From Flagellimonas sediminis (lineage in GTDB: Bacteria; Bacteroidota; Bacteroidia; Flavobacteriales; Flavobacteriaceae), in contig NZ_JAAAMI010000005.1 of NCBI RefSeq assembly GCF_010500845.1, positions 1 through 64,000 of the forward strand: a stretch of 64,000 nt of DNA, read 5' to 3'. Made by a program: the position numbers and the translations under genes. Shown here one piece after another: positions 1-64,000 of the stretch. The notes below the pieces were generated by a model. That model was given only the letters and a program-made list of their open reading frames with translations, searched no databases and had not been told where the DNA came from. Numbering within the stretch: the first letter of the stretch is position 1; every line of letters begins with the position of its first letter.

Positions 1-130
1 AATCAATGAGAAAAAAAATTAAAAATAAACGTTAACTTCAGCACCAAAATGAGTCGATCTCGTGCACTTGATTTGCACTGCTCACTTTCATCCGCCGCAG
101 GTGGTATACATTGACCGCCCTATCCACAGT

Positions 131-169
131 ATTCAGTAGATTTGGAAAAACCAAACTATTCTACTGAAT
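131..169 (+). promoter_or_regulatory. Hairpin abutting the start codon of the first gene
   Basis: A 10-bp inverted repeat (ATTCAGTAGA at 131-140, TCTACTGAAT at 160-169) continues into a second stem (TTTGG 141-145 with CCAAA 151-155) around a 5-base A loop, with a CTAT bulge at 156-159. It ends one base before the ATG at 171. It could be a translational control hairpin, an operator, or a terminator for a gene to the left of the window. No T-tract follows, which argues against a terminator. Confidence 0.5.
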
Positions 170-170
170 C

Positions 171-3100
171 ATGCAAATCAACTACCGTTCTTCTCTATTC
201 CTTTTTACTTTTTTTCTGACAACCATAATCTTCGCGCAAGATTTTGAAGCTTTTCAATACCGCACCATTGGCCCAGCACGTGGAGGTCGTGTTACCACGG
301 TAACAGGAACCGCTCTGGAACCCGGCACCTTTTATTTGGGTGCATCCGGTGGAGGAGTTTGGAAAACAGAGGATTACGGAACTTCATGGTCCAATGTTTC
401 GGATGGCTTTTTTGATACACCATCCATAGGAGCCATTGAGGTAGCCGAAAACGATGCCAATATTGTGTATGTGGGCACGGGTTCCGATGGTATCCGAAGC
501 AACATCATTGCCGGTAAAGGAATGTACAAGTCCATTGATGCTGGAAAAACTTGGGAACACATTGGATTAGAAAACGTGGGCCAAATTGGGGCCGTAGAAA
601 TTGATCCGACCAATAACAACATAGTTTGGGTAGCTGCTATTGGCAATGCTTTTAAATCCAACCCTGAAAGGGGTGTTTTTAAGACCACGGATGGTGGCAA
701 GACTTGGGAAAAGGTATTGTTTGTTTCCGATGAGGTAGGATTTGCCGATCTGGAGCTGCTTCCTGGCAACCCCAATGTGGTGTATGCTGCAGCATGGAAA
801 GCACGCAGAACCCCATGGACCATCGATTCCGGTGGTGAAAACAAGGACGGTGGTATCTACAAATCCGTGAATGGAGGAAAAGATTGGGTGAAACTGGAAG
901 AAGGATTGCCCAAAGGCCTCATTGGTAAAATAGATTTGGCCGTTTCCCCAGTGGATTCAAGAATCCTATATGCCGTTATTGAAGCCCCGGACAAAGAAAG
1001 GGGACTATATAAATCCGTGGATCAGGGCAAATCGTTTACCCATGTTTCCGACAATGAAGATTTGGTGAACCGACCCTTTTACTATACCAATTTGGAGTTG
1101 GATCCCACCAATCCCGATATCATTTATTCCAACGCCAACCCATTGATAAAATCTACCGATGGTGGTAAAACTTGGAAACAAATGAGCGTGCCACACGGTG
1201 ACAACCACGATATTTGGCTCAACCCCAACAATCCCGATTTGTTGATCCAATGTAACGATGGGGGTGCCAATATTTCACATAACGGAGGAAAAACCTGGTC
1301 CACCCAGTTTAACCAACCCACGGCGGAAATCTACCAAGTAGCGGTGGATGACCAATATCCGTATTGGGTATATGGTGCCCAGCAAGACAATACCACCATT
1401 GCCATTCCTAGCACGGCCCCCAGCGCAACGACCACTCCCGGAACACCCATCATGTTGAACGTGGGCGGGTGCGAAACCGGGCCCGTGATCCCCATGCCCG
1501 GCAATCACTATATGGTCTACAACAATTGTAAAGGGCGCTTCAGTGTGTATAGCAAAAAAACAGGGATCGACCGTGAATACTCCATTGGGGCTTCCAACAT
1601 CTATGGTCATAATCCGAAGGATTTAAAATATCGCTTTCAAAGGGTAGCGCCCATCCATGTGTCGCCGTTCGACCCAGAAGTGGTGTATATGGGGTCCCAA
1701 TTCCTGCACAGGACCAGTAACGGAGGTAAAAATTGGGAGATCATTTCCCCAGACCTTACGGCCAACGAATCGGACAAACAGGTCATCTCAGGGAATCCCA
1801 TCACAAGGGACATCACTGGGGAAGAGTATTACAGCACCTTGTATTCCATCAGGGAATCCAAGATTGCCAAAGGCACCATTTGGACGGGTTCCAATGACGG
1901 CGTCATTTCTGTAACTAAGGATGGTGGCAAAACTTGGAAGAACGTCACACCCAAAAAACTGCCCAAAGGTGGAAGGGTAGAATCCGTGGAACCCTCCCAA
2001 TTCAACCCAGCAAAGGCCTACATTGCTGTGGAACGTCACCTGCTTGGAGATAACAAGCCCTATTTCTATAAAACGGACAATTATGGGGAAAGCTGGGAAT
2101 TGATCAGCACGGATTCCAATGGTATTCCTTCTGATTATTTTGCTCGTGTACTCCGTGAAGACCCCGTTCGTGAAGGATTGTTGTATGCCGGTACGGAATA
2201 TGGCATGTTCGTTTCCTTTGATGACGGGAAGACTTGGAAGAAATTCCAGCAAAACCTTCCCATAGTGCCGATTACCGACATTATCTTGTTCCGTGGGGAC
2301 TTGATTTTGAGCACCATGGGTCGCGGTTTTTGGATCATTGACAACATTACTTCCTTGGAAGACCAAAATATAGCCAATTTAGGGGATTCGGCAGTGCTCT
2401 TCAAACCGATCAATACCATCCGTTATGATAGTCCAAGGGGAGGCGATTTCCCAGATTACCCATCTACCAGCGTGCTCATCGATTACTATTTGCCCAGCGA
2501 TATGAAGAGCGGGGTGCAGTTGGATATCCTCGATGTTCAAAACAAGGTAGTAGCCTCCATTGTTAGTGATTCTACCCAATTGAAGTCAACTAAGGAAGAG
2601 GTTGAGGACATGGGACTGAACATGACCTTTGTATATCTGGATAAAAAACTGGAGACCAAAAAAGGCATTAACCGATTCGCTTGGGACCTTCGTCAAAAAG
2701 GGCCTTGGGACAAAAACAAGAACAGAAGGTACAAAGGCGGACCTGTAGTTCCTCCTGGAATGTACAAAGCAAAATTAACGGTGGGGGACACCACTTTTGA
2801 ACAACCCTTCGAGATTTTGATAGACCCCAAATTGAAGGAGGATGGGGTGACCTTGGACAACATTTTGGAACAACAACAATTAGTTTTCGAAGTGATTGAT
2901 TTGTTGTCCGATGCCAAAATGCTCCAGGACAAATTGGAAAAGAAAATCAAGGAACTTGAAAAATCAAAAGTAGGCGATGACAAACTAGACCATTACAAAA
3001 CCATTTTAAAACAATTGAAAAATGAGGAAGGGGCCTATCCACAACCCATGATGGTAGGTCAAATCTCCTATTTGTACTATATTTTGTCAGGGGCTGATAA

Positions 3101-3182
3101 AGAGCCCGGACAGGAAGAGAAAGACCGATATAATGAATTATTGGGCCAATTCAATGAATTGAAACAAAAAGCGGGCATCTGA
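171..3182 (+). CDS. Secreted BNR/sortilin-like beta-propeller protein (VPS10-type glycosyl hydrolase annotation)
   Basis: The 1003-residue product begins with a clear SPase I signal peptide (hydrophobic run, then IIFAQ, cleavage near residue 22). The body contains many Asp-box/BNR repeats of the form S-x-D-x-G-x-T-W (for example TTDGGKTW, STDGGKTW, SFDDGKTW), which form a multi-bladed propeller as in sortilin/VPS10 and WD40/YVTN/BNR-like proteins. The C-terminal ~250 residues contain an Ig/FlgD-like segment (FAWDLRQKGPWDKN, PPGMYKAKL) and a charged helical tail. Such proteins are common in Bacteroidota and are often named 'glycosyl hydrolase', but no catalytic residues are evident, and protein binding or peptidase-like roles are equally possible. 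It stands alone: the next genes are on the opposite strand. Confidence 0.85.
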   Translation: MQINYRSSLFLFTFFLTTIIFAQDFEAFQYRTIGPARGGRVTTVTGTALEPGTFYLGASGGGVWKTEDYGTSWSNVSDGFFDTPSIGAIEVAENDANIVYVGTGSDGIRSNIIAGKGMYKSIDAGKTWEHIGLENVGQIGAVEIDPTNNNIVWVAAIGNAFKSNPERGVFKTTDGGKTWEKVLFVSDEVGFADLELLPGNPNVVYAAAWKARRTPWTIDSGGENKDGGIYKSVNGGKDWVKLEEGLPKGLIGKIDLAVSPVDSRILYAVIEAPDKERGLYKSVDQGKSFTHVSDNEDLVNRPFYYTNLELDPTNPDIIYSNANPLIKSTDGGKTWKQMSVPHGDNHDIWLNPNNPDLLIQCNDGGANISHNGGKTWSTQFNQPTAEIYQVAVDDQYPYWVYGAQQDNTTIAIPSTAPSATTTPGTPIMLNVGGCETGPVIPMPGNHYMVYNNCKGRFSVYSKKTGIDREYSIGASNIYGHNPKDLKYRFQRVAPIHVSPFDPEVVYMGSQFLHRTSNGGKNWEIISPDLTANESDKQVISGNPITRDITGEEYYSTLYSIRESKIAKGTIWTGSNDGVISVTKDGGKTWKNVTPKKLPKGGRVESVEPSQFNPAKAYIAVERHLLGDNKPYFYKTDNYGESWELISTDSNGIPSDYFARVLREDPVREGLLYAGTEYGMFVSFDDGKTWKKFQQNLPIVPITDIILFRGDLILSTMGRGFWIIDNITSLEDQNIANLGDSAVLFKPINTIRYDSPRGGDFPDYPSTSVLIDYYLPSDMKSGVQLDILDVQNKVVASIVSDSTQLKSTKEEVEDMGLNMTFVYLDKKLETKKGINRFAWDLRQKGPWDKNKNRRYKGGPVVPPGMYKAKLTVGDTTFEQPFEILIDPKLKEDGVTLDNILEQQQLVFEVIDLLSDAKMLQDKLEKKIKELEKSKVGDDKLDHYKTILKQLKNEEGAYPQPMMVGQISYLYYILSGADKEPGQEEKDRYNELLGQFNELKQKAGI

Positions 3183-3315
3183 CCCAAAAGATCATGATGC
3201 CGACTTTTTTTGAAGGCTGGGTCTGATAGTCCAAAAACGAAGTGCGCGGTCAAAATCCCTTAATCGGTGGTTTTGGCCGTTTTCTTTTTCAACATTTGTG
3301 CTTGGGGTAGCTTTT

Positions 3316-3540
3316 TCAATGGAGTTCCTCACAACTAAAGCCATTTTTTTCCAATAAGGTTGATATGTTTTGTGCCCGCACATGCTGGGTTTCGACCCGG
3401 AGAATGTTATCGCAATCCTCCAGGTCAAAATTCCAGTGTCCGTTTTTGTCGATCAATTGGTTTAATAAGGGTTTAAGTGTCTTAACGTGACCTTTGCCCA
3501 AAACCGACGTCTTAAAAACTAAAACGGTCTTCATAGCCAT
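3316..3540 (-). CDS. Small conserved hypothetical protein, heavy-metal-associated-like fold
   Basis: The 74-residue product starts MAMKTVLVFKTSVLGKG and reads as beta-alpha-beta-beta-alpha-beta, resembling the small HMA/ferredoxin-like proteins often found in flavobacteria. The usual metal-binding CxxC is absent; cysteines occur singly (DLEDCDN and FSCEELH). It lies 5 bp downstream of the DinB-family gene on the same strand, so the two are almost certainly co-transcribed and probably share the divergent promoter at about 4077-4111. I do not know its function. A longer overlapping frame at 3192-3428 is a shadow. Confidence 0.7.
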   Translation of the reverse strand: MAMKTVLVFKTSVLGKGHVKTLKPLLNQLIDKNGHWNFDLEDCDNILRVETQHVRAQNISTLLEKNGFSCEELH

Positions 3541-3545
3541 TGCTT

Positions 3546-4043
3546 TTATCGCTCGTAGAAAAATGGTGGCTCAATGTTCAGCGAACGTAGGTACACATAA
3601 GCTTGCCCTCTGTGATGGATCTCATTGTCGATAAAGTAGAAAATGGATGACTGAACGGTACCTTCATACTGTCCGAAGAGCTTGATATACTCCTGAAAAT
3701 GCTCCAAGCCGAGTTGACTCCAAAGCTGGTTGATTTCTTCGGTGGATTCGTCCCATAGCTGTAATACTTTGGATTTATCGTTTCCAAAATCGATCTTTTC
3801 CTCCAATTCAGTGGTTTTTCCACCCACAATTTCCCTAAGTCCGGGTACTGCAATGGCCAAAAGTTCGGAAACCATTTCGGAAAACGGTCTCATGCCACCA
3901 ATACTATGGTTGAAGAACTCTTTTTCTGGGAAAGCTTCGATCACACGTCGGGTCAACCCCCGGTGTCCTTGCCAGTGCTCCAATAATTGGGCAGGTGAAA
4001 TGACTTGATCCATTGTTTGCTGTGTTGTTGTTGTTTTTTCCAT
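3546..4043 (-). CDS. DinB-family protein
   Basis: This 165-residue four-helix-bundle protein resembles the DinB/YfiT superfamily of metal-dependent thiol enzymes and DNA-damage-inducible proteins. The expected metal histidines are visible as a histidine in the first helix (LLEHWQGHRG, about residues 22-29) and the C-terminal DNEIHHRGQAYVYLR (about 140-154). The N-terminal TTTTQQTMDQ stretch is probably a flexible leader, and the start could be the internal Met at residue 11. It is divergent from the WYL-domain regulator, a recurrent neighbour pairing in Bacteroidota. Its promoter region carries one of two TGACA-N6-TGTCA operators. The reaction it catalyses, if any, cannot be told from sequence. 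Confidence 0.85.
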   Translation of the reverse strand: MEKTTTTQQTMDQVISPAQLLEHWQGHRGLTRRVIEAFPEKEFFNHSIGGMRPFSEMVSELLAIAVPGLREIVGGKTTELEEKIDFGNDKSKVLQLWDESTEEINQLWSQLGLEHFQEYIKLFGQYEGTVQSSIFYFIDNEIHHRGQAYVYLRSLNIEPPFFYER

Positions 4044-4076
4044 GATGTTTTATTTAAAGGATTTTAGAATTTGAAC

Positions 4077-4084
4077 CAAAGGTA
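4077..4084 (-). promoter_or_regulatory. -7 promoter element of the DinB gene
   Basis: On the minus strand this reads TACCTTTG, matching the Bacteroidota -7 consensus TAnnTTTG. It lies 33 bp upstream of the ATG. Its expected -33 position (around 4104-4107) falls inside the operator at 4096-4111. Confidence 0.55.
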
Positions 4085-4095
4085 GAAGGGGGGTG

Positions 4096-4111
4096 TGACA
4101 GCCCTGTGTCA
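4096..4111. promoter_or_regulatory. Operator 1, TGACA-N6-TGTCA palindrome
   Basis: TGACA (4096-4100), six bases, then TGTCA (4107-4111). The near edge is 11 bases from the -7 element of the DinB promoter. It has the same pattern as the site at 4145-4160. The likely binder is the adjacent WYL-domain regulator (inference). Confidence 0.6.
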
Positions 4112-4144
4112 ACAGAAAAAAAAGAAGGGCAAAAAAAATATTCT

Positions 4145-4160
4145 TGACAAACTGTTGTCA
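4145..4160. promoter_or_regulatory. Operator 2, TGACA-N6-TGTCA palindrome
   Basis: TGACA (4145-4149), six bases, then TGTCA (4156-4160); the palindrome is perfect over TGACAA-ACTG-TTGTCA. It lies 11 bases upstream of a -7-like element TAATATTG (4172-4179) reading rightward to the regulator gene, mirroring the spacing at the DinB promoter. The centres of the two sites are 49 bp apart. Confidence 0.6.
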
Positions 4161-4302
4161 CTGGCCATAAGTAATATTGCTTGAAAATAAAGGACATACA
4201 TTGGATTGTCCTATGTAAAATCATTTAAAAATGAAAAGGAAATCATCTCCCGGCTTTGGGCTTAAGTCCTATCTTTGGGAGATAGCCTATGCAATTATGG
4301 GA

Positions 4303-5259
4303 ATGGATACCGTAAAACGTTTTGATAGGATTGTCGCCATCTTGATTCAGTTGCAGTCCAAAAAGATTGTAAAGGCCCAGGAATTGGCCGACCGTTTTGA
4401 AGTGAGCCTTCGTACCATTTACAGGGATATCAGGACATTGGAGGCTTCCGGAGTGCCCATTGCGAGTGAGGCAGGCATTGGTTATTCCATTATGGAAGGG
4501 TACCGTTTACCCCCTGTCATGTTCACCCGTGAAGAAGCTGGAAGTTTTGTGGCCGCGGAGAAGTTGATGCAAAAGTTCACCGACAAGTCCCTCGGGGCGT
4601 ATTATGAATCGGCCATGTTCAAACTCAAATCCGTGCTCAGGGGGAGGGAAAAGGACTGGGTAGAGGCACTGGAAAACCAGGTTTCCATAGTGCCAGGGCA
4701 GGAATTGTTCAACAAGGAGGTACCGGATGCCCTCGAGATCTTGTTTGAGAGCATTGCGGAGCGGAAACAGGTTTTTTTGCGGTATGAATCCCTTCGGGAA
4801 GAAGATCCTTCGGAACGGAAGATAGAACCTGTGGGCCTTTTTCATGAGAACGGCTATTGGTACATTCTAGGGTATTGCCACCTTCGGATGGATTACCGTC
4901 ATTTTAGAACGGATAGGATCCATCGTATAAAACGAACCCATGAACCTTTTGCCTTGGAGCATGGCACTTTGGACGAACATCGAGAGAAAAGGGAGAACGT
5001 GCAAAAGACCAAGGTAAGGATCTTAGTTGACAAGACCGTTGCCAAATACATCCGAAATGGAAGGAAGTATTATGGTTTTGTTTCTGAAAAAAATACGGAT
5101 CAAGGGGTAGAAATGACCTTTATGTCCATGGATATGAACAATGGTTTTGCCCGCTGGTACCTCATGTTTGCCGATTATGCTACCATTCTGGAACCCGAAG
5201 CCCTTAAACAACGAGTGTCGGATATCTTGCAGAAAAGCCAGGAAAAATTGTTGGGTTGA
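4303..5259 (+). CDS. YafY-type HTH and WYL-domain transcriptional regulator
   Basis: An N-terminal winged HTH of the DeoR/HTH_11 type (RIVAILIQLQSKK, AQELADRFEVSLRTIYRDI) is followed by a WYL ligand-sensing domain (QVFLRYESL, EPVGLFHENGYWYILGY) and a C-terminal WCX segment. Family members usually start directly at the HTH, so I place the start at the ATG at 4303 (MDTVKRFDRI, 318 residues). The frame is open from an ATG at 4231, which would add 24 residues and lies closer to the inferred transcription start near 4185; 4297 is also possible. WYL domains bind nucleotides, oligonucleotides or other small ligands. The gene is divergent from the DinB gene, and paired palindromes in the intergenic region suggest it controls both itself and that gene. 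Whether it activates or represses is unknown. Confidence 0.85.
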   Translation: MDTVKRFDRIVAILIQLQSKKIVKAQELADRFEVSLRTIYRDIRTLEASGVPIASEAGIGYSIMEGYRLPPVMFTREEAGSFVAAEKLMQKFTDKSLGAYYESAMFKLKSVLRGREKDWVEALENQVSIVPGQELFNKEVPDALEILFESIAERKQVFLRYESLREEDPSERKIEPVGLFHENGYWYILGYCHLRMDYRHFRTDRIHRIKRTHEPFALEHGTLDEHREKRENVQKTKVRILVDKTVAKYIRNGRKYYGFVSEKNTDQGVEMTFMSMDMNNGFARWYLMFADYATILEPEALKQRVSDILQKSQEKLLG

Positions 5260-5288
5260 TGAGGTGAATTAAGTTCGCAAGATTCGGG

Positions 5289-5319
5289 TTTTAAGCCCAA
5301 GTATACGCCCCTACATTTG
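5289..5319 (+). promoter_or_regulatory. Bacteroidota promoter of the alkylation-repair operon
   Basis: A -33-like TTTT (5289-5292), 19 bases, then TACATTTG (5312-5319), matching TAnnTTTG. The start site would lie near 5325, giving a leader of only about 13 bases before the ATG at 5338. Confidence 0.6.
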
Positions 5320-5337
5320 CTCCAAACAAAATAGATC

Positions 5338-6192
5338 ATGACAAGTCAAGCAGAATTCAACTACAACCGGATTGCCAAGGCAATTGCGTTTATTCAGGAG
5401 CACTTTCAGGAGCAACCCTCCTTGGGAGAGATTGCTGAGACCATACATGTAAGCCCATATCATTTTCAACGTTTGTTCACCGAATGGGCAGGGGTAAGCC
5501 CTAAAAAGTTCATGCAGTACATCAGTGTGGAGCATGCCAAACAGCTATTGAAACAGAAAGGGACCACCTTGGCCGATGTCGCATGGGATACCGGATTTTC
5601 GGGCACGGGCAGGTTACACGATCTTTTTGTGGGCATTGAGGGGATGACCCCAGGGGAGTTCAAAAATGGGGGTGAAAATCTGTTTATCAATTATAGTTTT
5701 GCAGAAAGCCCTTTTGGTAAAATGATAGTGGCTTCTACCGAAAAGGGTATTTGCCACATGTCTTTTATGGAGGATGCACAGCTCGCCTTCAACGAACTGA
5801 AATCCCGGTTCCCGAATGCCCATTACCAGCAATTGTTGGACAAGCACCAGCAAGATGGTTTGTTCATCTTTCAGCACGATTGGAGCAAACTGGATCAGAT
5901 CAAACTGCATTTGAACGGCACTCCATTCCAATTGAAGGTATGGGAAACCTTGCTCAAGATTCCTATGGGAAGTCTGGTCACCTATGGTGATATTGCCCAA
6001 AAGATAGAAAAGCCGAATGCCTCGAGAGCCGTAGGGACAGCCATAGGGAACAATCCTGTAGCGTTCTTGATCCCTTGCCACCGAGTGATCCAATCCACTG
6101 GAAAGATTGGAGGGTATATGTGGGGCAATACCCGAAAAACGGCCATTATTGGTTGGGAAGCCGCGCAGACCGATGCCAACATGGAAGCCTAA
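5338..6192 (+). CDS. AraC-family regulator fused to O6-methylguanine-DNA methyltransferase (Ada-like, no zinc domain)
   Basis: Residues about 10-108 form an AraC HTH pair (LGEIAETIHVSPYHFQRLF, LADVAWDTGFSGTGRLHDLF). Residues about 118-275 form a methyltransferase domain with the active-site motif IPCHRVI (Cys247), the arginine finger in NASRAVG (Arg230) and the helix FQLKVWETLLKIPMGSLVTYGDIA. This is the C-terminal two-thirds of E. coli Ada without the N-terminal methylphosphotriester zinc domain. It should repair O6-alkylguanine and regulate transcription. A separate Ada-type zinc domain is encoded two genes downstream, so the usual three-part Ada is split here. It is the first gene of a tight four-gene alkylation-repair operon with its own promoter at 5289-5319. 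A name of ada or ogt would be arguable. Confidence 0.92.
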   Translation: MTSQAEFNYNRIAKAIAFIQEHFQEQPSLGEIAETIHVSPYHFQRLFTEWAGVSPKKFMQYISVEHAKQLLKQKGTTLADVAWDTGFSGTGRLHDLFVGIEGMTPGEFKNGGENLFINYSFAESPFGKMIVASTEKGICHMSFMEDAQLAFNELKSRFPNAHYQQLLDKHQQDGLFIFQHDWSKLDQIKLHLNGTPFQLKVWETLLKIPMGSLVTYGDIAQKIEKPNASRAVGTAIGNNPVAFLIPCHRVIQSTGKIGGYMWGNTRKTAIIGWEAAQTDANMEA

Positions 6193-6218
6193 TTGGTATA
6201 ATCAAAAGTTGATACAGA

Positions 6219-6932
6219 ATGGATAGGATTTCAGAGAGCATCAGGCACCTGGATTGGGATGCCATTGGTGAAAGTTTACATAGCAAAGGGTATGGGCTGA
6301 TATCGAACCTTTTGATCGATGTAGAGGTAGAGCATTTGAAAAAGCTCTATGACAAGCCGGATGGGTATAGAAAGACAGTGGCTATGGAGCGCTATCGGTT
6401 TGGGCTCGGGGAGTATAAGTATTTTGATTACCCCTTGCCGGAAATCATTCAAACCTTAAGAACGGAACTTTATCCGCATTTGGCTCCTATTGCCAACCTT
6501 TGGATGAAAGCCCTGAAAATTGATGCCCATTTTCCGAAAACCCATCAACAATTATTGAAGGAATGTAGGCAGAACCATCAAACCAAACCAACACCTTTGA
6601 TCTTGAAATATGGAGAAAGAGGATTCAACACCTTGCACCAAGATTTATATGGTGAGGTCTATTTTCCCATGCAGGCCGTGCTATTTTTGAGCGAGCCTAC
6701 TGTGGATTACGCAGGTGGGGAGTTTGTACTTACCCAGCAGACGCCCAGGGCACAATCCAAGGCCATAGTGTTGCAACCTAAAAAAGGGGATGTGCTGCTT
6801 TTTACCACAAATTTTAGACCGGTACAAGGGAAAAATGGCTATTACCGGATGAACATGAAACATGGAGTCAGTGAACTGCATTGGGGGGAGCGCTACACCT
6901 TGGGAATCATTTTTCATGATGCCACCACTTGA
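6219..6932 (+). CDS. 2OG-Fe(II) oxygenase
   Basis: The 237-residue product has a double-stranded beta-helix dioxygenase signature: LHQD (His140, Asp142) and MKHGVSEL (His215) as the iron ligands, and Arg225 in GERYTLGIIFHD as the likely 2-oxoglutarate salt bridge. It resembles uncharacterised bacterial prolyl-4-hydroxylase-like or DUF2086-type proteins and not AlkB itself. It follows the AraC-Ogt gene by 26 bp and precedes the Ada zinc-domain gene with no gap. It is therefore very probably part of the alkylation response, as a second oxidative dealkylase or a protein hydroxylase. The substrate is unknown. Confidence 0.8.
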   Translation: MDRISESIRHLDWDAIGESLHSKGYGLISNLLIDVEVEHLKKLYDKPDGYRKTVAMERYRFGLGEYKYFDYPLPEIIQTLRTELYPHLAPIANLWMKALKIDAHFPKTHQQLLKECRQNHQTKPTPLILKYGERGFNTLHQDLYGEVYFPMQAVLFLSEPTVDYAGGEFVLTQQTPRAQSKAIVLQPKKGDVLLFTTNFRPVQGKNGYYRMNMKHGVSELHWGERYTLGIIFHDATT

Positions 6933-6933
6933 T

Positions 6934-7185
6934 ATGATGGAGCATGAAAATCTAACGGATTTGGAGGTTCGACAGGGAATCAAGACGGGGATAATCCAAT
7001 ATGGGGGCAACAGGAAGTTGAAGATTTATGGTACCTTGAAATGCAAATCGGGAAAACGGATGAAAAGGGAAAACCGGGTTTTCTTTGGCACTGAAAGGGA
7101 AGCCATAGCAATGGGATACAGGCCCTGCGGACATTGTTCGCAAGAATTGTTTAAAAAATGGAAGGATGGATTTGTTCAGCAATGA
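6934..7185 (+). CDS. Stand-alone Ada-type zinc-binding domain lacking the methyl-acceptor cysteine
   Basis: The 83-residue product matches the Ada metal-binding domain: KLKIYGTLKCKSGKRMK, RENRVFFGTEREA, GYRPCGHCSQEL. Aligned with E. coli Ada (IYCRPSC, then RPCKRC), three zinc cysteines are kept (Cys37, Cys65, Cys68), but the acceptor Cys38 is Gly33 here. It should not repair methylphosphotriesters in the usual way, and may bind DNA or sense metal or alkylation through the remaining cysteines. The start was chosen at ATG 6934, one base after the stop of the oxygenase gene; 6937 is equally possible. The 3' end overlaps alkB by 20 bp, implying translational coupling. Confidence 0.75.
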   Translation: MMEHENLTDLEVRQGIKTGIIQYGGNRKLKIYGTLKCKSGKRMKRENRVFFGTEREAIAMGYRPCGHCSQELFKKWKDGFVQQ

Positions 7186-7783
7186 AGTGGATCACAACTA
7201 CAATTGGTTGCCAAAGGACGGTACGGTAAACTACTACGGCACCATTATGGATTTGGAGGATGCCAATGCGTATTATCAAAAATTGATGGAGACCATTGCT
7301 TGGGAGAACGATGTGGCCGTGATTTTCGGCAAACGCATCGTAACCAAACGGAAGGTGGCTTGGTATGGCGATCAACCTTTTGATTACACCTATTCCAACA
7401 ACACCAAGAAGGCCTTGCCATGGACCAAGGAGCTTTTGGAGCTGAAAAAACGGTCTGAGGAGCTCACGGGAGAGGCCTATAATTCTTGCCTATTGAATTT
7501 GTACCATTCCGGGGAAGAAGGGATGGCTTGGCATAGTGATGCCGAAAAGGAGCTCAAGAAAAATGGGGCCATTGCCTCGATGAGTTTTGGAGCGGAACGA
7601 AAGTTTGCCTTCAAACACAAACAGACCCAGGAAAAGGTGGGGTTGGTGTTGGAACATGGTAGCCTGTTGGTGATGAAGAGTACCACACAGACCCACTGGT
7701 TACACCGATTACCGCCCACCAAAATGATTAAGGCCCCAAGGGTGAATCTCACCTTCAGGGCCATAAATAGTCATCAAGTTTAG
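7166..7783 (+). CDS. alkB: AlkB-family alpha-ketoglutarate-dependent dioxygenase
   Basis: This 205-residue protein carries the AlkB core: NLYHSGEEGMAWHSDAE with iron ligands His123 and Asp125, His180 in THWLHRLPP, and the family pair of arginines in PRVNLTFR (Arg192, Arg198). It would oxidatively remove methyl groups from N1-methyladenine and N3-methylcytosine in DNA or RNA, releasing formaldehyde. Its start overlaps the preceding Ada-zinc gene by 20 bp, and it is the last gene of the operon, ending 3 bp from the convergent haloperoxidase-like gene. The length and the short N-terminus fit the ALKBH2/3-like bacterial subgroup. Confidence 0.92.
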   Translation: MDLFSNEVDHNYNWLPKDGTVNYYGTIMDLEDANAYYQKLMETIAWENDVAVIFGKRIVTKRKVAWYGDQPFDYTYSNNTKKALPWTKELLELKKRSEELTGEAYNSCLLNLYHSGEEGMAWHSDAEKELKKNGAIASMSFGAERKFAFKHKQTQEKVGLVLEHGSLLVMKSTTQTHWLHRLPPTKMIKAPRVNLTFRAINSHQV

Positions 7784-7786
7784 ATT

Positions 7787-9337
7787 TTAATTGTCCGCTC
7801 CGTCCGCTTTGGCTCGGTCAATGGTGTATTGGGCGACTTCCCTTCCTTGATCGGTGCCCACAAAGGCATCAAAACTCCAGTGAATGCCCCCATACACTCT
7901 AGAAATGGCTGCTTCCTCGGCCCATCCACGCACTTTGGCCGCCTCATCGGGAAAAATATAGGCCAATACTTCGGATGCCGCTGCTGAAAATACGCTGTGT
8001 CCTGAAGTATAACTTGGAAAGTTCGGAGTGCCCGCTATGGTTTCAAAATTGTCGATCATTTGGATGGGTCGCGGATAATGGTAATAGTATTTGGCATCCC
8101 AACAACTGATTCCGGAATCCATGATAGCCATGTTCATATAGGCCAAGGTTCGTGTGGTTTGTAGCGGATTCAATTGGTGCTCCACAATCATTTCATTGGC
8201 AATACGGTTCCAATGTCCGGGTGGAGTATAGGTACCCAATCCGTCCTGCCAAAAATTGGCAATCCTTCGGTGTTCGTCGGTCATGTTACGGGCAAAGTCC
8301 TTCAATAGCTCCACATCATCCAAAAATTCTTGCGAATCCAATTGTGGGGGTGCTATAGGTCGAACGCTCTCCACGTCATCAATGCTCCACATGGTCACTT
8401 TTCCGAACAAAGGAGTAAGTCCTACGGGACGTTCGGGAATCTCCAGATTGTCCCAAGCCCAGCCGAATCGATCATAAGCAGCTTGCTTGATGGAATCCGA
8501 GACAGCTTTTGGGGTCTGAGCATTTTTCATTCCATCATTGGCAGCCCTAGCCAAGCCTGTTGTTGCAACGGCATCCCCAATGACAAGCCCTGCATCGATA
8601 TCACTCTTCACATAACCGCCCGACAATAATAGGCTTTCCAAGTTTTCTTCTTCCAATCCTTGGAGATACTCGGCTTCAAGGGGAAACATAGCCGTTAAGA
8701 TATTCCTTGAGGCCCTTGCAATCACTGCACCATCCGAAGGATAGGAGGGAATATCATTTTCCTCATAGGCATAGTCAATAGCTTCATCCAATTGATAAGG
8801 AGCAGCTCGATTGTACTCATATTTATAGTGCCATGCCGTGATGAGTCCATCAAATTGCGCTACGGAGATATAGGCAAGTGCCCTACACGCATATGGCGGG
8901 TGAGCAAAGGGAAATGCCGGTGGACCTTCGGGATTGGCCTGATTGGGCAACGTATAGGAGCCATCTGCATTTGGACCTGGGATAAGGTTGTATTTGGCGA
9001 TAAGCTCCAAAGCAATCTCGTTCCAACGGATGGCAGGATTATTAGTCCAATACTTTACCGCTTTCTTTTGCTCGGAGGTCATGTTGTCCATAACTTGTTT
9101 CACTTCAGCTAGCTCATCCTGATAGGCCTGAGAATCCGTTGCATTGGGTGCATCCACTGCAATGGAAGCACCGGAATCCTCCAAAACTGGGGTCCAATCC
9201 CCTCCATTTTCATTGAGTTCCGTAAAGCTATACCCTTCATAGGGCAAGTATCTTGGCGTGTCCTTTTCGCAAGAGACCAAAACGACAAGGCCGAAGGTCG
9301 AGATAAGGGTTAGTATTTTATTGCGCATCTTGTTCAT
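7787..9337 (-). CDS. Vanadium-dependent haloperoxidase / PAP2-superfamily lipoprotein
   Basis: The 516-residue product has a lipoprotein signal (hydrophobic run ending VLVSC, Cys23). The C-terminal half contains PAP2/vanadium-haloperoxidase motifs: FPSYTSGHSVFSAAASEVL (P-loop with Ser-Gly-His) and RVYGGIHWSFDA (Arg and His ligands). The N-terminal half (KYWTNNPAIRWNEIALELI, YPSDGAVIARAS) looks like a diverged, probably inactive copy, as is common in the large bacterial family members. Biochemically it could be a haloperoxidase or an acid phosphatase, and the sequence alone does not decide. The gene overlaps the upstream outer-membrane barrel gene by 20 bp, so the two are coupled. Confidence 0.85.
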   Translation of the reverse strand: MNKMRNKILTLISTFGLVVLVSCEKDTPRYLPYEGYSFTELNENGGDWTPVLEDSGASIAVDAPNATDSQAYQDELAEVKQVMDNMTSEQKKAVKYWTNNPAIRWNEIALELIAKYNLIPGPNADGSYTLPNQANPEGPPAFPFAHPPYACRALAYISVAQFDGLITAWHYKYEYNRAAPYQLDEAIDYAYEENDIPSYPSDGAVIARASRNILTAMFPLEAEYLQGLEEENLESLLLSGGYVKSDIDAGLVIGDAVATTGLARAANDGMKNAQTPKAVSDSIKQAAYDRFGWAWDNLEIPERPVGLTPLFGKVTMWSIDDVESVRPIAPPQLDSQEFLDDVELLKDFARNMTDEHRRIANFWQDGLGTYTPPGHWNRIANEMIVEHQLNPLQTTRTLAYMNMAIMDSGISCWDAKYYYHYPRPIQMIDNFETIAGTPNFPSYTSGHSVFSAAASEVLAYIFPDEAAKVRGWAEEAAISRVYGGIHWSFDAFVGTDQGREVAQYTIDRAKADGADN

Positions 9338-10328
9338 CGGTTTGTTTTTTGATTACGTTGAATTGGTAGGTGATCCCAAATCCGGTGTTACTCATTTTTG
9401 GGGCATTTCGGCCATCTACGATTCGGTTGTGATAGGCCACTACTCCCAATCCCTTTATCGATTTAAAAAAGTATTGGGCAGAAAATCCAATCCTGTCAGA
9501 CTCAACTTTGTTGGTAGGTTGGGCGGCATTGTAGGCCCTGATGTCATCCCCGCTGGTCGAATTCAGGCTGAAGTAGCTGAGCTCCAGTTTCAAGGACGTA
9601 TTGAAAAACCATTTACCTAGGATTCCTTCGTAAGTCACCGCATTGGGCACATCCATCCAAGCGGTGTAGTAGCTCCCGTTGTTGTAATAATAATCGCGTT
9701 CCGCTTCGGTATACCCTCTCCAAAGATGGGCCAATGCAGCGCGGATATAAAAGCCGTTGTTCCATTGGTATTGACCTATCCCACGCAATGAAAATTCGGG
9801 AGCACCCGATCCAATACTGTAAGGCCTATAATCGGAAAGGTAATTGGATATGGGTGTGGAAAAACCTGCCGTTGCCAACGCGGAAAGTCTGCCATTTCCC
9901 ACTTCTGTCCGAACGGCTCGGTATTTTATGGCAAATCCAATATCCTGAAATCCCCGTGCCCCTGTGAATTTACCCCCATTGGGTTCAGAGGATTCGGTGC
10001 TGACATAGGGAAGACTTATGTAAAAATTGAGGTTGTCCAAAATCCCAATGGCGGCCATGGGCAAGATAATATTCTGGTCTACTGTGGCAATGGTTTCGTT
10101 TGATCGGAGATTAGAACCTTCCCAATACCTATCAAAGGAACCCAAGTCATAAGAAAAGAGTACGCAGACATTCTTGGAAGGCATCATCAATGCATCCGAT
10201 GGGGTCTGTGCCGAAAGCGAATAGGGCAGGACCATATAGGTCAATCCCAAAATGAAGGCACATAATGTTGGGGCCACCTTTTTTTTATGCCAGGGGCACC
10301 CGTGGCGAAATAATTTTTGAAATGTCAT
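9318..10328 (-). CDS. Outer-membrane beta-barrel protein (MetA-pathway phenol-degradation / transporter family)
   Basis: The 336-residue product has a long N-terminal region with a signal segment (CAFILGLTYMVLPYSLSAQ, mature near residue 42) followed by alternating amphipathic strands such as NFYISLPYVST, FAIKYRAVRTEV and FNTSLKLELSYFSLN. It ends in a strand (TGFGITYQFNVI) and a short charged tail. This matches the family often annotated 'transporter' or PF13557. It is the first gene of a two-gene operon with the haloperoxidase-like lipoprotein. It may supply passage for the substrate or product of that enzyme (inference). The start could be internal, since a dozen polar residues precede the signal. 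Confidence 0.75.
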   Translation of the reverse strand: MTFQKLFRHGCPWHKKKVAPTLCAFILGLTYMVLPYSLSAQTPSDALMMPSKNVCVLFSYDLGSFDRYWEGSNLRSNETIATVDQNIILPMAAIGILDNLNFYISLPYVSTESSEPNGGKFTGARGFQDIGFAIKYRAVRTEVGNGRLSALATAGFSTPISNYLSDYRPYSIGSGAPEFSLRGIGQYQWNNGFYIRAALAHLWRGYTEAERDYYYNNGSYYTAWMDVPNAVTYEGILGKWFFNTSLKLELSYFSLNSTSGDDIRAYNAAQPTNKVESDRIGFSAQYFFKSIKGLGVVAYHNRIVDGRNAPKMSNTGFGITYQFNVIKKQTDEQDAQ

Positions 10329-10692
10329 GTTAAAGTTCGGTTGTGATTTACAAGTATTTAATTATCAGTTTTTGAGGGAATTTTAGTTTGTGCAAAAAAT
10401 CATTCGGGGCTAAAATAGTATCATGTAAAATCAATTGGGATTAAGGTTTTACCAAGAAACATTATGAAAAAGACAATCAGGTTGTCCAACGGTTAAAATG
10501 GATTAGGAAAAAGTAAATTCCATGACAACGATCATCAAATTGGATTAACAAAGGCCAAACTTTTAAAAGTATTTTGTGACAGGCGGCAGATGGAAGGATG
10601 GAATACTTTTGATTTGCGATTATTTGGGAAGTGGATAGTTTTGTAATTTAAGGGAAACAAAAGACCTTTGACCTTAGGCTAAACAGGACATA
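10329..10692. other. Divergent intergenic region
   Basis: This 364-bp AT-rich stretch separates the leftward barrel gene from the rightward PUL regulator. Apart from the promoter at 10613-10643 I see no open frame, strong hairpin or RNA signature in it. Confidence 0.6.
10613..10643 (+). promoter_or_regulatory. Consensus Bacteroidota promoter of the PUL regulator
   Basis: TTTG (10613-10616), exactly 19 bases, then TAGTTTTG (10636-10643), a full match to TTTG-N19-TAnnTTTG. The start would be near 10649, with a ~44-base leader to the ATG at 10693. Confidence 0.7.
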
Positions 10693-13446
10693 ATGCTCAA
10701 AAATCTTTTTAGGATAGTACTTTATTTTGTTCCCTTTTACATTTTTGGACAGAATCTGTTACCGCCCATATATAACTATAGGTTGTCAGAATATAAGGGT
10801 GCTAGTAAGAATTGGGATGTTTCGGCCAATGCCAATGGCGAGTTGTTCGTAGCTAATAATAAGGGATTGCTCCATTTCAATGGCGAGCAATGGACCTTGA
10901 ACAAATTGCCCAACAACACTATTATACGTTCGGTTGAATGCATTGGTGATCGGGTTTATACCGGATCATACGAAGAGTTCGGCTATTGGACCAAGAATGC
11001 AATAGGGGGATTGGAATATACCTCGCTTACTCATTTAATAAAGGATCACACGTTTACAAGCGAGGAATTTTGGGAGATTTATCCTGCAAAGGATGGAAAC
11101 GTGCTCTTCCGTTCCTTCTCCGCAATCTATTGTTACAAGGGAGATAAGATTGTAGTGGTAGATCCTCCCCATGTGGTGACGGATATTATCGAATACGAGG
11201 ACAAATTGATCGTGGCCGGAGGTTCCCTCGGATTATTTGAGGTGAAGGATAAGGAATTGGTGCCGCTTCCCGATCAGGATTCCCTTTTGGGAAAAACAGT
11301 AACCGATATGGTGGTTTTTCAAGGGAAATTGCTTGTGGGAACCAAACTGAACGGCTGTTATCTGTTCGATGGGCTAAAAATGCAACCGTGGGAAGACAAG
11401 ATCAACAATGAACTCAAACAGCACCAATTGAACAAAATTGCCATGTTGGGACAAGGTCAAATTGGTTTTGGTTCCATCAAAAACGGGATTTATATCTATG
11501 ATGTTGTCACAAAGGATTACCAAGTCCTTAATCGTGAAACAGGACTGGAGAACAATACGGTACTTTCCATCTTGCAGTTCAACGATCAATTATGGTTGGG
11601 TCTGGATAACGGTATTGCTCGTGTAAAACTTCATAATCCCATAACCTATTATACGGATTATTCAGGAACGCTGGGCATGGTCTATGATGTGGCCAGTTAT
11701 AAAGGGAAGCTCTTCTTAGGGAGCAACACAGGCGTATTTTATTTTGATGGGGGAATCTTGCGTTTCGTCAACGGTTCTCAGGACCATGTTTGGGATTTGG
11801 TGGAACTGGAAGGTGATTTGATCTGTGGGCACAACACAGGAACCTATAAGGTAACCGAAAAAGGGTTCCAACAGTTGAGCACGGTTGCGGGAGGGTATGA
11901 GATCATAAAAGTTCCCGATCACGAGGCTACCTATATGCAGGGAACCTACAACGGTTTGGCAAAATTTGAAAAACTTGACAATGGCGAATGGCAGATCCAA
12001 AAGATTCAAGGTTTGGATTTTCCTGTGAAACAATTGTGTTTTGAAACCCCAAAAATATTATGGGTGGCCCACCCATACAAGGGATTTTATAGGGTCCATT
12101 TTGACGATGGTTATGATCATGTAAGCAACATCCAACAATTTGATGGAGAAGGTGCCCCTAGTCCATATAACGTGAAGATTTTTAATATCAAAACGCATAT
12201 TGTACTCAATAGTGAGGGTAATTGGTACCGTTATAACTCAATAGGGGACACCATAGTTCCTTTTGAGGAATTCAGGTATTATAGGAATAAAGAGCTTTTA
12301 TTCTATGACGAGGATTATTATTGGTTTGTGGATTCGGATAATGAGAAGGCCATCATCCATACCAACTTGAAGGGAGATAGCTTGGTAATAGCGGATGCTC
12401 CGTTAAGAGAAAGGTTGGCCCCCGATTCCCAAAATGTGATCAAGGTGAATGATAGTACCTCTTACATTACCCTTACCGATGGCTTTGCCAAGATCAACAA
12501 TGCAAAACTGGAAAAACAGTACACAGGTCAAGAGTTGCCCGCCCCGGATATTATTGTATTGAAGGATCAAAAAAAGATCTATCCAGCATCCGCACAAGAG
12601 ATTGGGATCCCTAACAGATGGTCACAATCCCTTACTATAGAAGTGGCATCGCCCCTTTATATCTCGCCTCAATTTTATTATGAATTGAGCGGTCCCAAAC
12701 AATATTCCGAGTATTCGGAGAACGGTTTCATCAATTTCCAGAACCTACCATTTGGCGACTATACTTTTAAAGTATACACTCTGGGTATGGACAACGAGTT
12801 ATCCGAGGCCAGTGTCCTGGAATTTTCAATAGCACCACCTTGGTATTTTTCTTGGGCCAGTTTATTGCTATATGCGGCAATCATTGTGTTGGTGATCTAC
12901 TTGGTCAGACATTACAACCGCAAAAAATTATTGCGGAAGCATATGGAGTTACAAAAACAAATGGAGAAGGAGCAGCGTGAACGGATGGCAAAACTTGAAA
13001 AGGAGGAATTGGCAAAAGAAGTGCGGTTGAAGCAGAACGAATTGGCCAGCACTACCTTGAATATTGCCAAAAAGAACGAAATGATCCTGGAACTCAAGAA
13101 TATGTTATTGGTCAACAAAGACAAGTTTTCAAATTCTCAGCGCTACAGGGCATTCATCAAAAAATTGAACAACTCCATTGAAGATACCGAAGATTGGAAA
13201 CGGTTTGAGGTAAATTTCAAGGAACTTCATGAGGATTTCTTCGAGCGACTCTTAAAAGCATATCCCACCTTGACGCCGAAGGACCTTAAATTATGCGCTT
13301 ATCTTAAAATGAATCTTTCCACAAAGGAGATTGCACCACTGATGGCCATTTCGGTGAGGGGTGTTGAAATACATCGTTATCGTTTAAGAAAGAAGCTGGA
13401 AATAGATAGTTCTGATAATCTTTCAAACTTTCTGATCACTTTTTAG
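10693..13446 (+). CDS. PUL sensor-regulator: periplasmic two-component-type propeller, Y_Y_Y domain, one membrane helix, coiled coil and LuxR-type HTH
   Basis: A 917-residue single-protein signal transducer. After an N-terminal signal (LFRIVLYFVPFYIFGQ) come about 650 residues of propeller repeats (WDVSANANGELFVANNKGLLHF, NKIAMLGQGQIGFGSIKNGIYIY), then a triple-tyrosine domain. A transmembrane helix follows near 716-740 (SLLLYAAIIVLVIYLVR), then a charged coiled coil (about 745-790). The C-terminal LuxR/GerE-like HTH is at about 860-910 (LTPKDLKLCAYLKMNLSTK, EIHRYRLRKKL). This is the hybrid-sensor layout seen beside Bacteroidota PULs, but with direct DNA binding in place of a kinase. It sits just upstream of susC, so it probably senses a glycan fragment in the periplasm and activates the locus. 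The three TACATCA elements at 13491-13595 are candidate targets. Confidence 0.88.
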   Translation: MLKNLFRIVLYFVPFYIFGQNLLPPIYNYRLSEYKGASKNWDVSANANGELFVANNKGLLHFNGEQWTLNKLPNNTIIRSVECIGDRVYTGSYEEFGYWTKNAIGGLEYTSLTHLIKDHTFTSEEFWEIYPAKDGNVLFRSFSAIYCYKGDKIVVVDPPHVVTDIIEYEDKLIVAGGSLGLFEVKDKELVPLPDQDSLLGKTVTDMVVFQGKLLVGTKLNGCYLFDGLKMQPWEDKINNELKQHQLNKIAMLGQGQIGFGSIKNGIYIYDVVTKDYQVLNRETGLENNTVLSILQFNDQLWLGLDNGIARVKLHNPITYYTDYSGTLGMVYDVASYKGKLFLGSNTGVFYFDGGILRFVNGSQDHVWDLVELEGDLICGHNTGTYKVTEKGFQQLSTVAGGYEIIKVPDHEATYMQGTYNGLAKFEKLDNGEWQIQKIQGLDFPVKQLCFETPKILWVAHPYKGFYRVHFDDGYDHVSNIQQFDGEGAPSPYNVKIFNIKTHIVLNSEGNWYRYNSIGDTIVPFEEFRYYRNKELLFYDEDYYWFVDSDNEKAIIHTNLKGDSLVIADAPLRERLAPDSQNVIKVNDSTSYITLTDGFAKINNAKLEKQYTGQELPAPDIIVLKDQKKIYPASAQEIGIPNRWSQSLTIEVASPLYISPQFYYELSGPKQYSEYSENGFINFQNLPFGDYTFKVYTLGMDNELSEASVLEFSIAPPWYFSWASLLLYAAIIVLVIYLVRHYNRKKLLRKHMELQKQMEKEQRERMAKLEKEELAKEVRLKQNELASTTLNIAKKNEMILELKNMLLVNKDKFSNSQRYRAFIKKLNNSIEDTEDWKRFEVNFKELHEDFFERLLKAYPTLTPKDLKLCAYLKMNLSTKEIAPLMAISVRGVEIHRYRLRKKLEIDSSDNLSNFLITF

Positions 13447-13490
13447 GTTGAGAAAGCTCTCTGCAACTGTTAATGGGGCTCCCGCCTGAT

Positions 13491-13595
13491 TACATCATTA
13501 CTACATCACTATGTTAATTTTTTTTACATCTTCAACCGCCATACTACTGCAAATACGGCGAAATAAGGGGTTTCAGAAGGTATTTTAATGATGTA
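13491..13595. promoter_or_regulatory. Three TACATCA elements upstream of susC
   Basis: TACATCA occurs at 13491-13497 and again one helical turn on at 13502-13508, and the inverted form TGATGTA at 13589-13595. The region lies between the regulator gene and susC, and a -7-like TATTTTTG is at 13662-13669, only 8 bp before the susC ATG. Binding by the upstream LuxR-type regulator is inference. Confidence 0.35.
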
Positions 13596-13676
13596 TTTAT
13601 TATGTAATGCCTTGGCGATACAGATACCGAGCTCTTTATTAATTTAGTAAAAATCTAACTCTATTTTTGCACAATT

Positions 13677-16600
13677 ATGAAAATTAAAAGCAAACTATTG
13701 CTAATCTCGTTTTTGTTGTTTCAGGCGGTACTTTTCGCACAAAACAAGATAACGATTTCGGGAACGGTGCTCGATGATCAGGGTCAACCGTTGCCTGGTA
13801 CCAATGTTGTCGTAAAGGGTACTACTACAGGTATCCAAACCGATTTTGACGGAAACTTTACATTGGACAATGTCCCTGGGGATGGGATTCTGGTGTTTAG
13901 TTACATCGGATTTACAACCCAAGAAGTGCCTGTGAACAATCGAACGGTCATGGAAGTCAACATGAGATTGGACACTCAAAGTCTGGACGAAGTGGTGGTC
14001 GTTGGTTATGGTACACAGAAGAAAGCAGACCTTACGGGTTCCATTGTAACCATAAATTCGGAGCAAATTGAAAAAACACCTTCTGCCAACCCCGTACAAT
14101 CATTACAAGGTAAAGTAGCTGGGGTCCAGATTGTGACCACAGGCTCTCCGGGTGCTTCACCAACCGTGAGAATACGAGGTTTGGGCACCTATTCTGATGC
14201 TACCAACATCTTATATGTTGTTGACGGCATGTTTTATAGTAACATCGACTTTTTGAACCCCAACGATATTAAATCGATGAACGTTTTGAAAGATGCTTCA
14301 TCTTCAGCGATTTATGGGGTGCGTGCTGCAAACGGGGTCATCATCATTGAAACCAAATCTGGTGGCAAGAATAGAAAACCGCAGATTGAGTACAATGGGT
14401 ATACTGGGATACAGCGTGCACAAAATGTTTTGAAAATGGCCAATGCCGAACAGTTTGTGACGATGGCCGTGGAATCCGGTTCTACTGCGGACGTTCAATT
14501 CGTGCTGAATGCCATGCAGCGATATGGCAGGAGCAGGGTGAATCCAAACGTGCCTAATGTGAATACGGATTGGTACGATGAGATTATTCGTGATGGTTTG
14601 ATACAAAACCATAGTTTAAGCGTAACAGGGGGAACAGATAATGTTTCCTATTCGTTGGGTACCAACTACTTCGCCCAAGAAGGGTTGCTCGACATGAAAA
14701 ACGAATATGAAAGGTTCAACATCAGATCTAAATTGGATGTGGATGTTTTGGACAATGTTAAGGTTGGTGTCAACACGGTTTTTAGTAATGCCACTCAGTA
14801 CACCCCGGAAGATTCCGCTTGGTTTAAAGCCTATTTTGCGGTACCTATTCTCCCGGTGTACGATGATTTGAATACCGACGCTACCCCAATACGGTACGCC
14901 AATGCCCAAGCTTTGGGGTATAGGGGAACCCAAAACCCGTTCCCTGATATGAAATACAATGACAACAGGTTAAAAATTAGAAAGCTGTTAGCCAACGTTT
15001 ATTTACAAACCGATTTGATCAAGGATAAGTTGACCTTCAAGACAACTTACAATGTGGACTTTTCCGCTTTGGAAGAGCGCTATACCAACCTACCCTATAA
15101 CATGGGATTTGGTGATCAACGGATATCTTCCATCAATAGGAAGCAGAACAACTACTATAACCAGATCTGGGATAACATCCTCACCTATAATGATACTTTT
15201 GCCGATGATCACAATGTGACGCTCATGGCAGGTGCCTCCTACAGGGATGAGGCCGCCAACCGTTTCGAGGCTACTGGTAGTGATATTGTAGGTATAGATT
15301 ATGATACCTCTTGGTATCTGGATTTTGCCGATCCCCTTTCCTTCAACAATAACGTAGAAGAGGCAAATAGAAGGATTTATGGCCAATCTTATTTTAGCAG
15401 GCTCTCATACAATTATAAAGATAGATACCTATTATATGGAACCTTTAGAGCGGATAGGTCTTCTAAATTCACACAGGACCAGTGGGGTTATTTCCCATCC
15501 GTAGGGGCAGGTTGGGTGATTTCCCAAGAGCCTTTCATGAAGGACAACAATATTTTTGATTTCTTGAAGCTAAGGGCCGCCTGGGGTCGTTTGGGTAACG
15601 ATAACGTAGCTGCCAGTGCAGGAGCAAATACAGTTACCAACACTACCGTGGACTTAGGCGATACCCCAGTTACCGGGATCACCGCTACCAGTACCTATAC
15701 CGATTTGACTTGGGAGTTAGTGGAGGAAACGGATTTCGGTATCAACATGAGAACTTTCAACAACAGATTGTCCTTGGAGGCCGATTACTACATTAGGGAT
15801 ACCAAGAATGCCATTATGCCGGTTTACATTCCGATCGCAAACGTTACAGTGAGCAGGAACTCCGGTGTGATCCGTAACTCTGGTGTGGAGGTAGCATTGA
15901 ACTGGACCAATGACATCACTCCCGATTTCAACTATACAGTGGGCGCCAACTTCACTACCGTGAAGAACGAAACCTTGGAAATTGAGGATGAGAGGGGATA
16001 TATTGATTCTGGTTCGGCAGAGTTTCGCCAAAGAACCATTGTAGGGGAGCCTTTGTACGCTTTCTACGGTTACGAGACTACAGGTGTTTACCAAAACCAA
16101 GCCCAGATAGATGCAGATCCGGTTGCGCAAAGCGCTATTGCCAACGGTCAGGATATTGAACCTGGTTATCTGATCTATAGGGACAGAAATGGCGATGGAT
16201 CTATTACTGATGAAGACAGGACCGTGTTGGGATCTTTCTTGCCCAAGTTCACCTACGGTGGAAATATTGGGATCAACTATAAAGATTTTGGCTTCACCAT
16301 GAATTTCTATGGTCAAAGCGGTAACAAGATATTGAACAGGAAACGAGGAGAAATCATTTTTACCAGCGATACCAATATGGATGCCGATTTGGCCAAAAAC
16401 CGTTGGCATGGTGAGGGAACCAGCAACAGCTATCCTTCTTCTGCCGGTCTAAGGGACAGTTGGAACCAAAAACTCAGCAATTTTTGGGTAGAGGATGGGG
16501 ATTTCTTCCGAATCCAGAACATCCAATTGGCCTACACGTTGAGGGGTGCTAAATTGAAAGGCAATGCTCCTGACTTTAAGTTCACCCTTACTGCGGAAAG

Positions 16601-16715
16601 ACCTTTGACCTTGTTCAATTACAACGGTTTCAACCCTGAAGTTTCTGATGGCGTTGACCGTCAAACCTATCCGGTACCTTCCATATACACAATCGGTGTT
16701 AATGTTAAATTGTAA
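13677..16715 (+). CDS. SusC/RagA-family TonB-dependent outer-membrane transporter
   Basis: A 1012-residue SusC protein. The signal peptide (LLLISFLLFQAVLFAQ) precedes a carboxypeptidase-regulatory-like domain (ITISGTVLDDQGQPLPGTNV) and the SusC signature with TonB box and plug (LDEVVVVGYGTQKKADLTGS; VQSLQGKVAGVQI; SSAIYGVRAANGVIIIETK). A 22-strand barrel ends with TIGVNVKL. It imports oligosaccharides across the outer membrane together with the SusD lipoprotein encoded 10 bp downstream. Within this locus the predicted cargo is beta-1,2-gluco-oligosaccharide. Confidence 0.95.
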   Translation: MKIKSKLLLISFLLFQAVLFAQNKITISGTVLDDQGQPLPGTNVVVKGTTTGIQTDFDGNFTLDNVPGDGILVFSYIGFTTQEVPVNNRTVMEVNMRLDTQSLDEVVVVGYGTQKKADLTGSIVTINSEQIEKTPSANPVQSLQGKVAGVQIVTTGSPGASPTVRIRGLGTYSDATNILYVVDGMFYSNIDFLNPNDIKSMNVLKDASSSAIYGVRAANGVIIIETKSGGKNRKPQIEYNGYTGIQRAQNVLKMANAEQFVTMAVESGSTADVQFVLNAMQRYGRSRVNPNVPNVNTDWYDEIIRDGLIQNHSLSVTGGTDNVSYSLGTNYFAQEGLLDMKNEYERFNIRSKLDVDVLDNVKVGVNTVFSNATQYTPEDSAWFKAYFAVPILPVYDDLNTDATPIRYANAQALGYRGTQNPFPDMKYNDNRLKIRKLLANVYLQTDLIKDKLTFKTTYNVDFSALEERYTNLPYNMGFGDQRISSINRKQNNYYNQIWDNILTYNDTFADDHNVTLMAGASYRDEAANRFEATGSDIVGIDYDTSWYLDFADPLSFNNNVEEANRRIYGQSYFSRLSYNYKDRYLLYGTFRADRSSKFTQDQWGYFPSVGAGWVISQEPFMKDNNIFDFLKLRAAWGRLGNDNVAASAGANTVTNTTVDLGDTPVTGITATSTYTDLTWELVEETDFGINMRTFNNRLSLEADYYIRDTKNAIMPVYIPIANVTVSRNSGVIRNSGVEVALNWTNDITPDFNYTVGANFTTVKNETLEIEDERGYIDSGSAEFRQRTIVGEPLYAFYGYETTGVYQNQAQIDADPVAQSAIANGQDIEPGYLIYRDRNGDGSITDEDRTVLGSFLPKFTYGGNIGINYKDFGFTMNFYGQSGNKILNRKRGEIIFTSDTNMDADLAKNRWHGEGTSNSYPSSAGLRDSWNQKLSNFWVEDGDFFRIQNIQLAYTLRGAKLKGNAPDFKFTLTAERPLTLFNYNGFNPEVSDGVDRQTYPVPSIYTIGVNVKL

Positions 16716-16725
16716 AAAAATTGAA

Positions 16726-18270
16726 ATGAAAAATAGTATGAACCCAGTATATAAATTGGTATTTGTCTTGATGGCCGTGCTTTTTGTGCAGTCGTGCGAT
16801 GACAAATTCAATGACATTGAAGGTCAGTTGAACGCAGATGACCTAGATTATTCAGCAACCGAGGACATGGTTCAAGCGTTGGTGGGGGCCTATAATATTT
16901 TCGCAACCCGTGGTTGGGAAGAGCCTTTGCTACTATCCGTTCGTGGTGATGATGTGAATGCCGGTGGTTTGGGAGACCAACAACCCTTTGCCGATACGGA
17001 TAATTTCGTTTACGATCAAGGGTATTGGATGTACAATTCCCTTTGGAACCTTCATTATGGGGATATCGTTAGTTTGAACACCGAAATCAGTCTTATTGAG
17101 AATTTCCAGGCTTTTGCAACTGAAACAGATGTGGCAAAAGGAGACCAATACATCGCCGAGATCAAGGTGATGAGAGCCTGGTTGCACTTTAACTTGGCCA
17201 GGGTTTGGGGAGATGTGTTCATCATCCAGACCAACCAGCCAGATGCCGAGATTGCAGATGGGACGGCGTCCAAAAATGATGTGATGCAGTTCATTTCCGA
17301 TCAAATGGATGAGGTGATTCCATTGTTGCCCAATATGAGGCCCAATGAACGAACCGATATTCCAGGTGGGGTAACCCGTTATACTGCTTATGCCTTAAAG
17401 GCAATGGCTCATTTGGAAATGGAAGACTACCAAGGAGTTGCCGACGCCAGTGCAGCGATCATCAATTCCAATAAATTTTCCTTGTACCCCGATTTTTATA
17501 GCTTGTTCAAAAAACCAGGAGAGTTGAGCGATGAAAGTTTGATGGAGTTTCAGTTTTCGGATTATGGTTCCAGTACAGGAGACACCTTTTATCATTTGTA
17601 TGCACCATTTGGTCCACAAGGTTGGACACCCGCTAGAGCCAATGCCTCGGACGGTTGGGGATTTTATGAGCCCAGCATGAAATTTATCAAGTTCATGTTG
17701 GACAGAGGTGAGACCCAAAGATTGGAAACCAGTGTGATTTTCACGGACAGAGGTATCGCAGAACTTCAAACAGATCCCAATTATGCAACGTTGCCATCAT
17801 TTGTGAACAACACAACAAGAGATGGCGATATCTTTAACGATTATGCAAGGGCATTGTTCGCAAGTGGTAAACACTATTTGCCTTCCGTACAGTTGACAGA
17901 TGGACGGAACAATTACGGTGGAGGAAAAAACTATATCGTAATCCGTTATGCGGAAGTCTTGTTGATGTATGCCGAAGCATTGACCCGAGGGGCATCTGGC
18001 TCAGGTATGACAGCTGATCAAGCCGTGAACCTGGTCAGGGCTAGGGCCAATATGCCCTCAATCTCTGGGGTTTCTTCAGATGACGTAATGGATGAAAAGT
18101 TTGCCGAATTGGGTATGGAATGGGGTATTCGTTACTTCGATATGATCCGTTTGGACAATTTCTCCGAGTTGAGCTATGATGGAAGGACCTTTACTGCGGA
18201 CAAGCAGTTGCTACCTTACCCTCAAGCCCAAGTGGATGCACTTCCAACATTATCAGGGAGTACCGATTAA
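16726..18270 (+). CDS. SusD/RagB-family surface glycan-binding lipoprotein
   Basis: The start was set at the ATG at 16726 because the lipoprotein signal follows directly (YKLVFVLMAVLFVQSC, Cys25); an upstream in-frame Met lies inside susC. The 514-residue protein has the SusD helical architecture: ADDLDYSATEDMVQALVGAYN near the N-terminus, the TPR-like FNLARVWGDVFI region, and YIVIRYAEVLLMYAEAL with EWGIRYFDMIRL near the C-terminus. It forms the lid of the SusC transporter at the cell surface and binds the substrate glycan. It is co-transcribed with the neighbouring susC. Confidence 0.94.
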   Translation: MKNSMNPVYKLVFVLMAVLFVQSCDDKFNDIEGQLNADDLDYSATEDMVQALVGAYNIFATRGWEEPLLLSVRGDDVNAGGLGDQQPFADTDNFVYDQGYWMYNSLWNLHYGDIVSLNTEISLIENFQAFATETDVAKGDQYIAEIKVMRAWLHFNLARVWGDVFIIQTNQPDAEIADGTASKNDVMQFISDQMDEVIPLLPNMRPNERTDIPGGVTRYTAYALKAMAHLEMEDYQGVADASAAIINSNKFSLYPDFYSLFKKPGELSDESLMEFQFSDYGSSTGDTFYHLYAPFGPQGWTPARANASDGWGFYEPSMKFIKFMLDRGETQRLETSVIFTDRGIAELQTDPNYATLPSFVNNTTRDGDIFNDYARALFASGKHYLPSVQLTDGRNNYGGGKNYIVIRYAEVLLMYAEALTRGASGSGMTADQAVNLVRARANMPSISGVSSDDVMDEKFAELGMEWGIRYFDMIRLDNFSELSYDGRTFTADKQLLPYPQAQVDALPTLSGSTD

Positions 18271-18294
18271 CATTAACTAAATAAACAGCACAAG

Positions 18295-20667
18295 ATGAAA
18301 TACGTACTTAAATCCATATGGTTCCTTTTGGGTCTTCTGGTGGTTTCCTGTAACGAGGGGATCGACCCAATAACGGCTGTTGACGCCGGAGTGGACGCCA
18401 CAGCTCCGCAGGTTACCATTACCTACCCGACCGAAGGAGTGGAATTGATGCCATTTGAGGAAGAAACATCCATTACCATCAAGTTTGAGGTTACCGACGA
18501 TATTGAGGTTGCCAACGTAAAAGTTTCGATGGATGGAACCCAAATAGCCACTTTCAGTTCTTTTACTGACTATAGGATTGTTTTGGAAGAAGTGACATAT
18601 AATGGTTTGGGTAATGGCGACCACGTTGTGGCCGTTACCGCAACCGATTTGGAAGGAAAGACCACTACACAAGAGGTCAACTTTGCCAAACTTGCTCCGT
18701 ATAGCGCCCAATTTGATGGCGAGGTATTCTACATGCCGTTCAATGGGGATTATATGGACTTCATCAGCTTTGAAGAAGCTGGCGAAGTGGGCAATCCCGG
18801 TTTTGCAGGAGGAGGGTTCCTTGGGGCGGATGCCTACATGGGAGCTACGGACGCCTACCTGACTTTCCCGATGGATAACCTAAAGAGCAGCGAATTCAGT
18901 GCCGCATTCTGGTACAAAGTCAATGCTACTCCGGATAGGGCTGGTATTTTGGTTGTTGGTGATGATGAAACCGACAGAAACCAAGGATTCCGTTTGTTCC
19001 GCGAAGGAAGTGCCACAGAGCAACGGCTTAAGTTGAACGTCGGTACCGGTGGCGGCGAAAGCTGGAACGACGGTGGCGTGATCGATGTAACTGCTGGTGA
19101 ATGGGTACATGTGGCCATTTCCATCTCCCAAACACAGAGTACCATTTATTTCAATGGTATAGAAATGTTGAGTGCAAACCTTTCCGCTCCAATTGATTGG
19201 ACAGGTTGCGAACAATTGGTAATCGGTGCTGGTGGACCGACCTTCTCTTATTGGAACCACCTTTCAGATAATAGTGAAATAGATGAATTACGCATCTTCA
19301 ACAAAGCGTTGACACAGAGCGATGTACAAATCATGATCAATGCTGCCAATCCATATGTTCCACAATTCGCTGGTGAGTCTTTGTATATGCCATTTGATGG
19401 GGATTATATCGATTTGATTGGAAGCAAAGCTGCTTCCCAAGTAGGTACGCCAGATTTCACCAATGACAGTTACGTTGGTGACCAAGCCTATATGGGTGCT
19501 TTGGATTCTTATATCAACTATCCTGCAGATGGATTGATGACCACAGAATTCAGTGGATCGTTCTGGTACAAGGTAGATGCTAGTCCAGATAGGGCAGGTA
19601 TCATCACTATTGGCGATGATGAAGTGGATAGATTCCAAGGATTTAGATTGTTCCGTGAAGGAAGTGCCACAGAGCAGCGTATCAAGTTGAACGTTGGTAC
19701 CGGTGGAGGCGAAAGTTGGAACGATGGTGGCGTTATTGATGTAACCGCTGGGGAGTGGGTGCACGTGACCTTCACCATTGCCAGCGATAAGAGCACCATT
19801 TATTTTAACGGTGCCGAGGTGTTGAGCTCGGCCATGTCCGCACCAATAGATTGGACAGGCTGTGATACCTTTACCATCGGTGCTGGCGGACCAACCTTCT
19901 CTTATTGGAACCACTTATCCGATTATAGTGCCATTGATGATCTAAGATTCTTCAACAAGGCATTATCCGCGGAAGAGGTTGCCGAGGTGTACGGTGGACA
20001 GGTAACCCCAAAAAACTTTGGATCTACCCTTTATTTACCTTTCGATGGAACCAATACCGATGCCAATAACAATTTAGCTCCTGCAGTTGTGGGTACTCCT
20101 GGGTTTGCTGGCGAAAGTCGAGTGGGCAGCGATGCCTTTGCTGGTGCCACGGATTCTTATTTGACCTTCCCAATTGATGGATTGTTTGCCAATCAGTTCA
20201 GCGGTGCTTTCTGGTACAAGGTAGATGCCGATCCAGACAGGGCTGGTATCCTAACGGTAAGCCCTCCAATGAACGGAGCAGACAATGATCTTTCCGCTGG
20301 TTTCCGTCTTTTCCGTGAAGGAAGTGCTACAGAACAACGCATTAAACTTCACGTTGGTAGTGATGGAGGTGATGTTTGGAACGATGGGGATGTAATCGAT
20401 GTAACCGCTGGTGAATGGGTACACATTGCCTTTACTGTGACCGATACAGCTACCCAGATTTATTTCAACGGGGAACCTGTGGTCAATATGGGTGATATGA
20501 CCGGTAAAACCATCAGTTGGGCAAATTGTTCCATCCTATCCGTAGGATCGGGAGCGCCAAACTTTATTGGTTGGAACCACCTATCGGACTTGAGCTTCAT
20601 CGATGATCTTTATCTATTCGATAGAGCTTTGACACAAGAAGAGATTCAAGAAATCATGAACAAGTAA
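18295..20667 (+). CDS. Surface lipoprotein with Ig-like domain and three tandem LamG domains (glycan-binding candidate)
   Basis: The 790-residue product carries a lipoprotein signal (FLLGLLVVSC, Cys19) and an N-terminal Ig-like domain (APQVTITYPTEGVEL to about residue 128). Three LamG/concanavalin A-like domains then begin near residues 145, 363 and 579 (FYMPFNGDY, LYMPFDGDY, LYLPFDGTN). Each has the same core: FRLFREGSATEQR, a WNDG loop and IDVTAGEWVH. The position after susD, where PULs encode surface glycan-binding proteins, and the jelly-roll fold argue for multivalent substrate capture at the surface. No catalytic residues are recognisable, but LamG-fold glycosidases exist, so an enzymatic role cannot be excluded. 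Confidence 0.85.
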   Translation: MKYVLKSIWFLLGLLVVSCNEGIDPITAVDAGVDATAPQVTITYPTEGVELMPFEEETSITIKFEVTDDIEVANVKVSMDGTQIATFSSFTDYRIVLEEVTYNGLGNGDHVVAVTATDLEGKTTTQEVNFAKLAPYSAQFDGEVFYMPFNGDYMDFISFEEAGEVGNPGFAGGGFLGADAYMGATDAYLTFPMDNLKSSEFSAAFWYKVNATPDRAGILVVGDDETDRNQGFRLFREGSATEQRLKLNVGTGGGESWNDGGVIDVTAGEWVHVAISISQTQSTIYFNGIEMLSANLSAPIDWTGCEQLVIGAGGPTFSYWNHLSDNSEIDELRIFNKALTQSDVQIMINAANPYVPQFAGESLYMPFDGDYIDLIGSKAASQVGTPDFTNDSYVGDQAYMGALDSYINYPADGLMTTEFSGSFWYKVDASPDRAGIITIGDDEVDRFQGFRLFREGSATEQRIKLNVGTGGGESWNDGGVIDVTAGEWVHVTFTIASDKSTIYFNGAEVLSSAMSAPIDWTGCDTFTIGAGGPTFSYWNHLSDYSAIDDLRFFNKALSAEEVAEVYGGQVTPKNFGSTLYLPFDGTNTDANNNLAPAVVGTPGFAGESRVGSDAFAGATDSYLTFPIDGLFANQFSGAFWYKVDADPDRAGILTVSPPMNGADNDLSAGFRLFREGSATEQRIKLHVGSDGGDVWNDGDVIDVTAGEWVHIAFTVTDTATQIYFNGEPVVNMGDMTGKTISWANCSILSVGSGAPNFIGWNHLSDLSFIDDLYLFDRALTQEEIQEIMNK
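18727..20660 (+). repeat. Three in-gene LamG repeats of about 650 bp
   Basis: The repeat starts are spaced 654 and 648 bp apart (18727, 19381, 20029). Nucleotide similarity is visibly high in the central part, where all three read through the same FREGSATEQR coding segment. This suggests recent duplication or gene conversion, and the repeats could recombine. Confidence 0.8.
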
Positions 20668-20709
20668 GTGCTTATTACTGGCACAAACCATTTGAGTTAG
20701 TTAGTTTTT

Positions 20710-22080
20710 ATGAGGTTAGTTTTAATTCCAATGGCCGTTGCATCCATGCTGATAGGGTGCAATGGCCATAAAACTGAAAAAGCGGAAGAATCAACACCAA
20801 CTAGTAACGATACCATTGCCTATTCAGACGAAGCGTTGCTGGATTCTGTTCAGTATCAGACCTTTGAATATTTTTGGGATGGTGCGGAACCTGTTTCAGG
20901 CTTGGCAAGGGAACGCCTTCACATGGATAATGAATACCCTTATAACGATAAGGATATCATTACCACTGGAGGTTCCGGATTTGGTCTGATGGCCATTTTA
21001 GTGGGTGTGGAACGCAAGTTCATCACCCGTGAACAAGCTTTGGAACGTTACGAGAAAATTGTTGATTTCCTGGAAAAGGCAGACCGCTTTCATGGGGCAT
21101 GGCCACATTGGATGTTGTCCACCGGAAAGGTAACTCCGTTCAGTAAAAAGGATAACGGAGGGGATTTGGTGGAAACCGCTTTTTTGGTTCAAGGACTTTT
21201 GGCTGTCAAGGAATATTTTAAGGATGAAAGCGAAAGGGAACAGGCACTTGCCCAAAAAATCCAAAAACTTTGGGAAGGAGTGGAGTGGGATTGGTACACC
21301 AAAGGGGGTCAAGATGTTTTGTATTGGCATTGGAGCCCAGAGTATCAATGGGAAATGAACTTTCCAGTTGGGGGTTATAACGAATGTCTCATCATGTATG
21401 TTTTGGCAGCTGCATCGCCTACGCATCCTATTAAAAAATCGGTTTACGAAAAAGGTTGGGCGCTTAATGGTAAAATTGCCAAGGACACCGTCTATTACGG
21501 TCTGGAAACCGAATTGAACCATTACGAACATGACAAGGCTCCGGTAGGGCCATTGTTTTGGGCCCATTATTCCTACTTGGGATTGGATCCAAAAGGATTG
21601 ACCGATCAATATGCCGATTACTGGAAACTGAACGTGAACCATGCCATGATCCATTACAAATATGCCTTGGACAATCCCCGAAAATACAAAGGCTATGGGA
21701 AAGACAACTGGGGATTGACCTCCAGTTATTCCATGAAAGGCTACGCAGGGCACAGACCTGGTGATGATTTGGGTGTAATTTCTCCAACAGCAGCGTTGTC
21801 ATCCATGCCTTATACACCGGAGGAAAGCAAGCAATTTTTAAGACATTTGTATACCCAACAAGATAGTTTGATAGGGAAGTATGGCCCGTATGATGCCTTT
21901 AGTGAAGAGCATAGCTGGTATTTGCCAAGATATTTGGCCATAGATCAAGGACCTATTCCCGTGATGATCGAAAATTACAGAACCGGTTTACTTTGGAACC
22001 TTTTCATGGGAAATGAAGACGTCCAGAACGGACTTAAAAAGCTAGGGTTTCAATCACCCTTTTTAAAGCAAGATGATTAA
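20710..22080 (+). CDS. GH144-type endo-beta-1,2-glucanase lipoprotein (glycoamylase-like domain), copy 1
   Basis: The 456-residue product has a lipoprotein signal (VASMLIGC, Cys17) and the (alpha/alpha)6-barrel 'glycoamylase' domain. Motifs are LLDSVQYQTFEYFWDGAEP, TTGGSGFGLMAILVGVER, HGAWPHWM, NGGDLVETAFL (Asp152, Glu155) and GGYNECLIMYVLAAASP (Glu225). The acidic residues match the positions reported as important in characterised GH144 beta-1,2-glucanases (the Asp-x-x-Glu pair and a downstream Glu). The family hydrolyses linear beta-1,2-glucan to sophoro-oligosaccharides. It overlaps the second copy by 8 bp. Substrate assignment rests on family resemblance, and other glycoamylase-like families remain possible. 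Confidence 0.82.
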   Translation: MRLVLIPMAVASMLIGCNGHKTEKAEESTPTSNDTIAYSDEALLDSVQYQTFEYFWDGAEPVSGLARERLHMDNEYPYNDKDIITTGGSGFGLMAILVGVERKFITREQALERYEKIVDFLEKADRFHGAWPHWMLSTGKVTPFSKKDNGGDLVETAFLVQGLLAVKEYFKDESEREQALAQKIQKLWEGVEWDWYTKGGQDVLYWHWSPEYQWEMNFPVGGYNECLIMYVLAAASPTHPIKKSVYEKGWALNGKIAKDTVYYGLETELNHYEHDKAPVGPLFWAHYSYLGLDPKGLTDQYADYWKLNVNHAMIHYKYALDNPRKYKGYGKDNWGLTSSYSMKGYAGHRPGDDLGVISPTAALSSMPYTPEESKQFLRHLYTQQDSLIGKYGPYDAFSEEHSWYLPRYLAIDQGPIPVMIENYRTGLLWNLFMGNEDVQNGLKKLGFQSPFLKQDD

Positions 22081-23443
22081 AAGAAACTTATTTCTGTCAA
22101 CCCTGATAATGCTGATCATGGCATGTGGCGGGGGAGACGATTATACCTATATTCCCACAACACCTGAAATTCCTGATGATGGGTCCAACAACGTGCCAAC
22201 CATTAGCGATAATGATTTGATGGACTTGGTACAAGAAGAAACCTTTAAATACTTCTGGGATTATGCCGAAACTAATTCAGGTGGAGCCAAAGAAAGGTAT
22301 CATCCCAAGGACCCAGGTCTCAATGCCGAGGTGGTAACATCTGGTGGGACAGGTTTTGGTCTTATGGCAATTTTGGTAGGTGTTGAACGCGGGTTCATTA
22401 CCCGAAGCGAAGCTGTGGACCGATTGACCACGCTGTTGGATTTTTTGGAAAATGCAGATCGTTTTCACGGAGCATGGTCCCATTGGATCAATGGTTCAAC
22501 CGGGGCCGTCATCCCATTTAGCAGTTTGGATAATGGTGGCGACCTTGTGGAAACCGCCTTCCTGACCCAAGGACTCATCTGTGTGAAGGAATATTTCAAA
22601 AACGGTTCTGATGAAGAAAAAGCATTGGCCCAGCAGGCCGATAATCTTTGGAAGGGAGTAGAGTGGAATTGGTATACTCAAAATCAAAACGTTTTGTATT
22701 GGCATTGGAGTCCCAATTTCGGATTCGACATTAACCTGCAGTTAAAAGGCTATAACGAGGTGTTGATTACCTATGTTTTAGCAGCGGCATCACCAGATTA
22801 TAGCATTGAAAAACCGGTATACACCAATGGTTGGGCATCGGGTGGTGGAATCAAATCTGCGAATACCCAATATGGTTTTCCCCTTTTGGTGAAACATAAT
22901 GGGAACGAACAATTTGGCGGACCTCTATTCTGGGCCCATTACTCCTATTTGGGACTTAACCCCAAGACCCTTTCAGATGAGTATGTGGATTATTGGGATG
23001 TAAACGTGAACCATTCCAAGATCAATTATACCTATTGTGTCACCAACCCAAAAGGTTTTGAAGATTATGGGGAAGATTGTTGGGGATTGACAGCCAGTTA
23101 TACTAGGAATAATGATGGTAGCTTGGGGTATAATGCCCACAGCCCTGCCAATGATACAGGAGTGATTTCACCAACTGCGGCCATCAGTTCCATTCCGTAC
23201 ACTCCTCAGGAATCTTTAAAAGCAATGCACTATTTTTACAAGAACAAGGATAAGCTTTTAGGTCCGGCCGGATTTTACGATGCCTTCAGTCCGGAAAATA
23301 ATTTTTGGGTCGCAGAAGCCTATTTGGCCATTGACCAAGGACCACAGATCATCATGATCGAAAATTACCGTTCAGGTTTACTGTGGAACTTGTTCATGGG
23401 CAACGAAGATGTGAAGGCAGGACTAACAAAACTCGGATTTTGA
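22073..23443 (+). CDS. GH144-type endo-beta-1,2-glucanase lipoprotein, copy 2
   Basis: A 456-residue paralogue of the preceding gene, with a lipoprotein signal (LIMLIMAC, Cys18) and a longer acidic/proline linker after it. The same motifs are present: TFKYFWDYAET, TSGGTGFGLMAILVGVERG, NGGDLVETAFL (Asp157, Glu160) and KGYNEVLITYVLAAASP (Glu229). The copies differ in the stretch before the barrel and in the loop around RNNDGSLGYNAHSP, so they may differ in cleavage mode or in tolerance of substituted glucan. The ATG overlaps the end of copy 1 by 8 bp, which implies translational coupling. The following esterase starts 1 base after its stop. Confidence 0.82.
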   Translation: MIKRNLFLSTLIMLIMACGGGDDYTYIPTTPEIPDDGSNNVPTISDNDLMDLVQEETFKYFWDYAETNSGGAKERYHPKDPGLNAEVVTSGGTGFGLMAILVGVERGFITRSEAVDRLTTLLDFLENADRFHGAWSHWINGSTGAVIPFSSLDNGGDLVETAFLTQGLICVKEYFKNGSDEEKALAQQADNLWKGVEWNWYTQNQNVLYWHWSPNFGFDINLQLKGYNEVLITYVLAAASPDYSIEKPVYTNGWASGGGIKSANTQYGFPLLVKHNGNEQFGGPLFWAHYSYLGLNPKTLSDEYVDYWDVNVNHSKINYTYCVTNPKGFEDYGEDCWGLTASYTRNNDGSLGYNAHSPANDTGVISPTAAISSIPYTPQESLKAMHYFYKNKDKLLGPAGFYDAFSPENNFWVAEAYLAIDQGPQIIMIENYRSGLLWNLFMGNEDVKAGLTKLGF

Positions 23444-23444
23444 T

Positions 23445-24233
23445 ATGAAAAGTAAACTGTTATTATCGCTATTATTTTTGGGATTTGCCTTGGGCAATGC
23501 CCAGTGGCAATCCAAGTATGAGGAAAAGATACTCGTGCAAGGGAACGATACCTTAAGGTATCGGATCATGTATCCCAAGAACTTCAAGGAAACGGAAAAA
23601 TACCCGGTCATTTTGTTTTTGCATGGAGCAGGGGAACGGGGCAATGATAATCAAAGTCAGTTGGTACATGGAGGAAAATTATTCGCAACCGATTACCTTC
23701 AAGAACGATATCCTGCCATCGTTATTTTTCCACAGTGTCCCAAAGAAAGCTATTGGTCCAATGTAGATGTGGACCGAAGTACCTATCCCATCCACTTGAA
23801 ATTCAAATATGACCAAGGACCAACCACACCCATGCGTATGGTCATGGATTTGCTTGACAGTACCATCCAACAACCGTATGCTGACGATAACCAAGTTTAC
23901 TTAATGGGTCTTTCTATGGGCGGTATGGGCACTTTTGAATTGTTGAACAGAAAGCCGGATACGTTCGCTGCTGCCATCCCCATTTGTGGTGGAGGTGACC
24001 CCAATTCGGTGTCGGTTTATGCCAAGAATACTCCATTATGGGTATTTCATGGGGCACAGGACAATGTGGTGAACCCATTGCAGTCCATGGAAATGGTTGC
24101 TGCCTTATTGAAGACAGGGGTTTTTCCAAAATTCACCTTATATGATTTTGCCAATCACAATAGCTGGGATCCCGCATTTGCAGAACCCGAGTTGTTGCCT
24201 TGGTTGTTTGCTCACAAAAAACAAAATCAGTAG
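23445..24233 (+). CDS. Secreted alpha/beta-hydrolase esterase (CE1 / PHB-depolymerase-like)
   Basis: The 262-residue product has a SPase I signal (LLLSLLFLGFALGNAQ). The nucleophile elbow GLSMGG holds Ser157, with likely partners Asp206 (GAQDNVV) and His238 (NHNSW), and the oxyanion segment is LFLHGAGERG. Such enzymes remove acyl groups such as acetyl or feruloyl from polysaccharides. Its place between the glucanases and the GH43-like gene suggests it strips an acyl substituent, for example succinyl or acetyl, from the glucan (inference). It is packed 1 base from its upstream neighbour and 2 bases from the downstream start. Confidence 0.85.
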   Translation: MKSKLLLSLLFLGFALGNAQWQSKYEEKILVQGNDTLRYRIMYPKNFKETEKYPVILFLHGAGERGNDNQSQLVHGGKLFATDYLQERYPAIVIFPQCPKESYWSNVDVDRSTYPIHLKFKYDQGPTTPMRMVMDLLDSTIQQPYADDNQVYLMGLSMGGMGTFELLNRKPDTFAAAIPICGGGDPNSVSVYAKNTPLWVFHGAQDNVVNPLQSMEMVAALLKTGVFPKFTLYDFANHNSWDPAFAEPELLPWLFAHKKQNQ

Positions 24234-24235
24234 CC

Positions 24236-26005
24236 ATGGGGTCAAGAACACTTTTAACTTCCTTATTCGTTGTGTTTTTGACCATGTCGCCATTATTGGT
24301 TGAGGCACAACAGCGAACCTATTGCAATCCCATTAACATAGATTATGGGTACACGCCAATTCCTAATTTGGCAACCCACGGTAAACATAGGGCCACCGCA
24401 GATCCTGTTATTGTGACCTTTAAAGGGAAGTACTACCTGTTTTCCACCAACCAATGGGGTTATTGGTATAGTGATGATATGTGCCATTGGAACTTTGTTC
24501 CGCGCAAATTTTTAAGGGAGCGTAACGTAACCTACGATGAACTTTGTGCCCCTGCAGCCTTTGTGATGAAAGATGAACTGTATTTGATCGGATCTACACA
24601 TGGACCTGCTTTTTCCATGTGGAAGAGTAAGGACCCTACCACGGATAATTGGGAAATTGCCGTGGATTCACTCAAAGCGGGAGCTTGGGATCCCGGATTT
24701 TTATATGAAGACGATACGGACAAACTTTACATGTACTGGGGATCCAGCAACGTATTCCCAATATTGGGAACAGAGATCAACACCAAGACATTACAGTCCG
24801 AAGGTTACGTGAAACCTTTGATTTCCTTGGTTCCTGAAGACCATGGATGGGAACGTTTTGGTGAATACAACGACAATACCTTTTTACAGCCCTTTATGGA
24901 AGGTGCTTGGATGACCAAACACAACGGAAAGTACTATTTGCAGTACGGAGGTCCTGGTACGGAATTCAGCGGCTATGCCGATGGGGTGTATATCAGTGAA
25001 ATGCCTTTGGATCGTTTCGAATATCAATCCCACAATCCTTTTGCCTACAAACCCGGAGGATTTGCCCGGGGAGCTGGTCATGGGGCCACTTATCAAGATA
25101 CTTTTGGAAATTGGTGGCACGTGTCTACCATCATTCTGAACCAAAAGAACAATTTTGAACGCCGCATTGGTATCTGGCCAGCCGGTTTTGATCAAGATGA
25201 TATCATGTATTGCAACACCGCTTATGGCGATTACCCAACCTATCTTCCTCAAAAAAATGCCAATCACGTTCAGGGACTCTTCACGGGTTGGATGGTGCTG
25301 AACTATAACAAACCAGTCCAAACTTCTTCAACCTTGGGAGGTTATACTTCCAATTACGCGGTTGATGAGGATATGAAGACTTACTGGAGTGCCAAAACGG
25401 GAAACAATGGGGAATGGTTCCAGACGGATCTTGGTGATGTTTCTACCATTAATGCCATCCAAATCAATTATGCGGATCAAGATGTGGAATTTATGGGAAA
25501 ATCATCAGGTGTCTACCATCAATACAAGATCTACAGTTCCCTCGACGGTAAAAAATGGTCTGTATTGATCGATAAAAGCAAGAACGAGACCGATGTGCCC
25601 CATGACTACATCGAACTAAAAAATCCTGCCAAGGCACGCTACCTGAAAATGGAAAACATCAAAATGCCGACAGGGAAGTTTGCCCTGAGTGGTTTTAGGG
25701 TCTTTGGCAAGGGAGCTGGTGAAAAACCAAATTCCGTGGAAGATTTTATTGTGCTTAGGACAGATCCCAAAAAGTTTGGAGAGCGCAGAAATTCATGGCT
25801 ACGCTGGAAACAGAACGATCTGGCCGATGGTTACATCATCTATTTTGGCAAGTCTCCGGACAAACTCTACGGAAGTATCATGGTCTATGGAAAAAACGAA
25901 TATTATTTTTCCGGAATGGACCGAACGGATGCCTATTATTTTCAGATAGAAGCATTCAACAACAATGGGATTTCGGAACGGACACCCATTGTGAAATCAG
26001 AATAA
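24236..26005 (+). CDS. GH43-fold secreted glycosidase-like protein with discoidin (F5/8 type C) and FN3-like domains
   Basis: The start was set at ATG 24236, 2 bases after the esterase stop. A signal peptide (SLFVVFLTMSPLLVEAQ) precedes a five-bladed propeller with the three acidic GH43-type positions visible: RATADPVIV (Asp56), GAWDPGFLY (Asp152) and PFMEGAWM (Glu222). About residues 365-495 form a discoidin/CBM32-like domain (DEDMKTYWSAKTGNNGEWFQ, LKMENIKMP), and the last ~90 residues form an FN3-like domain. GH43 relatives usually act on arabinose, xylose or galactose, so its role beside beta-1,2-glucanases is unclear; it may remove a side-chain sugar. The propeller could also belong to a related five-bladed family. 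Confidence 0.78.
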   Translation: MGSRTLLTSLFVVFLTMSPLLVEAQQRTYCNPINIDYGYTPIPNLATHGKHRATADPVIVTFKGKYYLFSTNQWGYWYSDDMCHWNFVPRKFLRERNVTYDELCAPAAFVMKDELYLIGSTHGPAFSMWKSKDPTTDNWEIAVDSLKAGAWDPGFLYEDDTDKLYMYWGSSNVFPILGTEINTKTLQSEGYVKPLISLVPEDHGWERFGEYNDNTFLQPFMEGAWMTKHNGKYYLQYGGPGTEFSGYADGVYISEMPLDRFEYQSHNPFAYKPGGFARGAGHGATYQDTFGNWWHVSTIILNQKNNFERRIGIWPAGFDQDDIMYCNTAYGDYPTYLPQKNANHVQGLFTGWMVLNYNKPVQTSSTLGGYTSNYAVDEDMKTYWSAKTGNNGEWFQTDLGDVSTINAIQINYADQDVEFMGKSSGVYHQYKIYSSLDGKKWSVLIDKSKNETDVPHDYIELKNPAKARYLKMENIKMPTGKFALSGFRVFGKGAGEKPNSVEDFIVLRTDPKKFGERRNSWLRWKQNDLADGYIIYFGKSPDKLYGSIMVYGKNEYYFSGMDRTDAYYFQIEAFNNNGISERTPIVKSE

Positions 26006-26029
26006 TTACGACTACAAAACAACCTGATC

Positions 26030-28297
26030 ATGTACTATAGAAAATTACTTTTCGCCCTCTTGGCGGTCACTTTGGCTACCGCTAAGGCCCAACAACGGAT
26101 TCCCGAGGTTGAGGCACTTTTGCAAAAAATGACCTTGGAGGAAAAAATAGGTCAGTTGAACCTGTTGACCCCTGGAGGTGGAGTGGCCACCGGTGAGGTG
26201 GTGAGCAAAAATGTGGAAACCAAGATCAAGGCCGGTGAGGTAGGCGGTCTTTTTGGGGTTGCTGGACCCGACAAAGTAAGGGTGGCGCAAGAGCTAGCCG
26301 TTAAAAAAAGCCGATTGGGAATCCCCTTGCTTATCGGTTCCGATGTGATCCATGGCTACAAGACAACGTACCCTATCCCTTTGGGATTGGCATCCAGTTG
26401 GGATATGGATTTGGTGAAACAAGCGGCCCAAATGGCAGCAAGGGAAGCTACGGCAGATGGCATCAACTGGAACTTTTCACCTATGGTGGATATTGCCCGA
26501 GACCCGCGTTGGGGAAGGATTGCTGAAGGTGCAGGCGAAGACCCCTATTTGGGCTCCAGAATAGCCGAGGCAACCGTAAAGGGCTATCAAGGAGACGATT
26601 TAGCCGCGGCCCATACCATGTTGGCCTGCGTAAAACACTTTGCACTGTACGGAGCCGCCGAAGCTGGCCGTGATTATCATTCCGTGGATATGAGCAAGAT
26701 TAAGATGTTCAACCAGTACTTGCCCCCATACAAAGCCGCTGTGGATGCTGGTGTGGCCAGTGTCATGAGCTCTTTCAATGATGTGGATGGAATCCCTGCC
26801 ACGGGAAATAAGTGGTTGTTGACCGATTTACTTCGTGATAAATGGGGATTCAGTGGATTTGTGGTTTCCGACTACACCTCACTAAACGAAATGATCCCTC
26901 ACGGATTAGGTGACTTGCAAGCGGTTTCCGCATTGGCTCTGAATGCAGGTTTGGATATGGATATGGTTGGCGAAGGCTTCCTCACTACCCTGAAAAAATC
27001 CTTGGAAGAAGGCAAGGTGACCGAGGAAGCGATCACCAACGCCTGCCGAAGAATTTTGGAAGCCAAATACGTTTCTGGACTTTTTGAGGATCCATATCGT
27101 TATTTGGACAGCAAACGTCCTGCGAAGGATATTTTAACTACGGAAAACAGGACATTGGCCCGTACCTTGGCCGCCCATTCCTTTGTTCTGTTGAAAAATG
27201 AAAACAATATTTTGCCCCTTCAAAAAAGCAAAAAGATTGCCTTGGTAGGGCCATTGGCAGATAGCAGGAACAATATGTTGGGTACCTGGGCACCTACGGG
27301 AGATGTAAGTTTGGCTGTGACCATTTTGGAAGGATTCAAGAATGTGGCCCCCAATGCAACGATTAAGTATGCAAAGGGAGCCAATATTTCAGATGATAAG
27401 GAATTCGCAGAACATGTGAACGTATTCGGTCCAAGAATAGAAATCGATGAACGTTCCCAAGAAGTGATGGTGGATGAGGCAGTGGAATTGGCCAAGAATT
27501 CTGATGTTGTGGTGGCCGTTGTAGGAGAGGCTACCGAAATGAGCGGGGAAGCAGCCAGCCGCACCGATATTTCAATTCCTGAAAGTCAGAAAATATTGAT
27601 TCGTGCCTTGGTGGCGACAGGAAAACCTGTTGCCTTGATATTGATGAGCGGTCGACCCTTAACCATTCCTGATGAATTTGGATTGCCCGTGGCCATTTTG
27701 CAGGTGTGGCACCCTGGTGTAGAGGCGGGCAATGCCATTGCCGATGTGGTTTTTGGGGATTACAATCCCTCTGGAAAATTGACGGTTACCTGGCCACGGA
27801 ATGTGGGTCAAATCCCTATTTATTACAGCGCCAAGAACACGGGTAGGCCTGCCCCTGAAAATGGAGAGTTCCAAAAATTCAGGTCCAATTATCTGGATTC
27901 CCCCAATTCCCCATTATTGCCTTTTGGATATGGATTGAGCTACACCAACTTTGAATACTCGGATCTAAAATTGGACAAAACTAGCATAGGTCAGGGAGAA
28001 TCGATTTCTGCTACAGTTACAGTGACCAATACCGGAAATTTTGATGGGGAAGAAGTGGTACAGTTGTATTTGAAGGATGAGGTAAGAAGCATAACCCCGC
28101 CAAAACGCGAGTTGAAAGGTTTTCAAAAGATACTATTGAAAAAAGGGGAGAGCAAGGCAGTGACCATCACCCTATCCCCTGATGATTTGAAATTTTATAA
28201 CGGCCAATTGGATTTTGTGGCAGAGCCAGGAGCGTTTCAGGTGTTTGTTGGGACCAACTCCGATGCCCAACTTTCAAAATCATTTATATTGAAATAA
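26030..28297 (+). CDS. GH3 beta-glucosidase (BglX-like)
   Basis: The 755-residue secreted protein has a signal peptide (LLFALLAVTLATAKAQ), the GH3 N-terminal TIM barrel with substrate motifs (DVIHGYKTTYPIPLGLASSW, KHFALYGAAEAGRDYH) and the nucleophile in GFVVSDYTS (Asp281). The C-terminal alpha/beta sandwich carries an acid/base candidate in EATEMSGEAASR, and an FN3-like domain (ESISATVTVTNTGNFDGEEV) closes the protein. It would release glucose from the oligosaccharides made by the GH144 enzymes. Bacteroidota GH3 enzymes encoded beside beta-1,2-glucanases act on sophoro-oligosaccharides, which fits this context. A perfect hairpin follows the gene. Confidence 0.92.
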   Translation: MYYRKLLFALLAVTLATAKAQQRIPEVEALLQKMTLEEKIGQLNLLTPGGGVATGEVVSKNVETKIKAGEVGGLFGVAGPDKVRVAQELAVKKSRLGIPLLIGSDVIHGYKTTYPIPLGLASSWDMDLVKQAAQMAAREATADGINWNFSPMVDIARDPRWGRIAEGAGEDPYLGSRIAEATVKGYQGDDLAAAHTMLACVKHFALYGAAEAGRDYHSVDMSKIKMFNQYLPPYKAAVDAGVASVMSSFNDVDGIPATGNKWLLTDLLRDKWGFSGFVVSDYTSLNEMIPHGLGDLQAVSALALNAGLDMDMVGEGFLTTLKKSLEEGKVTEEAITNACRRILEAKYVSGLFEDPYRYLDSKRPAKDILTTENRTLARTLAAHSFVLLKNENNILPLQKSKKIALVGPLADSRNNMLGTWAPTGDVSLAVTILEGFKNVAPNATIKYAKGANISDDKEFAEHVNVFGPRIEIDERSQEVMVDEAVELAKNSDVVVAVVGEATEMSGEAASRTDISIPESQKILIRALVATGKPVALILMSGRPLTIPDEFGLPVAILQVWHPGVEAGNAIADVVFGDYNPSGKLTVTWPRNVGQIPIYYSAKNTGRPAPENGEFQKFRSNYLDSPNSPLLPFGYGLSYTNFEYSDLKLDKTSIGQGESISATVTVTNTGNFDGEEVVQLYLKDEVRSITPPKRELKGFQKILLKKGESKAVTITLSPDDLKFYNGQLDFVAEPGAFQVFVGTNSDAQLSKSFILK

Positions 28298-28305
28298 TGG
28301 TGAAC

Positions 28306-28330
28306 AAAGTGCTGTACAGCACTTTTGTTT
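28306..28330 (+). terminator. Intrinsic terminator or attenuator within the PUL
   Basis: A perfect 20-bp palindrome (AAAGTGCTGT/ACAGCACTTT, 28306-28325) is followed by TGTTT. It lies between the GH3 gene and the sulfatase gene, so it may end or dampen the main PUL transcript. Confidence 0.6.
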
Positions 28331-28352
28331 CATCAACCTAAAAACTGTAAAT

Positions 28353-29978
28353 ATGTATTGGAAAAGAGCCATTCTGCTGCTATTGTTGATTTCTGCCTGT
28401 AAACAACAGGAAAAACAAAAAGAAGAAGTGGCAGCTGGTCCGCCGAACATTATTTTCATCATGTCCGATGACCATGCTTTTCAGGCGATCAGTGCGTATG
28501 GACATGAATTAGGGAAATTGGCCCCTACGCCCAATATAGATCGCATTGCTAAAAATGGGGCCCTTTTCAGGAATAATTTCTGTACCAATTCTTTATGCGG
28601 ACCAAGTAGGGCGGTGATCCTAACGGGAAAATTGAGCCACATCAACGGTTTTCGCATGAATGGCGAGCAGTTTGATGGCAGACAGCCAACCTTACCCAAA
28701 TATTTGAAAGAGCTAGGGTATCAGACAGGGATTATTGGGAAGTGGCATTTGCATGGTGCACCCACAGGATTTGATTATTGGGATATTTTGAACGATCAGG
28801 GCAATTATTACAATCCCGAGTTCATTTCCGGGGGCGACACCACTATAGTTGAAGGCTATGCCACGGATTTGATCACCGATAAAAGTCTGGATTGGTTACA
28901 GCACCGAGACAGCGCACAGCCTTTTTATTTGATGGTGCACCATAAGGCACCTCACAGAAATTGGATGCCGGCCCTGCGACATCTGAACGCCTACGACACC
29001 ATTACCTTTCCGTTGCCGGAAACGTATTTTCCAGAGTTTGTTAACCAACAGGCGGCTTCTGAACAATTGCAAACCATTTATACCGATATGTACGAAGGGC
29101 ACGATCTTAGGATGAGCAAAGGCCCTGGAAGTACGGAATTGGCCCAAAATCCATGGACCATCGATTTTGATCGTATGACACCCGAGCAGCGTAAAATTTG
29201 GGACGAAGCCTATCTGCCCAAAAACAACGCCTTTTGGGAAGCCAACCTTCATGGCAAAGAACTGGCCGAATGGAAAGGACAAAGGTTTCTTCAGGAATAT
29301 TTGGCCACGATAAAAGCTGTTGATGAAGGTGTTGGTAGGATTTTGGACTATCTGGAAAAAACAGGGTTGGATAAAAATACTTTGGTGGTATATACCTCTG
29401 ACCAAGGATTTTATTTGGGCGAGCACGGCTGGTTCGATAAGCGTTTTATGTATGAGGAATCCATGAAAATGCCTTTGCTGATGCAATTGCCAGGAGTCAT
29501 CGAACCGGGAACAGAAATCGATGCGATGGTGCAGAACCTTGATTTTGCCCCTACCTTTTTGGATTTGGCAGGCGGGCCACAATATGCATCGGAAATGCAA
29601 GGTCAGTCCTTTAGGCATGTATTGGATGGAACTGGAAACGATTTCAAGAATGCCGTGTATTACCACTACTATGATTTTCCGGCATTCCACATGGTGAAAA
29701 GGCAATATGGGGTGCGCACGGATCGCTACAAACTCATCCATTTTTATGATGACATTGATGCATGGGAGTTCTATGACCTTCAAAAAGACCCCCACGAAGT
29801 ACATAATGCCATAAATGACGAAGAATATAAAGATATCATAACCTCCATGCACCAAAAATTGGATAGCTTGCAAGCTGTTTATAAAGTGACCGAAAAGGAA
29901 TTTGAGACCACTCCAAAGGAAAAAGTCGATAATGCCTATGAAGTCTTTAAAAAATTGAGAGGAACACCTATCCAATGA
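28353..29978 (+). CDS. Formylglycine-dependent sulfatase, lipoprotein
   Basis: The 541-residue product has a lipoprotein signal (LLLLLISAC, Cys16) and the alkaline-phosphatase/sulfatase fold: IIFIMSDDHAF (metal-binding Asp39/Asp40), the maturation motif CGPSR (Cys82-Arg86, Cys type) with TGK following, GKWHLHG, and VVYTSDQGFYLGEHG. The cysteine must be converted to formylglycine by a maturase that is not in this window. It should cleave a sulfate ester, although related enzymes act on phospho- or phosphonate esters. Its 3' end overlaps the next gene by 4 bp (ATGA). Within a beta-1,2-glucan locus it implies an anionic substituent on the substrate (inference). Confidence 0.9.
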   Translation: MYWKRAILLLLLISACKQQEKQKEEVAAGPPNIIFIMSDDHAFQAISAYGHELGKLAPTPNIDRIAKNGALFRNNFCTNSLCGPSRAVILTGKLSHINGFRMNGEQFDGRQPTLPKYLKELGYQTGIIGKWHLHGAPTGFDYWDILNDQGNYYNPEFISGGDTTIVEGYATDLITDKSLDWLQHRDSAQPFYLMVHHKAPHRNWMPALRHLNAYDTITFPLPETYFPEFVNQQAASEQLQTIYTDMYEGHDLRMSKGPGSTELAQNPWTIDFDRMTPEQRKIWDEAYLPKNNAFWEANLHGKELAEWKGQRFLQEYLATIKAVDEGVGRILDYLEKTGLDKNTLVVYTSDQGFYLGEHGWFDKRFMYEESMKMPLLMQLPGVIEPGTEIDAMVQNLDFAPTFLDLAGGPQYASEMQGQSFRHVLDGTGNDFKNAVYYHYYDFPAFHMVKRQYGVRTDRYKLIHFYDDIDAWEFYDLQKDPHEVHNAINDEEYKDIITSMHQKLDSLQAVYKVTEKEFETTPKEKVDNAYEVFKKLRGTPIQ

Positions 29979-30817
29979 AAAAATATTTAATTGCCCTATT
30001 GCTTTTTGTAGTGATGGTCGGTGCTAATGGCCAGACCATAGATGTGATTACTTACAACATCCGATATGACAATCCCAACGACAAACCCAACAATTGGGAC
30101 AACCGGAAGGCATTCCTGATTTCGCAATTGCAATTTTATGCCCCGGATGTTTTTGGAACGCAAGAGGGGTTGGTGCATCAACTCAAGGATATTGACCAAG
30201 GGCTTGGCGACTATACCTATGTTGGTATAGGGCGTGATCATGGTGATGACCGTGGTGAGTTTTCCGCTCTATTCTATAATACCAAAAAACTCAACGTTTT
30301 AAAGCATTCCACGTTTTGGCTGTCCGAAACTCCAGATGTACCATCCAAAGGATGGGATGCCGCCTTGCCCCGTATCTGTACGTATGGACTTTTTGAAAAT
30401 AAGGCGGATGGGAGCAAGTTCATGGTCTTCAATACGCATTTTGATCATGTGGGGGTAACGGCAAGGGCAGAAAGCTCCAAACTTATCCTAAAAAAAATGA
30501 AAGAATTGAATCCTAATGGTCTGCCTGTTATTTTGACGGGTGATTTCAATTTGGAAAGCGACAGCTCTGGGGTGCAAGTAATTTTGGGAGAAATGACGGA
30601 CACCCATGTCGCTGTGGGAAAAAATGCCTTTGGCCCTAATGGTACCTTCAACGGGTTTGAGTTCAATAAACCTGTGGAGCGGAGGATAGACTACATATTC
30701 GTCTCCCCAAACAATGTTGAGGTTCTAAAAAGTGCGATTTTGAGCGACTCGAAAGACTGCCGATACCCTTCGGATCACCTTCCGGTATTTGCACGGTTAC
30801 GTCTCGTAGTACCTTAA
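29975..30817 (+). CDS. Secreted endonuclease/exonuclease/phosphatase-family phosphodiesterase
   Basis: The 280-residue protein has a signal peptide (LIALLLFVVMVGANGQ) and the EEP-fold motifs: VITYNIRYDN, TQEGLVHQL (metal Glu), FNTHFDH, ILTGDFNLESDS and the C-terminal RRIDYIFVS with CRYPSDHLPVF (catalytic His). The family hydrolyses phosphoesters or phosphodiesters; secreted bacterial members are usually misnamed 'endonuclease'. It is translationally coupled to the sulfatase by a 4-bp overlap. A glycan-linked phosphodiester such as phosphoglycerol is an attractive substrate in this context but is inference. Confidence 0.87.
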   Translation: MKKYLIALLLFVVMVGANGQTIDVITYNIRYDNPNDKPNNWDNRKAFLISQLQFYAPDVFGTQEGLVHQLKDIDQGLGDYTYVGIGRDHGDDRGEFSALFYNTKKLNVLKHSTFWLSETPDVPSKGWDAALPRICTYGLFENKADGSKFMVFNTHFDHVGVTARAESSKLILKKMKELNPNGLPVILTGDFNLESDSSGVQVILGEMTDTHVAVGKNAFGPNGTFNGFEFNKPVERRIDYIFVSPNNVEVLKSAILSDSKDCRYPSDHLPVFARLRLVVP

Positions 30818-30893
30818 AACTCGTTTCTTCGACCTCAAAATATCAGTTGTTTGAATTTTGTAGGTTTTGCCATAAAATTTACGGCCCCGATTA

Positions 30894-30929
30894 TTTGCAC
30901 TTTATTCAATGAATATTGAAAAATGCAAA
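30894..30929. promoter_or_regulatory. 36-bp imperfect inverted repeat upstream of the Ior operon
   Basis: TTTGCA and TGCAAA flank an inner TTCAAT-GAAT-ATTGAA hairpin. A run of seven T follows about 10 bases later. It could terminate PUL transcription or act as an operator for the genes starting at 31014. Confidence 0.4.
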
Positions 30930-31013
30930 TGCAATGTTAATTTTTTTAAGGATATTAACGGAGGATATAAGCATTTTAAAATAAATCCATAACTTCAAGG
31001 GAATTTTTATATC

Positions 31014-31469
31014 ATGGCACTATTTACACTGAACATCAACGGAAAGAAACAAGAGGTGGATGTGGATCCTACCACGCCAATGCTCTGGGTTTTAAGGGAC
31101 CATTTGAATTTGGTCGGAACAAAATATGGTTGTGGGATCGCACAATGCGGTGCATGTACCATCCATTTGGAAGGTACGGCAACACGTGCCTGTATGCTAC
31201 CAGTGTCAGCAGTGGGCAATCAGGCCATAACCACCATAGAAGGCTTGTCTGAAAATGGTGACCATCCTGTTCAAAAAGCATGGTTGGAAGTGGATGTTCC
31301 CCAATGTGGATACTGTCAGGCCGGTCAGATCATGACCGCAGCGGCATTCTTGGAAAAAAATCCAAATCCGACAGAGGAAGAAATCGAGATGGCCATGAAT
31401 GGCAACATCTGCAGATGTGGAACTTATCTGCGTATTAGGAAAGCCGTTAAAATGGCAGCGAATTCATAA
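31014..31469 (+). CDS. iorA: (2Fe-2S) subunit of a xanthine-oxidase-family molybdenum hydroxylase (IorA-like)
   Basis: The 151-residue protein has both cluster motifs of this subunit: the plant-type ferredoxin set [15 protein letters not shown]...RAC (about 43-63) and the helical-domain set [10 protein letters not shown] and [16 protein letters not shown] (about 101-145). It passes electrons from the molybdopterin subunit. The neighbouring gene 27 bp downstream encodes the large subunit with no FAD subunit between them, which is the isoquinoline 1-oxidoreductase arrangement. The real substrate is likely an aldehyde or N-heterocycle and cannot be told from sequence. Confidence 0.92.
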
Positions 31470-31496
31470 TCCAACCCACCTGAAAACCTAGAAAAA

Positions 31497-33701
31497 ATGA
31501 CACTAGTTAAAACAAAAATAGGAAGACGTGCCTTTATCAGAAACACCGGGCTTGCCGGTGGAGGTCTGGTATTGGGTTTCAATTGGCTGGCCTCTTGTAA
31601 AATGACACCTGAACAGGTGAGCAGTTTGCCCAAGGAATGGTTTAACCTGAACGGTTTCCTCAAAATAGGGGATAACGGGTTGGTAACCATCATGTCACCC
31701 AATCCAGAGATTGGACAAAACGTAAAAACGGCAATGCCCATGATCATTGCTGAAGAGTTGGACGTGGCCTGGAAAGATGTCATCGTGGAACAGGCACCGT
31801 TGAACACCGATATATTTACCCGCCAGTTGGCCGGTGGTAGCCAGTCCATCCGTCAAGGGTGGGAGAGCCTTCGCATGGCGGGGGCCACGGCAAGGCATAT
31901 GTTGAAGGAAGCCGCGGCCAAAGCTTGGGAGGTTCCTGCTGGTGAGATTACCACCAAGGAAGGCCAGTTGATGCATGAGGCCAGTGGTAAATTGGCAGGT
32001 TATGGCGAAATGGCATCAGCCGCTACGGCTATTGAAGTGCCCGAGGAAGTGGAACTTAAGGATATCAATACCTTCAGTATTATTGGAACGGACAAGAAAA
32101 ATGTGGATGGACCCAAGATTGTCACCGGTCAGCCCTTATACGGTTTGGATATTCAAAGGGAAGGAATGCTCACCGCCATGATTGTGCATCCTCCCGCATT
32201 TGGAATGAAATATAAAAGCATGAACGCCGAATCGGTGAAATCCATGCCAGGTATAAAGGATGTGTTCCATTTTGAGGCCTATACTGATGAGGTTGAAAAG
32301 CAATGGTCCGATGGTGGAGGAATCCCCGAATTGGTGGCCATTGTGGGCAATAGCACTTGGGAATGCATGCAGGCCAAAAAAGCATTACAGGTAGAATGGG
32401 AGGAAATTTCAAAATTGGAGAGTTCTGCTTACCATGATGAAGCCTTGGCTGCCCTAATGAATAAACCCACGGAACAACCAGCCAGAAAGGATGGCGATGT
32501 GGAAGCGGCCTTTAAAAAAGCGGCCAAAATTGTGGAAAGCACCTATACGGCACCATATTTAGCGCATAATACCATGGAGCCCATGAACTTTTTTGCGCAC
32601 GTTACACCAGAGAAGGCAGAACTGTTGGGCCCCATTCAAACCCCTGAGTTTTTGGAAAAAACCTTGGTATCCCGATTGGGGATGCCAGCGGAGAAAATTG
32701 ATATCATGATGACCCGTATGGGTGGTGGCTTTGGTCGCCGACTCTACGGAACCTTTGCTGTGGAGGCTGCAGTCATTTCCCAAAAAATGAACGCCCCGGT
32801 GAAATTGGTGTATTCTAGGGAAGATGATATGACCCAAGGAACATATCGCCCTTCATACAAAATAAAATACAAAGCAGGTTTGGACGAAAAGGGCAACCTG
32901 ATCGCCTGGCATGTACGTGGTGCTGGTACCAATGATGATTTGGTTTGGGAAAATCGATTCCCGGCAGGAGCAGTGGACAATTACCTGGCGGAAAAACATG
33001 TGTTGCAGACCAATGTAACCACTGGGGCATGGCGTGCACCACGTTCCAATTTTATTGCTGGTGCCGAGCAAGCTTTTATGGATGAGGTGGCGGAGGCTTC
33101 AGGAAAAGATCCGATCGAGTTCAGATTAGAGTTGTTCGATCGTGCCATCAACAATCCGGTGGGTGATCCTAAACAAAACGATTATGACCCTGAACGTTAT
33201 GCCGGGGTATTGAAACTCGTCAAGGAAAAATCCAATTGGAACGGAATGGACAATGGTAAGTCCAGAGGGGTATCCGCCTATTTCTGTCATGATTCCTATG
33301 TGGCCCAGGTATTGGATCTGGAAGAAGGCAGTGGAGCTCCAAGAGTAGGCAAAGTTTGGTGTGCCGTGGATTGCGGAATTGTCATCAACCCATTGAGTGC
33401 CAAAAACCAAGTGGAAGGTGGTATTGTGGACGGTATTGGACACTCTACGTATAGTGCTATGACCTTTACAGATGGGAAACCGAACCAAAGCAATTTTGAT
33501 ACCTACAGGTTGATCAGAAATACAGAGGCACCTAAGGAAGTGGAAACCTTTTTTGTGGATAATGGAATAGACCCAACTGGATTGGGTGAACCTTCCTTGC
33601 CGCCTATTGTTGGAGCCTTGGCAAATGCCTTGTACAAAGCAACAGGAAGAAGACATTACAGCCAACCTTTCATCAATGATAGGCCACCATTAGTGGGATA
33701 G
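31497..33701 (+). CDS. iorB: Molybdopterin-binding subunit of an IorB-like hydroxylase, Tat-exported
   Basis: The 734-residue large subunit has an N-terminal twin-arginine motif (GRRAFIRNTGLAGGGLVLG) and a cysteine soon after (NWLASC), so it is exported folded with IorA and may be lipid-anchored. Typical molybdenum-hydroxylase segments follow: IIGTDKKNVDGPKIVTGQP, THNTMEPMN-like AHNTMEPMNFFAH, TRMGGGFGRRLYG, TTGAWRAPRSN and the late GEPSLPPIVGALANA with the conserved glutamate. No XdhC-type maturation gene lies in the window. It would oxidise periplasmic aldehydes or N-heterocycles, passing electrons through IorA to a cytochrome. Confidence 0.92.
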   Translation: MTLVKTKIGRRAFIRNTGLAGGGLVLGFNWLASCKMTPEQVSSLPKEWFNLNGFLKIGDNGLVTIMSPNPEIGQNVKTAMPMIIAEELDVAWKDVIVEQAPLNTDIFTRQLAGGSQSIRQGWESLRMAGATARHMLKEAAAKAWEVPAGEITTKEGQLMHEASGKLAGYGEMASAATAIEVPEEVELKDINTFSIIGTDKKNVDGPKIVTGQPLYGLDIQREGMLTAMIVHPPAFGMKYKSMNAESVKSMPGIKDVFHFEAYTDEVEKQWSDGGGIPELVAIVGNSTWECMQAKKALQVEWEEISKLESSAYHDEALAALMNKPTEQPARKDGDVEAAFKKAAKIVESTYTAPYLAHNTMEPMNFFAHVTPEKAELLGPIQTPEFLEKTLVSRLGMPAEKIDIMMTRMGGGFGRRLYGTFAVEAAVISQKMNAPVKLVYSREDDMTQGTYRPSYKIKYKAGLDEKGNLIAWHVRGAGTNDDLVWENRFPAGAVDNYLAEKHVLQTNVTTGAWRAPRSNFIAGAEQAFMDEVAEASGKDPIEFRLELFDRAINNPVGDPKQNDYDPERYAGVLKLVKEKSNWNGMDNGKSRGVSAYFCHDSYVAQVLDLEEGSGAPRVGKVWCAVDCGIVINPLSAKNQVEGGIVDGIGHSTYSAMTFTDGKPNQSNFDTYRLIRNTEAPKEVETFFVDNGIDPTGLGEPSLPPIVGALANALYKATGRRHYSQPFINDRPPLVG

Positions 33702-33991
33702 AAAACCGGATTTCTCGGTAAAACATGGGAATATTTCCGTTGGCAGTCGTATCTTTATGATATGAGGCTATATTCAATAGCGACGTTCTTGGATTTTCGT
33801 GTATGTAAATTATTGAATTACAGCAATTTATTATTGAAAATTATTTTTCGGTAAAAAAGTTGCGGTGTTTGTTTTTTGTTTATGTTTGATCCATGAATGG
33901 GTCCTTAATATTTGGACGCATTTGCCTATTAGCGTTGAAATTTTTTTTCATGATCGGGCTTTTGGGAAAAAGGAAGTCTATCCCCCAAGCC

Positions 33992-34021
33992 GTCTTAGGG
34001 ATAAGACACCGTATCTTAGGG
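33992..34021. promoter_or_regulatory. GTCTTA-N4-TAAGAC palindrome and repeated TCTTAGGG
   Basis: GTCTTA (33992-33997) and TAAGAC (34002-34007) form a 6-4-6 palindrome. TCTTAGGG occurs at 33993-34000 and again at 34014-34021, a 21-bp (two-turn) spacing. The site is about 50 bp upstream of the -7 element at 34069, consistent with an activator or repressor site. Confidence 0.4.
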
Positions 34022-34046
34022 CTGACTTCCGAAAAACACCCCTTAA

Positions 34047-34076
34047 TCCGTGATATTTCACGGACCCCTAACTTTG
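34047..34076 (+). promoter_or_regulatory. Promoter of the polyamine operon with overlapping palindrome
   Basis: TAACTTTG (34069-34076) matches TAnnTTTG. The palindrome TCCGTGA-TATT-TCACGGA (34047-34064) occupies the position where a -33 TTTG would be expected, and no TTTG is present. The promoter therefore probably depends on a bound factor. Confidence 0.5.
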
Positions 34077-34174
34077 TTCCATACACCGTTTTTGAATTTC
34101 GTATCTGAGAACCAGTCATTGTTCTGGCTTTTAATGTTTTATTGTATTAATTAATCCTCAATACGAAAATTAGA

Positions 34175-35629
34175 ATGAAAACGAAATATATCGATTTGAT
34201 CGAACAGACCTATGATTTTCCCCAAGAAGAATTTCAGTTGGAAGACAATAAACTGCAATTCCATGGCATAGATCTTTACGGTTTGATCCAACAATATGGT
34301 ACCCCGCTCAAATTCACCTATTTGCCCAAAATTTCGGATAATATCCAAAGGGCCAAAAAGTGGTTCAAGAGTGCCATGAAAAAACATAAATATGCGGGAA
34401 GCTATCACTATTGCTACTGTACCAAGAGTTCCCATTTTGAGCATGTGCTGAACGAGGCCCTTAAAAATGATATCCATATTGAAACCTCTTCGGCTTTTGA
34501 TATCGACATCGTGCAACACTTGATGAAAAGTGGCAAGATTACCAAGAATACCTTTGTAATTTGCAACGGTTTCAAAAGGGATCAATACATCCAGAATATA
34601 GCTGGGTTGATCAACAATGGTCATAAGAACTGTATTCCAATTATTGATAATTATGAGGAAATAGAGCTTTTGAGCGATGCAATAGAAGGCAATTTTAAGG
34701 TAGGGATCAGGATTGCCTCCGAGGAAGAGCCAAAATTTGAGTTCTATACGTCTCGTTTAGGGATTGGTTACAAGAACATAGTGCCTTTTTACAATCAGTC
34801 CATCAAAACCAACGATAAAGTAGAGCTGAAGATGCTTCACTTCTTTATCAATACCGGTATCAGGGATACGGCCTACTACTGGAACGAACTTTTAAAATGT
34901 TTAAAGGTATACATCAGCCTAAAAAGGGTATGCCCCACTTTGGACAGTTTGAACATTGGCGGTGGGTTCCCCATCAAAAATTCCTTGGCCTTCGAATATG
35001 ATTATGAGTATATGGTGGATGAGATCATCCATCAGATCAAGCAGGCTTGCGATGAGGCTGGGGTGGATGTGCCCAATATTTTTACCGAATTTGGCAGTTT
35101 TACCGTTGGTGAGAGTGGCGGTACCATTTACGAAGTATTGTATCAAAAACAACAGAACGACAGGGAAAAATGGAACATGATCAATTCATCTTTCATTACC
35201 ACCATGCCAGATTCTTGGGCTATCAGCAAAAGGTTCATCACTCTATCCATTAACCGTTGGAACGATGAGTATGAGCGTGTACTACTGGGCGGATTAACTT
35301 GTGATAGTGACGATTATTACAATTCCGAACAGCACATGAACGCTATTTATCTTCCCAAATATCGAAGGGATAGGCCACTATATATTGGATTTTTCAACAC
35401 AGGGGCGTACCAAGAGACCATTGGTGGTTTTGGAGGGTTGCAACACTGCTTGATTCCACATCCAAAACACGTTCTAATCGATAAGGATGAAGAGGGCAAC
35501 ATGAAAACAACCGTTTTTGCAGAGCAGCAGACGGCACAACAATTCCTTTCCATCTTAGGATATGGGGCTAAAAAAGAAACCGGTTCATTGGTGAAGTCCA
35601 AAGCCTTGCCAGTACCCAGCAAAAATTGA
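34175..35629 (+). CDS. speA: Biosynthetic arginine decarboxylase (PLP, fold type III)
   Basis: This 484-residue protein belongs to the alanine-racemase-fold decarboxylases: TPLKFTYLPKISDNI, YHYCYCTKSSHFEHVL with the probable PLP lysine Lys84, ETSSAFDIDIV, LNIGGGFPIK and TEFGSFTVGESG. It is shorter than E. coli SpeA (about 650 residues) and matches the compact Bacteroidota form. It converts arginine to agmatine, the first step of polyamine synthesis. The deoxyhypusine-synthase-like gene follows after 110 bp. No agmatinase lies between them, which is unusual for this gene order. Confidence 0.88.
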   Translation: MKTKYIDLIEQTYDFPQEEFQLEDNKLQFHGIDLYGLIQQYGTPLKFTYLPKISDNIQRAKKWFKSAMKKHKYAGSYHYCYCTKSSHFEHVLNEALKNDIHIETSSAFDIDIVQHLMKSGKITKNTFVICNGFKRDQYIQNIAGLINNGHKNCIPIIDNYEEIELLSDAIEGNFKVGIRIASEEEPKFEFYTSRLGIGYKNIVPFYNQSIKTNDKVELKMLHFFINTGIRDTAYYWNELLKCLKVYISLKRVCPTLDSLNIGGGFPIKNSLAFEYDYEYMVDEIIHQIKQACDEAGVDVPNIFTEFGSFTVGESGGTIYEVLYQKQQNDREKWNMINSSFITTMPDSWAISKRFITLSINRWNDEYERVLLGGLTCDSDDYYNSEQHMNAIYLPKYRRDRPLYIGFFNTGAYQETIGGFGGLQHCLIPHPKHVLIDKDEEGNMKTTVFAEQQTAQQFLSILGYGAKKETGSLVKSKALPVPSKN

Positions 35630-35739
35630 GGATAAGACATAAAGTCTGTTGGCATTGAAAAGAAATTAATCAAGAATGAAAATAGGGTGAAGGACGAAAA
35701 TGAAATTTGAGAAGATCCAAAACCCGATAGACTAGTAAA

Positions 35740-36714
35740 ATGAGCAACAAAGGAGCAATATCACAATTTATTCAGAAGTATTATTTGCATTTTAATGCAG
35801 CCGCCTTGGTGGATGCCGCCAAAGGTTATGAAAATCAGTTGAACCAAGGTTCCAAAATGTTGGTGTCCTTGGCCGGTGCCATGAGTACTGCGGAACTAGG
35901 AAAGATCTTTGCCGAGATCATCCGTACCAACAAGGTGCACATCGTGTCCTGTACCGGTGCCAACTTGGAAGAGGACCTGATGAACCTAGTGGCGCATTCC
36001 CATTATAAAAGGGTTCCCAATTACAGGGATTTGACCCCACAGGAAGAGTGGGACCTATTGGAGCAGGGCCTTAACCGGGTTACCGATACCTGTATCCCTG
36101 AAGAAGAAGCTTTTAGGAGATTGCAAAAGCATATTTATGAAATTTGGAAAGATGCTGAAGATAAGGGCGAACGCTATTTTCCACACGAGTTTATGTACAA
36201 ATTGTTGCTTTCCGGGGTTTTGGAGCAATATTATGAGATTGATATCAAGGATTCCTGGATGTATGCAGCTGCCAAGAAGAACCTGCCCATTGTGGTTCCA
36301 GGTTGGGAAGACAGCACCATGGGCAACATTTTTGCCAGTTATGTGATCAAAGGAGAACTGAAGGCAAGTACCATGAAATCCGGTATTGAATACATGGCCT
36401 TTTTGGCCGATTGGTACCAGAAAAATTCCGAAAAAGGAATTGGGTTCTTCCAGATTGGTGGAGGTATCGCGGGGGATTTCCCCATTTGCGTGGTACCCAT
36501 GCTATATCAAGATTTGGAACAGACCGAAACCCCTTTTTGGAGCTATTTCTGCCAAATCAGTGATTCCACCACCAGTTACGGATCCTATTCAGGGGCCGTT
36601 CCGAATGAAAAGATTACCTGGGGCAAATTGGACATTGATACACCCAAGTTCATTGTGGAATCAGATGCTACCATTGTGGCACCATTGATTTTTGCCTACC
36701 TTTTAGATATGTGA
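35740..36714 (+). CDS. Deoxyhypusine-synthase-family enzyme (bacterial, polyamine-related)
   Basis: The 324-residue protein keeps the DHS fold and active site: SLAGAMSTAELG, HIVSCTGANLEEDL, QIGGGIAGDFP (NAD site) and SYGSYSGAVPNEKITWGKL, in which Lys296 matches the lysine that forms the aminobutyl imine. Bacteria have no eIF5A, so bacterial members must transfer the aminobutyl group to a small molecule, as in homospermidine synthases. Next to arginine decarboxylase it probably serves an alternative polyamine route. The downstream small gene overlaps its stop codon. Confidence 0.85.
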   Translation: MSNKGAISQFIQKYYLHFNAAALVDAAKGYENQLNQGSKMLVSLAGAMSTAELGKIFAEIIRTNKVHIVSCTGANLEEDLMNLVAHSHYKRVPNYRDLTPQEEWDLLEQGLNRVTDTCIPEEEAFRRLQKHIYEIWKDAEDKGERYFPHEFMYKLLLSGVLEQYYEIDIKDSWMYAAAKKNLPIVVPGWEDSTMGNIFASYVIKGELKASTMKSGIEYMAFLADWYQKNSEKGIGFFQIGGGIAGDFPICVVPMLYQDLEQTETPFWSYFCQISDSTTSYGSYSGAVPNEKITWGKLDIDTPKFIVESDATIVAPLIFAYLLDM

Positions 36715-37031
36715 TGATGAGGAACAGACAAACAGTGGCTTTAAAACGTGTAATTGTTGATTGCAAAAAGCTGGACAATCATATCCTTAACCTTTTGGTG
36801 GAAAAATACCCCGAAGGATATGACGACGCCGATATCGTGACGTATCGCAACGCTAACAATGAAGTGGTGGAATGTATCGAGGTGCGTACCGAGGACACTG
36901 CTTATTTGGTTCGCGTGAGCAAGCGATTGGTGATGGCCATGGAGGATTATGACGACTCGGAGAATATTTCTGGCAACGACGGTGAAACATCTTTGGACAC
37001 AGATGGTTTGGAGGACTCCGATGAGGAGTAG
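36714..37031 (+). CDS. Small acidic conserved hypothetical protein
   Basis: A roughly 105-residue protein starting at the ATG that overlaps the DHS-like stop (TGATG); 36717 is also possible. The N-terminal 75 residues look folded (RVIVDCKKLDNHILNLLVEK, YRNANNEVVECIEV), and the last 25 are almost all Asp, Glu, Ser and Gly (ETSLDTDGLEDSDEE). I know no domain for it. Tight coupling suggests a role with the polyamine enzyme, and its acidic tail could bind polyamines, but that is speculation. Confidence 0.75.
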   Translation: MMRNRQTVALKRVIVDCKKLDNHILNLLVEKYPEGYDDADIVTYRNANNEVVECIEVRTEDTAYLVRVSKRLVMAMEDYDDSENISGNDGETSLDTDGLEDSDEE

Positions 37032-37054
37032 AACAAAAATCAAAAGGGCCCATT

Positions 37055-37507
37055 ATGAAAAAATTGATCAAATCCCGACTAATTGCCGTTCATAAGGATA
37101 AAGTCCTGGTGCTGAAAAAAGTAGCCCGACCACTCCGGTATACCTTGCCTGGAGGAGTTAAGAAGAAGAAAGAAACCGAATCGGAGACCTTGATCAGGGA
37201 AGTTGGGGAAGAAATAAAGTTGAAGCTTACAGACAAGCAATTGCAATTTTACCTCTCCCATGTTAAAAAGGGCAAGTTCCAGACCGTGTTAAAAAACTAT
37301 TATTTGGTTCAATTGAAGCAAAAGAGCATAAAGGTCAAAGAAAAACACAAGTTTGAAGAAGCATTGTGGTTGGAGTGGAAAGAAGCTTTGCCGTTTATGG
37401 ACAAAATGGATCGTACGGCCGTTAGGTCATATTTCAAAAGTTTGGGTAGAAATTTAAAGAAACAAAATTCAGATGGATACAAAATTCCACCTCGCATTGC
37501 CATGTAA
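37055..37507 (+). CDS. NUDIX hydrolase
   Basis: The 150-residue protein has a NUDIX box beginning LPGGVKKKKETESETL and ending IREVGEEIKLKL. The catalytic REVGEE is complete, while the usual Gly near the end of the box is Lys. It hydrolyses a nucleoside-diphosphate-linked compound; the substrate is unknown. It sits 23 bp after the acidic small gene and overlaps the following VOC gene by 35 bp, so it belongs to the same operon. Confidence 0.85.
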   Translation: MKKLIKSRLIAVHKDKVLVLKKVARPLRYTLPGGVKKKKETESETLIREVGEEIKLKLTDKQLQFYLSHVKKGKFQTVLKNYYLVQLKQKSIKVKEKHKFEEALWLEWKEALPFMDKMDRTAVRSYFKSLGRNLKKQNSDGYKIPPRIAM

Positions 37508-37886
37508 GGATATTGCAGAAACAAGGACCTTTTATTTGGATGTGATCAAAGCTGGTATTGGCAGGCAGGCAGAGCATTGGCTGGATGTAGACCTTTTTGG
37601 TAACCAGTTGACCTTTACCCAATCGGGTAGTTTCAATTTCGATTTTAAGAACTACCGTTTGGAAGATTATATCTTGCCATCCTTCCACTTTGGGGTAATC
37701 GTACCTGTTGAGGTTTGGGGCGAATTGTATTCCAGATTGTTCCAGATGGATCTTGAGATTACTACGGAGACCACCTTTATGCAGGATAGAATAGGGGAAC
37801 ACTTGTCATTCTTCGTACAGGACCCTAACGGTTACATGGTGGAATTCAAAAGCTTTAAAGATCCCAAGGATATTTTCGCAACTTAA
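37473..37886 (+). CDS. VOC-family (glyoxalase/dioxygenase-fold) protein
   Basis: The 137-residue protein has two beta-alpha-beta-beta-beta modules typical of the vicinal-oxygen-chelate superfamily: FHLALPCKDIAETRTFYLD at the start and HLSFFVQDPNGYMVEFKSF near the end, with candidate metal ligands His6, His74 (PSFHFGV) and Glu127 (MVEFK). It starts within the end of the NUDIX gene and ends 3 bp before the next gene. It may be a lyase, dioxygenase or binding protein; the sequence does not decide. Confidence 0.82.
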   Translation: MDTKFHLALPCKDIAETRTFYLDVIKAGIGRQAEHWLDVDLFGNQLTFTQSGSFNFDFKNYRLEDYILPSFHFGVIVPVEVWGELYSRLFQMDLEITTETTFMQDRIGEHLSFFVQDPNGYMVEFKSFKDPKDIFAT

Positions 37887-37889
37887 ATC

Positions 37890-38678
37890 ATGGATTCCAA
37901 AGCCATAGCCTTACATATAGCCGAAAGCATCGACATATCTGGTTGCAGACGGGCCATTGATAAGGAACTTTTGTATGGTGACAGGGACGAACTGTTCTAT
38001 TCGGATGGAGCTTTGGGCTACCTCTATATCTTTAAGTATGGGATCGTGTCCTATTATGGATTGCCGGAAACCACCGTTTCCGAAATATTTGCCGATCTTC
38101 AACCCTTTTGTGTCAAATGGCGTAGGTCCGAGCTTACGGAAGAAATTCAAATAGAATGGGTGTCCAGCGAGCAGGCCTCAAGGGTAACAAACAATAAAAT
38201 TCTATTGCCCGGATCGAATGTAGAGGGCATACGATTGGCCTTGTTGCACTTATCCCAATCTGTGGCGTTGGATTATTTTGAAGGACTGTCCGATCAGATC
38301 ATGAACGAGACCCGATTGCATACCAGTTATTTGGAACAGCACGGGAGATTGGATTTAGGGGGAAAGAAATTAAAGAAATATATCGCAAGGGTATTGAACA
38401 TCAACAACCAGATTTCCGAGAACCTCTATATTTTTGATTCCCCCGAAGTGGCTTGGGAAGACGAGTATTTGGATAAATTGGATAAGCACCTAAAACAGAT
38501 CTTTGATTTAAAGGAGCGGTACCGCACCATCAAGGAGCAGGGCTTTATCATTAAAGAGAATTTGAGTCTGTTTAAGGACATCATGGATCATAGGGAAAGC
38601 AACAGATTGGAATGGATCATCATCATACTTATTTTAGTAGAGGTTGTTGATCTGTTTATCATGAGAATAATCAATTAA
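37890..38678 (+). CDS. RMND1/Sif2 (DUF155) family membrane protein
   Basis: The 262-residue protein matches the RMD1/YagE family: FYSDGALGYLYIFKYGIVSYYG near residues 33-54, the helical SVALDYFEGLSDQIMNETRL, and a C-terminal hairpin ending in a transmembrane segment (LEWIIIILILVEVVDLFIM), preceded by KDIMDHRESNRLE. Mitochondrial relatives are anchored inner-membrane proteins needed for organelle translation. In bacteria the function is unknown. It is followed after 12 bp by the RimB-RimK fusion, a ribosome-modifying type of enzyme, which may be meaningful. Confidence 0.85.
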   Translation: MDSKAIALHIAESIDISGCRRAIDKELLYGDRDELFYSDGALGYLYIFKYGIVSYYGLPETTVSEIFADLQPFCVKWRRSELTEEIQIEWVSSEQASRVTNNKILLPGSNVEGIRLALLHLSQSVALDYFEGLSDQIMNETRLHTSYLEQHGRLDLGGKKLKKYIARVLNINNQISENLYIFDSPEVAWEDEYLDKLDKHLKQIFDLKERYRTIKEQGFIIKENLSLFKDIMDHRESNRLEWIIIILILVEVVDLFIMRIIN

Positions 38679-38690
38679 CATCAACTTATT

Positions 38691-40061
38691 TTGAAAGACA
38701 ATAAAGTATTGGGCAGTGAGGAATGGTGCCGATTTGAAGAATTGGGGATACCAGCCATAAAGGCAAGGGTGGATTCCGGGGCGAAGACATCATCCATACA
38801 GGCCAACAAAATCAAGATTTTTACCAAGGGTTTGGAAGATTGGGTACGCTTTGAGGTAAACCCATTACAGGACAATAGGAGCATCTCCATACTTTGCCAG
38901 GCCAAATTGGTAGATGTTAGGAGTGTGAAAAGTTCCCAAGGCATTTCTGAGGAGCGGCCCGTGATCAAAACACCGGTGAAAATTGGCGGTACTGTTTTCG
39001 AAATTGAACTTACCCTTGCCAACCGAGATACCATGGAATATAGGATGTTACTTGGTCGCGAAGCCTTGAACGGTAGGTATTTGGTAGATCCTTCTAAAAG
39101 TTTTAACCAAGGGGTCATTTCCGATGACGATTTATCACATAAATACCGCCCATACCAATCCGATAAAACGGGACTGAGCATTGGGCTTTTGGCCAGTAAT
39201 CCAGAATTGTATAGCAACAAAAGGATCATTGAGGCAGGTGAAATGCGCGGGCACAAGGTGGTTTTTTTGAACGTGGAGAACGTTTACATGAAATTGGATG
39301 CCACCTCACCCGAAATTAGGTACCGTGGGGGAAACATACTGGATAAGTTCGATGCAGTGATTCCAAGGATCAAGCCTTCCGTTACCTTTTACGGTTGTGC
39401 ACTGCTTAGACAGTTTGATACTTTGGGAGTTTATTGCTTGAACTCGGCAGATTCTATCAGTAAGTCGAGGGACAAACTTTTTGCCTCCCAATTGTTCTCC
39501 AAACACGATATCCACATACCTATTACAGGGTTTGCAAAATCACCTATGGACACCAAAGATTTGATCCGAATGGTGAACGGGGCTCCCTTGATCATCAAAC
39601 TTTTGGAAAGCACCCAGGGGAAAGGAGTGGTCTTGGCCGAAACGAACAAGGCTGCGGAGAGTGTTATCAATGCGTTCAAGAGTGTGCAGACCAATATTTT
39701 GGTACAGGAGTTCATCAAAGAGGCCAACGGTCAGGATATCCGTTGCTTTGTGGTCAATGGCAAGGTAGTGGCCTCCATGCAACGGCAGGCACAAAAGGGG
39801 GAGTTCAGGGCAAACATACACCAAGGCGGTGCGGCATCCCTCATAAAAATTACTTCGGAAGAGCGCAAATTGGCCATTAAGTCGGCCAAAGTGCTCAACT
39901 TGGATGTAGCTGGGGTTGACATTATCCGTTCCAATCGTGGGCCATTGTTATTGGAGGTGAACTCATCGCCAGGATTGGAAGGCATAGAGAATACTACTGG
40001 CATGGATATTGCCAATGTAATGATCGAGACCATTGAACGTAAGCTGAAATACGTACAGTAA
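38691..40061 (+). CDS. rimK: RimB-like protease domain fused to RimK-type glutamate ligase
   Basis: The 456-residue fusion. Residues 1-140 are a retropepsin-like RimB/zinc-protease domain ([18 protein letters not shown], Asp28 in the DSGA motif; [20 protein letters not shown]). Residues about 160-456 are an ATP-grasp RimK ligase ([77 protein letters not shown]). RimK adds glutamates to the C-terminus of ribosomal protein S6, and RimB is its opposing protease in other genera; here both activities would be in one chain. The start codon is TTG at 38691, as no in-frame ATG exists before the protease core. Confidence 0.88.
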
Positions 40062-40154
40062 CCTTGGATTTTAACTAACTCGTTTTTAGTCAGTCAATTA
40101 CGATTTTAGCATATAATTTCTTACACAACCTACTCTTTTTAGGACTATGAATTC

Positions 40155-40188
40155 AAATAGGGCATCCGTTAAAGCAGATGCCCCATTT
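40155..40188 (+). terminator. Hairpin downstream of the RimK fusion
   Basis: A 12-bp stem (AAATAGGGCATC with GATGCCCCATTT, one mismatch) around a 10-base loop. The trailing GTTAATT is only weakly T-rich. It probably ends the polyamine/RimK operon. Confidence 0.45.
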
Positions 40189-40237
40189 GTTAATTGGTTC
40201 CTTTCTATATCTAGTGACCATAGTATGTTTGTTCCAG

Positions 40238-40456
40238 TTAACGCAAAGCCTCCTTAAAAATAGGACGGGGTGTTTGTAGGGAACCAAGGTTCTTTTGCCC
40301 CAAATCTTATCATGAACGAGGTTTACGTTGCGCCATGGGGGTTTTTGAGGTTGAGCCCCCTTGGTTGCAACGGTTTTAAAGATCAAATATATGTTTCCCA
40401 TAAATTTGACCTACTTTATTTGAAAAGGAGCTATGGAAATGGCTCCTTTTGTTTTT
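40238..40456 (+). ncRNA. Candidate structured RNA upstream of trxB
   Basis: The region has no convincing coding frame but is rich in pairing. P1 is AACGCAAAGCCTC (40240-40252) with GAGGTTTACGTT (40318-40329). Inside it, GGGG (40267-40270) pairs with CCCC (40298-40301) and GAACC with GGTTC (40281-40292). P3 is CGTTGC (40326-40331) with GCAACG (40367-40372), closing GGGGG/CCCCC. P1 and P3 compete for the same CGTT bases. A -7-like TATGTTTG lies at 40224-40231, and a strong terminator (9-bp stem at 40423-40450, then GTTTTT) closes it. A flavobacterial 6S-type RNA is one possibility; a cis-acting leader is another. Confidence 0.5.
40423..40456 (+). terminator. Intrinsic terminator
   Basis: AAAAGGAGC (40423-40431) pairs with GCTCCTTTT (40442-40450) around a 10-base loop, followed by GTTTTT. 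It reads rightward and ends the candidate RNA before trxB. Confidence 0.75.
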
Positions 40457-40553
40457 CCTTGATTTTACACCCCTTAATCTTATTCACGGAAATTGTTCAC
40501 ATCTTTTAAGAAATCGTAGAACCGTGCCACTGTAAGTTTTTGCACAAAAAACC

Positions 40554-40561
40554 TACTTTTG
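40554..40561 (+). promoter_or_regulatory. -7 element of trxB
   Basis: TACTTTTG matches TAnnTTTG 28 bp before the trxB ATG. No TTTG is present at the expected -33 spacing. Confidence 0.5.
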
Positions 40562-40589
40562 TAACATAATGCATTGAGGAATTTTTGTT

Positions 40590-41558
40590 ATGTCAGAACA
40601 AGTTGAAAGAATAAAAACACTGATCATTGGTTCAGGTCCAGCGGGCTATACCGCCGCAATTTATGCTTCAAGGGCAGATTTGAAACCAGTGATGTATACG
40701 GGTATGGAACCTGGGGGACAATTGACCACCACTACTGAGGTGGATAACTTCCCAGGTTATCCAGAGGGTATTGATGGCCCAACCATGATGATGCAATTGC
40801 AACAGCAAGCAGAACGCTTTGGTACCGATGTAAGGATCGGGATGGTGACTGCAGTTGATTTTAGTGATGAAGTGGGAGGTTTGCATAAAATTACCGTAGA
40901 CGATTCCAAATTGATTGAGGCCGAAACGGTTATTATTTCCACTGGTGCCTCTGCCAAATATCTGAACATTCCAAGTGAGCAGCGTTTGCGTGGTGGCGGT
41001 GTATCGGCATGTGCGGTTTGTGATGGTTTCTTTTACAAAGGTCAGGAAGTGGCCATTGTTGGAGCAGGGGATACTGCCGCAGAAGAGGCATCGTACTTGG
41101 CGAATATCTGTAAAAAAGTGACCATGTTGGTGCGCAAGGACCATATGAGGGCATCCAAAGCCATGCAGCATCGGGTAAACAGCATTGCCAACATTGAGGT
41201 CAGGTATAATTCAGAAGTGGATGAGGTATTGGGTGACCAAGTGGTAGAAGGGCTTAGGATTCTAAATAACCAAACCGGGGAGAAAGAGGAGATTGCCATC
41301 ACAGGTTTGTTCATCGCCATTGGACACAAACCCAACACCGATATATTCAAAGGGCAACTGGAATTGGATGAAACAGGGTATATCATCACGCAAGCCAAAT
41401 CCACAAGGACAAACAAACCCGGTGTGTTTGCAAGTGGTGATGCACAGGACAAAATCTATAGGCAAGCCGTAACGGCCGCAGGTACTGGATGCATGGCGGC
41501 ATTGGATGCTGAGCGTTACTTGGCCGCAGTGGAAAGCAAGGAAATGATAGCATCCTAA
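40590..41558 (+). CDS. trxB: Thioredoxin-disulfide reductase
   Basis: The 322-residue flavoenzyme has the FAD site LIIGSGPAGYTAAIYASRA, the redox-active CAVC (Cys141, Cys144) in GVSACAVCDGFFYKG, the NADPH site VAIVGAGDTAAEEASYL and the C-terminal FAD segment GVFASGDAQDKIYRQAVTAAGTG (split across about residues 277-300). It reduces thioredoxin with NADPH in the cytoplasm. It is monocistronic, with its own -7 element upstream and a strong terminator downstream. Confidence 0.97.
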   Translation: MSEQVERIKTLIIGSGPAGYTAAIYASRADLKPVMYTGMEPGGQLTTTTEVDNFPGYPEGIDGPTMMMQLQQQAERFGTDVRIGMVTAVDFSDEVGGLHKITVDDSKLIEAETVIISTGASAKYLNIPSEQRLRGGGVSACAVCDGFFYKGQEVAIVGAGDTAAEEASYLANICKKVTMLVRKDHMRASKAMQHRVNSIANIEVRYNSEVDEVLGDQVVEGLRILNNQTGEKEEIAITGLFIAIGHKPNTDIFKGQLELDETGYIITQAKSTRTNKPGVFASGDAQDKIYRQAVTAAGTGCMAALDAERYLAAVESKEMIAS

Positions 41559-41580
41559 ACTCTTTTAGGAAAACTTGTTA

Positions 41581-41611
41581 AAAAAGGCACTGAATTTCAG
41601 TGCCTTTTTTT
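41581..41611. terminator. Bidirectional terminator after trxB
   Basis: AAAAAGGCACTG pairs with CAGTGCCTTTTT around AATTT. It has A and T tracts on both sides and serves trxB and the convergent gene at 41625-42068. Confidence 0.9.
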
Positions 41612-41624
41612 GTGGAATGCTAAC

Positions 41625-42068
41625 TCAATCAATCCGTCTGTAGTTTTCTGAAAAAGTTCGGTTGCCATCGGCATCTACCGAAATCTGGCTAAAGGTATCC
41701 TCATTCAAGATCAGCTCGAATGTAAAATTCCTCATGGTATCCAAAGCCTTCATCATTTCATCATCCCCATATTCGATGACCTCTATAAGTTGGTCTTCGG
41801 TAATGCGATAAGAACCATACCCGAATCGACCGTTGGGATCATCCGGAACATATCGGGTCCACATAATCTTCTCTTTGGAATACATTTTAACCTGTCTATA
41901 CCCATCCGATTTTGGAAGGGTATCCGTCACGTTCTGTCCATCATAATTATAAAAACTTTGGAGTTCCCAAGTTCCCTCAATTGTGGGACGGTTATGTTCT
42001 AGTCCCTTGAAGCTTCCCGCCATTAAGAACACAACAAAACATGCAATAAGTAAAATTGATTTTTTCAT
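41625..42068 (-). CDS. Secreted lipocalin-like hypothetical protein
   Basis: The 147-residue product has a signal segment (SILLIACFVVFLMAGSF) and a small beta-barrel pattern starting IEGTWELQSFYNYDG, as in lipocalin-like DUF4488-type proteins, with YRQVKMYSKEKIMWTRYVP and ENYRRID at the end. The cysteine lies within the hydrophobic run, so a lipoprotein is unlikely. The gene is solitary, sharing a terminator with trxB. Function unknown. Confidence 0.75.
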   Translation of the reverse strand: MKKSILLIACFVVFLMAGSFKGLEHNRPTIEGTWELQSFYNYDGQNVTDTLPKSDGYRQVKMYSKEKIMWTRYVPDDPNGRFGYGSYRITEDQLIEVIEYGDDEMMKALDTMRNFTFELILNEDTFSQISVDADGNRTFSENYRRID

Positions 42069-42287
42069 ACCGTCTGACTTAATGGTGATTAAATTTTAAC
42101 TAAAAGATAACAAAAAATTATGATAAAATTAAATTTAAAACCTTAAAAAATTGACAGATGCTCAACAGAAGATTTTTAGATCAATGTTTTCGGAATCTTG
42201 CCGAAGTAAGATTGGAAATGTCATCATCAACAGATTCGCGATGTGTTTGAAGAATAAGTGGAAATCTGTATGAATTTTTATGAAATG

Positions 42288-42309
42288 AACATTTTTGTTT
42301 AAAAATGTT
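42288..42309. promoter_or_regulatory. 22-bp perfect inverted repeat upstream of the second susC
   Basis: AACATTTTT-GTTT-AAAAATGTT, ending 54 bp before the susC ATG. It could be an operator or a promoter-proximal hairpin. Confidence 0.4.
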
Positions 42310-42363
42310 TGATTTCTAAATTTTTTTAGACAAATTTCGGGGTTATTAACACAAAATTAAGTA

Positions 42364-45300
42364 ATGAGAAACATTTTTTTGACATTCGTTGCAGTGTTTT
42401 CTTGTATTACTGCTTTTGGTCAAACCATAACTGGAACGGTATCCGATGTATCGGGTACTCCTTTACCTGGGGTGACTATTGTAGTTAGTGGTACAAACAA
42501 TGGTACAACAACCGATTTTGATGGTAATTATACCATCAATGCCTCAAATGGGCAAGTGCTGAGATTCTCTTATTTGGGAATGCAGACCAAAGACATTACC
42601 GTAGGCTTTGAAAGCACCATCAATGTTGTTCTGGAAGAAGATTCCACCCAACTTGATGAAGTAGTGGTCACAGCTTTCGGTGTGGAGCAAAAGCAGAAAT
42701 CACTTGGATATTCTGTTACAAAGGTAAGCACAGAAGACCTAAATCTTGCGGGTCAGGCTAACCCTATCGAAAGTCTTCAAGGCCGGGTGGCCGGAGTACA
42801 GATCAATCGTTCCTCGGGAACTTCCGGGGGTGGAGTTGACATTTTGATCAGGGGTGTAACATCGGTTAATCCAAACAGGAGCAACCAACCCTTGATCATT
42901 GTGGATGGTTTGGCCTTGAACAACGACACTTTTGCGGGTGAGGTAAGGCCTAGTTCGGGATCCAATTCCCCAAGTAGCTCTGAGCAATTTGCCTTCTCTA
43001 ACAGGGCAATGGACTTAAACCCTGAGGATATAGAAAGCTTCAACGTGTTGAAAGGTGCAGCGGCAACGGCTCTTTATGGGGTTAGGGCATCCAATGGTGC
43101 CATTGTCATTACAACCAAAAAAGGAAAACAAGGGAAGGCAAAGATCAATTTAACGGCCTCAACTACATTTAGGGATGTTAAAACAACCCCTGAACTACAG
43201 ACCAAGTATCGTGAAGGATTCGCAGGGGCACCAAGAACATTGTACGACCCTACTTCAGAGACCGGGTTCAACCGCGTTCAGAACTCCACTTCATTTTATT
43301 CATGGGGTCCGGAGTATGCATTGGATTCTTATGATTTGGGTGGCGGTAACATAGTTGATCTTTCAGATGATAGGTTCTATAGCCCGTACGACATCTTCAG
43401 AACAGGTTTTAATACTCAATTGAACCTTAACCTAAGCGGAGCAAGTGACCGATTGAATTACTATTTTTCAATGGGTAACAACAGTGAGCAAGGAGTGCTG
43501 CCCAATACTGATTATAAAAAGACCAACTTTAGGTTGAAGGCCGGTTATAAAGTTACGGACAACATAACTTTGGATGGGTCGGTGGCTTTCACCAATTCTG
43601 GAGGTAAAAGAGCCAACGGAGGTGATAAATCGGTAATGAGTGCCTTATATTATTACTCAGGTACTTTCCCCATAAACGATTACAAAAACGCCGACGGTAG
43701 TGAAAGGGATTATTCCTTTGGAATTATTGATAACCCCCGTTATCTTTTGGAGACAAGTAATCTTGAAGATGATGTGAACCGTTGGATCGGGAATACGACC
43801 CTTACATGGTCGCCAAAAGATTGGGTGACCGTGACCTATGCTGCACAGATAGACAACTATTCCGATGCCAGAAACCGATACATGGGTCCTGATCTGGATG
43901 GTGGATCTCAAGTTGGTGGATTCGTTTTGGAACAGAACATCAATTTTACTGGCTTGGAATCCAATTTCTTGGTGGCATTGAATAAGGACTGGACGGAGGA
44001 TTTTACTACCGATTTAACTTTAGGGCATCAAGTGTCCGATTCCAAAAGAACCTATCTTGAAGCAAGGGGTGAAGGGTTGAACGTGCCGGGTATCAATGAA
44101 ATCGGTAACACCACAAACTATTTCATCAACAAGGATATTGTACAGTTGAGGAATGTGGGTGTTTTTGGAGAGTTGAAATTGGGTTATAAGGACAAGTTGT
44201 TCCTATCCATTACAGGAAGGAACGACTGGGTTTCAACCTTGCCAAAGGAAAATAGATCATTCTTCTACCCATCTGTAAGTTTTGCCTATGATGTATCGGA
44301 CCTGTTCGGGGACAACGACATTTTTACATTTGGAAAACTTAGGGCTTCGTGGGCCGAAGTAGGAAAAGGACCTGGGTTCGGGGATGTTGGACAGTACTTT
44401 CTAGTCGATGGTGACTTTCCATTCGGTGGAGTGGGTGGATATCGCAGAAGTACTTTGTTGGGAGACATGAACATTGTGCCTGAAAAGAACCAATCCACAG
44501 AATTTGGAGCCGATCTTAGATTCTTGAATGACCGTATCCGTCTTGATTATGCCTATTACAATACCAGGGTGAAAGATCAGATTTTCACCGTAGGGACCGC
44601 TTATTCTTCAGGACTTTCAGGGATAACCAGGAACGCGGGAGATTTTGAGGTTTTTGGACACGAAATTTTACTGAGCGCGGATATTATCAGAAACCAAGAT
44701 TTGAGATGGGAAGTCATCCTCAACTGGTCAACCAGTGAGGGTAAGGTTTTGGAAATTCCAGAAGATATTGAGGCGGTTGTCTTTGCCGACTCAGGATTTA
44801 CTGGTATAACATCCGAGGTTCGTGAAGGGGACAAAATGGGTAATCTTTATGGTTACAAATGGGTCTATGAAAATGGGGAACGCTATATTGGCGAAAATGG
44901 ATTGCCGACCATCAATTTAGATGAAAGAGTGGTTGTCGGTAATGCATTTCCCGACTTTATTTCATCCATCGGGAGTAATTTCCACTACAAAGGTATAGGC
45001 TTTAACTTCTTGTTGGAATGGAAAAAAGGTGGAGATCTGTACGATGCCGGGATCCGCAATGCCATCCGTAACGGAACGCCCCAAAGTACCATTGAAAGGT
45101 ATGTTGATGTTGTTTTGGATGGTGTAATGGATGATGGTAACGGCGGCTTTGTGCCCAACACCACGTCTTTCTTCATTGATGAGAACTATTATAGGAATTC
45201 CAATGTCTATAACCGTGCATCCGAAATTTTGGTGCAGGATGCCTCTTGGGTAAAACTTAGGAATATTTCCCTATCCTACGATTTACCATCCAAGATCATC

Positions 45301-45486
45301 AAAGACCTGAGCTTGGAAAAGGTGAGTATATCGGCAAGTGCCAACAATATTCTTATTTGGACCCCATTTGATGGCTATGACCCAGAGGGTAACCAATACA
45401 GTGCAGGAAGTAACGTATATGGGTTTACCGGATTGAACATTCCGTTGGCTAGAAGCTATTCCTTTGGATTAAACATTGCATTTTAA
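42364..45486 (+). CDS. SusC/RagA-family TonB-dependent transporter (second pair)
   Basis: A 1040-residue SusC protein: signal peptide (FLTFVAVFSCITAFGQ), carboxypeptidase-regulatory-like domain (TITGTVSDVSGTPLPGVTIV), TonB/plug signature (LDEVVVTAFGVEQKQKSLGY, ATALYGVRASNGAIVITTKK) and a barrel ending LARSYSFGLNIAF. It forms a complex with the SusD-like protein encoded 9 bp downstream. No glycosidase or peptidase follows on this strand, so the cargo cannot be inferred from neighbours. Confidence 0.95.
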   Translation: MRNIFLTFVAVFSCITAFGQTITGTVSDVSGTPLPGVTIVVSGTNNGTTTDFDGNYTINASNGQVLRFSYLGMQTKDITVGFESTINVVLEEDSTQLDEVVVTAFGVEQKQKSLGYSVTKVSTEDLNLAGQANPIESLQGRVAGVQINRSSGTSGGGVDILIRGVTSVNPNRSNQPLIIVDGLALNNDTFAGEVRPSSGSNSPSSSEQFAFSNRAMDLNPEDIESFNVLKGAAATALYGVRASNGAIVITTKKGKQGKAKINLTASTTFRDVKTTPELQTKYREGFAGAPRTLYDPTSETGFNRVQNSTSFYSWGPEYALDSYDLGGGNIVDLSDDRFYSPYDIFRTGFNTQLNLNLSGASDRLNYYFSMGNNSEQGVLPNTDYKKTNFRLKAGYKVTDNITLDGSVAFTNSGGKRANGGDKSVMSALYYYSGTFPINDYKNADGSERDYSFGIIDNPRYLLETSNLEDDVNRWIGNTTLTWSPKDWVTVTYAAQIDNYSDARNRYMGPDLDGGSQVGGFVLEQNINFTGLESNFLVALNKDWTEDFTTDLTLGHQVSDSKRTYLEARGEGLNVPGINEIGNTTNYFINKDIVQLRNVGVFGELKLGYKDKLFLSITGRNDWVSTLPKENRSFFYPSVSFAYDVSDLFGDNDIFTFGKLRASWAEVGKGPGFGDVGQYFLVDGDFPFGGVGGYRRSTLLGDMNIVPEKNQSTEFGADLRFLNDRIRLDYAYYNTRVKDQIFTVGTAYSSGLSGITRNAGDFEVFGHEILLSADIIRNQDLRWEVILNWSTSEGKVLEIPEDIEAVVFADSGFTGITSEVREGDKMGNLYGYKWVYENGERYIGENGLPTINLDERVVVGNAFPDFISSIGSNFHYKGIGFNFLLEWKKGGDLYDAGIRNAIRNGTPQSTIERYVDVVLDGVMDDGNGGFVPNTTSFFIDENYYRNSNVYNRASEILVQDASWVKLRNISLSYDLPSKIIKDLSLEKVSISASANNILIWTPFDGYDPEGNQYSAGSNVYGFTGLNIPLARSYSFGLNIAF

Positions 45487-45495
45487 AAAAGAACT

Positions 45496-46980
45496 ATGAA
45501 AAAAACAGATATAATTAAATCGTTCCTACTATGTTCCTTAATGGTATTTGCCATAGGATGTAGTGAGGATTATTTTGATGTGAATACGCCCTCCAATACG
45601 GCTCCGCTGGAGGATTTACGTATGCAAGATCTTATTGCCCCAGTGATTCACAGTACTTTGGAAGGACAGCGTTCGGCGGAACTCTCATTCGGAAATTACG
45701 TCCAGAATTTTGTGACTACAGGGGGAGGGGCTGCTGGGCAGACGTCCGTGAGTGGGCTTTGGACCCAGGTCTATCTGTATGTATTGCCGAATCTTAAAGC
45801 GGTCAAAGTAAAGGCCGCCGAGACGGGTGCAAACCATATTGATGCCATTGCCGATATCCTAATTGCTGCCAATATTGGAATTGCAACTGATTCTTGGGAC
45901 AATATTCCATATTCTGAAGCGACCCAGGGACCCGATAACAATTTTGCATCCTTTGATACCCAAGAGCAGATCTATACCGAGGTATTTGGTCTGTTGGATG
46001 ATGCCATTGCTAAATTAAATGCTGCAGATGACTCTGGATTTAGTTTAGGTTCATCGGATTTGATTTACGGAGGTGATACCGATAAATGGTTAAGGGCGGC
46101 CTATTCATTAAAGGCTAGATATCAATTGCACTTGGTGAACAGAGGGATAGTAACCCCTGCCGAGGTGCTGGCAACTGTCGAGAATGGCTTTACTTCCAAT
46201 GCCGATAATTTTGCCATGTACTATGATGAAAAAAATATCAATCCATGGTATTCGGAAGAAATCTTGGCAAGACGTACCGGAAATCTGAGCAAAGATATTG
46301 CGAGCCAACTGGTAAGTTCCATGAATGGCGATTATTATCCATTCCAAGGAGGTTTGGTTGAAATAGACCCTAGATTGCCCCTATTTGCCGAAAATAATGA
46401 CGAAGCAGAGTATAAGGGTTTTGTTAGTGGCGGAGGAGGAATCGCTCCTGATGGTACCGATGCCAATGCCCGTTTCAGGGAAGACGGTTTTTATACCAGT
46501 GTGGATTCCCCTTTAATGTTGATTACCTATGCTGAAGTATTGTTCATTAAAGCGGAGGCAGCCTTTTTGGCCAATGGAGGTACCACTACTAGTGTTGGGA
46601 CCAATGCAACGGCCTATCAAGCTTACATGGACGGTATAGCCGCCAGTATGGAAATGTATGGTGTTGATGGGGAAGATTATATGGCCGATGGCGCAGTAGC
46701 GGTTGGTGAAGGGGCATTGAGCTTACATCACATCATGAAGGAAAAATACATCCATAACTTCCTGAATCCAGAAACCTTTGTAGACTATCGCAGATATGAT
46801 TTTTCAGATGATGTATTCACTGGATTGGAAATAAGAAGTGAAGTGGAGAGCGCGGATACGGAGTTTCCCGGGCAGTGGTTTCGAAGGGCCAATTACCCTG
46901 ATACGGAATTGACCAGAAATGAAGCCAATGTACTGGCCAACCAGCAAACACCGGTAACCCCAGTTTGGTGGGATGAATAA
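45496..46980 (+). CDS. SusD-like lipoprotein (SusD/RagB homologue, second pair)
   Basis: The 494-residue product has a lipoprotein signal (LLCSLMVFAIGC, Cys22) and the SusD fold of the SusD-like_2 type: DYFDVNTPSNTAPLEDLRMQ, ADILIAANIGIATDSWDNIPYSEA, LKARYQLHLVNRG, SPLMLITYAEVLFIKAEAAF and NPETFVDYRRYD. This subgroup is often associated with peptide or mixed substrates. It is the last gene of a two-gene operon, terminated by a hairpin that lies inside the convergent gene's 3' end. Confidence 0.93.
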   Translation: MKKTDIIKSFLLCSLMVFAIGCSEDYFDVNTPSNTAPLEDLRMQDLIAPVIHSTLEGQRSAELSFGNYVQNFVTTGGGAAGQTSVSGLWTQVYLYVLPNLKAVKVKAAETGANHIDAIADILIAANIGIATDSWDNIPYSEATQGPDNNFASFDTQEQIYTEVFGLLDDAIAKLNAADDSGFSLGSSDLIYGGDTDKWLRAAYSLKARYQLHLVNRGIVTPAEVLATVENGFTSNADNFAMYYDEKNINPWYSEEILARRTGNLSKDIASQLVSSMNGDYYPFQGGLVEIDPRLPLFAENNDEAEYKGFVSGGGGIAPDGTDANARFREDGFYTSVDSPLMLITYAEVLFIKAEAAFLANGGTTTSVGTNATAYQAYMDGIAASMEMYGVDGEDYMADGAVAVGEGALSLHHIMKEKYIHNFLNPETFVDYRRYDFSDDVFTGLEIRSEVESADTEFPGQWFRRANYPDTELTRNEANVLANQQTPVTPVWWDE

Positions 46981-46997
46981 ATAGTAAAATACAATCC

Positions 46998-48044
46998 TTA
47001 AGTCAAGAGGGTGTTCAAGCAGTTGGTCAATTGCAGAACATCCTCTTTTTTGTGGTAGGCACTCAATACAATTCTACTGACTAAGGGGCCGTTGGCATCT
47101 GGATAATTGAAGTTGGTGACGATAAAGCCCCGTTCTTCCAATTTTTGGGCCAACGTGGCATTTTCAAATTCAAAAGTGGGATGCCCTATCATGTGTTGGA
47201 AAGATTGGTGTTTATCTAGTGTATCCAAGAACAACTGATAGTTTTCCATCAAAGTTTTTCTGCGTGTCTCATAAACAGGTTCGGCATCAATCAATGTACC
47301 CATAAATGCTGGTAATGCCGGACTTGCCCCACCAAAAAAAGGAGTGGCCTTCAATGATGTTATAAGCTTGCTATTTCCAAAAACAGCACCCGCTTGTATT
47401 CCTAAACCTTTGCCTAACGAACAACAGACCAACAATTGGACTGGGTTTAATTTCTTCAGAATGCCATAACAGCCTGTTCCATAATCGCCAACTATGCCAA
47501 TGCCATGGGAATCATCACCCACCAATATCATTTTATCCAACGGGAGTTGTTGCAATGCCTCAAAATGGGGAAACTGTTTGCTTGTAAAATCGATGGTGTC
47601 AAAAAGGAGAACGGGTAGGGGTCTATTATTGGAAATCTCTTTTCGCAATGCCAGATTCAGCTCTTCAAAACTGCTCGTTTTCTTGACGCCATTCATCAAC
47701 ATGGCAGTATGGGCATTCGGTGCCGCGAATAATGCATGTCCTTGCTCCAATAAATGCTGAATGACCAATTGTGCAGCCAGATAACCCGAGGACATGGTCA
47801 AACAAGCTGCGCTACCCACCCAACTGGCCAAATGCGCTTCGGCTTGTTGATAGATATCCAACGCGACATTGGAACGACGGGATGCCCCGTAATGCATGCC
47901 ATATCGTTCCACATTTTTTAAAAAAATCTCGGTAAATGCTGGATATGCTTGAAGTCCCAAATAGGCGGTCCCTCCAAAATAGAGATATTCCGTGCCATTG
48001 GCCTGGATCAATCGGTCCGGTATTCTGGGAATGGAAATGGCCAT
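46998..48044 (-). CDS. AONS/KBL-like PLP-dependent enzyme
   Basis: A 348-residue fold-type-I enzyme of the alpha-oxoamine synthase/class II aminotransferase group: YGASRRSNVALDIYQQAEAHL, the cofactor motif LVGDDSHGIGIVGDYGTG (Asp178, His180) and SLGKGLGIQAG with the Schiff-base lysine Lys212. It is shorter than typical 8-amino-7-oxononanoate synthases (about 385) and lacks part of the usual N-terminus, so biotin synthesis is not assured. It is coupled to the dipeptide epimerase by a TAATG overlap, which suggests amino-acid or peptidoglycan-peptide metabolism. Confidence 0.8.
   Translation of the reverse strand: MAISIPRIPDRLIQANGTEYLYFGGTAYLGLQAYPAFTEIFLKNVERYGMHYGASRRSNVALDIYQQAEAHLASWVGSAACLTMSSGYLAAQLVIQHLLEQGHALFAAPNAHTAMLMNGVKKTSSFEELNLALRKEISNNRPLPVLLFDTIDFTSKQFPHFEALQQLPLDKMILVGDDSHGIGIVGDYGTGCYGILKKLNPVQLLVCCSLGKGLGIQAGAVFGNSKLITSLKATPFFGGASPALPAFMGTLIDAEPVYETRRKTLMENYQLFLDTLDKHQSFQHMIGHPTFEFENATLAQKLEERGFIVTNFNYPDANGPLVSRIVLSAYHKKEDVLQLTNCLNTLLT
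47005..47051 (+). terminator. Terminator of the SusCD operon embedded in the convergent gene
   Basis: AAGAGG-G-TGTTC pairs with GAACA-T-CCTCTT around an inner GCAGTT/AATTGC stem, followed by TTTTT. The rightward terminator lies inside the last 55 bp of the convergent PLP-enzyme coding sequence. Confidence 0.65.
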
Positions 48045-49054
48045 TACATTAATGCTATCCCGCTACCAGGTAGTTCAGGGAAAACGACTTTACCGCCTTC
48101 AAGAATTTCAACCCCGGTAGCAATATCTCCTTTCAAAAGCATGGCTCCGTCCATATCCACAAAATCCAATTGGGGCAACAATTGGGCAATGGCCGAAATA
48201 CCAACCGTGGATTCCGTCATACACCCCACCATTATTTTCAATCCCAGCTCCTTGCCTTTTGTGATCATCCGCCGTGCAGGGGTCAAACCTCCACATTTGG
48301 TAAGTTTAATATTGATGCCATCAAAATAAGGTCCGCATTTTTCCACATCGCTTTCCACAATACAGCTTTCATCCGCAATGACAGGAAGTACGCAAGATGC
48401 TTTTACTTTTTTCATCCCTTCCCAGTTATCTGCCTTTAGGGGTTGTTCCAAAAACTCCACCCCAAGTTCCTTGAGCAATGGAGCATTTTTGATGGTTTCC
48501 TCTGCCGTCCAGGCACAGTTGGCATCAATACGGAAGATACTATCGGTATGTTTCCGAAGTTCCCTAACAATGGCCACGTCATCCTTGGTGCCCAATTTAA
48601 TTTTGTACACCGGCCACGGCTTTTCTTTCAGTTTTTCGACCATTTTTTCAATGGTATCAATTCCGATGGTATAGTTGGTAGTCGGGTAATAGCTTGTATT
48701 GGTTCCCCAAATCTCGTATAAGGGCTTTTCTTTTAATTTTCCATACAGGTCGTTGGCGGCCAAATCCAAGGCACAAAGGGTAAAGTTCTGCAATCCTAAT
48801 GATACCAAATGTTGGTAGAAATTTTCGGGAGAGTCAAAATCATAATTTTCTATCGCTTCCCGAACAGCTTCAATTTCCGCCGTCATGCTTTCCACCGTAC
48901 TGCTATAATACGGATTGGAAGTAGCTTCACCATAACCCGTTTTCCCGTCAAAGGAAAGCCCAACGATCATGGTGTCCTGGGTATCGTGTGATTCGCGTGA
49001 AATGGTAAAGGTGTGGGCTAACTCAAGGGTGTGCTTTTGGATTTCTATTTGCAT
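48044..49054 (-). CDS. Dipeptide epimerase (L-Ala-D/L-Glu type, enolase superfamily)
   Basis: The start was set at the ATG at 49054 (MQIEIQKHTL); an upstream TTG at 49063 is less likely. The 336-residue protein has the muconate-lactonising-type active site: the KIK motif in PVYKIKLGT (Lys151, Lys153), metal ligands Asp178 (RIDANCAW), Glu203 (FLEQPL) and Asp228 (IADES), and a second lysine in NIKLTKCGG. Homologues epimerise L-Ala-D-Glu from recycled peptidoglycan or other dipeptides. The Cys in IADESC and the overlap with the PLP enzyme are consistent with a dedicated peptide pathway. Confidence 0.9.
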   Translation of the reverse strand: MQIEIQKHTLELAHTFTISRESHDTQDTMIVGLSFDGKTGYGEATSNPYYSSTVESMTAEIEAVREAIENYDFDSPENFYQHLVSLGLQNFTLCALDLAANDLYGKLKEKPLYEIWGTNTSYYPTTNYTIGIDTIEKMVEKLKEKPWPVYKIKLGTKDDVAIVRELRKHTDSIFRIDANCAWTAEETIKNAPLLKELGVEFLEQPLKADNWEGMKKVKASCVLPVIADESCIVESDVEKCGPYFDGINIKLTKCGGLTPARRMITKGKELGLKIMVGCMTESTVGISAIAQLLPQLDFVDMDGAMLLKGDIATGVEILEGGKVVFPELPGSGIALM

Positions 49055-49110
49055 CAAGACCAAATTTATAAAGTCGCTAAGATAACATTTCGGCAGCGGT
49101 TAATAAAGAC

Positions 49111-49140
49111 AAGGGCCCATTGAAATTTCAATGGGCCCTT
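49111..49140. terminator. 30-bp perfect palindrome, terminator of the GIN/PspC operon
   Basis: AAGGGCCCATTGAAA and its exact complement, followed by CATTTTTTG rightward and GTCTTTATT leftward. It lies between the GIN-protein gene and the epimerase gene, both read leftward. Confidence 0.75.
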
Positions 49141-49162
49141 CATTTTTTGATTGGTTTTGGTA

Positions 49163-49921
49163 TCAGTATTTGCGAACGCTACCCGATACCGATTTTTTGG
49201 TCTGTACGCTGGCTTCGCCTGTATAGGAGATGTCCGCACCACTATTGGCATCGGCTACCAGGGATTCGGTTACGTTCACCGTAATATCGGCTCCGCTACT
49301 GGCATCGGCATTGCAACGTTTTACCAAAAGGTCCCTAGCTTTAATATCCGACCCACTGCTGGCATCTGCATACAACATATCGGCCCTACCGGAAACCTTT
49401 ATGTCGGCACCGCTACTGGCATCGGCGGTCACTTCCCTTGCGGATAGTTCCACCGTAAGGTCGGAGCCACTACTGGCATCCAATTCAATGCTTCCGGATT
49501 CGATAACGTTTTGGACGATCAGGTCTGCACCACTGGAGCTTTTCAACGCGGTGATGGTGGGTAGTGAAACATAAACGTTCTTTGTGGCCCTTCCAATGTT
49601 TTCAATGGCATGGATCTTTAATTTACCGTCCCTTACATCGGTGCCGATCAAGTCGATGATGTTTTCGTCACCTTCCACTTTGATCTTGAACTCAGAATCT
49701 TGGGTAACAAATACATCGATGCCTTCCGAAGCCAAAACCTCGGTGAACTTCTCCGAAATGTTACGGGTTTCCTCTACGACCTGTCCGTTTCCGGTCTTGC
49801 CCTGTCCAAAGTTCACATCCATCATACAGGACGATGCGAACAACGAAAGAAGGACTGCGATGGCTAATCTTGCTAGTGTTGTCATGATTGTTTGTTTTTT
49901 ATGCCCGGTTAACCTGAGCAT
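49163..49921 (-). CDS. Head-GIN (DUF2807) secreted protein with SSGAD repeats
   Basis: The 252-residue product has a lipoprotein-like signal (LAIAVLLSLFASSC, Cys31) followed by FGQGKTGNGQVVEETRNI and about nine short turns of the type DASSGSDI/DASSGADI that build a right-handed beta-helix, as in the putative auto-transporter adhesin head-GIN family. The first turns read FTEVLASEGIDVFVTQD. Function is unknown; GIN proteins commonly accompany PspC and PadR genes, as here. The repeated codons keep long spurious frames open on the opposite strand. The start may be the internal Met at residue 13. Confidence 0.85.
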   Translation of the reverse strand: MLRLTGHKKQTIMTTLARLAIAVLLSLFASSCMMDVNFGQGKTGNGQVVEETRNISEKFTEVLASEGIDVFVTQDSEFKIKVEGDENIIDLIGTDVRDGKLKIHAIENIGRATKNVYVSLPTITALKSSSGADLIVQNVIESGSIELDASSGSDLTVELSAREVTADASSGADIKVSGRADMLYADASSGSDIKARDLLVKRCNADASSGADITVNVTESLVADANSGADISYTGEASVQTKKSVSGSVRKY

Positions 49922-50038
49922 GTATTATTGATTGATTTTGAAAATTGATTTGTTTCGTACTGAAATGAATCAGTGTAAATGTCCTTTTAAATGGTTGTGA
50001 AATGAAGTTTATCTGACTGAACTGTCAAAAATGGCAGC

Positions 50039-51775
50039 TCAATTGTTATTTTTCTGCCCTGCCTTCATTTTGATACCGTCCTCATCGATCTTCATCTGAA
50101 AGGAATCGTTGTTGTCCTTGATGTCTATATCGATGCCGTCTTCGTTGATGATGATCTTGTTGTTGCCATCCCCATCATTGGTATCGTCCAATTCCGGACA
50201 ATCCAGACACTCCAATTCCCCATCCTTATCCATTCTCCATAGGTATCCAACAATACCACTTCTGTAGTAATCCCTGTCGTTTTCAATACCTCTGGCGATG
50301 TGGTATTTGGTGGATTGCTCAAAACGTACCATTTTACCTTCAGGCACATGGATCGTAACGGAAACTTCTTGGTTTCTGGCCTTATTGGAAGTGTCGGTGG
50401 TCAAATATTCATCCAACACTATTTGATCGCCCGTTAGTTCGTAGCCAAATTGAATATTTTTGGCCCTATCGCGGGCAGCCAAGGAAGAACTGCCATCGGC
50501 ATCTTTCCGAACGGTAATGTTTACCAAGCTGTCCTCTGATTTTCTCACACGGATTTCCACGGCATCCGAAATGAGTATCCTTTTATCATTTTGATCGTAC
50601 GCGAAGGACATGCGACCGAAGTGTACATCATCCCTTGTGTATTCATAGCCAGGGTTCCTCATTTTGATGACCAAGGTGTCGGATATATTTTCCATTGCCA
50701 ATGGATTGCGCTCATGCACACTTCCGGTATTGGAGAATTCCGCAGCTTGACGGATACCAAGGGCGATCAACACACCAATGGATATCAACCAAAGCCCCAA
50801 AAGTGAGAATTTGGCAATGTTTCCGATGGATTTCAAATTGGTCACCAATATCTTCAAACCAAGATATAAAAGGAAGAAGAAGGGAATCCCCAAAGCAAAG
50901 AACAATAGGATGGATACCAACCAGACAGGTGCACCAGTGGTGTTCACGATCTCATAAAAATCCACTCCTGGAAAATGTACCGCATCGAACATGCCCACGG
51001 TAAACAGTCCGAAGAACAGACCGATCAAAGTGGCCGCGCCAATAATGATCAACAAGATGCCGATGAACTTACCGAATACCTTGAACAGGAACAATATAAC
51101 GTCCCCGATAGTATCAAAAAAGGTCTTGGAGCTGCTTTTGACCTTGTTGCCCATTTTTTCATAGTCAACACTTTTTACCTTGTCGGCAACATCATCAAAC
51201 CCCTCTTTAACTTTGCGTTCTATATTGCTGATGTTGATAGGCTCTCCCCGCATGTCCAATTTCTGCGAAGTGGTAACGGCTTCGGGAACCAAGATCCAAA
51301 GTAGGATGTAGGCAATCAATCCAAATCCACTAGTGAAAACGGCCAAAAGGATAAAGATCAATCTGATCCAAAGCGCGTCTATACCCAAGTAGTGTTCCAG
51401 ACCTGCACATACACCGCCAATATATTTATGGTCAATGTCACGGTACAGTTTTTTGGACTTAGGTTCCGGTTGGGTGTGCGACTTTTTGGGTTCGTCCTCA
51501 AAAATGTCCTCATCTACCATGTAATCTTCAGGTTGACCCATTACATTGATGACCTGGTCTACCTCTTTATGGGTGATCACCTGTCTTTCGTTCTCCATTT
51601 TCTCCAAAAAGAGTTCGGCGATCCTTGCCTCAATGTCGGCTATGATCTCATCGCTTCCAGTGGTACCGGCAAAGGACCGTTTAATGGACTCCAGGTACCG
51701 CCTCAGCTTGTTATACGCATCGTCATCTATATGGAAGAGCGTATTTGCCAAATTTATGTTTACTGTCTTGTTCAT
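50039..51775 (-). CDS. PspC-domain membrane protein, envelope-stress type
   Basis: A 578-residue protein: a soluble N-terminal HTH-like region (INLANTLFHIDDDAYNKLRRYL, DIEARIAELF), then the PspC domain (KKLYRDIDHKYIGGVCAGLEHYLGIDALW, split by its own helix FGLIAYILLWILVPEA). At least four membrane helices follow (VILFLFKVFGKFIGILLIII, VSILLFFALGIPFFFLLYLG and others), and a C-terminal beta-rich soluble part ends in an acidic stretch (DIDIKDNNDSFQMKIDEDG). It lies 10 bp downstream of the PadR gene on the same strand. It may take part in membrane-stress sensing together with the GIN protein. Confidence 0.9.
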   Translation of the reverse strand: MNKTVNINLANTLFHIDDDAYNKLRRYLESIKRSFAGTTGSDEIIADIEARIAELFLEKMENERQVITHKEVDQVINVMGQPEDYMVDEDIFEDEPKKSHTQPEPKSKKLYRDIDHKYIGGVCAGLEHYLGIDALWIRLIFILLAVFTSGFGLIAYILLWILVPEAVTTSQKLDMRGEPINISNIERKVKEGFDDVADKVKSVDYEKMGNKVKSSSKTFFDTIGDVILFLFKVFGKFIGILLIIIGAATLIGLFFGLFTVGMFDAVHFPGVDFYEIVNTTGAPVWLVSILLFFALGIPFFFLLYLGLKILVTNLKSIGNIAKFSLLGLWLISIGVLIALGIRQAAEFSNTGSVHERNPLAMENISDTLVIKMRNPGYEYTRDDVHFGRMSFAYDQNDKRILISDAVEIRVRKSEDSLVNITVRKDADGSSSLAARDRAKNIQFGYELTGDQIVLDEYLTTDTSNKARNQEVSVTIHVPEGKMVRFEQSTKYHIARGIENDRDYYRSGIVGYLWRMDKDGELECLDCPELDDTNDGDGNNKIIINEDGIDIDIKDNNDSFQMKIDEDGIKMKAGQKNNN

Positions 51776-51785
51776 TTTTTGATTC

Positions 51786-52115
51786 TTATTTTGTGTTGGT
51801 TACCAGATTTACTGCATTTCTAAGTTCATCCCAGGTGCCGTTCAATTCTTTTAGGAACAATCGGCCCGTTTCGGTAAGGGCGTAATATTTGCGGGGAGGT
51901 CCCGATGTGGATTCTTCCCAACGGTAGTTGAGCAATCCGGCATTTTTAAGCCTGGTGAGCAATGGGTATATGGTACCTTCCACTACTAACATCTTAGCGT
52001 CCTTTAAGGCGTCCAGAATCTCTGAGGCATACTTGTCCTCGTCCTTTAAGATGGACAGAATGCAGTATTCTAGAACCCCTTTGCGCATCTGTGCTTTTGT
52101 GTTTTCTATGTTCAT
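51786..52115 (-). CDS. PadR-family transcriptional regulator
   Basis: The 109-residue winged-helix protein has the PadR core: KGVLEYCILSILKDEDKYAS, MLVVEGTIYPLLTRLKNAGLL, RWEESTSGPPRKYYALTETGR. It is the first gene of the PadR-PspC-GIN operon and is likely autoregulatory, as many PadR proteins are. The ligand is unknown. Upstream lie a strong hairpin and tandem repeats. Confidence 0.93.
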   Translation of the reverse strand: MNIENTKAQMRKGVLEYCILSILKDEDKYASEILDALKDAKMLVVEGTIYPLLTRLKNAGLLNYRWEESTSGPPRKYYALTETGRLFLKELNGTWDELRNAVNLVTNTK

Positions 52116-52176
52116 AACTTCATGGTTCTATTAAATTAACTGTTCGTTTTTGATTTACCAAACTGGGTCTGGTTTC

Positions 52177-52218
52177 GTTTCCACTCCATTCCCCTGTGAT
52201 GAGCAGGGGAGTGGAAAC
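52177..52218. promoter_or_regulatory. Strong hairpin upstream of padR
   Basis: GTTTCCACT (52177-52185) pairs with AGTGGAAAC (52210-52218), and CCCCTG (52191-52196) with CAGGGG (52204-52209), leaving a CCATT bulge. It lies 62 bp upstream of padR and may end transcription from the gene pair to the right or act as an operator. Confidence 0.5.
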
Positions 52219-52220
52219 AC

Positions 52221-52310
52221 TTTTTTGATTGATGATTTCGTTTTTTGATTGATGAATGAACTCCTTTTTTTTGATTGATGAATGAACTCCTTTTTTTTGA
52301 TTGATGATTG
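52221..52310. repeat. Four short tandem repeats, TTTTTTGATTGATGA type
   Basis: Units begin at 52221, 52241, 52265 and 52291. The middle two are nearly identical 24-26-bp copies ending AATGAACTCC, differing by two T residues. Read leftward each copy gives an AAAAAAGGAG-like ribosome-binding stretch. A related TTTTGATTGATGAT lies at the start of the gene at 52766-53248. Confidence 0.8.
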
Positions 52311-52313
52311 ATT

Positions 52314-52766
52314 TTAATGAAGGCTAACGACCCTACTTATTTTCCAGTGGTCACCCACCTGTTTCCAAATAACGATGAACTTACTTGGGTGGGATTGCGC
52401 ATTTGGTTCTTCCTTATTGTGAAATTTGTGCAGTGCCATTTCAACGGCTCCGAAGCCATTGATCGGGTACACTTCTATGCTTCCAGGGACCAATTCCCGG
52501 GTCACTTTTCCGCAAATGTTCTTCTCAATGCTCTCCAAAATGCCTTGTTTGTCTTTAGAGAGACCACCCATGTCATGATAGAACTCCAGGTCTTCGTCAT
52601 AGATCTCTGCCTGCTTTTCCATGTCGCAGGTATTATAGGCATTAAAATAAATGCTATCCATGCGGGCAATGGTCTGGTATAGTTCAGAGTCATGCCCAAC
52701 CTGTGCGTTCACCATAGTAGTTAATCCGATAAGGGAAAGGGCGAATAATGTTTTTATCTGTTTCAT
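52314..52766 (-). CDS. Secreted NTF2-like (DUF4440/SnoaL-like) protein
   Basis: The 150-residue product has a SPase I signal (TLFALSLIGLTTMVNAQ) and an NTF2-like cone: ARMDSIYFNAYNTCDMEKQAEIY, LEFYHDMGGLSKDKQGILESI and FIVIWKQVGDHWKISRVVSLH. The family includes small enzymes and binding proteins; no catalytic set is clear. Its ATG overlaps the stop of the DUF4870 gene by 1 base (TAATG), so the two are coupled. Confidence 0.85.
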   Translation of the reverse strand: MKQIKTLFALSLIGLTTMVNAQVGHDSELYQTIARMDSIYFNAYNTCDMEKQAEIYDEDLEFYHDMGGLSKDKQGILESIEKNICGKVTRELVPGSIEVYPINGFGAVEMALHKFHNKEEPNAQSHPSKFIVIWKQVGDHWKISRVVSLH

Positions 52767-53248
52767 TACTTGATGAATTTAATGGTGAAGGGATATTTAA
52801 ATTGTTGCCCCTCGTTGGTTCGGATGGTGGCCAAAATGGTGAAAACAATGTTCACAACGGCCAAACCTACCTGCAACAGACCTGTAATGCTGGCCGGCCA
52901 AAAAAGTCGACCAAACTTAAAATCGTCACTGCTGATGTGGATATTCAAGTTGTTCAGGTTGCTCAATCGGTGAAAACCGAAAACATCCCAGTCGAAAAGG
53001 TCCGGCATAAAACCGATAAAGAAAGGAATGGTAATCAAACCGGCCACAATGGCATACAACAACATGCTGATCTGAAAGTTCAATGCCTGTTTGCCGTTGT
53101 AATCGACAAAGTCGTACTGCTTTTTGTTGGACATCCAAAGGATCAAGGGCATAATAAAGTTTCCGAAGGGGATAAAGTACTTCGAGAACGTAGATGCGTG
53201 GATGATCGCAGATAAGTTTCGTTCGTGTTTGGTTAATGTAGTTGCCAT
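52766..53248 (-). CDS. DUF4870 membrane protein
   Basis: The 160-residue protein has an N-terminal cytoplasmic stretch (KHERNLSAIIHASTFSKYFIP), a first helix (GNFIMPLILWM), the typical DYNGKQALNFQISMLLYAI segment and a last helix (LLQVGLAVVNIVFTILATI). It belongs to the DUF4870/Tic20-like small membrane proteins of unknown function. It is the first gene of a two-gene unit with the NTF2-like protein. Confidence 0.9.
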   Translation of the reverse strand: MATTLTKHERNLSAIIHASTFSKYFIPFGNFIMPLILWMSNKKQYDFVDYNGKQALNFQISMLLYAIVAGLITIPFFIGFMPDLFDWDVFGFHRLSNLNNLNIHISSDDFKFGRLFWPASITGLLQVGLAVVNIVFTILATIRTNEGQQFKYPFTIKFIK

Positions 53249-53415
53249 TTTTGATTGATGATTTTGATGTGTAAACGGGTAAACCTATTAGCTTACGATG
53301 CAAATATATATCCAAAGGATGGTACTATGCAAAACAAAGTACTAATAATTAACATATTTTTAACAATTTATAATAGCGATAATTTGTCTATTTTTAAGCC
53401 ATAGAATAATTCCTT

Positions 53416-53880
53416 ATGGCACTTACACCCAGTAAAATCAACACATTCACGTTTCTAAAACTCCCTTCTGCCTGGTGGTGCGGGGTTCGTCTTAAATATA
53501 TCGATGAGCGGAAGGCTGTCACCTCGGTAAAGCACAAATGGGTGAATCAAAATCCGTTCAAATCCATGTTTTGGGCGGTACAGGGGATGGCCGCCGAGCT
53601 GAGTACGGGTGCCTTGGTGATGAACGAGATTCAAAAAAGCGGCAAAAAAATTTCCATGCTCGTGGCCAATAACAAGGCCACCTTTACCAAAAAAGCAACG
53701 GGGCGTATTTCATTTACCTGTGAAGATGGGCCATTGATTGCCGATGCCATTCGAAAAACCGTGGAAACGGGAGAGGGACAAACGTGCTGGATGAAATCCG
53801 TGGGGGTCAATGCGGATGGGGTAGAGGTTTCTACTTTTCATTTTGAGTGGACCGTGAGGGTGAAAGGCAAATCAAACTAA
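53416..53880 (+). CDS. DUF4442 hot-dog-fold thioesterase-like protein
   Basis: This 154-residue protein of the DUF4442/PaaI-like hot-dog superfamily shows LPSAWWCGVRLKYIDERKAVTSV, NPFKSMFWAVQGMAAELSTGAL and MLVANNKATFTKKATGRISF. It may be an acyl-CoA thioesterase, but active-site residues are not certain. It is divergent from the DUF4870 unit and followed by the AIM24-family gene after 73 bp. Confidence 0.88.
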   Translation: MALTPSKINTFTFLKLPSAWWCGVRLKYIDERKAVTSVKHKWVNQNPFKSMFWAVQGMAAELSTGALVMNEIQKSGKKISMLVANNKATFTKKATGRISFTCEDGPLIADAIRKTVETGEGQTCWMKSVGVNADGVEVSTFHFEWTVRVKGKSN

Positions 53881-53953
53881 ATATCTATTGGGTGTTGTAA
53901 CAAAACTCCAAACAAATCAACATATAAACAGTAATCAAAAAACAATCAAAAAA

Positions 53954-54754
53954 ATGAACGCACACGAAATAGACTATCACATTTACGGAGAGGAAATGCA
54001 ATATGTGGAGATCGAACTGGATCCACAAGAAGCCGTTGTGGCAGAAGCAGGTAGTTTTATGATGATGGACACCGATATTAAAATGGACACCATCTTTGGT
54101 GATGGCTCCAATCAAGAAACCGGGGTCCTTGGAAAACTGTTTTCCGCTGGTAAACGTTTGCTTACGGGCGAGAGTCTGTTCATGACCGCTTTCCTGAATG
54201 TGGGCCAAGGTAAAAAACAGGTAAGCTTTGCTTCTCCATACCCAGGCAAGATCATTCCCATCGATCTTTCGGAAAAAGGAGGGAAGTTCATCTGCCAAAA
54301 AGATGCCTTTTTGTGTGCCGCCAAAGGCGTTTCCATTGGTATCGAGTTTTCGAAACGTTTGGGGCGCGGACTTTTTGGTGGAGAGGGCTTCATCATGCAA
54401 AAATTGGAAGGGGATGGTATGGCATTCGTTCATGCGGGTGGTACCATGGCCAAAAAAGTGCTGGCTCCCGGAGAAGTTTTAAAGGTGGATACCGGTTGTA
54501 TCGTGGGCTTCTCCCATACCGTGGATTATGATATTGAATTTGTTGGGGGCATCCGGAATACCGTTTTTGGTGGGGAAGGTTTGTTCTTTGCTACCCTTCG
54601 TGGTCCTGGAACCGTTTATATTCAGTCTTTGCCGTTTAGCCGATTGGCAGGTCGTGTTTGGGCCGCAGCTCCCAAAGGAGGTGGAAAAGACAAAGGGGAA
54701 GGCAGTATTTTGGGTGGACTTGGCGATTTGTTGGATGGGGATAATCGGTTTTAG
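53954..54754 (+). CDS. TIGR00266/AIM24-family protein
   Basis: The start was set at ATG 53954 (MNAHEIDYHIYGEEMQYVEI), which matches the family start; the frame is open further upstream. The 266-residue double-stranded beta-helix protein shows AVVAEAGSFMMMDTDIKMDT, LLTGESLFMTAFLN, HAGGTMAKKVLAPGEVLKVD and TLRGPGTVYIQSLPFSRLA, with a Gly/Lys-rich tail. The mitochondrial relative AIM24 helps inner-membrane architecture; the bacterial role is unknown. Confidence 0.92.
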   Translation: MNAHEIDYHIYGEEMQYVEIELDPQEAVVAEAGSFMMMDTDIKMDTIFGDGSNQETGVLGKLFSAGKRLLTGESLFMTAFLNVGQGKKQVSFASPYPGKIIPIDLSEKGGKFICQKDAFLCAAKGVSIGIEFSKRLGRGLFGGEGFIMQKLEGDGMAFVHAGGTMAKKVLAPGEVLKVDTGCIVGFSHTVDYDIEFVGGIRNTVFGGEGLFFATLRGPGTVYIQSLPFSRLAGRVWAAAPKGGGKDKGEGSILGGLGDLLDGDNRF

Positions 54755-54813
54755 GAGTAAGTATTTAGTAGTTGGCAGTTGGTAATTAGGATATAGATTA
54801 GCGCCGTTTCAAT

Positions 54814-54840
54814 GTCATTCTGAACGAAGTGAAGAATCTC
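54814..54840 (+). repeat. Dispersed repeat, GTCATTCTGAACG...GAAGAATC type, copy 1
   Basis: GTCATTCTGAACG-AAGT-GAAGAATCTC. The outer halves match the copy at 54909-54950, which carries a palindrome in the middle. Such elements are widespread in intergenic regions of Bacteroidota. Confidence 0.7.
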
Positions 54841-54854
54841 TCGGTCCTAATTTC

Positions 54855-54887
54855 AATAAACAATAAACAATGAACAATGAACAATTG
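54855..54887 (+). repeat. Short tandem array of AATAAAC/AATGAAC units
   Basis: Four 7-bp units alternate between two closely related forms (AATAAAC twice, then AATGAAC twice). It lies between the two dispersed repeats in a gene-free 252-bp stretch. Confidence 0.7.
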
Positions 54888-54908
54888 TCCTAAAGTAATA
54901 CTTCCTTG

Positions 54909-54950
54909 GTCATTCTGAACGTCCCGATAGCTATCGGGATGAAGAATCGC
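54909..54950 (+). repeat. Dispersed repeat, copy 2, with central palindrome
   Basis: GTCATTCTGAAC at 54909-54920, the perfect palindrome CCCGATAGCTATCGGG at 54923-54938, then GAAGAATCGC at 54941-54950. The ends are shared with copy 1. Confidence 0.75.
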
Positions 54951-55006
54951 TTCAAAAATCCAAAAATCCAGTGATCCATTCACTATTTTCCTTTCTTTTG
55001 TAGGCT

Positions 55007-55660
55007 ATGGATTTTAAAGACCTATTCCGTTTTCTGGAAGAACTACAACAAAACAACAATAAGGAATGGATGGATGCGAACCGTAAATGGTACCGCTCCC
55101 TTCGACATGATTTCATCGCCTGGTTGGACGATTTGGACCTGACCATGGCCCAATTGCACGATGATTATTACCCGACTCCGGGCAAAAAGGGCATCAATCG
55201 GATCAACAATAACCTCATGTTCCACCCCAATAAACCGGTGTACAAGGATCATTTTGGTGCGGGGTTGGACAAGGCTCCTCATTCGGCGGATTTTTATATT
55301 GAAATTGGTCTAAAAAACTGTTTGTTGGCAGGTGGTTTTTGGCGTCCCGACCAGAAAACCCTTCGTAGTATCCGGGAAGGCATTGATTATGATGGGGAAG
55401 TGTTACAGCAAATATTGGACAAGCCTTCCTTCCAAAAAACGTTCGGTAATTTATATGAAGATGAAAAATTGACCAATGCCCCGAAAGGGTTTTCCAATGA
55501 CCATCCCCATATCGACCTATTGAAGAACAAAACCTTTGCCGTGGTACATGAAATGACCCAAAAGGAAGTCCTTCAACCGAATTTCAAGGAGAAAATCGTG
55601 GAAGTGTACCAAGAAATGCTTCCGTTCCGTCAATATTTGAACCGAACGGTAACGGTTTAA
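55007..55660 (+). CDS. DUF2461 (TIGR02453) family protein
   Basis: The 217-residue protein has the family hallmarks: DLFRFLEELQQNNNKEWMDANR, INRINNNLMFHPNKPVYKDHFG, FYIEIGLKNCLLAGGFWRPDQ and NLYEDEKLTNAPKGFSNDHP. Function is unknown. It is solitary, between the repeat region and the convergent M81 gene (3-bp gap). Confidence 0.93.
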   Translation: MDFKDLFRFLEELQQNNNKEWMDANRKWYRSLRHDFIAWLDDLDLTMAQLHDDYYPTPGKKGINRINNNLMFHPNKPVYKDHFGAGLDKAPHSADFYIEIGLKNCLLAGGFWRPDQKTLRSIREGIDYDGEVLQQILDKPSFQKTFGNLYEDEKLTNAPKGFSNDHPHIDLLKNKTFAVVHEMTQKEVLQPNFKEKIVEVYQEMLPFRQYLNRTVTV

Positions 55661-55663
55661 GCA

Positions 55664-57220
55664 TTAATCCAGTTGGTCCGAAGCACGCAGCAGGCGCGCG
55701 GACAGATCGGGGTGCTCCATATCGGCATCCAACGGAAACATGGGGCGGATGATGCGTTTGTGTCCCAATCGCTCCAAATCCTGATCCACGCCGCCTGGGG
55801 TCAACGCCATGATCCAATCGCCCCTCATGTTGTACAACTCAGGTACCAGATAACCAATTTTTACTACGACAATGTCGGTGTTTCTTGGGTCGAGTCCCAA
55901 CGCTGTAAAATCGGATTCGTTGTGATATGGCTTTCTTTTTTTGGTGACAATAACGCTGGCATTGCCCACTTTGACTACTACCTCGGTTTCGGCATGCACG
56001 TCCCCTTGTTTTATGGCCGTTACCTCTCCGGTCAGAATGAGAGGTGGGGCAAATCGGTTGTCAATTTCGGCACCTACAGGGGCACTCACCTTTCCGCCAA
56101 CCCCAACTTCCAAGGCCTGTTCCACCAATTTGGGTCCGGGAATGGAGGCATAAATCAATGATTTGCCCCCCGGCGTGTGAAATTCATCTCGTTTTAAAAG
56201 TTCGGTAAGGGTCCAGGTTACATCCCCAGCACCGCCGGCGGTGGGGTTGTCTCCCATGTCACTCAACATAAAGGGCTTTTTATCACTTGCCAAAGCTAGG
56301 TTCAGGGCCTCTTCGTACGATTTTGTGGGGGCCACAAATTCGAATTCCTTGCGCACATCCCAGAAACTCTCGGCCAATTTTTCGGCACCTTTGGCTACCT
56401 GCTCCTTGTTGTCCCCTGTTACCATGACCACGGCGTGGTTTCGGGGTTCATCCGCCCACGCATACCCGATCCAAATGGCGGCATCGATCACACCTTCCTG
56501 TTGCTCCACTTGGGGCACCTGTGCATATAGACTTTTCCCTGGTTCTACCCGGGTGCTCGTTTTTTCCCCAGGCAATAAAATAGGTATGGGAATCCAAGCT
56601 TTGTATTGGGGTTTGCCCTTGCCATTCTCCAAACGTTCCACCAGGTTTTGTACGGCACGTCTTTTGGATTCGGTGGCATCCTCGTGCGGTGCCATCCGAT
56701 AGCAGGTAATCAGGTCGCTGTTTTCCGCCAATCGCTTGGAAACATTGCCGTGTAGGTCCATGGAGGTGGAGACCAACACATCGGTGCCCACCACTTCCCG
56801 TATTCTTTTGATCAGGTCACCTTCGGGGTCATCCAAACCGACTACACTCATGGCGCCGTGAATATCAAAGAAAAGTCCATCATAGGGTTTGTTTTCTTCC
56901 AATAGTTGAAGCGTTTGGGCCACCAATGATTCATAAGCTTCACGGGTTACCGTGCCGCCGGGCAACGATTTTCCCACTAAAGTAGGGACCCAGTCAGCGC
57001 GTTTTCTCAAGGTGGAATCCAACGCCATAAACGGGTAGCGACCGAAAATGGAATCTCCAATTTTGGCATGGAAGGCCTCTTCATGGGTCAAAGCAGGGGA
57101 AAAAGTACTGGATTCGATACCCAAGCCAGCTATGGCGATTCGAGGCAGTTTTTTTTCGGGTTTCTGTTCACAACTGATTAAAAGGGCAAAAAGAGATATT
57201 GAAAGTAGAAGGCTACGCAT
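55664..57220 (-). CDS. M81-family metallopeptidase (MlrC-like) lipoprotein
   Basis: The 518-residue product has a lipoprotein signal (SISLFALLISC, Cys18), then the MlrC domain: IAGLGIESSTFSPALTHEEAF, YDGLFFDIHGAMSV, STSMDLHGNVSKRL and the second-domain metal-type motif LSDMGDNPTAGGAGDVTW. MlrC-type enzymes cleave peptides, the best known degrading microcystin after linearisation. Here the export signal suggests breakdown of a peptide outside the cytoplasm. It is solitary. Confidence 0.9.
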   Translation of the reverse strand: MRSLLLSISLFALLISCEQKPEKKLPRIAIAGLGIESSTFSPALTHEEAFHAKIGDSIFGRYPFMALDSTLRKRADWVPTLVGKSLPGGTVTREAYESLVAQTLQLLEENKPYDGLFFDIHGAMSVVGLDDPEGDLIKRIREVVGTDVLVSTSMDLHGNVSKRLAENSDLITCYRMAPHEDATESKRRAVQNLVERLENGKGKPQYKAWIPIPILLPGEKTSTRVEPGKSLYAQVPQVEQQEGVIDAAIWIGYAWADEPRNHAVVMVTGDNKEQVAKGAEKLAESFWDVRKEFEFVAPTKSYEEALNLALASDKKPFMLSDMGDNPTAGGAGDVTWTLTELLKRDEFHTPGGKSLIYASIPGPKLVEQALEVGVGGKVSAPVGAEIDNRFAPPLILTGEVTAIKQGDVHAETEVVVKVGNASVIVTKKRKPYHNESDFTALGLDPRNTDIVVVKIGYLVPELYNMRGDWIMALTPGGVDQDLERLGHKRIIRPMFPLDADMEHPDLSARLLRASDQLD

Positions 57221-57385
57221 TTTGTTCGGTTTGGTTGAATTTAGACTCTAAATATCGTCATAAATGTGCGGGTCGCAAAAAGGGTTGAGGTAATTCCGGT
57301 TGATATTCGGAATACTTTTATATTTATTTCAGACGCATTCATTTTGTAAAAGAATAGAATCAAAGGTGAGTAACATAGATTGCAC

Positions 57386-57949
57386 ATGACCACAATTTTA
57401 AGGAATATTGAAAAGCATGTATCGCTGGGAAGGTCGGAAACAGAGACCCTACTTTCTTTTTTTCAAAATATCCCGGTTTCAAAAAAAGAACTGATCATAC
57501 ATCAAGGGCGGCTTTGCGATATGCTTTTTTTTGTGGAATCAGGCAGCTTTAGGGCGTATCATCTGAACAAAGACGGTAAGGAATCCACCATAATGTTTGC
57601 CCCGGAAGATTGGTGGGTTACCGACATGAACGCTTTTTTGAATGGAACCCCCTCCTTACTTTCATTGGAAGCCTTGGAAGACAGTAAGATTTATGCAATA
57701 GGGAGGAAGAATTTTGACCTTGCCTTGGACAAAATCCCCCAGTTGGAGCGTTTTTTTAGGATTCTTTTTCAACGGGCATATATAAGGGAGCAATTGCGGG
57801 TGTTGGACAATATTTCACTGACCACGGAAGAAAGATATCTGAACTTCATAAGCAAATACCCCCAATTGGTGCAGAAGGTAACCCAAAAGCAAATTGCGTC
57901 TTACCTTGGGGTTACTCCGGAATTTCTAAGTTCTTTAAAAAAGAAGTAG
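57386..57949 (+). CDS. Crp/Fnr-family regulator with a reduced C-terminal HTH
   Basis: The start was set at ATG 57386; a TTG six bases earlier is in frame. The 187-residue protein has a cyclic-nucleotide-binding fold (FSKKELIIHQGRLCDMLFFVESGSFRAYHL resembles the Bacteroidota type) but lacks the FGE..R..S phosphate-binding set, so it probably does not bind cAMP. The HTH is at the end (VTQKQIASYLGVTPEFLSSLKKK). No FeS cysteines are evident. The target genes are unknown. Confidence 0.88.
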   Translation: MTTILRNIEKHVSLGRSETETLLSFFQNIPVSKKELIIHQGRLCDMLFFVESGSFRAYHLNKDGKESTIMFAPEDWWVTDMNAFLNGTPSLLSLEALEDSKIYAIGRKNFDLALDKIPQLERFFRILFQRAYIREQLRVLDNISLTTEERYLNFISKYPQLVQKVTQKQIASYLGVTPEFLSSLKKK

Positions 57950-58014
57950 TTAGGCTTAATCTATCTTAAGTTTATTTTGGAAGTATTTCATTTTATTTAC
58001 AAAAAACTTAAAAA

Positions 58015-58377
58015 ATGATGATGATTTTAATCGCGGGCCCCTATAGAAGTGGAACCCAAAATGATCCAATCCTTATTAAAAGGAATATGGATAGATTGGA
58101 AGCCCAGGCCCTACCCATATTTCGTAAAGGACATGTTCCCATGATTGGGGAATGGGCGGCCAATCCACTGATAGAGCTGGCCGGTTCCAAGGAGGTGGGG
58201 GATGGGATATTCCAACAAATCCAATATCCCGTGGCACATCGATTATTAAGAAAATGTGATGCCATTTTAAGGATTGAAGGGGAATCTGTTGGCGCGGATA
58301 AAGATGTGGAGTTGGCCAAATCACTCGGTTTAAAAGTATATTACGATATCAATGAAATTCCAGATGCAGAACAATAG
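58015..58377 (+). CDS. DUF4406 / nucleoside 2-deoxyribosyltransferase-like protein
   Basis: The 120-residue protein starts with the Rossmann-type LIAGPYRSGTQND, then GHVPMIGEWAANPLIELAG and the acidic DAILRIEGESVGADKDVELAKSLG, as in DUF4406 proteins related to nucleoside 2-deoxyribosyltransferases. The substrate is unknown. It lies 10 bp before the NudK gene and is co-transcribed with it, which suggests a nucleotide-linked role. Confidence 0.85.
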   Translation: MMMILIAGPYRSGTQNDPILIKRNMDRLEAQALPIFRKGHVPMIGEWAANPLIELAGSKEVGDGIFQQIQYPVAHRLLRKCDAILRIEGESVGADKDVELAKSLGLKVYYDINEIPDAEQ

Positions 58378-58387
58378 GATAAGGAAC

Positions 58388-58951
58388 ATGAAGCGAGAGT
58401 TGCTCTCCGACAATTGGTATACCCTGGAAAAAGTTTCGTTTGAATTCCTAAGGGATGACGGGGTGTGGGAAAAACAGACCAGAGAGGCCTATGATCGCGG
58501 CAATGGCGCAGCGATTCTCTTGTACAATGCCAACAAAAACACGGTGGTCCTAACACGCCAATTTCGGATGCCCACTTATCTAAATGGAAATGAAGACGGC
58601 ATGATGGTGGAAGCCTGCGCGGGTTTATTGGAAAAGGGCAATGCCGAGGAGACCATTAAAATGGAAGTGGAGGAGGAGACGGGGTACCAGATCGATAAGG
58701 TAGAAAAAGTGTTCGAGGCGTATATGTCTCCCGGATCTGTGACAGAGATCTTACATTTTTTTGTCGGTCAGTATGAAGAATCTATGAAAATCAGTGACGG
58801 GGGCGGTGCGGAGGATGAGACCGAGAACATTGAGGTGCTGGAAATTCCGTTTCCCAAAGCGCTCGATATGATGAAAACAGGGGAAATCCGAGATGCGAAG
58901 ACCATCATGTTGCTGCAATACGCACAAATTCAAGGGTTGCTGGATCAATAA
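58388..58951 (+). CDS. nudK: NudK-type GDP-mannose pyrophosphatase (NUDIX)
   Basis: The start was set at ATG 58388 (MKRELLSDNWYTLEKVSFEF), the usual family beginning; the frame is open from 58352 inside the upstream gene. The 187-residue protein shows MVEACAGLLEKGNAEETIK with EVEEETGYQID completing the NUDIX box, and FEAYMSPGSVTEILHFFVGQY. It would hydrolyse GDP-mannose or similar sugar nucleotides. Its 3' end overlaps the convergent PBP4 gene by 7 bp. Confidence 0.9.
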   Translation: MKRELLSDNWYTLEKVSFEFLRDDGVWEKQTREAYDRGNGAAILLYNANKNTVVLTRQFRMPTYLNGNEDGMMVEACAGLLEKGNAEETIKMEVEEETGYQIDKVEKVFEAYMSPGSVTEILHFFVGQYEESMKISDGGGAEDETENIEVLEIPFPKALDMMKTGEIRDAKTIMLLQYAQIQGLLDQ

Positions 58952-60228
58952 CGTTCGTAGAGTTGCTTCAGGCTGGTATACATAGCTTTTCGTATGTCGA
59001 TGGATGGTACCTTAAAGTGGTTGTTCATATAGCTGAAAATGAGAATTTTGCCTGATTTTGTCCTAATATAACCGCTAAGGTTATAATTGTTTCCAAAGGA
59101 ACCTGATTTGGCAAACAAAAAGGGTTCCGTTGTGGGGTCTTCCCATTGCTTGACTGTACTGTCGGGACCCCACATGGGAAATAGGACAAACAATCGTTCT
59201 TCAGGAACTTCCTTGTAAAGTTTATGTAGGATTTGAACAAAGGATTTGGGCGTGAACAGATTATATCGCGAAAGTCCTGAACCATCCACCCATCTGGGCT
59301 GTTGTTCCAAATCGTTAAGATCGTATTCCAGCATATAATCAATGGCCCTTTTCGTGGCAATGGTATCCGAAACCATGGAAGAGGCGGTAATCAATAACTG
59401 TTCCGCCAGAAAATTATCACTTTTGAAGAGCATCTGCTTGTAGATGGAATCCGTTTCCATACCGTACAGCGTTTGTTCCGGTCCTTCGGGAAAGTGGCCT
59501 ACCAATGCAATCTTCTTTTCCAGAACCGTTTCCAACAAATGTTGGGTAAGACTGTCACTGGTCATAAAGGGTACCTCCAAAGTATCTTGCTCCGTAGGAT
59601 CAATGTAAAAGTGGTTGGAAAGCTCTTTCCTTTTAAAGAGATGTTCCATTACTTCAGTGTCCCTATAAAAATAGGAAGGGGAAACTTCCAGGCCATCATT
59701 GTTGGAAACCGTTACCACGTTACCGTAAAGGGGAACAGAAGTGCGTTCAGGGGAAAAATAGGTGTCATAATCTTCCCATGCCCAACCGGGACCATACCGA
59801 AGTTCATCCGTGTTTTTGGTATAGAGGGCAATGGTACCTTGATTTTTGAGCCAATTTATGGCTGTACTATCGTGTAAATGAGGGTGCAGCCAAGAAGGAT
59901 CTCCCGTACCCTTAATAAAAACGGTATCATTTGCCACCGCATATTTTAAAGTAGGGATGTTCTTTGGTAGCAATTTGATACCCGCATAAAAAGTCACGAT
60001 CTTGGTGTTGCTGGCAGGGGTAAAATATTTAGACCCATTGATATTGAAAAGTTCTTTTTCGGTTGTTGCATCAATGACCACAAACCCGTGAAAGGAGTTT
60101 TGAAACCCCGTGTTTTTGAGGTGCGATTGGGCAATTTTACGGGCCGGAGAGCAACTTGTAAGTAGAATTGATAAAATGAATAAATTGATTATCAGATATT
60201 TGAAAAATCTGCAATAAAAAAAGCCCAT
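58945..60228 (-). CDS. dacB: D-alanyl-D-alanine carboxypeptidase/endopeptidase (PBP4, S13) lipoprotein
   Basis: The 427-residue product has a lipoprotein signal (LFILSILLTSC, Cys26) and all three penicillin-binding motifs: SNTK (Ser73, Lys76) in FTPASNTKIVTF, SxN as SGLSRYNLFT, and KSGS near FLFAKSGSFGNNYNLSGYI. It trims or opens peptidoglycan cross-links in the periplasm. It is solitary, and its last codons overlap nudK. Confidence 0.93.
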   Translation of the reverse strand: MGFFYCRFFKYLIINLFILSILLTSCSPARKIAQSHLKNTGFQNSFHGFVVIDATTEKELFNINGSKYFTPASNTKIVTFYAGIKLLPKNIPTLKYAVANDTVFIKGTGDPSWLHPHLHDSTAINWLKNQGTIALYTKNTDELRYGPGWAWEDYDTYFSPERTSVPLYGNVVTVSNNDGLEVSPSYFYRDTEVMEHLFKRKELSNHFYIDPTEQDTLEVPFMTSDSLTQHLLETVLEKKIALVGHFPEGPEQTLYGMETDSIYKQMLFKSDNFLAEQLLITASSMVSDTIATKRAIDYMLEYDLNDLEQQPRWVDGSGLSRYNLFTPKSFVQILHKLYKEVPEERLFVLFPMWGPDSTVKQWEDPTTEPFLFAKSGSFGNNYNLSGYIRTKSGKILIFSYMNNHFKVPSIDIRKAMYTSLKQLYERY

Positions 60229-60294
60229 TTTAACTATTTATCGAATTTAACACGAAGTTATTCAATTTTTAACTGGGTTTTAAGTTATGTATTT

Positions 60295-60546
60295 ATGATT
60301 TTACCTAACTTAGATCAACAACCAATTGTTCAATCTAATCAAATTTCTATGCCTGGAGCTATGTTAGATTACACCAAAACCATCTTACAAAAGGTTAGTT
60401 TTGATGTGAAACTGTTCACTCGTGAACTAAGAAAGGCGATTTCCAACTTATTGCCGAGTGAAATTGAAGAACTTAAAATCTGGCTACACTTTTTTATAGT
60501 GGACAAGCCGGAGTTGGAACCTACATTAGTACTGTTAAAAGCTTAA
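60295..60546 (+). CDS. Small conserved hypothetical protein
   Basis: The 83-residue protein is predicted to be mainly helical: MLDYTKTILQKVSFDVKLFT, ELRKAISNLLPSEIEELKIW, LHFFIVDKPELEP. I recognise no domain, but the sequence has normal coding character and is followed by a strong terminator, so it is probably a real gene. It could start at the internal Met19 (MPGAMLDYTK). Confidence 0.7.
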   Translation: MILPNLDQQPIVQSNQISMPGAMLDYTKTILQKVSFDVKLFTRELRKAISNLLPSEIEELKIWLHFFIVDKPELEPTLVLLKA

Positions 60547-60555
60547 AATAACCAT

Positions 60556-60585
60556 AAGGGCCGCAATTGCGGCCCTTTAATTTTT
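60556..60585. terminator. Bidirectional terminator between the small gene and oxyR
   Basis: AAGGGCCGC-AATT-GCGGCCCTT is a perfect 9-bp stem, with TAATTTTTAG to the right and TTATGG to the left. The oxyR stop codon lies at its edge (60577). Confidence 0.9.
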
Positions 60586-61518
60586 AGACAGAGGACTGAT
60601 GATCTTCACGTCCTGAAAGGTTATTGCACCCCGAACGATGCCAGAGATTACATCCCGCAATGCTTCGGTAATTTGTATTTTAAGTTCACTTTTGTGGTAT
60701 ATTAAGCTGATTTCCCTTGCCGGTGACGGACTTTTAAAAGGTTTTAGGTTTTCAGTCTTTTTGGATTCTAAATGGAGTGTATTCAGATAGGGCAACAAGG
60801 TCATGCCCATACCCTCATCTGCCAAACTCACCAAGGTCTCAAAACTCCCACTCTCAATTTTAAACTGTTCCCCATTCATGTTTTTGGAAGCCTTGCAAAG
60901 ATTGATCACTCCATCCCTAAAACAATGCCCGTCCTGCAACAACAATATATCGTTCACATCCAGATGATCCGTGGTCAACTGTGATTCTGAGGATAATCGA
61001 TGACTTTTTGGGACATATCCCACAAAAGGCTCGTAATACAAGGGTCTTTCTTTTATGAACTCAATTTCTAGTGGGGTAGCGGCAATACCAGCGTCCAAAT
61101 GACCGTCCAGAATGTTCTTGATCATGTTTTCGGTAGACTGTTCTTTGATAACTAGGTTCACCTTCGGATATTTTTTGATGAAAGTGTTCAGGAACATGGG
61201 CAATAAGGTGGGCATAACGGTAGGAATGATTCCCAAGGTATAATCTCCGCCGATAAATCCCTTGTCTTGATCCACGATATCCTTGATACGTTCCGCTTCC
61301 GCAACAATATTTTTGGCCTGATCTACTATTTTCTTCCCTACTTCAGTAATGGAAATGGGTTTTTTGCTGCGATCAAAAATGAGCACACCCAGTTCGTCTT
61401 CCAATTTTTGCACCTGCATACTCAAGGTGGGTTGGGTAACAAAACTCTTTTCGGCGGCAAGGGTGAAGTTTTTGTGTTCGGCTACGGCCAGCACGTATTG
61501 CAATTGGGTAATGGTCAT
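60577..61518 (-). CDS. oxyR: Hydrogen-peroxide-sensing LysR-type regulator OxyR
   Basis: The 313-residue LysR protein has the HTH (ITQLQYVLAVAEHKNFTLAAEK; FVTQPTLSMQVQKLEDELG) and the effector domain. The redox pair is present at the E. coli positions, Cys199 (DGHCFRDG) and Cys208 (INLCKA), so it should form the peroxide-induced disulfide. It is divergent from the CNB-PAS-sigma-54 activator, with three ATCTCAAA elements between them. It probably regulates peroxide-defence genes elsewhere; the OsmC gene nearby also deals with peroxides. Confidence 0.95.
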   Translation of the reverse strand: MTITQLQYVLAVAEHKNFTLAAEKSFVTQPTLSMQVQKLEDELGVLIFDRSKKPISITEVGKKIVDQAKNIVAEAERIKDIVDQDKGFIGGDYTLGIIPTVMPTLLPMFLNTFIKKYPKVNLVIKEQSTENMIKNILDGHLDAGIAATPLEIEFIKERPLYYEPFVGYVPKSHRLSSESQLTTDHLDVNDILLLQDGHCFRDGVINLCKASKNMNGEQFKIESGSFETLVSLADEGMGMTLLPYLNTLHLESKKTENLKPFKSPSPAREISLIYHKSELKIQITEALRDVISGIVRGAITFQDVKIISPLSKN

Positions 61519-61530
61519 CCTTATGATAAA

Positions 61531-61621
61531 TTTGAGATATAAAAGTATAAAAAACCATCAGGATAATCTATGCTAAAAGAAGTGGTTATCTCAAATACTT
61601 GGTTGGGTTACATCTCAAATA
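61531..61621. promoter_or_regulatory. Three ATCTCAAA elements between oxyR and the sigma-54 activator
   Basis: ATCTCAAATA occurs as direct repeats at 61588-61597 and 61612-61621 (24 bp apart), and as its inverse TTTGAGAT at 61531-61538, 13 bp upstream of the oxyR start. OxyR is the obvious candidate binder, but this is inference. Confidence 0.4.
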
Positions 61622-61661
61622 ATTATATTTATTTGGTATTCAGATTTTGTAAAGTACTGTA

Positions 61662-63509
61662 ATGACGTCAGCCCAACTTATGGCCATGGTCGATTTCCTT
61701 AAGGAAGTCCCGCTTTTTTCCGAAGTGGAAAAGATTTCCCTTTTGGAATTGTGCAAGGAGTCCAAGGAAGAACTTTTCTTGAAAAACCATCGCATCATAC
61801 AAAAAGGGGAAGTAGGGGATGGCATGTATCTTATCTTAAAGGGCAAAGTAAAGGTTCATGACAAGGAGCACCATTACGGTACATTGGCGAAAGGCGAATA
61901 TTTTGGAGAGTACTCCTTAATCGATAATAAGCCCCGGTCGGTTTCGGTAACCGCATTGGAGGAAACCTTACTTTTAAAAATTCAGGCGGCCAACTTTTTA
62001 AAATTGATAGATTCCGATAAGGGGTTCGTTCAAGGGATTCTGTCCGTCCTCATCAAAAGGCACCGAGAATTGGACATCACCCAAGAACGATTGGCGGCCT
62101 CCAAAAAACAGATGGAACTGGCCCATTCGCAGTTATCGGGACTGATACAATACGCCATGGATGCCATTATCATGTTTGATGGTGAATTTAGGATTGTATT
62201 GGCCAATGATTCCGCTAAGGCCATTTTGGAGAATGAGGATGTGGAACTTCGGAACATCCTTTATTTTTTAGATGAGGAAAGTGCCCATTTGCTTGAAAAA
62301 TTAATTGGGGATCATTCAAACAGTTCCAAAGGAATGAACACCCATTTGCCCAATACCATCAAGGTGATTGGATCCAACGAAGGCATTTCAACCAATGAAG
62401 GTACCATCAGTAGTTACGGTAATGATGAGGAAACATATTATACTCTGATTTTACGGAGCATCGATGATCGCATTCAGGCGGAACGTAAAATATCGACCTT
62501 GACCAAACAAACGGAGTACCTGCAGGAAGAACTCAAGGAATTGAAACAGGACCATGGGATCATAGCGCAACATGCATCCATGTTAAATCTGTTGGGACTT
62601 ATCGATCAAGTGGCGCCAACCCAAGCTACGGTATTGATCCATGGGGAAACCGGTACCGGTAAGGAATTGGTGGCAAGGGCCATCCATAACAACAGTAACC
62701 GGGCCAACGGTCCCATGGTTCGCATTAATTGCGGGGCCATACCCGCCAACTTGATAGAGAGCGAACTGTTCGGTCACGAAAAAGGAGCATTTACAGGGGC
62801 CACCAATAGCAGAAAAGGGCGATTCCTGTTAGCGGACAAGGGTACTATTTTTTTGGATGAGATTGGGGAACTTCCGTTGGAGCTACAACCCAAATTGCTC
62901 CGGGTAATCCAAGAAGGGGAGTTTGATCCCGTAGGTAGTTCCACTACACAAAAAGTGGATGTTCGGATTGTGGCGGCAACCCATAGAGACCTTTTGGCAC
63001 TTTCCAAAGAAGGAAAGTTCCGTGAAGATCTTTTTTATAGGTTGAACGTATTTCCTATTGAAGTACCTCCCTTGCGAGATCGTGGTAACGACGTCTGTTT
63101 GATAGCCGATAAAATGATCGAGCATTTCTCCAAGTCCCTCAGCATTCCCATTAAAAAACTGAACAGTGCCCAAAAGAAACAATTGTTGGAATACCATTGG
63201 CCTGGAAATGTGCGCGAGCTACAAAATTTAGTGGAGCGTGCCGTAATAGTTTCCAAGGGAGGGGAAATTGATTGGTCCAGCATTCTGCCGACCTCCAAAC
63301 ATTTGGGCCAGGTTGCCTCTCCAATCCATAATGACCATGTACTTACCTCAAAAGAGATGCTACAACTGGAAAAGGACAATATTTTAAAGGCCTTGAAGCA
63401 GACCAAGTGGAAAGTTTCCGGTTCCGATGGCGCTGCGGTACTACTCGGGTTGCCATCAACCACCTTGGCATCCAAAATTAAGGCCTTTGGCCTCACCAGA
63501 CCCGTATAG
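61662..63509 (+). CDS. Sigma-54-dependent activator with cyclic-nucleotide-binding and PAS domains
   Basis: The 615-residue protein starts with a cyclic-nucleotide-binding domain (residues about 10-120) that keeps the phosphate-binding FGE and PRSVS (Glu83, Arg92). A linker helix and PAS domain (about 150-270; DAIIMFDGEFRIVLANDSAK) follow. The AAA+ core is at about 300-530, with Walker A GETGTGKE, the sigma-54 loop GAFTGA and Walker B-type GTIFLDEIGELPL. A Fis-type HTH ends the protein (about 575-610, AAVLLGLPSTTLASKIKAFG). It should open sigma-54 holoenzyme at target promoters. A -24/-12 promoter and phased repeats just downstream, before osmC, suggest that gene is its target. Confidence 0.93.
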   Translation: MTSAQLMAMVDFLKEVPLFSEVEKISLLELCKESKEELFLKNHRIIQKGEVGDGMYLILKGKVKVHDKEHHYGTLAKGEYFGEYSLIDNKPRSVSVTALEETLLLKIQAANFLKLIDSDKGFVQGILSVLIKRHRELDITQERLAASKKQMELAHSQLSGLIQYAMDAIIMFDGEFRIVLANDSAKAILENEDVELRNILYFLDEESAHLLEKLIGDHSNSSKGMNTHLPNTIKVIGSNEGISTNEGTISSYGNDEETYYTLILRSIDDRIQAERKISTLTKQTEYLQEELKELKQDHGIIAQHASMLNLLGLIDQVAPTQATVLIHGETGTGKELVARAIHNNSNRANGPMVRINCGAIPANLIESELFGHEKGAFTGATNSRKGRFLLADKGTIFLDEIGELPLELQPKLLRVIQEGEFDPVGSSTTQKVDVRIVAATHRDLLALSKEGKFREDLFYRLNVFPIEVPPLRDRGNDVCLIADKMIEHFSKSLSIPIKKLNSAQKKQLLEYHWPGNVRELQNLVERAVIVSKGGEIDWSSILPTSKHLGQVASPIHNDHVLTSKEMLQLEKDNILKALKQTKWKVSGSDGAAVLLGLPSTTLASKIKAFGLTRPV

Positions 63510-63510
63510 A

Positions 63511-63571
63511 TTTACGAAATATCATTTTTTAATTTACGAAAAATCATTATTTAACGAAATATAGTTATTAA
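63511..63571 (+). promoter_or_regulatory. Phased direct repeats upstream of osmC, candidate enhancer sites
   Basis: Two 22-bp units starting TTTACGAAA (63511-63532 and 63533-63554) are followed by a shorter third (CGAAATATAGTTATTAA, 63555-63571). The 22-bp period is two helical turns. They lie about 55-115 bp upstream of the sigma-54 promoter, where an activator would bind. Confidence 0.6.
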
Positions 63572-63623
63572 TTTTTAGTATTGTATTCGTGTTAAGTAAT
63601 TGATTATTAGTTTATTATGTTTT

Positions 63624-63640
63624 TTGGCACGACAAATGCA
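63624..63640 (+). promoter_or_regulatory. Sigma-54 (-24/-12) promoter of osmC
   Basis: TTGGCACG-ACAA-ATGCA. The GG at 63626-63627 and the GC at 63638-63639 are separated by exactly 10 bases, as required; the -12 box is ATGC in place of TTGC. The start would be near 63651, giving a leader of about 36 bases to the ATG at 63687. Confidence 0.75.
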
Positions 63641-63686
63641 ACTACTATCGCAAATGTTAATCAATAAATCTTAAAAACCTAAAAAC

Positions 63687-64000
63687 ATGATTACAACAGC
63701 AAACATTAAAAACGGAGTAAACGTAGATCAATTGGTAGAAACTATCAATGCAGTACAAGGAAATCCTGAATTGGCAAACTTTGAGTTCAGGGCCAAAAAC
63801 AATTGGATCGAAGGTGGTCATTGTGTGACCAGTATCCAAGATTATTACGGTGTAGGTCAAGAACATCCAGTTCGTAAAGATTCCTTCACCATGGAGGCCG
63901 ACCACGTAGAAGTGCTATTGGGTAAAGACCAGGCTCCAAACCCTGCCGAGATCGTATTGCACGCTTTGGGTTCCTGTTTGACAGGAGCCATGGCTTACCA
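63687..64000 (+). CDS. OsmC-family protein, 5' part only (cut by the window edge)
   Basis: The visible 104 codons read MITTANIKNGVNVDQLVE at the start and include a beta-rich region (FEFRAKNNWIEGGHCVTSI) and the conserved first catalytic cysteine in LHALGSCLTGAMAY. OsmC/Ohr proteins reduce organic hydroperoxides through two cysteines; the second one lies beyond the edge. The gene follows a sigma-54 promoter and repeats, next to the sigma-54 activator and oxyR, consistent with a stress-response cluster. Confidence 0.9.
   Translation, partial: MITTANIKNGVNVDQLVETINAVQGNPELANFEFRAKNNWIEGGHCVTSIQDYYGVGQEHPVRKDSFTMEADHVEVLLGKDQAPNPAEIVLHALGSCLTGAMAY

Follow-up and report, generated by a model that had tools for sequence, protein, structure and literature searches.

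A sulfatase-bearing GH144 locus of Flagellimonas sediminis with a predicted 6-O-sulfated beta-1,2-glucan target

Loci that combine enzymes for beta-1,2-glucan with a sulfatase are already known as a type. In the relevant passage of Lapébie 2019, marine GH144 loci are presented as terrestrial-type loci to which a sulfatase has been added, and an unknown sulfated marine polysaccharide is proposed (PMC6499787). The corresponding part of Wolter 2021 describes a cluster of a GH3, two GH144, susCD and a sulfatase in Maribacter dokdonensis 62-1, and reports GH144 in all Maribacter and Zobellia and in many marine flavobacteria (PMC8072126). The first-pass annotation of the locus studied here had regarded its set of decoration-removing enzymes as new, a claim that we dropped because the addition of a sulfatase is already in print in those passages (PMC6499787, PMC8072126).

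Two groups of characterized enzymes serve as references. For CpSGL, the account in PMC12102758 gives as key residues the general acid E211 and also D135, D139, E142, F268 and Y330. For the characterized S1_11 sulfatases, the section concerned of PMC10154612 places a His at O3 and an Asp/Arg pair at O4, with removal of a 6-sulfate; the substrate sugars named there are GlcNAc, GlcNS and L-galactose, glucose not being among them, and aquatic members are tied to L-galactose.

We analyzed a window of 64,000 nucleotides of Flagellimonas sediminis (the whole stretch from position 1 of contig NZ_JAAAMI010000005.1). Judging from its sequence, we lean towards reading the locus described below as a sulfatase-bearing Bacteroidota GH144 locus whose predicted target is a 6-O-sulfated beta-1,2-glucan of linear or cyclic form.

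Gene content and the GH144 pair

The genes of the locus stand in the following order.

10693..13446, +, sensor-regulator with Y_Y_Y (3.6e-5, just below the Pfam cut-off) and LuxR-type HTH (GerE, 1.2e-5)
13677..16715, +, SusC, TonB-linked outer-membrane protein (TIGR04056, 833 bits)
16726..18270, +, SusD lipoprotein (ORF from 16648; start 16726 placed by eye according to the signal peptide)
18295..20667, +, triple LamG lipoprotein (Laminin_G_3, three stretches, 8e-67)
20710..22080, +, GH144a, PF10091, lipoprotein by eye, endo-beta-1,2-glucanase type (61% identity to CpSGL)
22073..23443, +, GH144b, PF10091, lipoprotein by eye (53% identity to CpSGL, 55% to GH144a)
23445..24233, +, alpha/beta-hydrolase esterase with signal peptide, no lipobox seen by eye (3doh esterase, 145 bits)
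24236..26005, +, GH43-like beta-propeller with CBM32/F5-8C-like domain (profile and fold matches)
26030..28297, +, GH3 beta-glucosidase, BglX type (NF011678, 906 bits; NCBIfam cut-off 666)
28353..29978, +, Cys-type sulfatase, S1_11-like, in a GH144-linked clade (C82-G-P-S-R86 centre)
29975..30817, +, EEP-fold phosphatase-like protein (4-base overlap of its start codon with the sulfatase stop)

In the ORF list, all of these are intact ORFs on the + strand at the coordinates assigned in the first-pass annotation, and the ORFs and profile searches confirmed its genes and family assignments. No histidine kinase domain was matched in the profile search of the regulator (10693-13446). The true start of SusD is probably 16726, as judged by eye, and the triple LamG lipoprotein is a probable surface glycan binder. 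SusC and SusD are neighbors and run in the same direction as degradative enzymes and a regulator, as in a polysaccharide utilization locus. The gene order is largely repeated on the named Flavobacteriaceae contigs to which it was compared, these being loci that have a short exact stretch in common with the query and not every relative.

GH144a and GH144b matched CpSGL (5gzk), a solved endo-beta-1,2-glucanase, at 635 and 530 bits, which together with the gene order recurring in Flavobacteriaceae puts the gene chain far beyond chance. Matches to XCC2207 (XcSGL), also a GH144 enzyme, reached 132 and 158 bits, respectively, while the GH189 chain 8wy1 gave 33 bits with GH144b and no match with GH144a. 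By motif and alignment, each protein keeps six key residues of CpSGL, namely, D148, D152, E155, E225, F283 and Y345 in GH144a and D153, D157, E160, E229, F286 and Y353 in GH144b. The similarity to CpSGL and the retained residues place both glycoamylase-like proteins inside GH144, and a position outside it was rejected on these grounds; beta-1,2-glucan, which the first-pass annotation had named, is supported as the likely backbone.

The sulfatase and its linkage to GH144

The sulfatase has the CxPSR centre of the Cys type (C82-G-P-S-R86). Among solved chains it matched 9s03 at 809 bits (65% identity), 7p24 at 524, 5g2v at 516 and the exo-L-galactose-6-sulfatase 7lha at 334 bits. The chain 5g2v, which we take to be BT4656, is named an N-acetylglucosamine-6-sulfatase. 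In the alignment, 5g2v and 7p24 have identical residues at D362, R364 and H446, presumably the recognition triad. The label S1_11-like is drawn from these nearest solved chains and is to be read as a sequence-based assignment.

Among the matches listed for 279 sampled Flavobacteriaceae genomes, GH144 is no more than 25 kb away from 52 of the 53 sulfatase copies with 63% identity or more, against 1 of 59 homologues of 55% identity or less. Class-wide, again among the matches listed (396 genomes, linkage read by eye), the counts within 20 kb are 5/5 for copies of at least 57% identity and 0/64 for homologues of 54% or less. These identity bands were fixed after the gap was visible, the genomes are partly related and hence not independent, and the numbers of distant copies are minimum values, the best three (class) or five (family) candidates per genome having been scored under strict E-value limits; a homologue of 35% identity beside GH144 in G320 (locus L189) is missing from the class-wide matches. 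With the family-wide counts, the sulfatase stands as a tightly linked part of the locus, as first suggested, among the matches listed.

A tree built with one best sulfatase per locus, without rows of less than 45% identity or odd length and without loci L001-L030 and L108-L146, gave one sulfatase clade of 54 rows with support 100/98. GH144 is present in the fetched locus for 45 of the 53 labelled rows of this clade (41 of 49 when four rows that had been fetched around GH144 are set aside) and for none of the 25 rows outside it. The fetched DNA of two clade members, L070 and L074, lacks GH144, and G551 has a second copy unlinked to GH144. The clade is spread through Flavobacteriaceae, in genera that are mostly marine as judged by name, and is also found on one Alistipes and one Bacteroides contig. 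A linked sulfatase is absent from 31 of the 83 GH144 genomes of Flavobacteriaceae, indicating that it is dispensable for a GH144 locus; in the same-genus locus of G008, GH3 stands directly 5' of EEP and the sulfatase is absent.

Esterase, GH43-like and EEP genes

Class-wide, 74 genomes had a PF10091-type match, and one GH144 region was fetched from each of 63; F. sediminis itself, the fragmented G350 and G384 and eight genomes with only synthase-like or weak matches were left out, and for some of these 63 genomes an additional GH144 site lies outside the fetched region. In the 59 regions without this S1_11-like sulfatase, the esterase gene was found 27 times and the GH43-like gene 21 times; the two genes are general parts of GH144 loci and not specific to those with the sulfatase. 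The GH43-like protein, whose start is probably 24236 as judged by eye (ORF 24200-26005), did not match the Pfam GH43 model, the only families at E <=0.001 being of the F5/8C type. The label "GH43-fold" given in the first pass is right despite this miss, with a profile match to a GH43 chain at E 7e-18 and GH43 chains also as the best fold matches. Residues D56, D152 and E222 (numbered from start 24236) are invariant in 29 aligned sequences and are presumably the Asp, Asp, Glu catalytic triad of the GH43 five-bladed propeller.

The EEP protein has all of the motifs TQE, THFDH, GDFN and SDHLPV, whose roles are familiar from this fold, and its closest solved relatives include the mannosyl-6-phosphatase 4c1r, at 45% identity over 243 columns. 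With this phosphomonoesterase as the nearest named relative, neither the phosphodiesterase activity nor the phosphoglycerol substituent put forward earlier is supported. Of the 17 same-genus genomes with an EEP gene, 12 have it next to a Fer2-MoCo (molybdopterin oxidoreductase) pair; it lies at most 25 kb from GH144 in 6 of the 17 and not in the other 11, with G002 and G010 carrying the two genes on separate short contigs that leave no distance to read. The Fer2-MoCo siting extends to genomes without GH144, and four of six such same-genus genomes retain the gene. In most of the genus, its position thus groups EEP with the Fer2-MoCo pair that follows it. On the grounds of the Fer2-MoCo siting and the persistence without GH144, EEP was rejected as a fixed member of the locus.

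These distributions bear on the view that esterase, sulfatase and EEP form a coherent trio, removing acyl groups, sulfate and phosphoglycerol, that co-evolved against a substituted periplasmic glucan. All three are present in the F. sediminis locus, and among the GH144 genomes of the family, EEP and GH144 are no more than 25 kb apart in 26 of 52 with the sulfatase versus 5 of 31 without it (Fisher p 0.002, uncorrected for kinship), being at most 2.3 kb from the sulfatase in 22 of those 26. We nevertheless consider such a trio very unlikely, given the esterase in sulfatase-free regions, the place of EEP beside Fer2-MoCo and mostly away from GH144, its persistence in GH144-free genomes and its phosphatase relative. 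The 27/59 and 11/17 counts likewise speak against the earlier grouping of the three extra hydrolases as one set. That they unblock the glucanases is doubtful as well, since the signal peptides of esterase and EEP, examined by eye, have no lipobox, making both more likely to be active on imported pieces.

Proposed function and comparison with known systems

Two further readings concern the sulfatase. We give almost no weight to the option that it is a phosphoglycerol-removing member of its superfamily, either a phosphodiesterase or a phosphonate hydrolase: the superfamily is promiscuous, but the matches to PehA (130 bits) and to a phosphonate monoester hydrolase (99 bits) are weak, whereas the sulfatase-named 5g2v is far closer and the aligned, presumed substrate residues are retained, and this candidate was rejected. 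It is also unlikely that the target is a larger sulfated polysaccharide, for instance algal, with beta-1,2-glucosyl stretches, on which the sulfatase would serve another sugar such as 6-sulfated L-galactose. In favor of such a target, a putative GH43-like enzyme is present, and S1_11 sulfatases of aquatic bacteria can, according to the part of PMC10154612 concerned, apply the same triad to L-galactose. However, no galactan-cleaving family was found among the ten profiled proteins or in EEP; GH144 with GH3 recurs beside the sulfatase; and 7lha is far more distant than 9s03.

If the target is instead a 6-O-sulfated beta-1,2-glucan, the reading that we prefer, the glucan would be captured on the cell surface by LamG and SusD and cleaved by the two GH144 lipoproteins, and SusC would import the pieces. 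The sulfatase, working from the chain end, would remove sulfate from O6 of D-glucose units, the esterase, the GH43-like protein and, where present, EEP would trim other groups, and GH3 would release glucose. O6 is the substituent-bearing position of known periplasmic glucans. The GH144 linkage of the sulfatase is no proof of sulfate on the glucan, and in the literature on sulfated periplasmic glucans or beta-1,2-glucan-linked sulfatases we found no report of a sulfated beta-1,2-glucan.

More tentatively, the whole sulfatase clade may be dedicated to beta-1,2-glucan 6-O-desulfation, and a sulfated counterpart of bacterial periplasmic or cyclic glucans may be a common, unisolated marine glycan. 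As to producers, PF10091 matches fall within very long ORFs in eight genomes of the class (1,958 codons in G331, 2,744-2,917 in the other seven), as expected of cyclic glucan synthases. Three of these eight genomes have matches to Sulfotransfer_3, the sole sulfotransferase family searched, in each case on contigs other than that of the synthase-like gene. When plasmids were searched with one synthase-like protein, 265 records came up, most commonly from Rhizobium (95), Sinorhizobium (24), Pantoea (18) and Paracoccus (18). Were the clade a beta-1,2-glucan 6-O-sulfatase, it would offer a handle for finding the sulfated marine polysaccharide proposed in 2019, and the sulfatase is a clean assay target, with one enzyme and one predicted bond. 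The dissection also sorts the genes of the locus into those inside and those outside the sulfate story, and guards against over-reading EEP and the esterase.

Compared with described systems, the F. sediminis locus shares with the loci of Lapébie 2019 the GH144 core, the sulfatase and the same inference, whereas the passage in question is without the sulfatase clade, the sulfate position, the esterase, the GH43-like protein and EEP (PMC6499787). The M. dokdonensis 62-1 cluster has the same enzymes in one cluster, in a description that leaves aside regulator, LamG, esterase, GH43-like protein and EEP (PMC8072126). CpSGL, the founding GH144 enzyme (PDB 5gzh/5gzk), resembles the GH144 pair in identity (61%/53%) and in its reported key residues; it comes from Chitinophaga pinensis, as stated in the part of PMC12102758 concerned, and the S1_11-like sulfatase of this locus is absent from 59 of the 63 class-wide GH144 regions. 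The likeness of EEP to 4c1r is one of EEP family and 45% identity. The S1_11 6-O-sulfatases 5g2v and 7p24 are alike in score (516/524 bits) and in the aligned, presumed recognition residues, and the flagellimonad protein has a Cys-type centre; the characterized S1_11 enzymes named in the section concerned of PMC10154612 have GlcNAc or GlcNS 6-sulfate as substrate, derived from mucin or heparan sulfate. Unlike 5g2v and 7p24, the Flagellimonas sulfatase belongs, with PDB 9s03, to a separate GH144-linked clade.

Gene content and the GH144 pair

Eleven uninterrupted genes, all in the same direction, were read as ORFs in 10693-30817. Pfam and NCBIfam searches identified SusC, SusD, a triple-LamG protein, two proteins of family PF10091, an alpha/beta-hydrolase, an F5/8C-domain protein, a GH3 of BglX type, a sulfatase and an EEP protein, in addition to a regulator with a LuxR-type HTH and a Y_Y_Y match slightly below cut-off. 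ARAGORN found no tRNA in the window. Judging from named contigs whose sulfatases match at 95-96%, the genome belongs to the Flagellimonas/Allomuricauda group. Elsewhere in the window, an Ada-like methyltransferase gene and the two 2OG-Fe(II) oxygenase genes after it (5338-7783) probably form a DNA alkylation repair group.

Both GH144 proteins, 55% identical to each other, matched CpSGL, the founding enzyme of the family, over their full length (61 and 53% identity). XCC2207, also a GH144 protein, scored 132 and 158 bits against the two, and the GH189 chain 8wy1 reached just 33 bits with one and gave no match to the other. An excerpt of PMC12102758 reports residues D135, D139, E142, E211, F268 and Y330 of CpSGL, and equivalents of all six are kept in both window proteins (the 5gzk construct numbering is 20 higher, as counted by eye).

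Linkage and active site of the sulfatase

We then examined the sulfatase (28353-29978). Among 279 Flavobacteriaceae genomes, GH144 occurred at 143 places in 83 genomes, and sulfatase homologues collected at E ≤1e-150 fell into two identity bands with a gap between them. In the high band (at least 63% identity), 52 of 53 places lay within 25 kb of GH144, the lone exception being a second sulfatase copy of genome G551; in the low band (at most 55%), 1 of 59 did. The linked sulfatase was present in 52 of the 83 GH144 genomes and absent from 31, and was found in 48 of 59 genomes with at least two GH144 genes on one contig compared with 4 of 24 others. In a class-wide sample of 396 genomes, assessed by eye, all five copies of at least 57% identity were within 20 kb of GH144, as were 0 of 64 copies of at most 54%.

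In a 79-row tree, the linked sulfatases, the window's protein and PDB chain 9s03 formed one clade of 54 rows (support 100/98). GH144 was present in the fetched DNA for 45 of 53 labelled clade rows (41 of 49 once the four rows whose DNA had been retrieved around GH144 are set aside) and for 0 of 25 rows outside the clade. Four of the eight remaining clade rows are short contigs of 10.6-14 kb (L031, L037, L040 and L072); in L065 and L068 other locus genes span the fetched DNA, with a short GH144 match in L068, while L070 and L074 seemingly lack GH144 there. In L074:10074-15044 (Cesiribacter andamanensis), the clade sulfatase has as neighbours EEP and the gene of a FUSC-like membrane protein. Bacteroidales also hold clade members: contig L076 (Bacteroides sp. 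GM023, 24-18596) carries a GH144-type locus with two PF10091 genes, SusC, SusD, GH3, a fimbrillin-like protein and two distinct sulfatases (its GH144 shares about 38% identity with that of the window), and on Alistipes contig L075 the clade sulfatase stands with GH3 and a GH144 match.

The nearest solved chain to the window sulfatase was 9s03 ("Putative sulfatase"; 65% identity, 809 bits), followed by 7p24 ("mucin-desulfating sulfatase"; 524 bits) and 5g2v ("N-acetylglucosamine-6-sulfatase"; 516 bits), the last of which we take to be BT4656 of subfamily S1_11. The protein has a Cys-type centre, C82-G-P-S-R, and its D362, R364 and H446, presumably the S1_11 recognition triad, aligned to identical letters in 7p24 and 5g2v. 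According to extracts of PMC10154612, in characterized S1_11 enzymes the His grips sugar O3 and the Asp/Arg pair O4; the sugars named there are GlcNAc, GlcNS and L-galactose, each O6-sulfated, L-galactose being linked to aquatic members. From the GH144 context, we infer that the sugar recognized here is glucose. The same genome, in which the window is the sole GH144 place found, encodes another sulfatase (C25:46411-47898) with 50% identity to the one in the window.

By-eye inspection of signal peptides points to lipoproteins for LamG, SusD, both GH144 proteins and the sulfatase, and to soluble periplasmic proteins for the esterase, GH43-like, GH3 and EEP. On the basis of these predicted localizations, the glucanases would cut first, outside the cell, and most trimming would follow import, which differs from the order of the first-pass annotation, where decorations have to come off before the glucanases cut.

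The esterase, GH43-like and EEP genes

A sulfatase of at least 50% identity was found in 4 of 63 fetched class-wide GH144 regions. With fixed score limits, the other 59 regions contained homologues of the esterase (27), the GH43-like protein (21), GH3 (38) and EEP (3), and one held a 35% sulfatase homologue. The esterase and GH43-like genes are thus parts of GH144 loci generally and not of the sulfate addition. The GH43-like protein (24236-26005) had no match to the Pfam GH43 model but was matched by a GH43 profile search (7e-18); its predicted model (mean pLDDT 86.6) resembles GH43 structures, with BT_3662 the top hit by E-value, and Asp, Asp and Glu are kept in 29 of 29 aligned sequences. 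It has no obvious role on a plain glucan. GH43-like proteins that carry a CBM32-like domain recur in GH144 loci both with and without sulfatase.

The EEP protein shares 45% identity with mannosyl-6-phosphatase 4c1r across 243 columns, and its start codon lies on the sulfatase stop codon (4-base overlap). Family-wide, 26 genomes have both sulfatase and EEP near GH144, and in 22 of these the two were at most 2.3 kb apart; in Flavobacteriaceae, EEP lay near GH144 in 31 of 68 cases at 50% identity or more versus 0 of 76 below. The locus stands between a MetA-like gene and EEP, its flanks being as follows.

7787-10328, reverse strand: PAP2 and MetA-like genes
29975-33701, forward strand: EEP, Fer2 and MoCo genes

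These genes form one continuous block, PAP2(-), MetA-like(-), EEP(+), Fer2(+), MoCo(+), in five same-genus genomes (5 of 16 regions read; one without GH144, four with GH144 elsewhere), and the locus therefore occupies a site that is locus-free in relatives. EEP was found at 59% identity or more in 17 of 23 same-genus genomes, with GH144 within 25 kb in six, elsewhere or on another contig in seven and absent in four. In 12 of the 17 it adjoins the Fer2-MoCo oxidoreductase pair seen downstream in the window, and 4 of the 6 same-genus genomes without GH144 retain it. This occurrence without GH144 implies that EEP has a use outside the locus and is not dedicated to it. In the named relatives L037, L039 and L042, PAP2 and MetA-like genes intervene between sulfatase and EEP; in genomes G019 and G022 the two are directly adjacent at a site that lacks Fer2-MoCo. 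Either EEP long belonged to the locus and is retained where the other genes have been lost or relocated, or the locus inserts beside EEP.

Comparison with known GH144 loci

Searches of open-licence papers turned up no sulfated beta-1,2-glucan. Published passages note enrichment of GH144 in deep water of the Mariana Trench (PMC10405439), in a single marine genus of the NS5 group (PMC9122927) and in Alistipes from fish guts (PMC11748540). Portions of Wolter 2021 (PMC8072126) describe a Maribacter cluster in which GH3 and two GH144 genes stand alongside susCD and sulfatase, and state that every Maribacter and Zobellia has the GH144 genes. The sulfatase-bearing GH144 locus is thus of a known kind, to which, beyond what these passages say, we add the sulfatase clade with its GH144 linkage, the predicted O6 position and a division of the three "decoration" genes, the sulfatase being linked, the esterase general and EEP non-dedicated.
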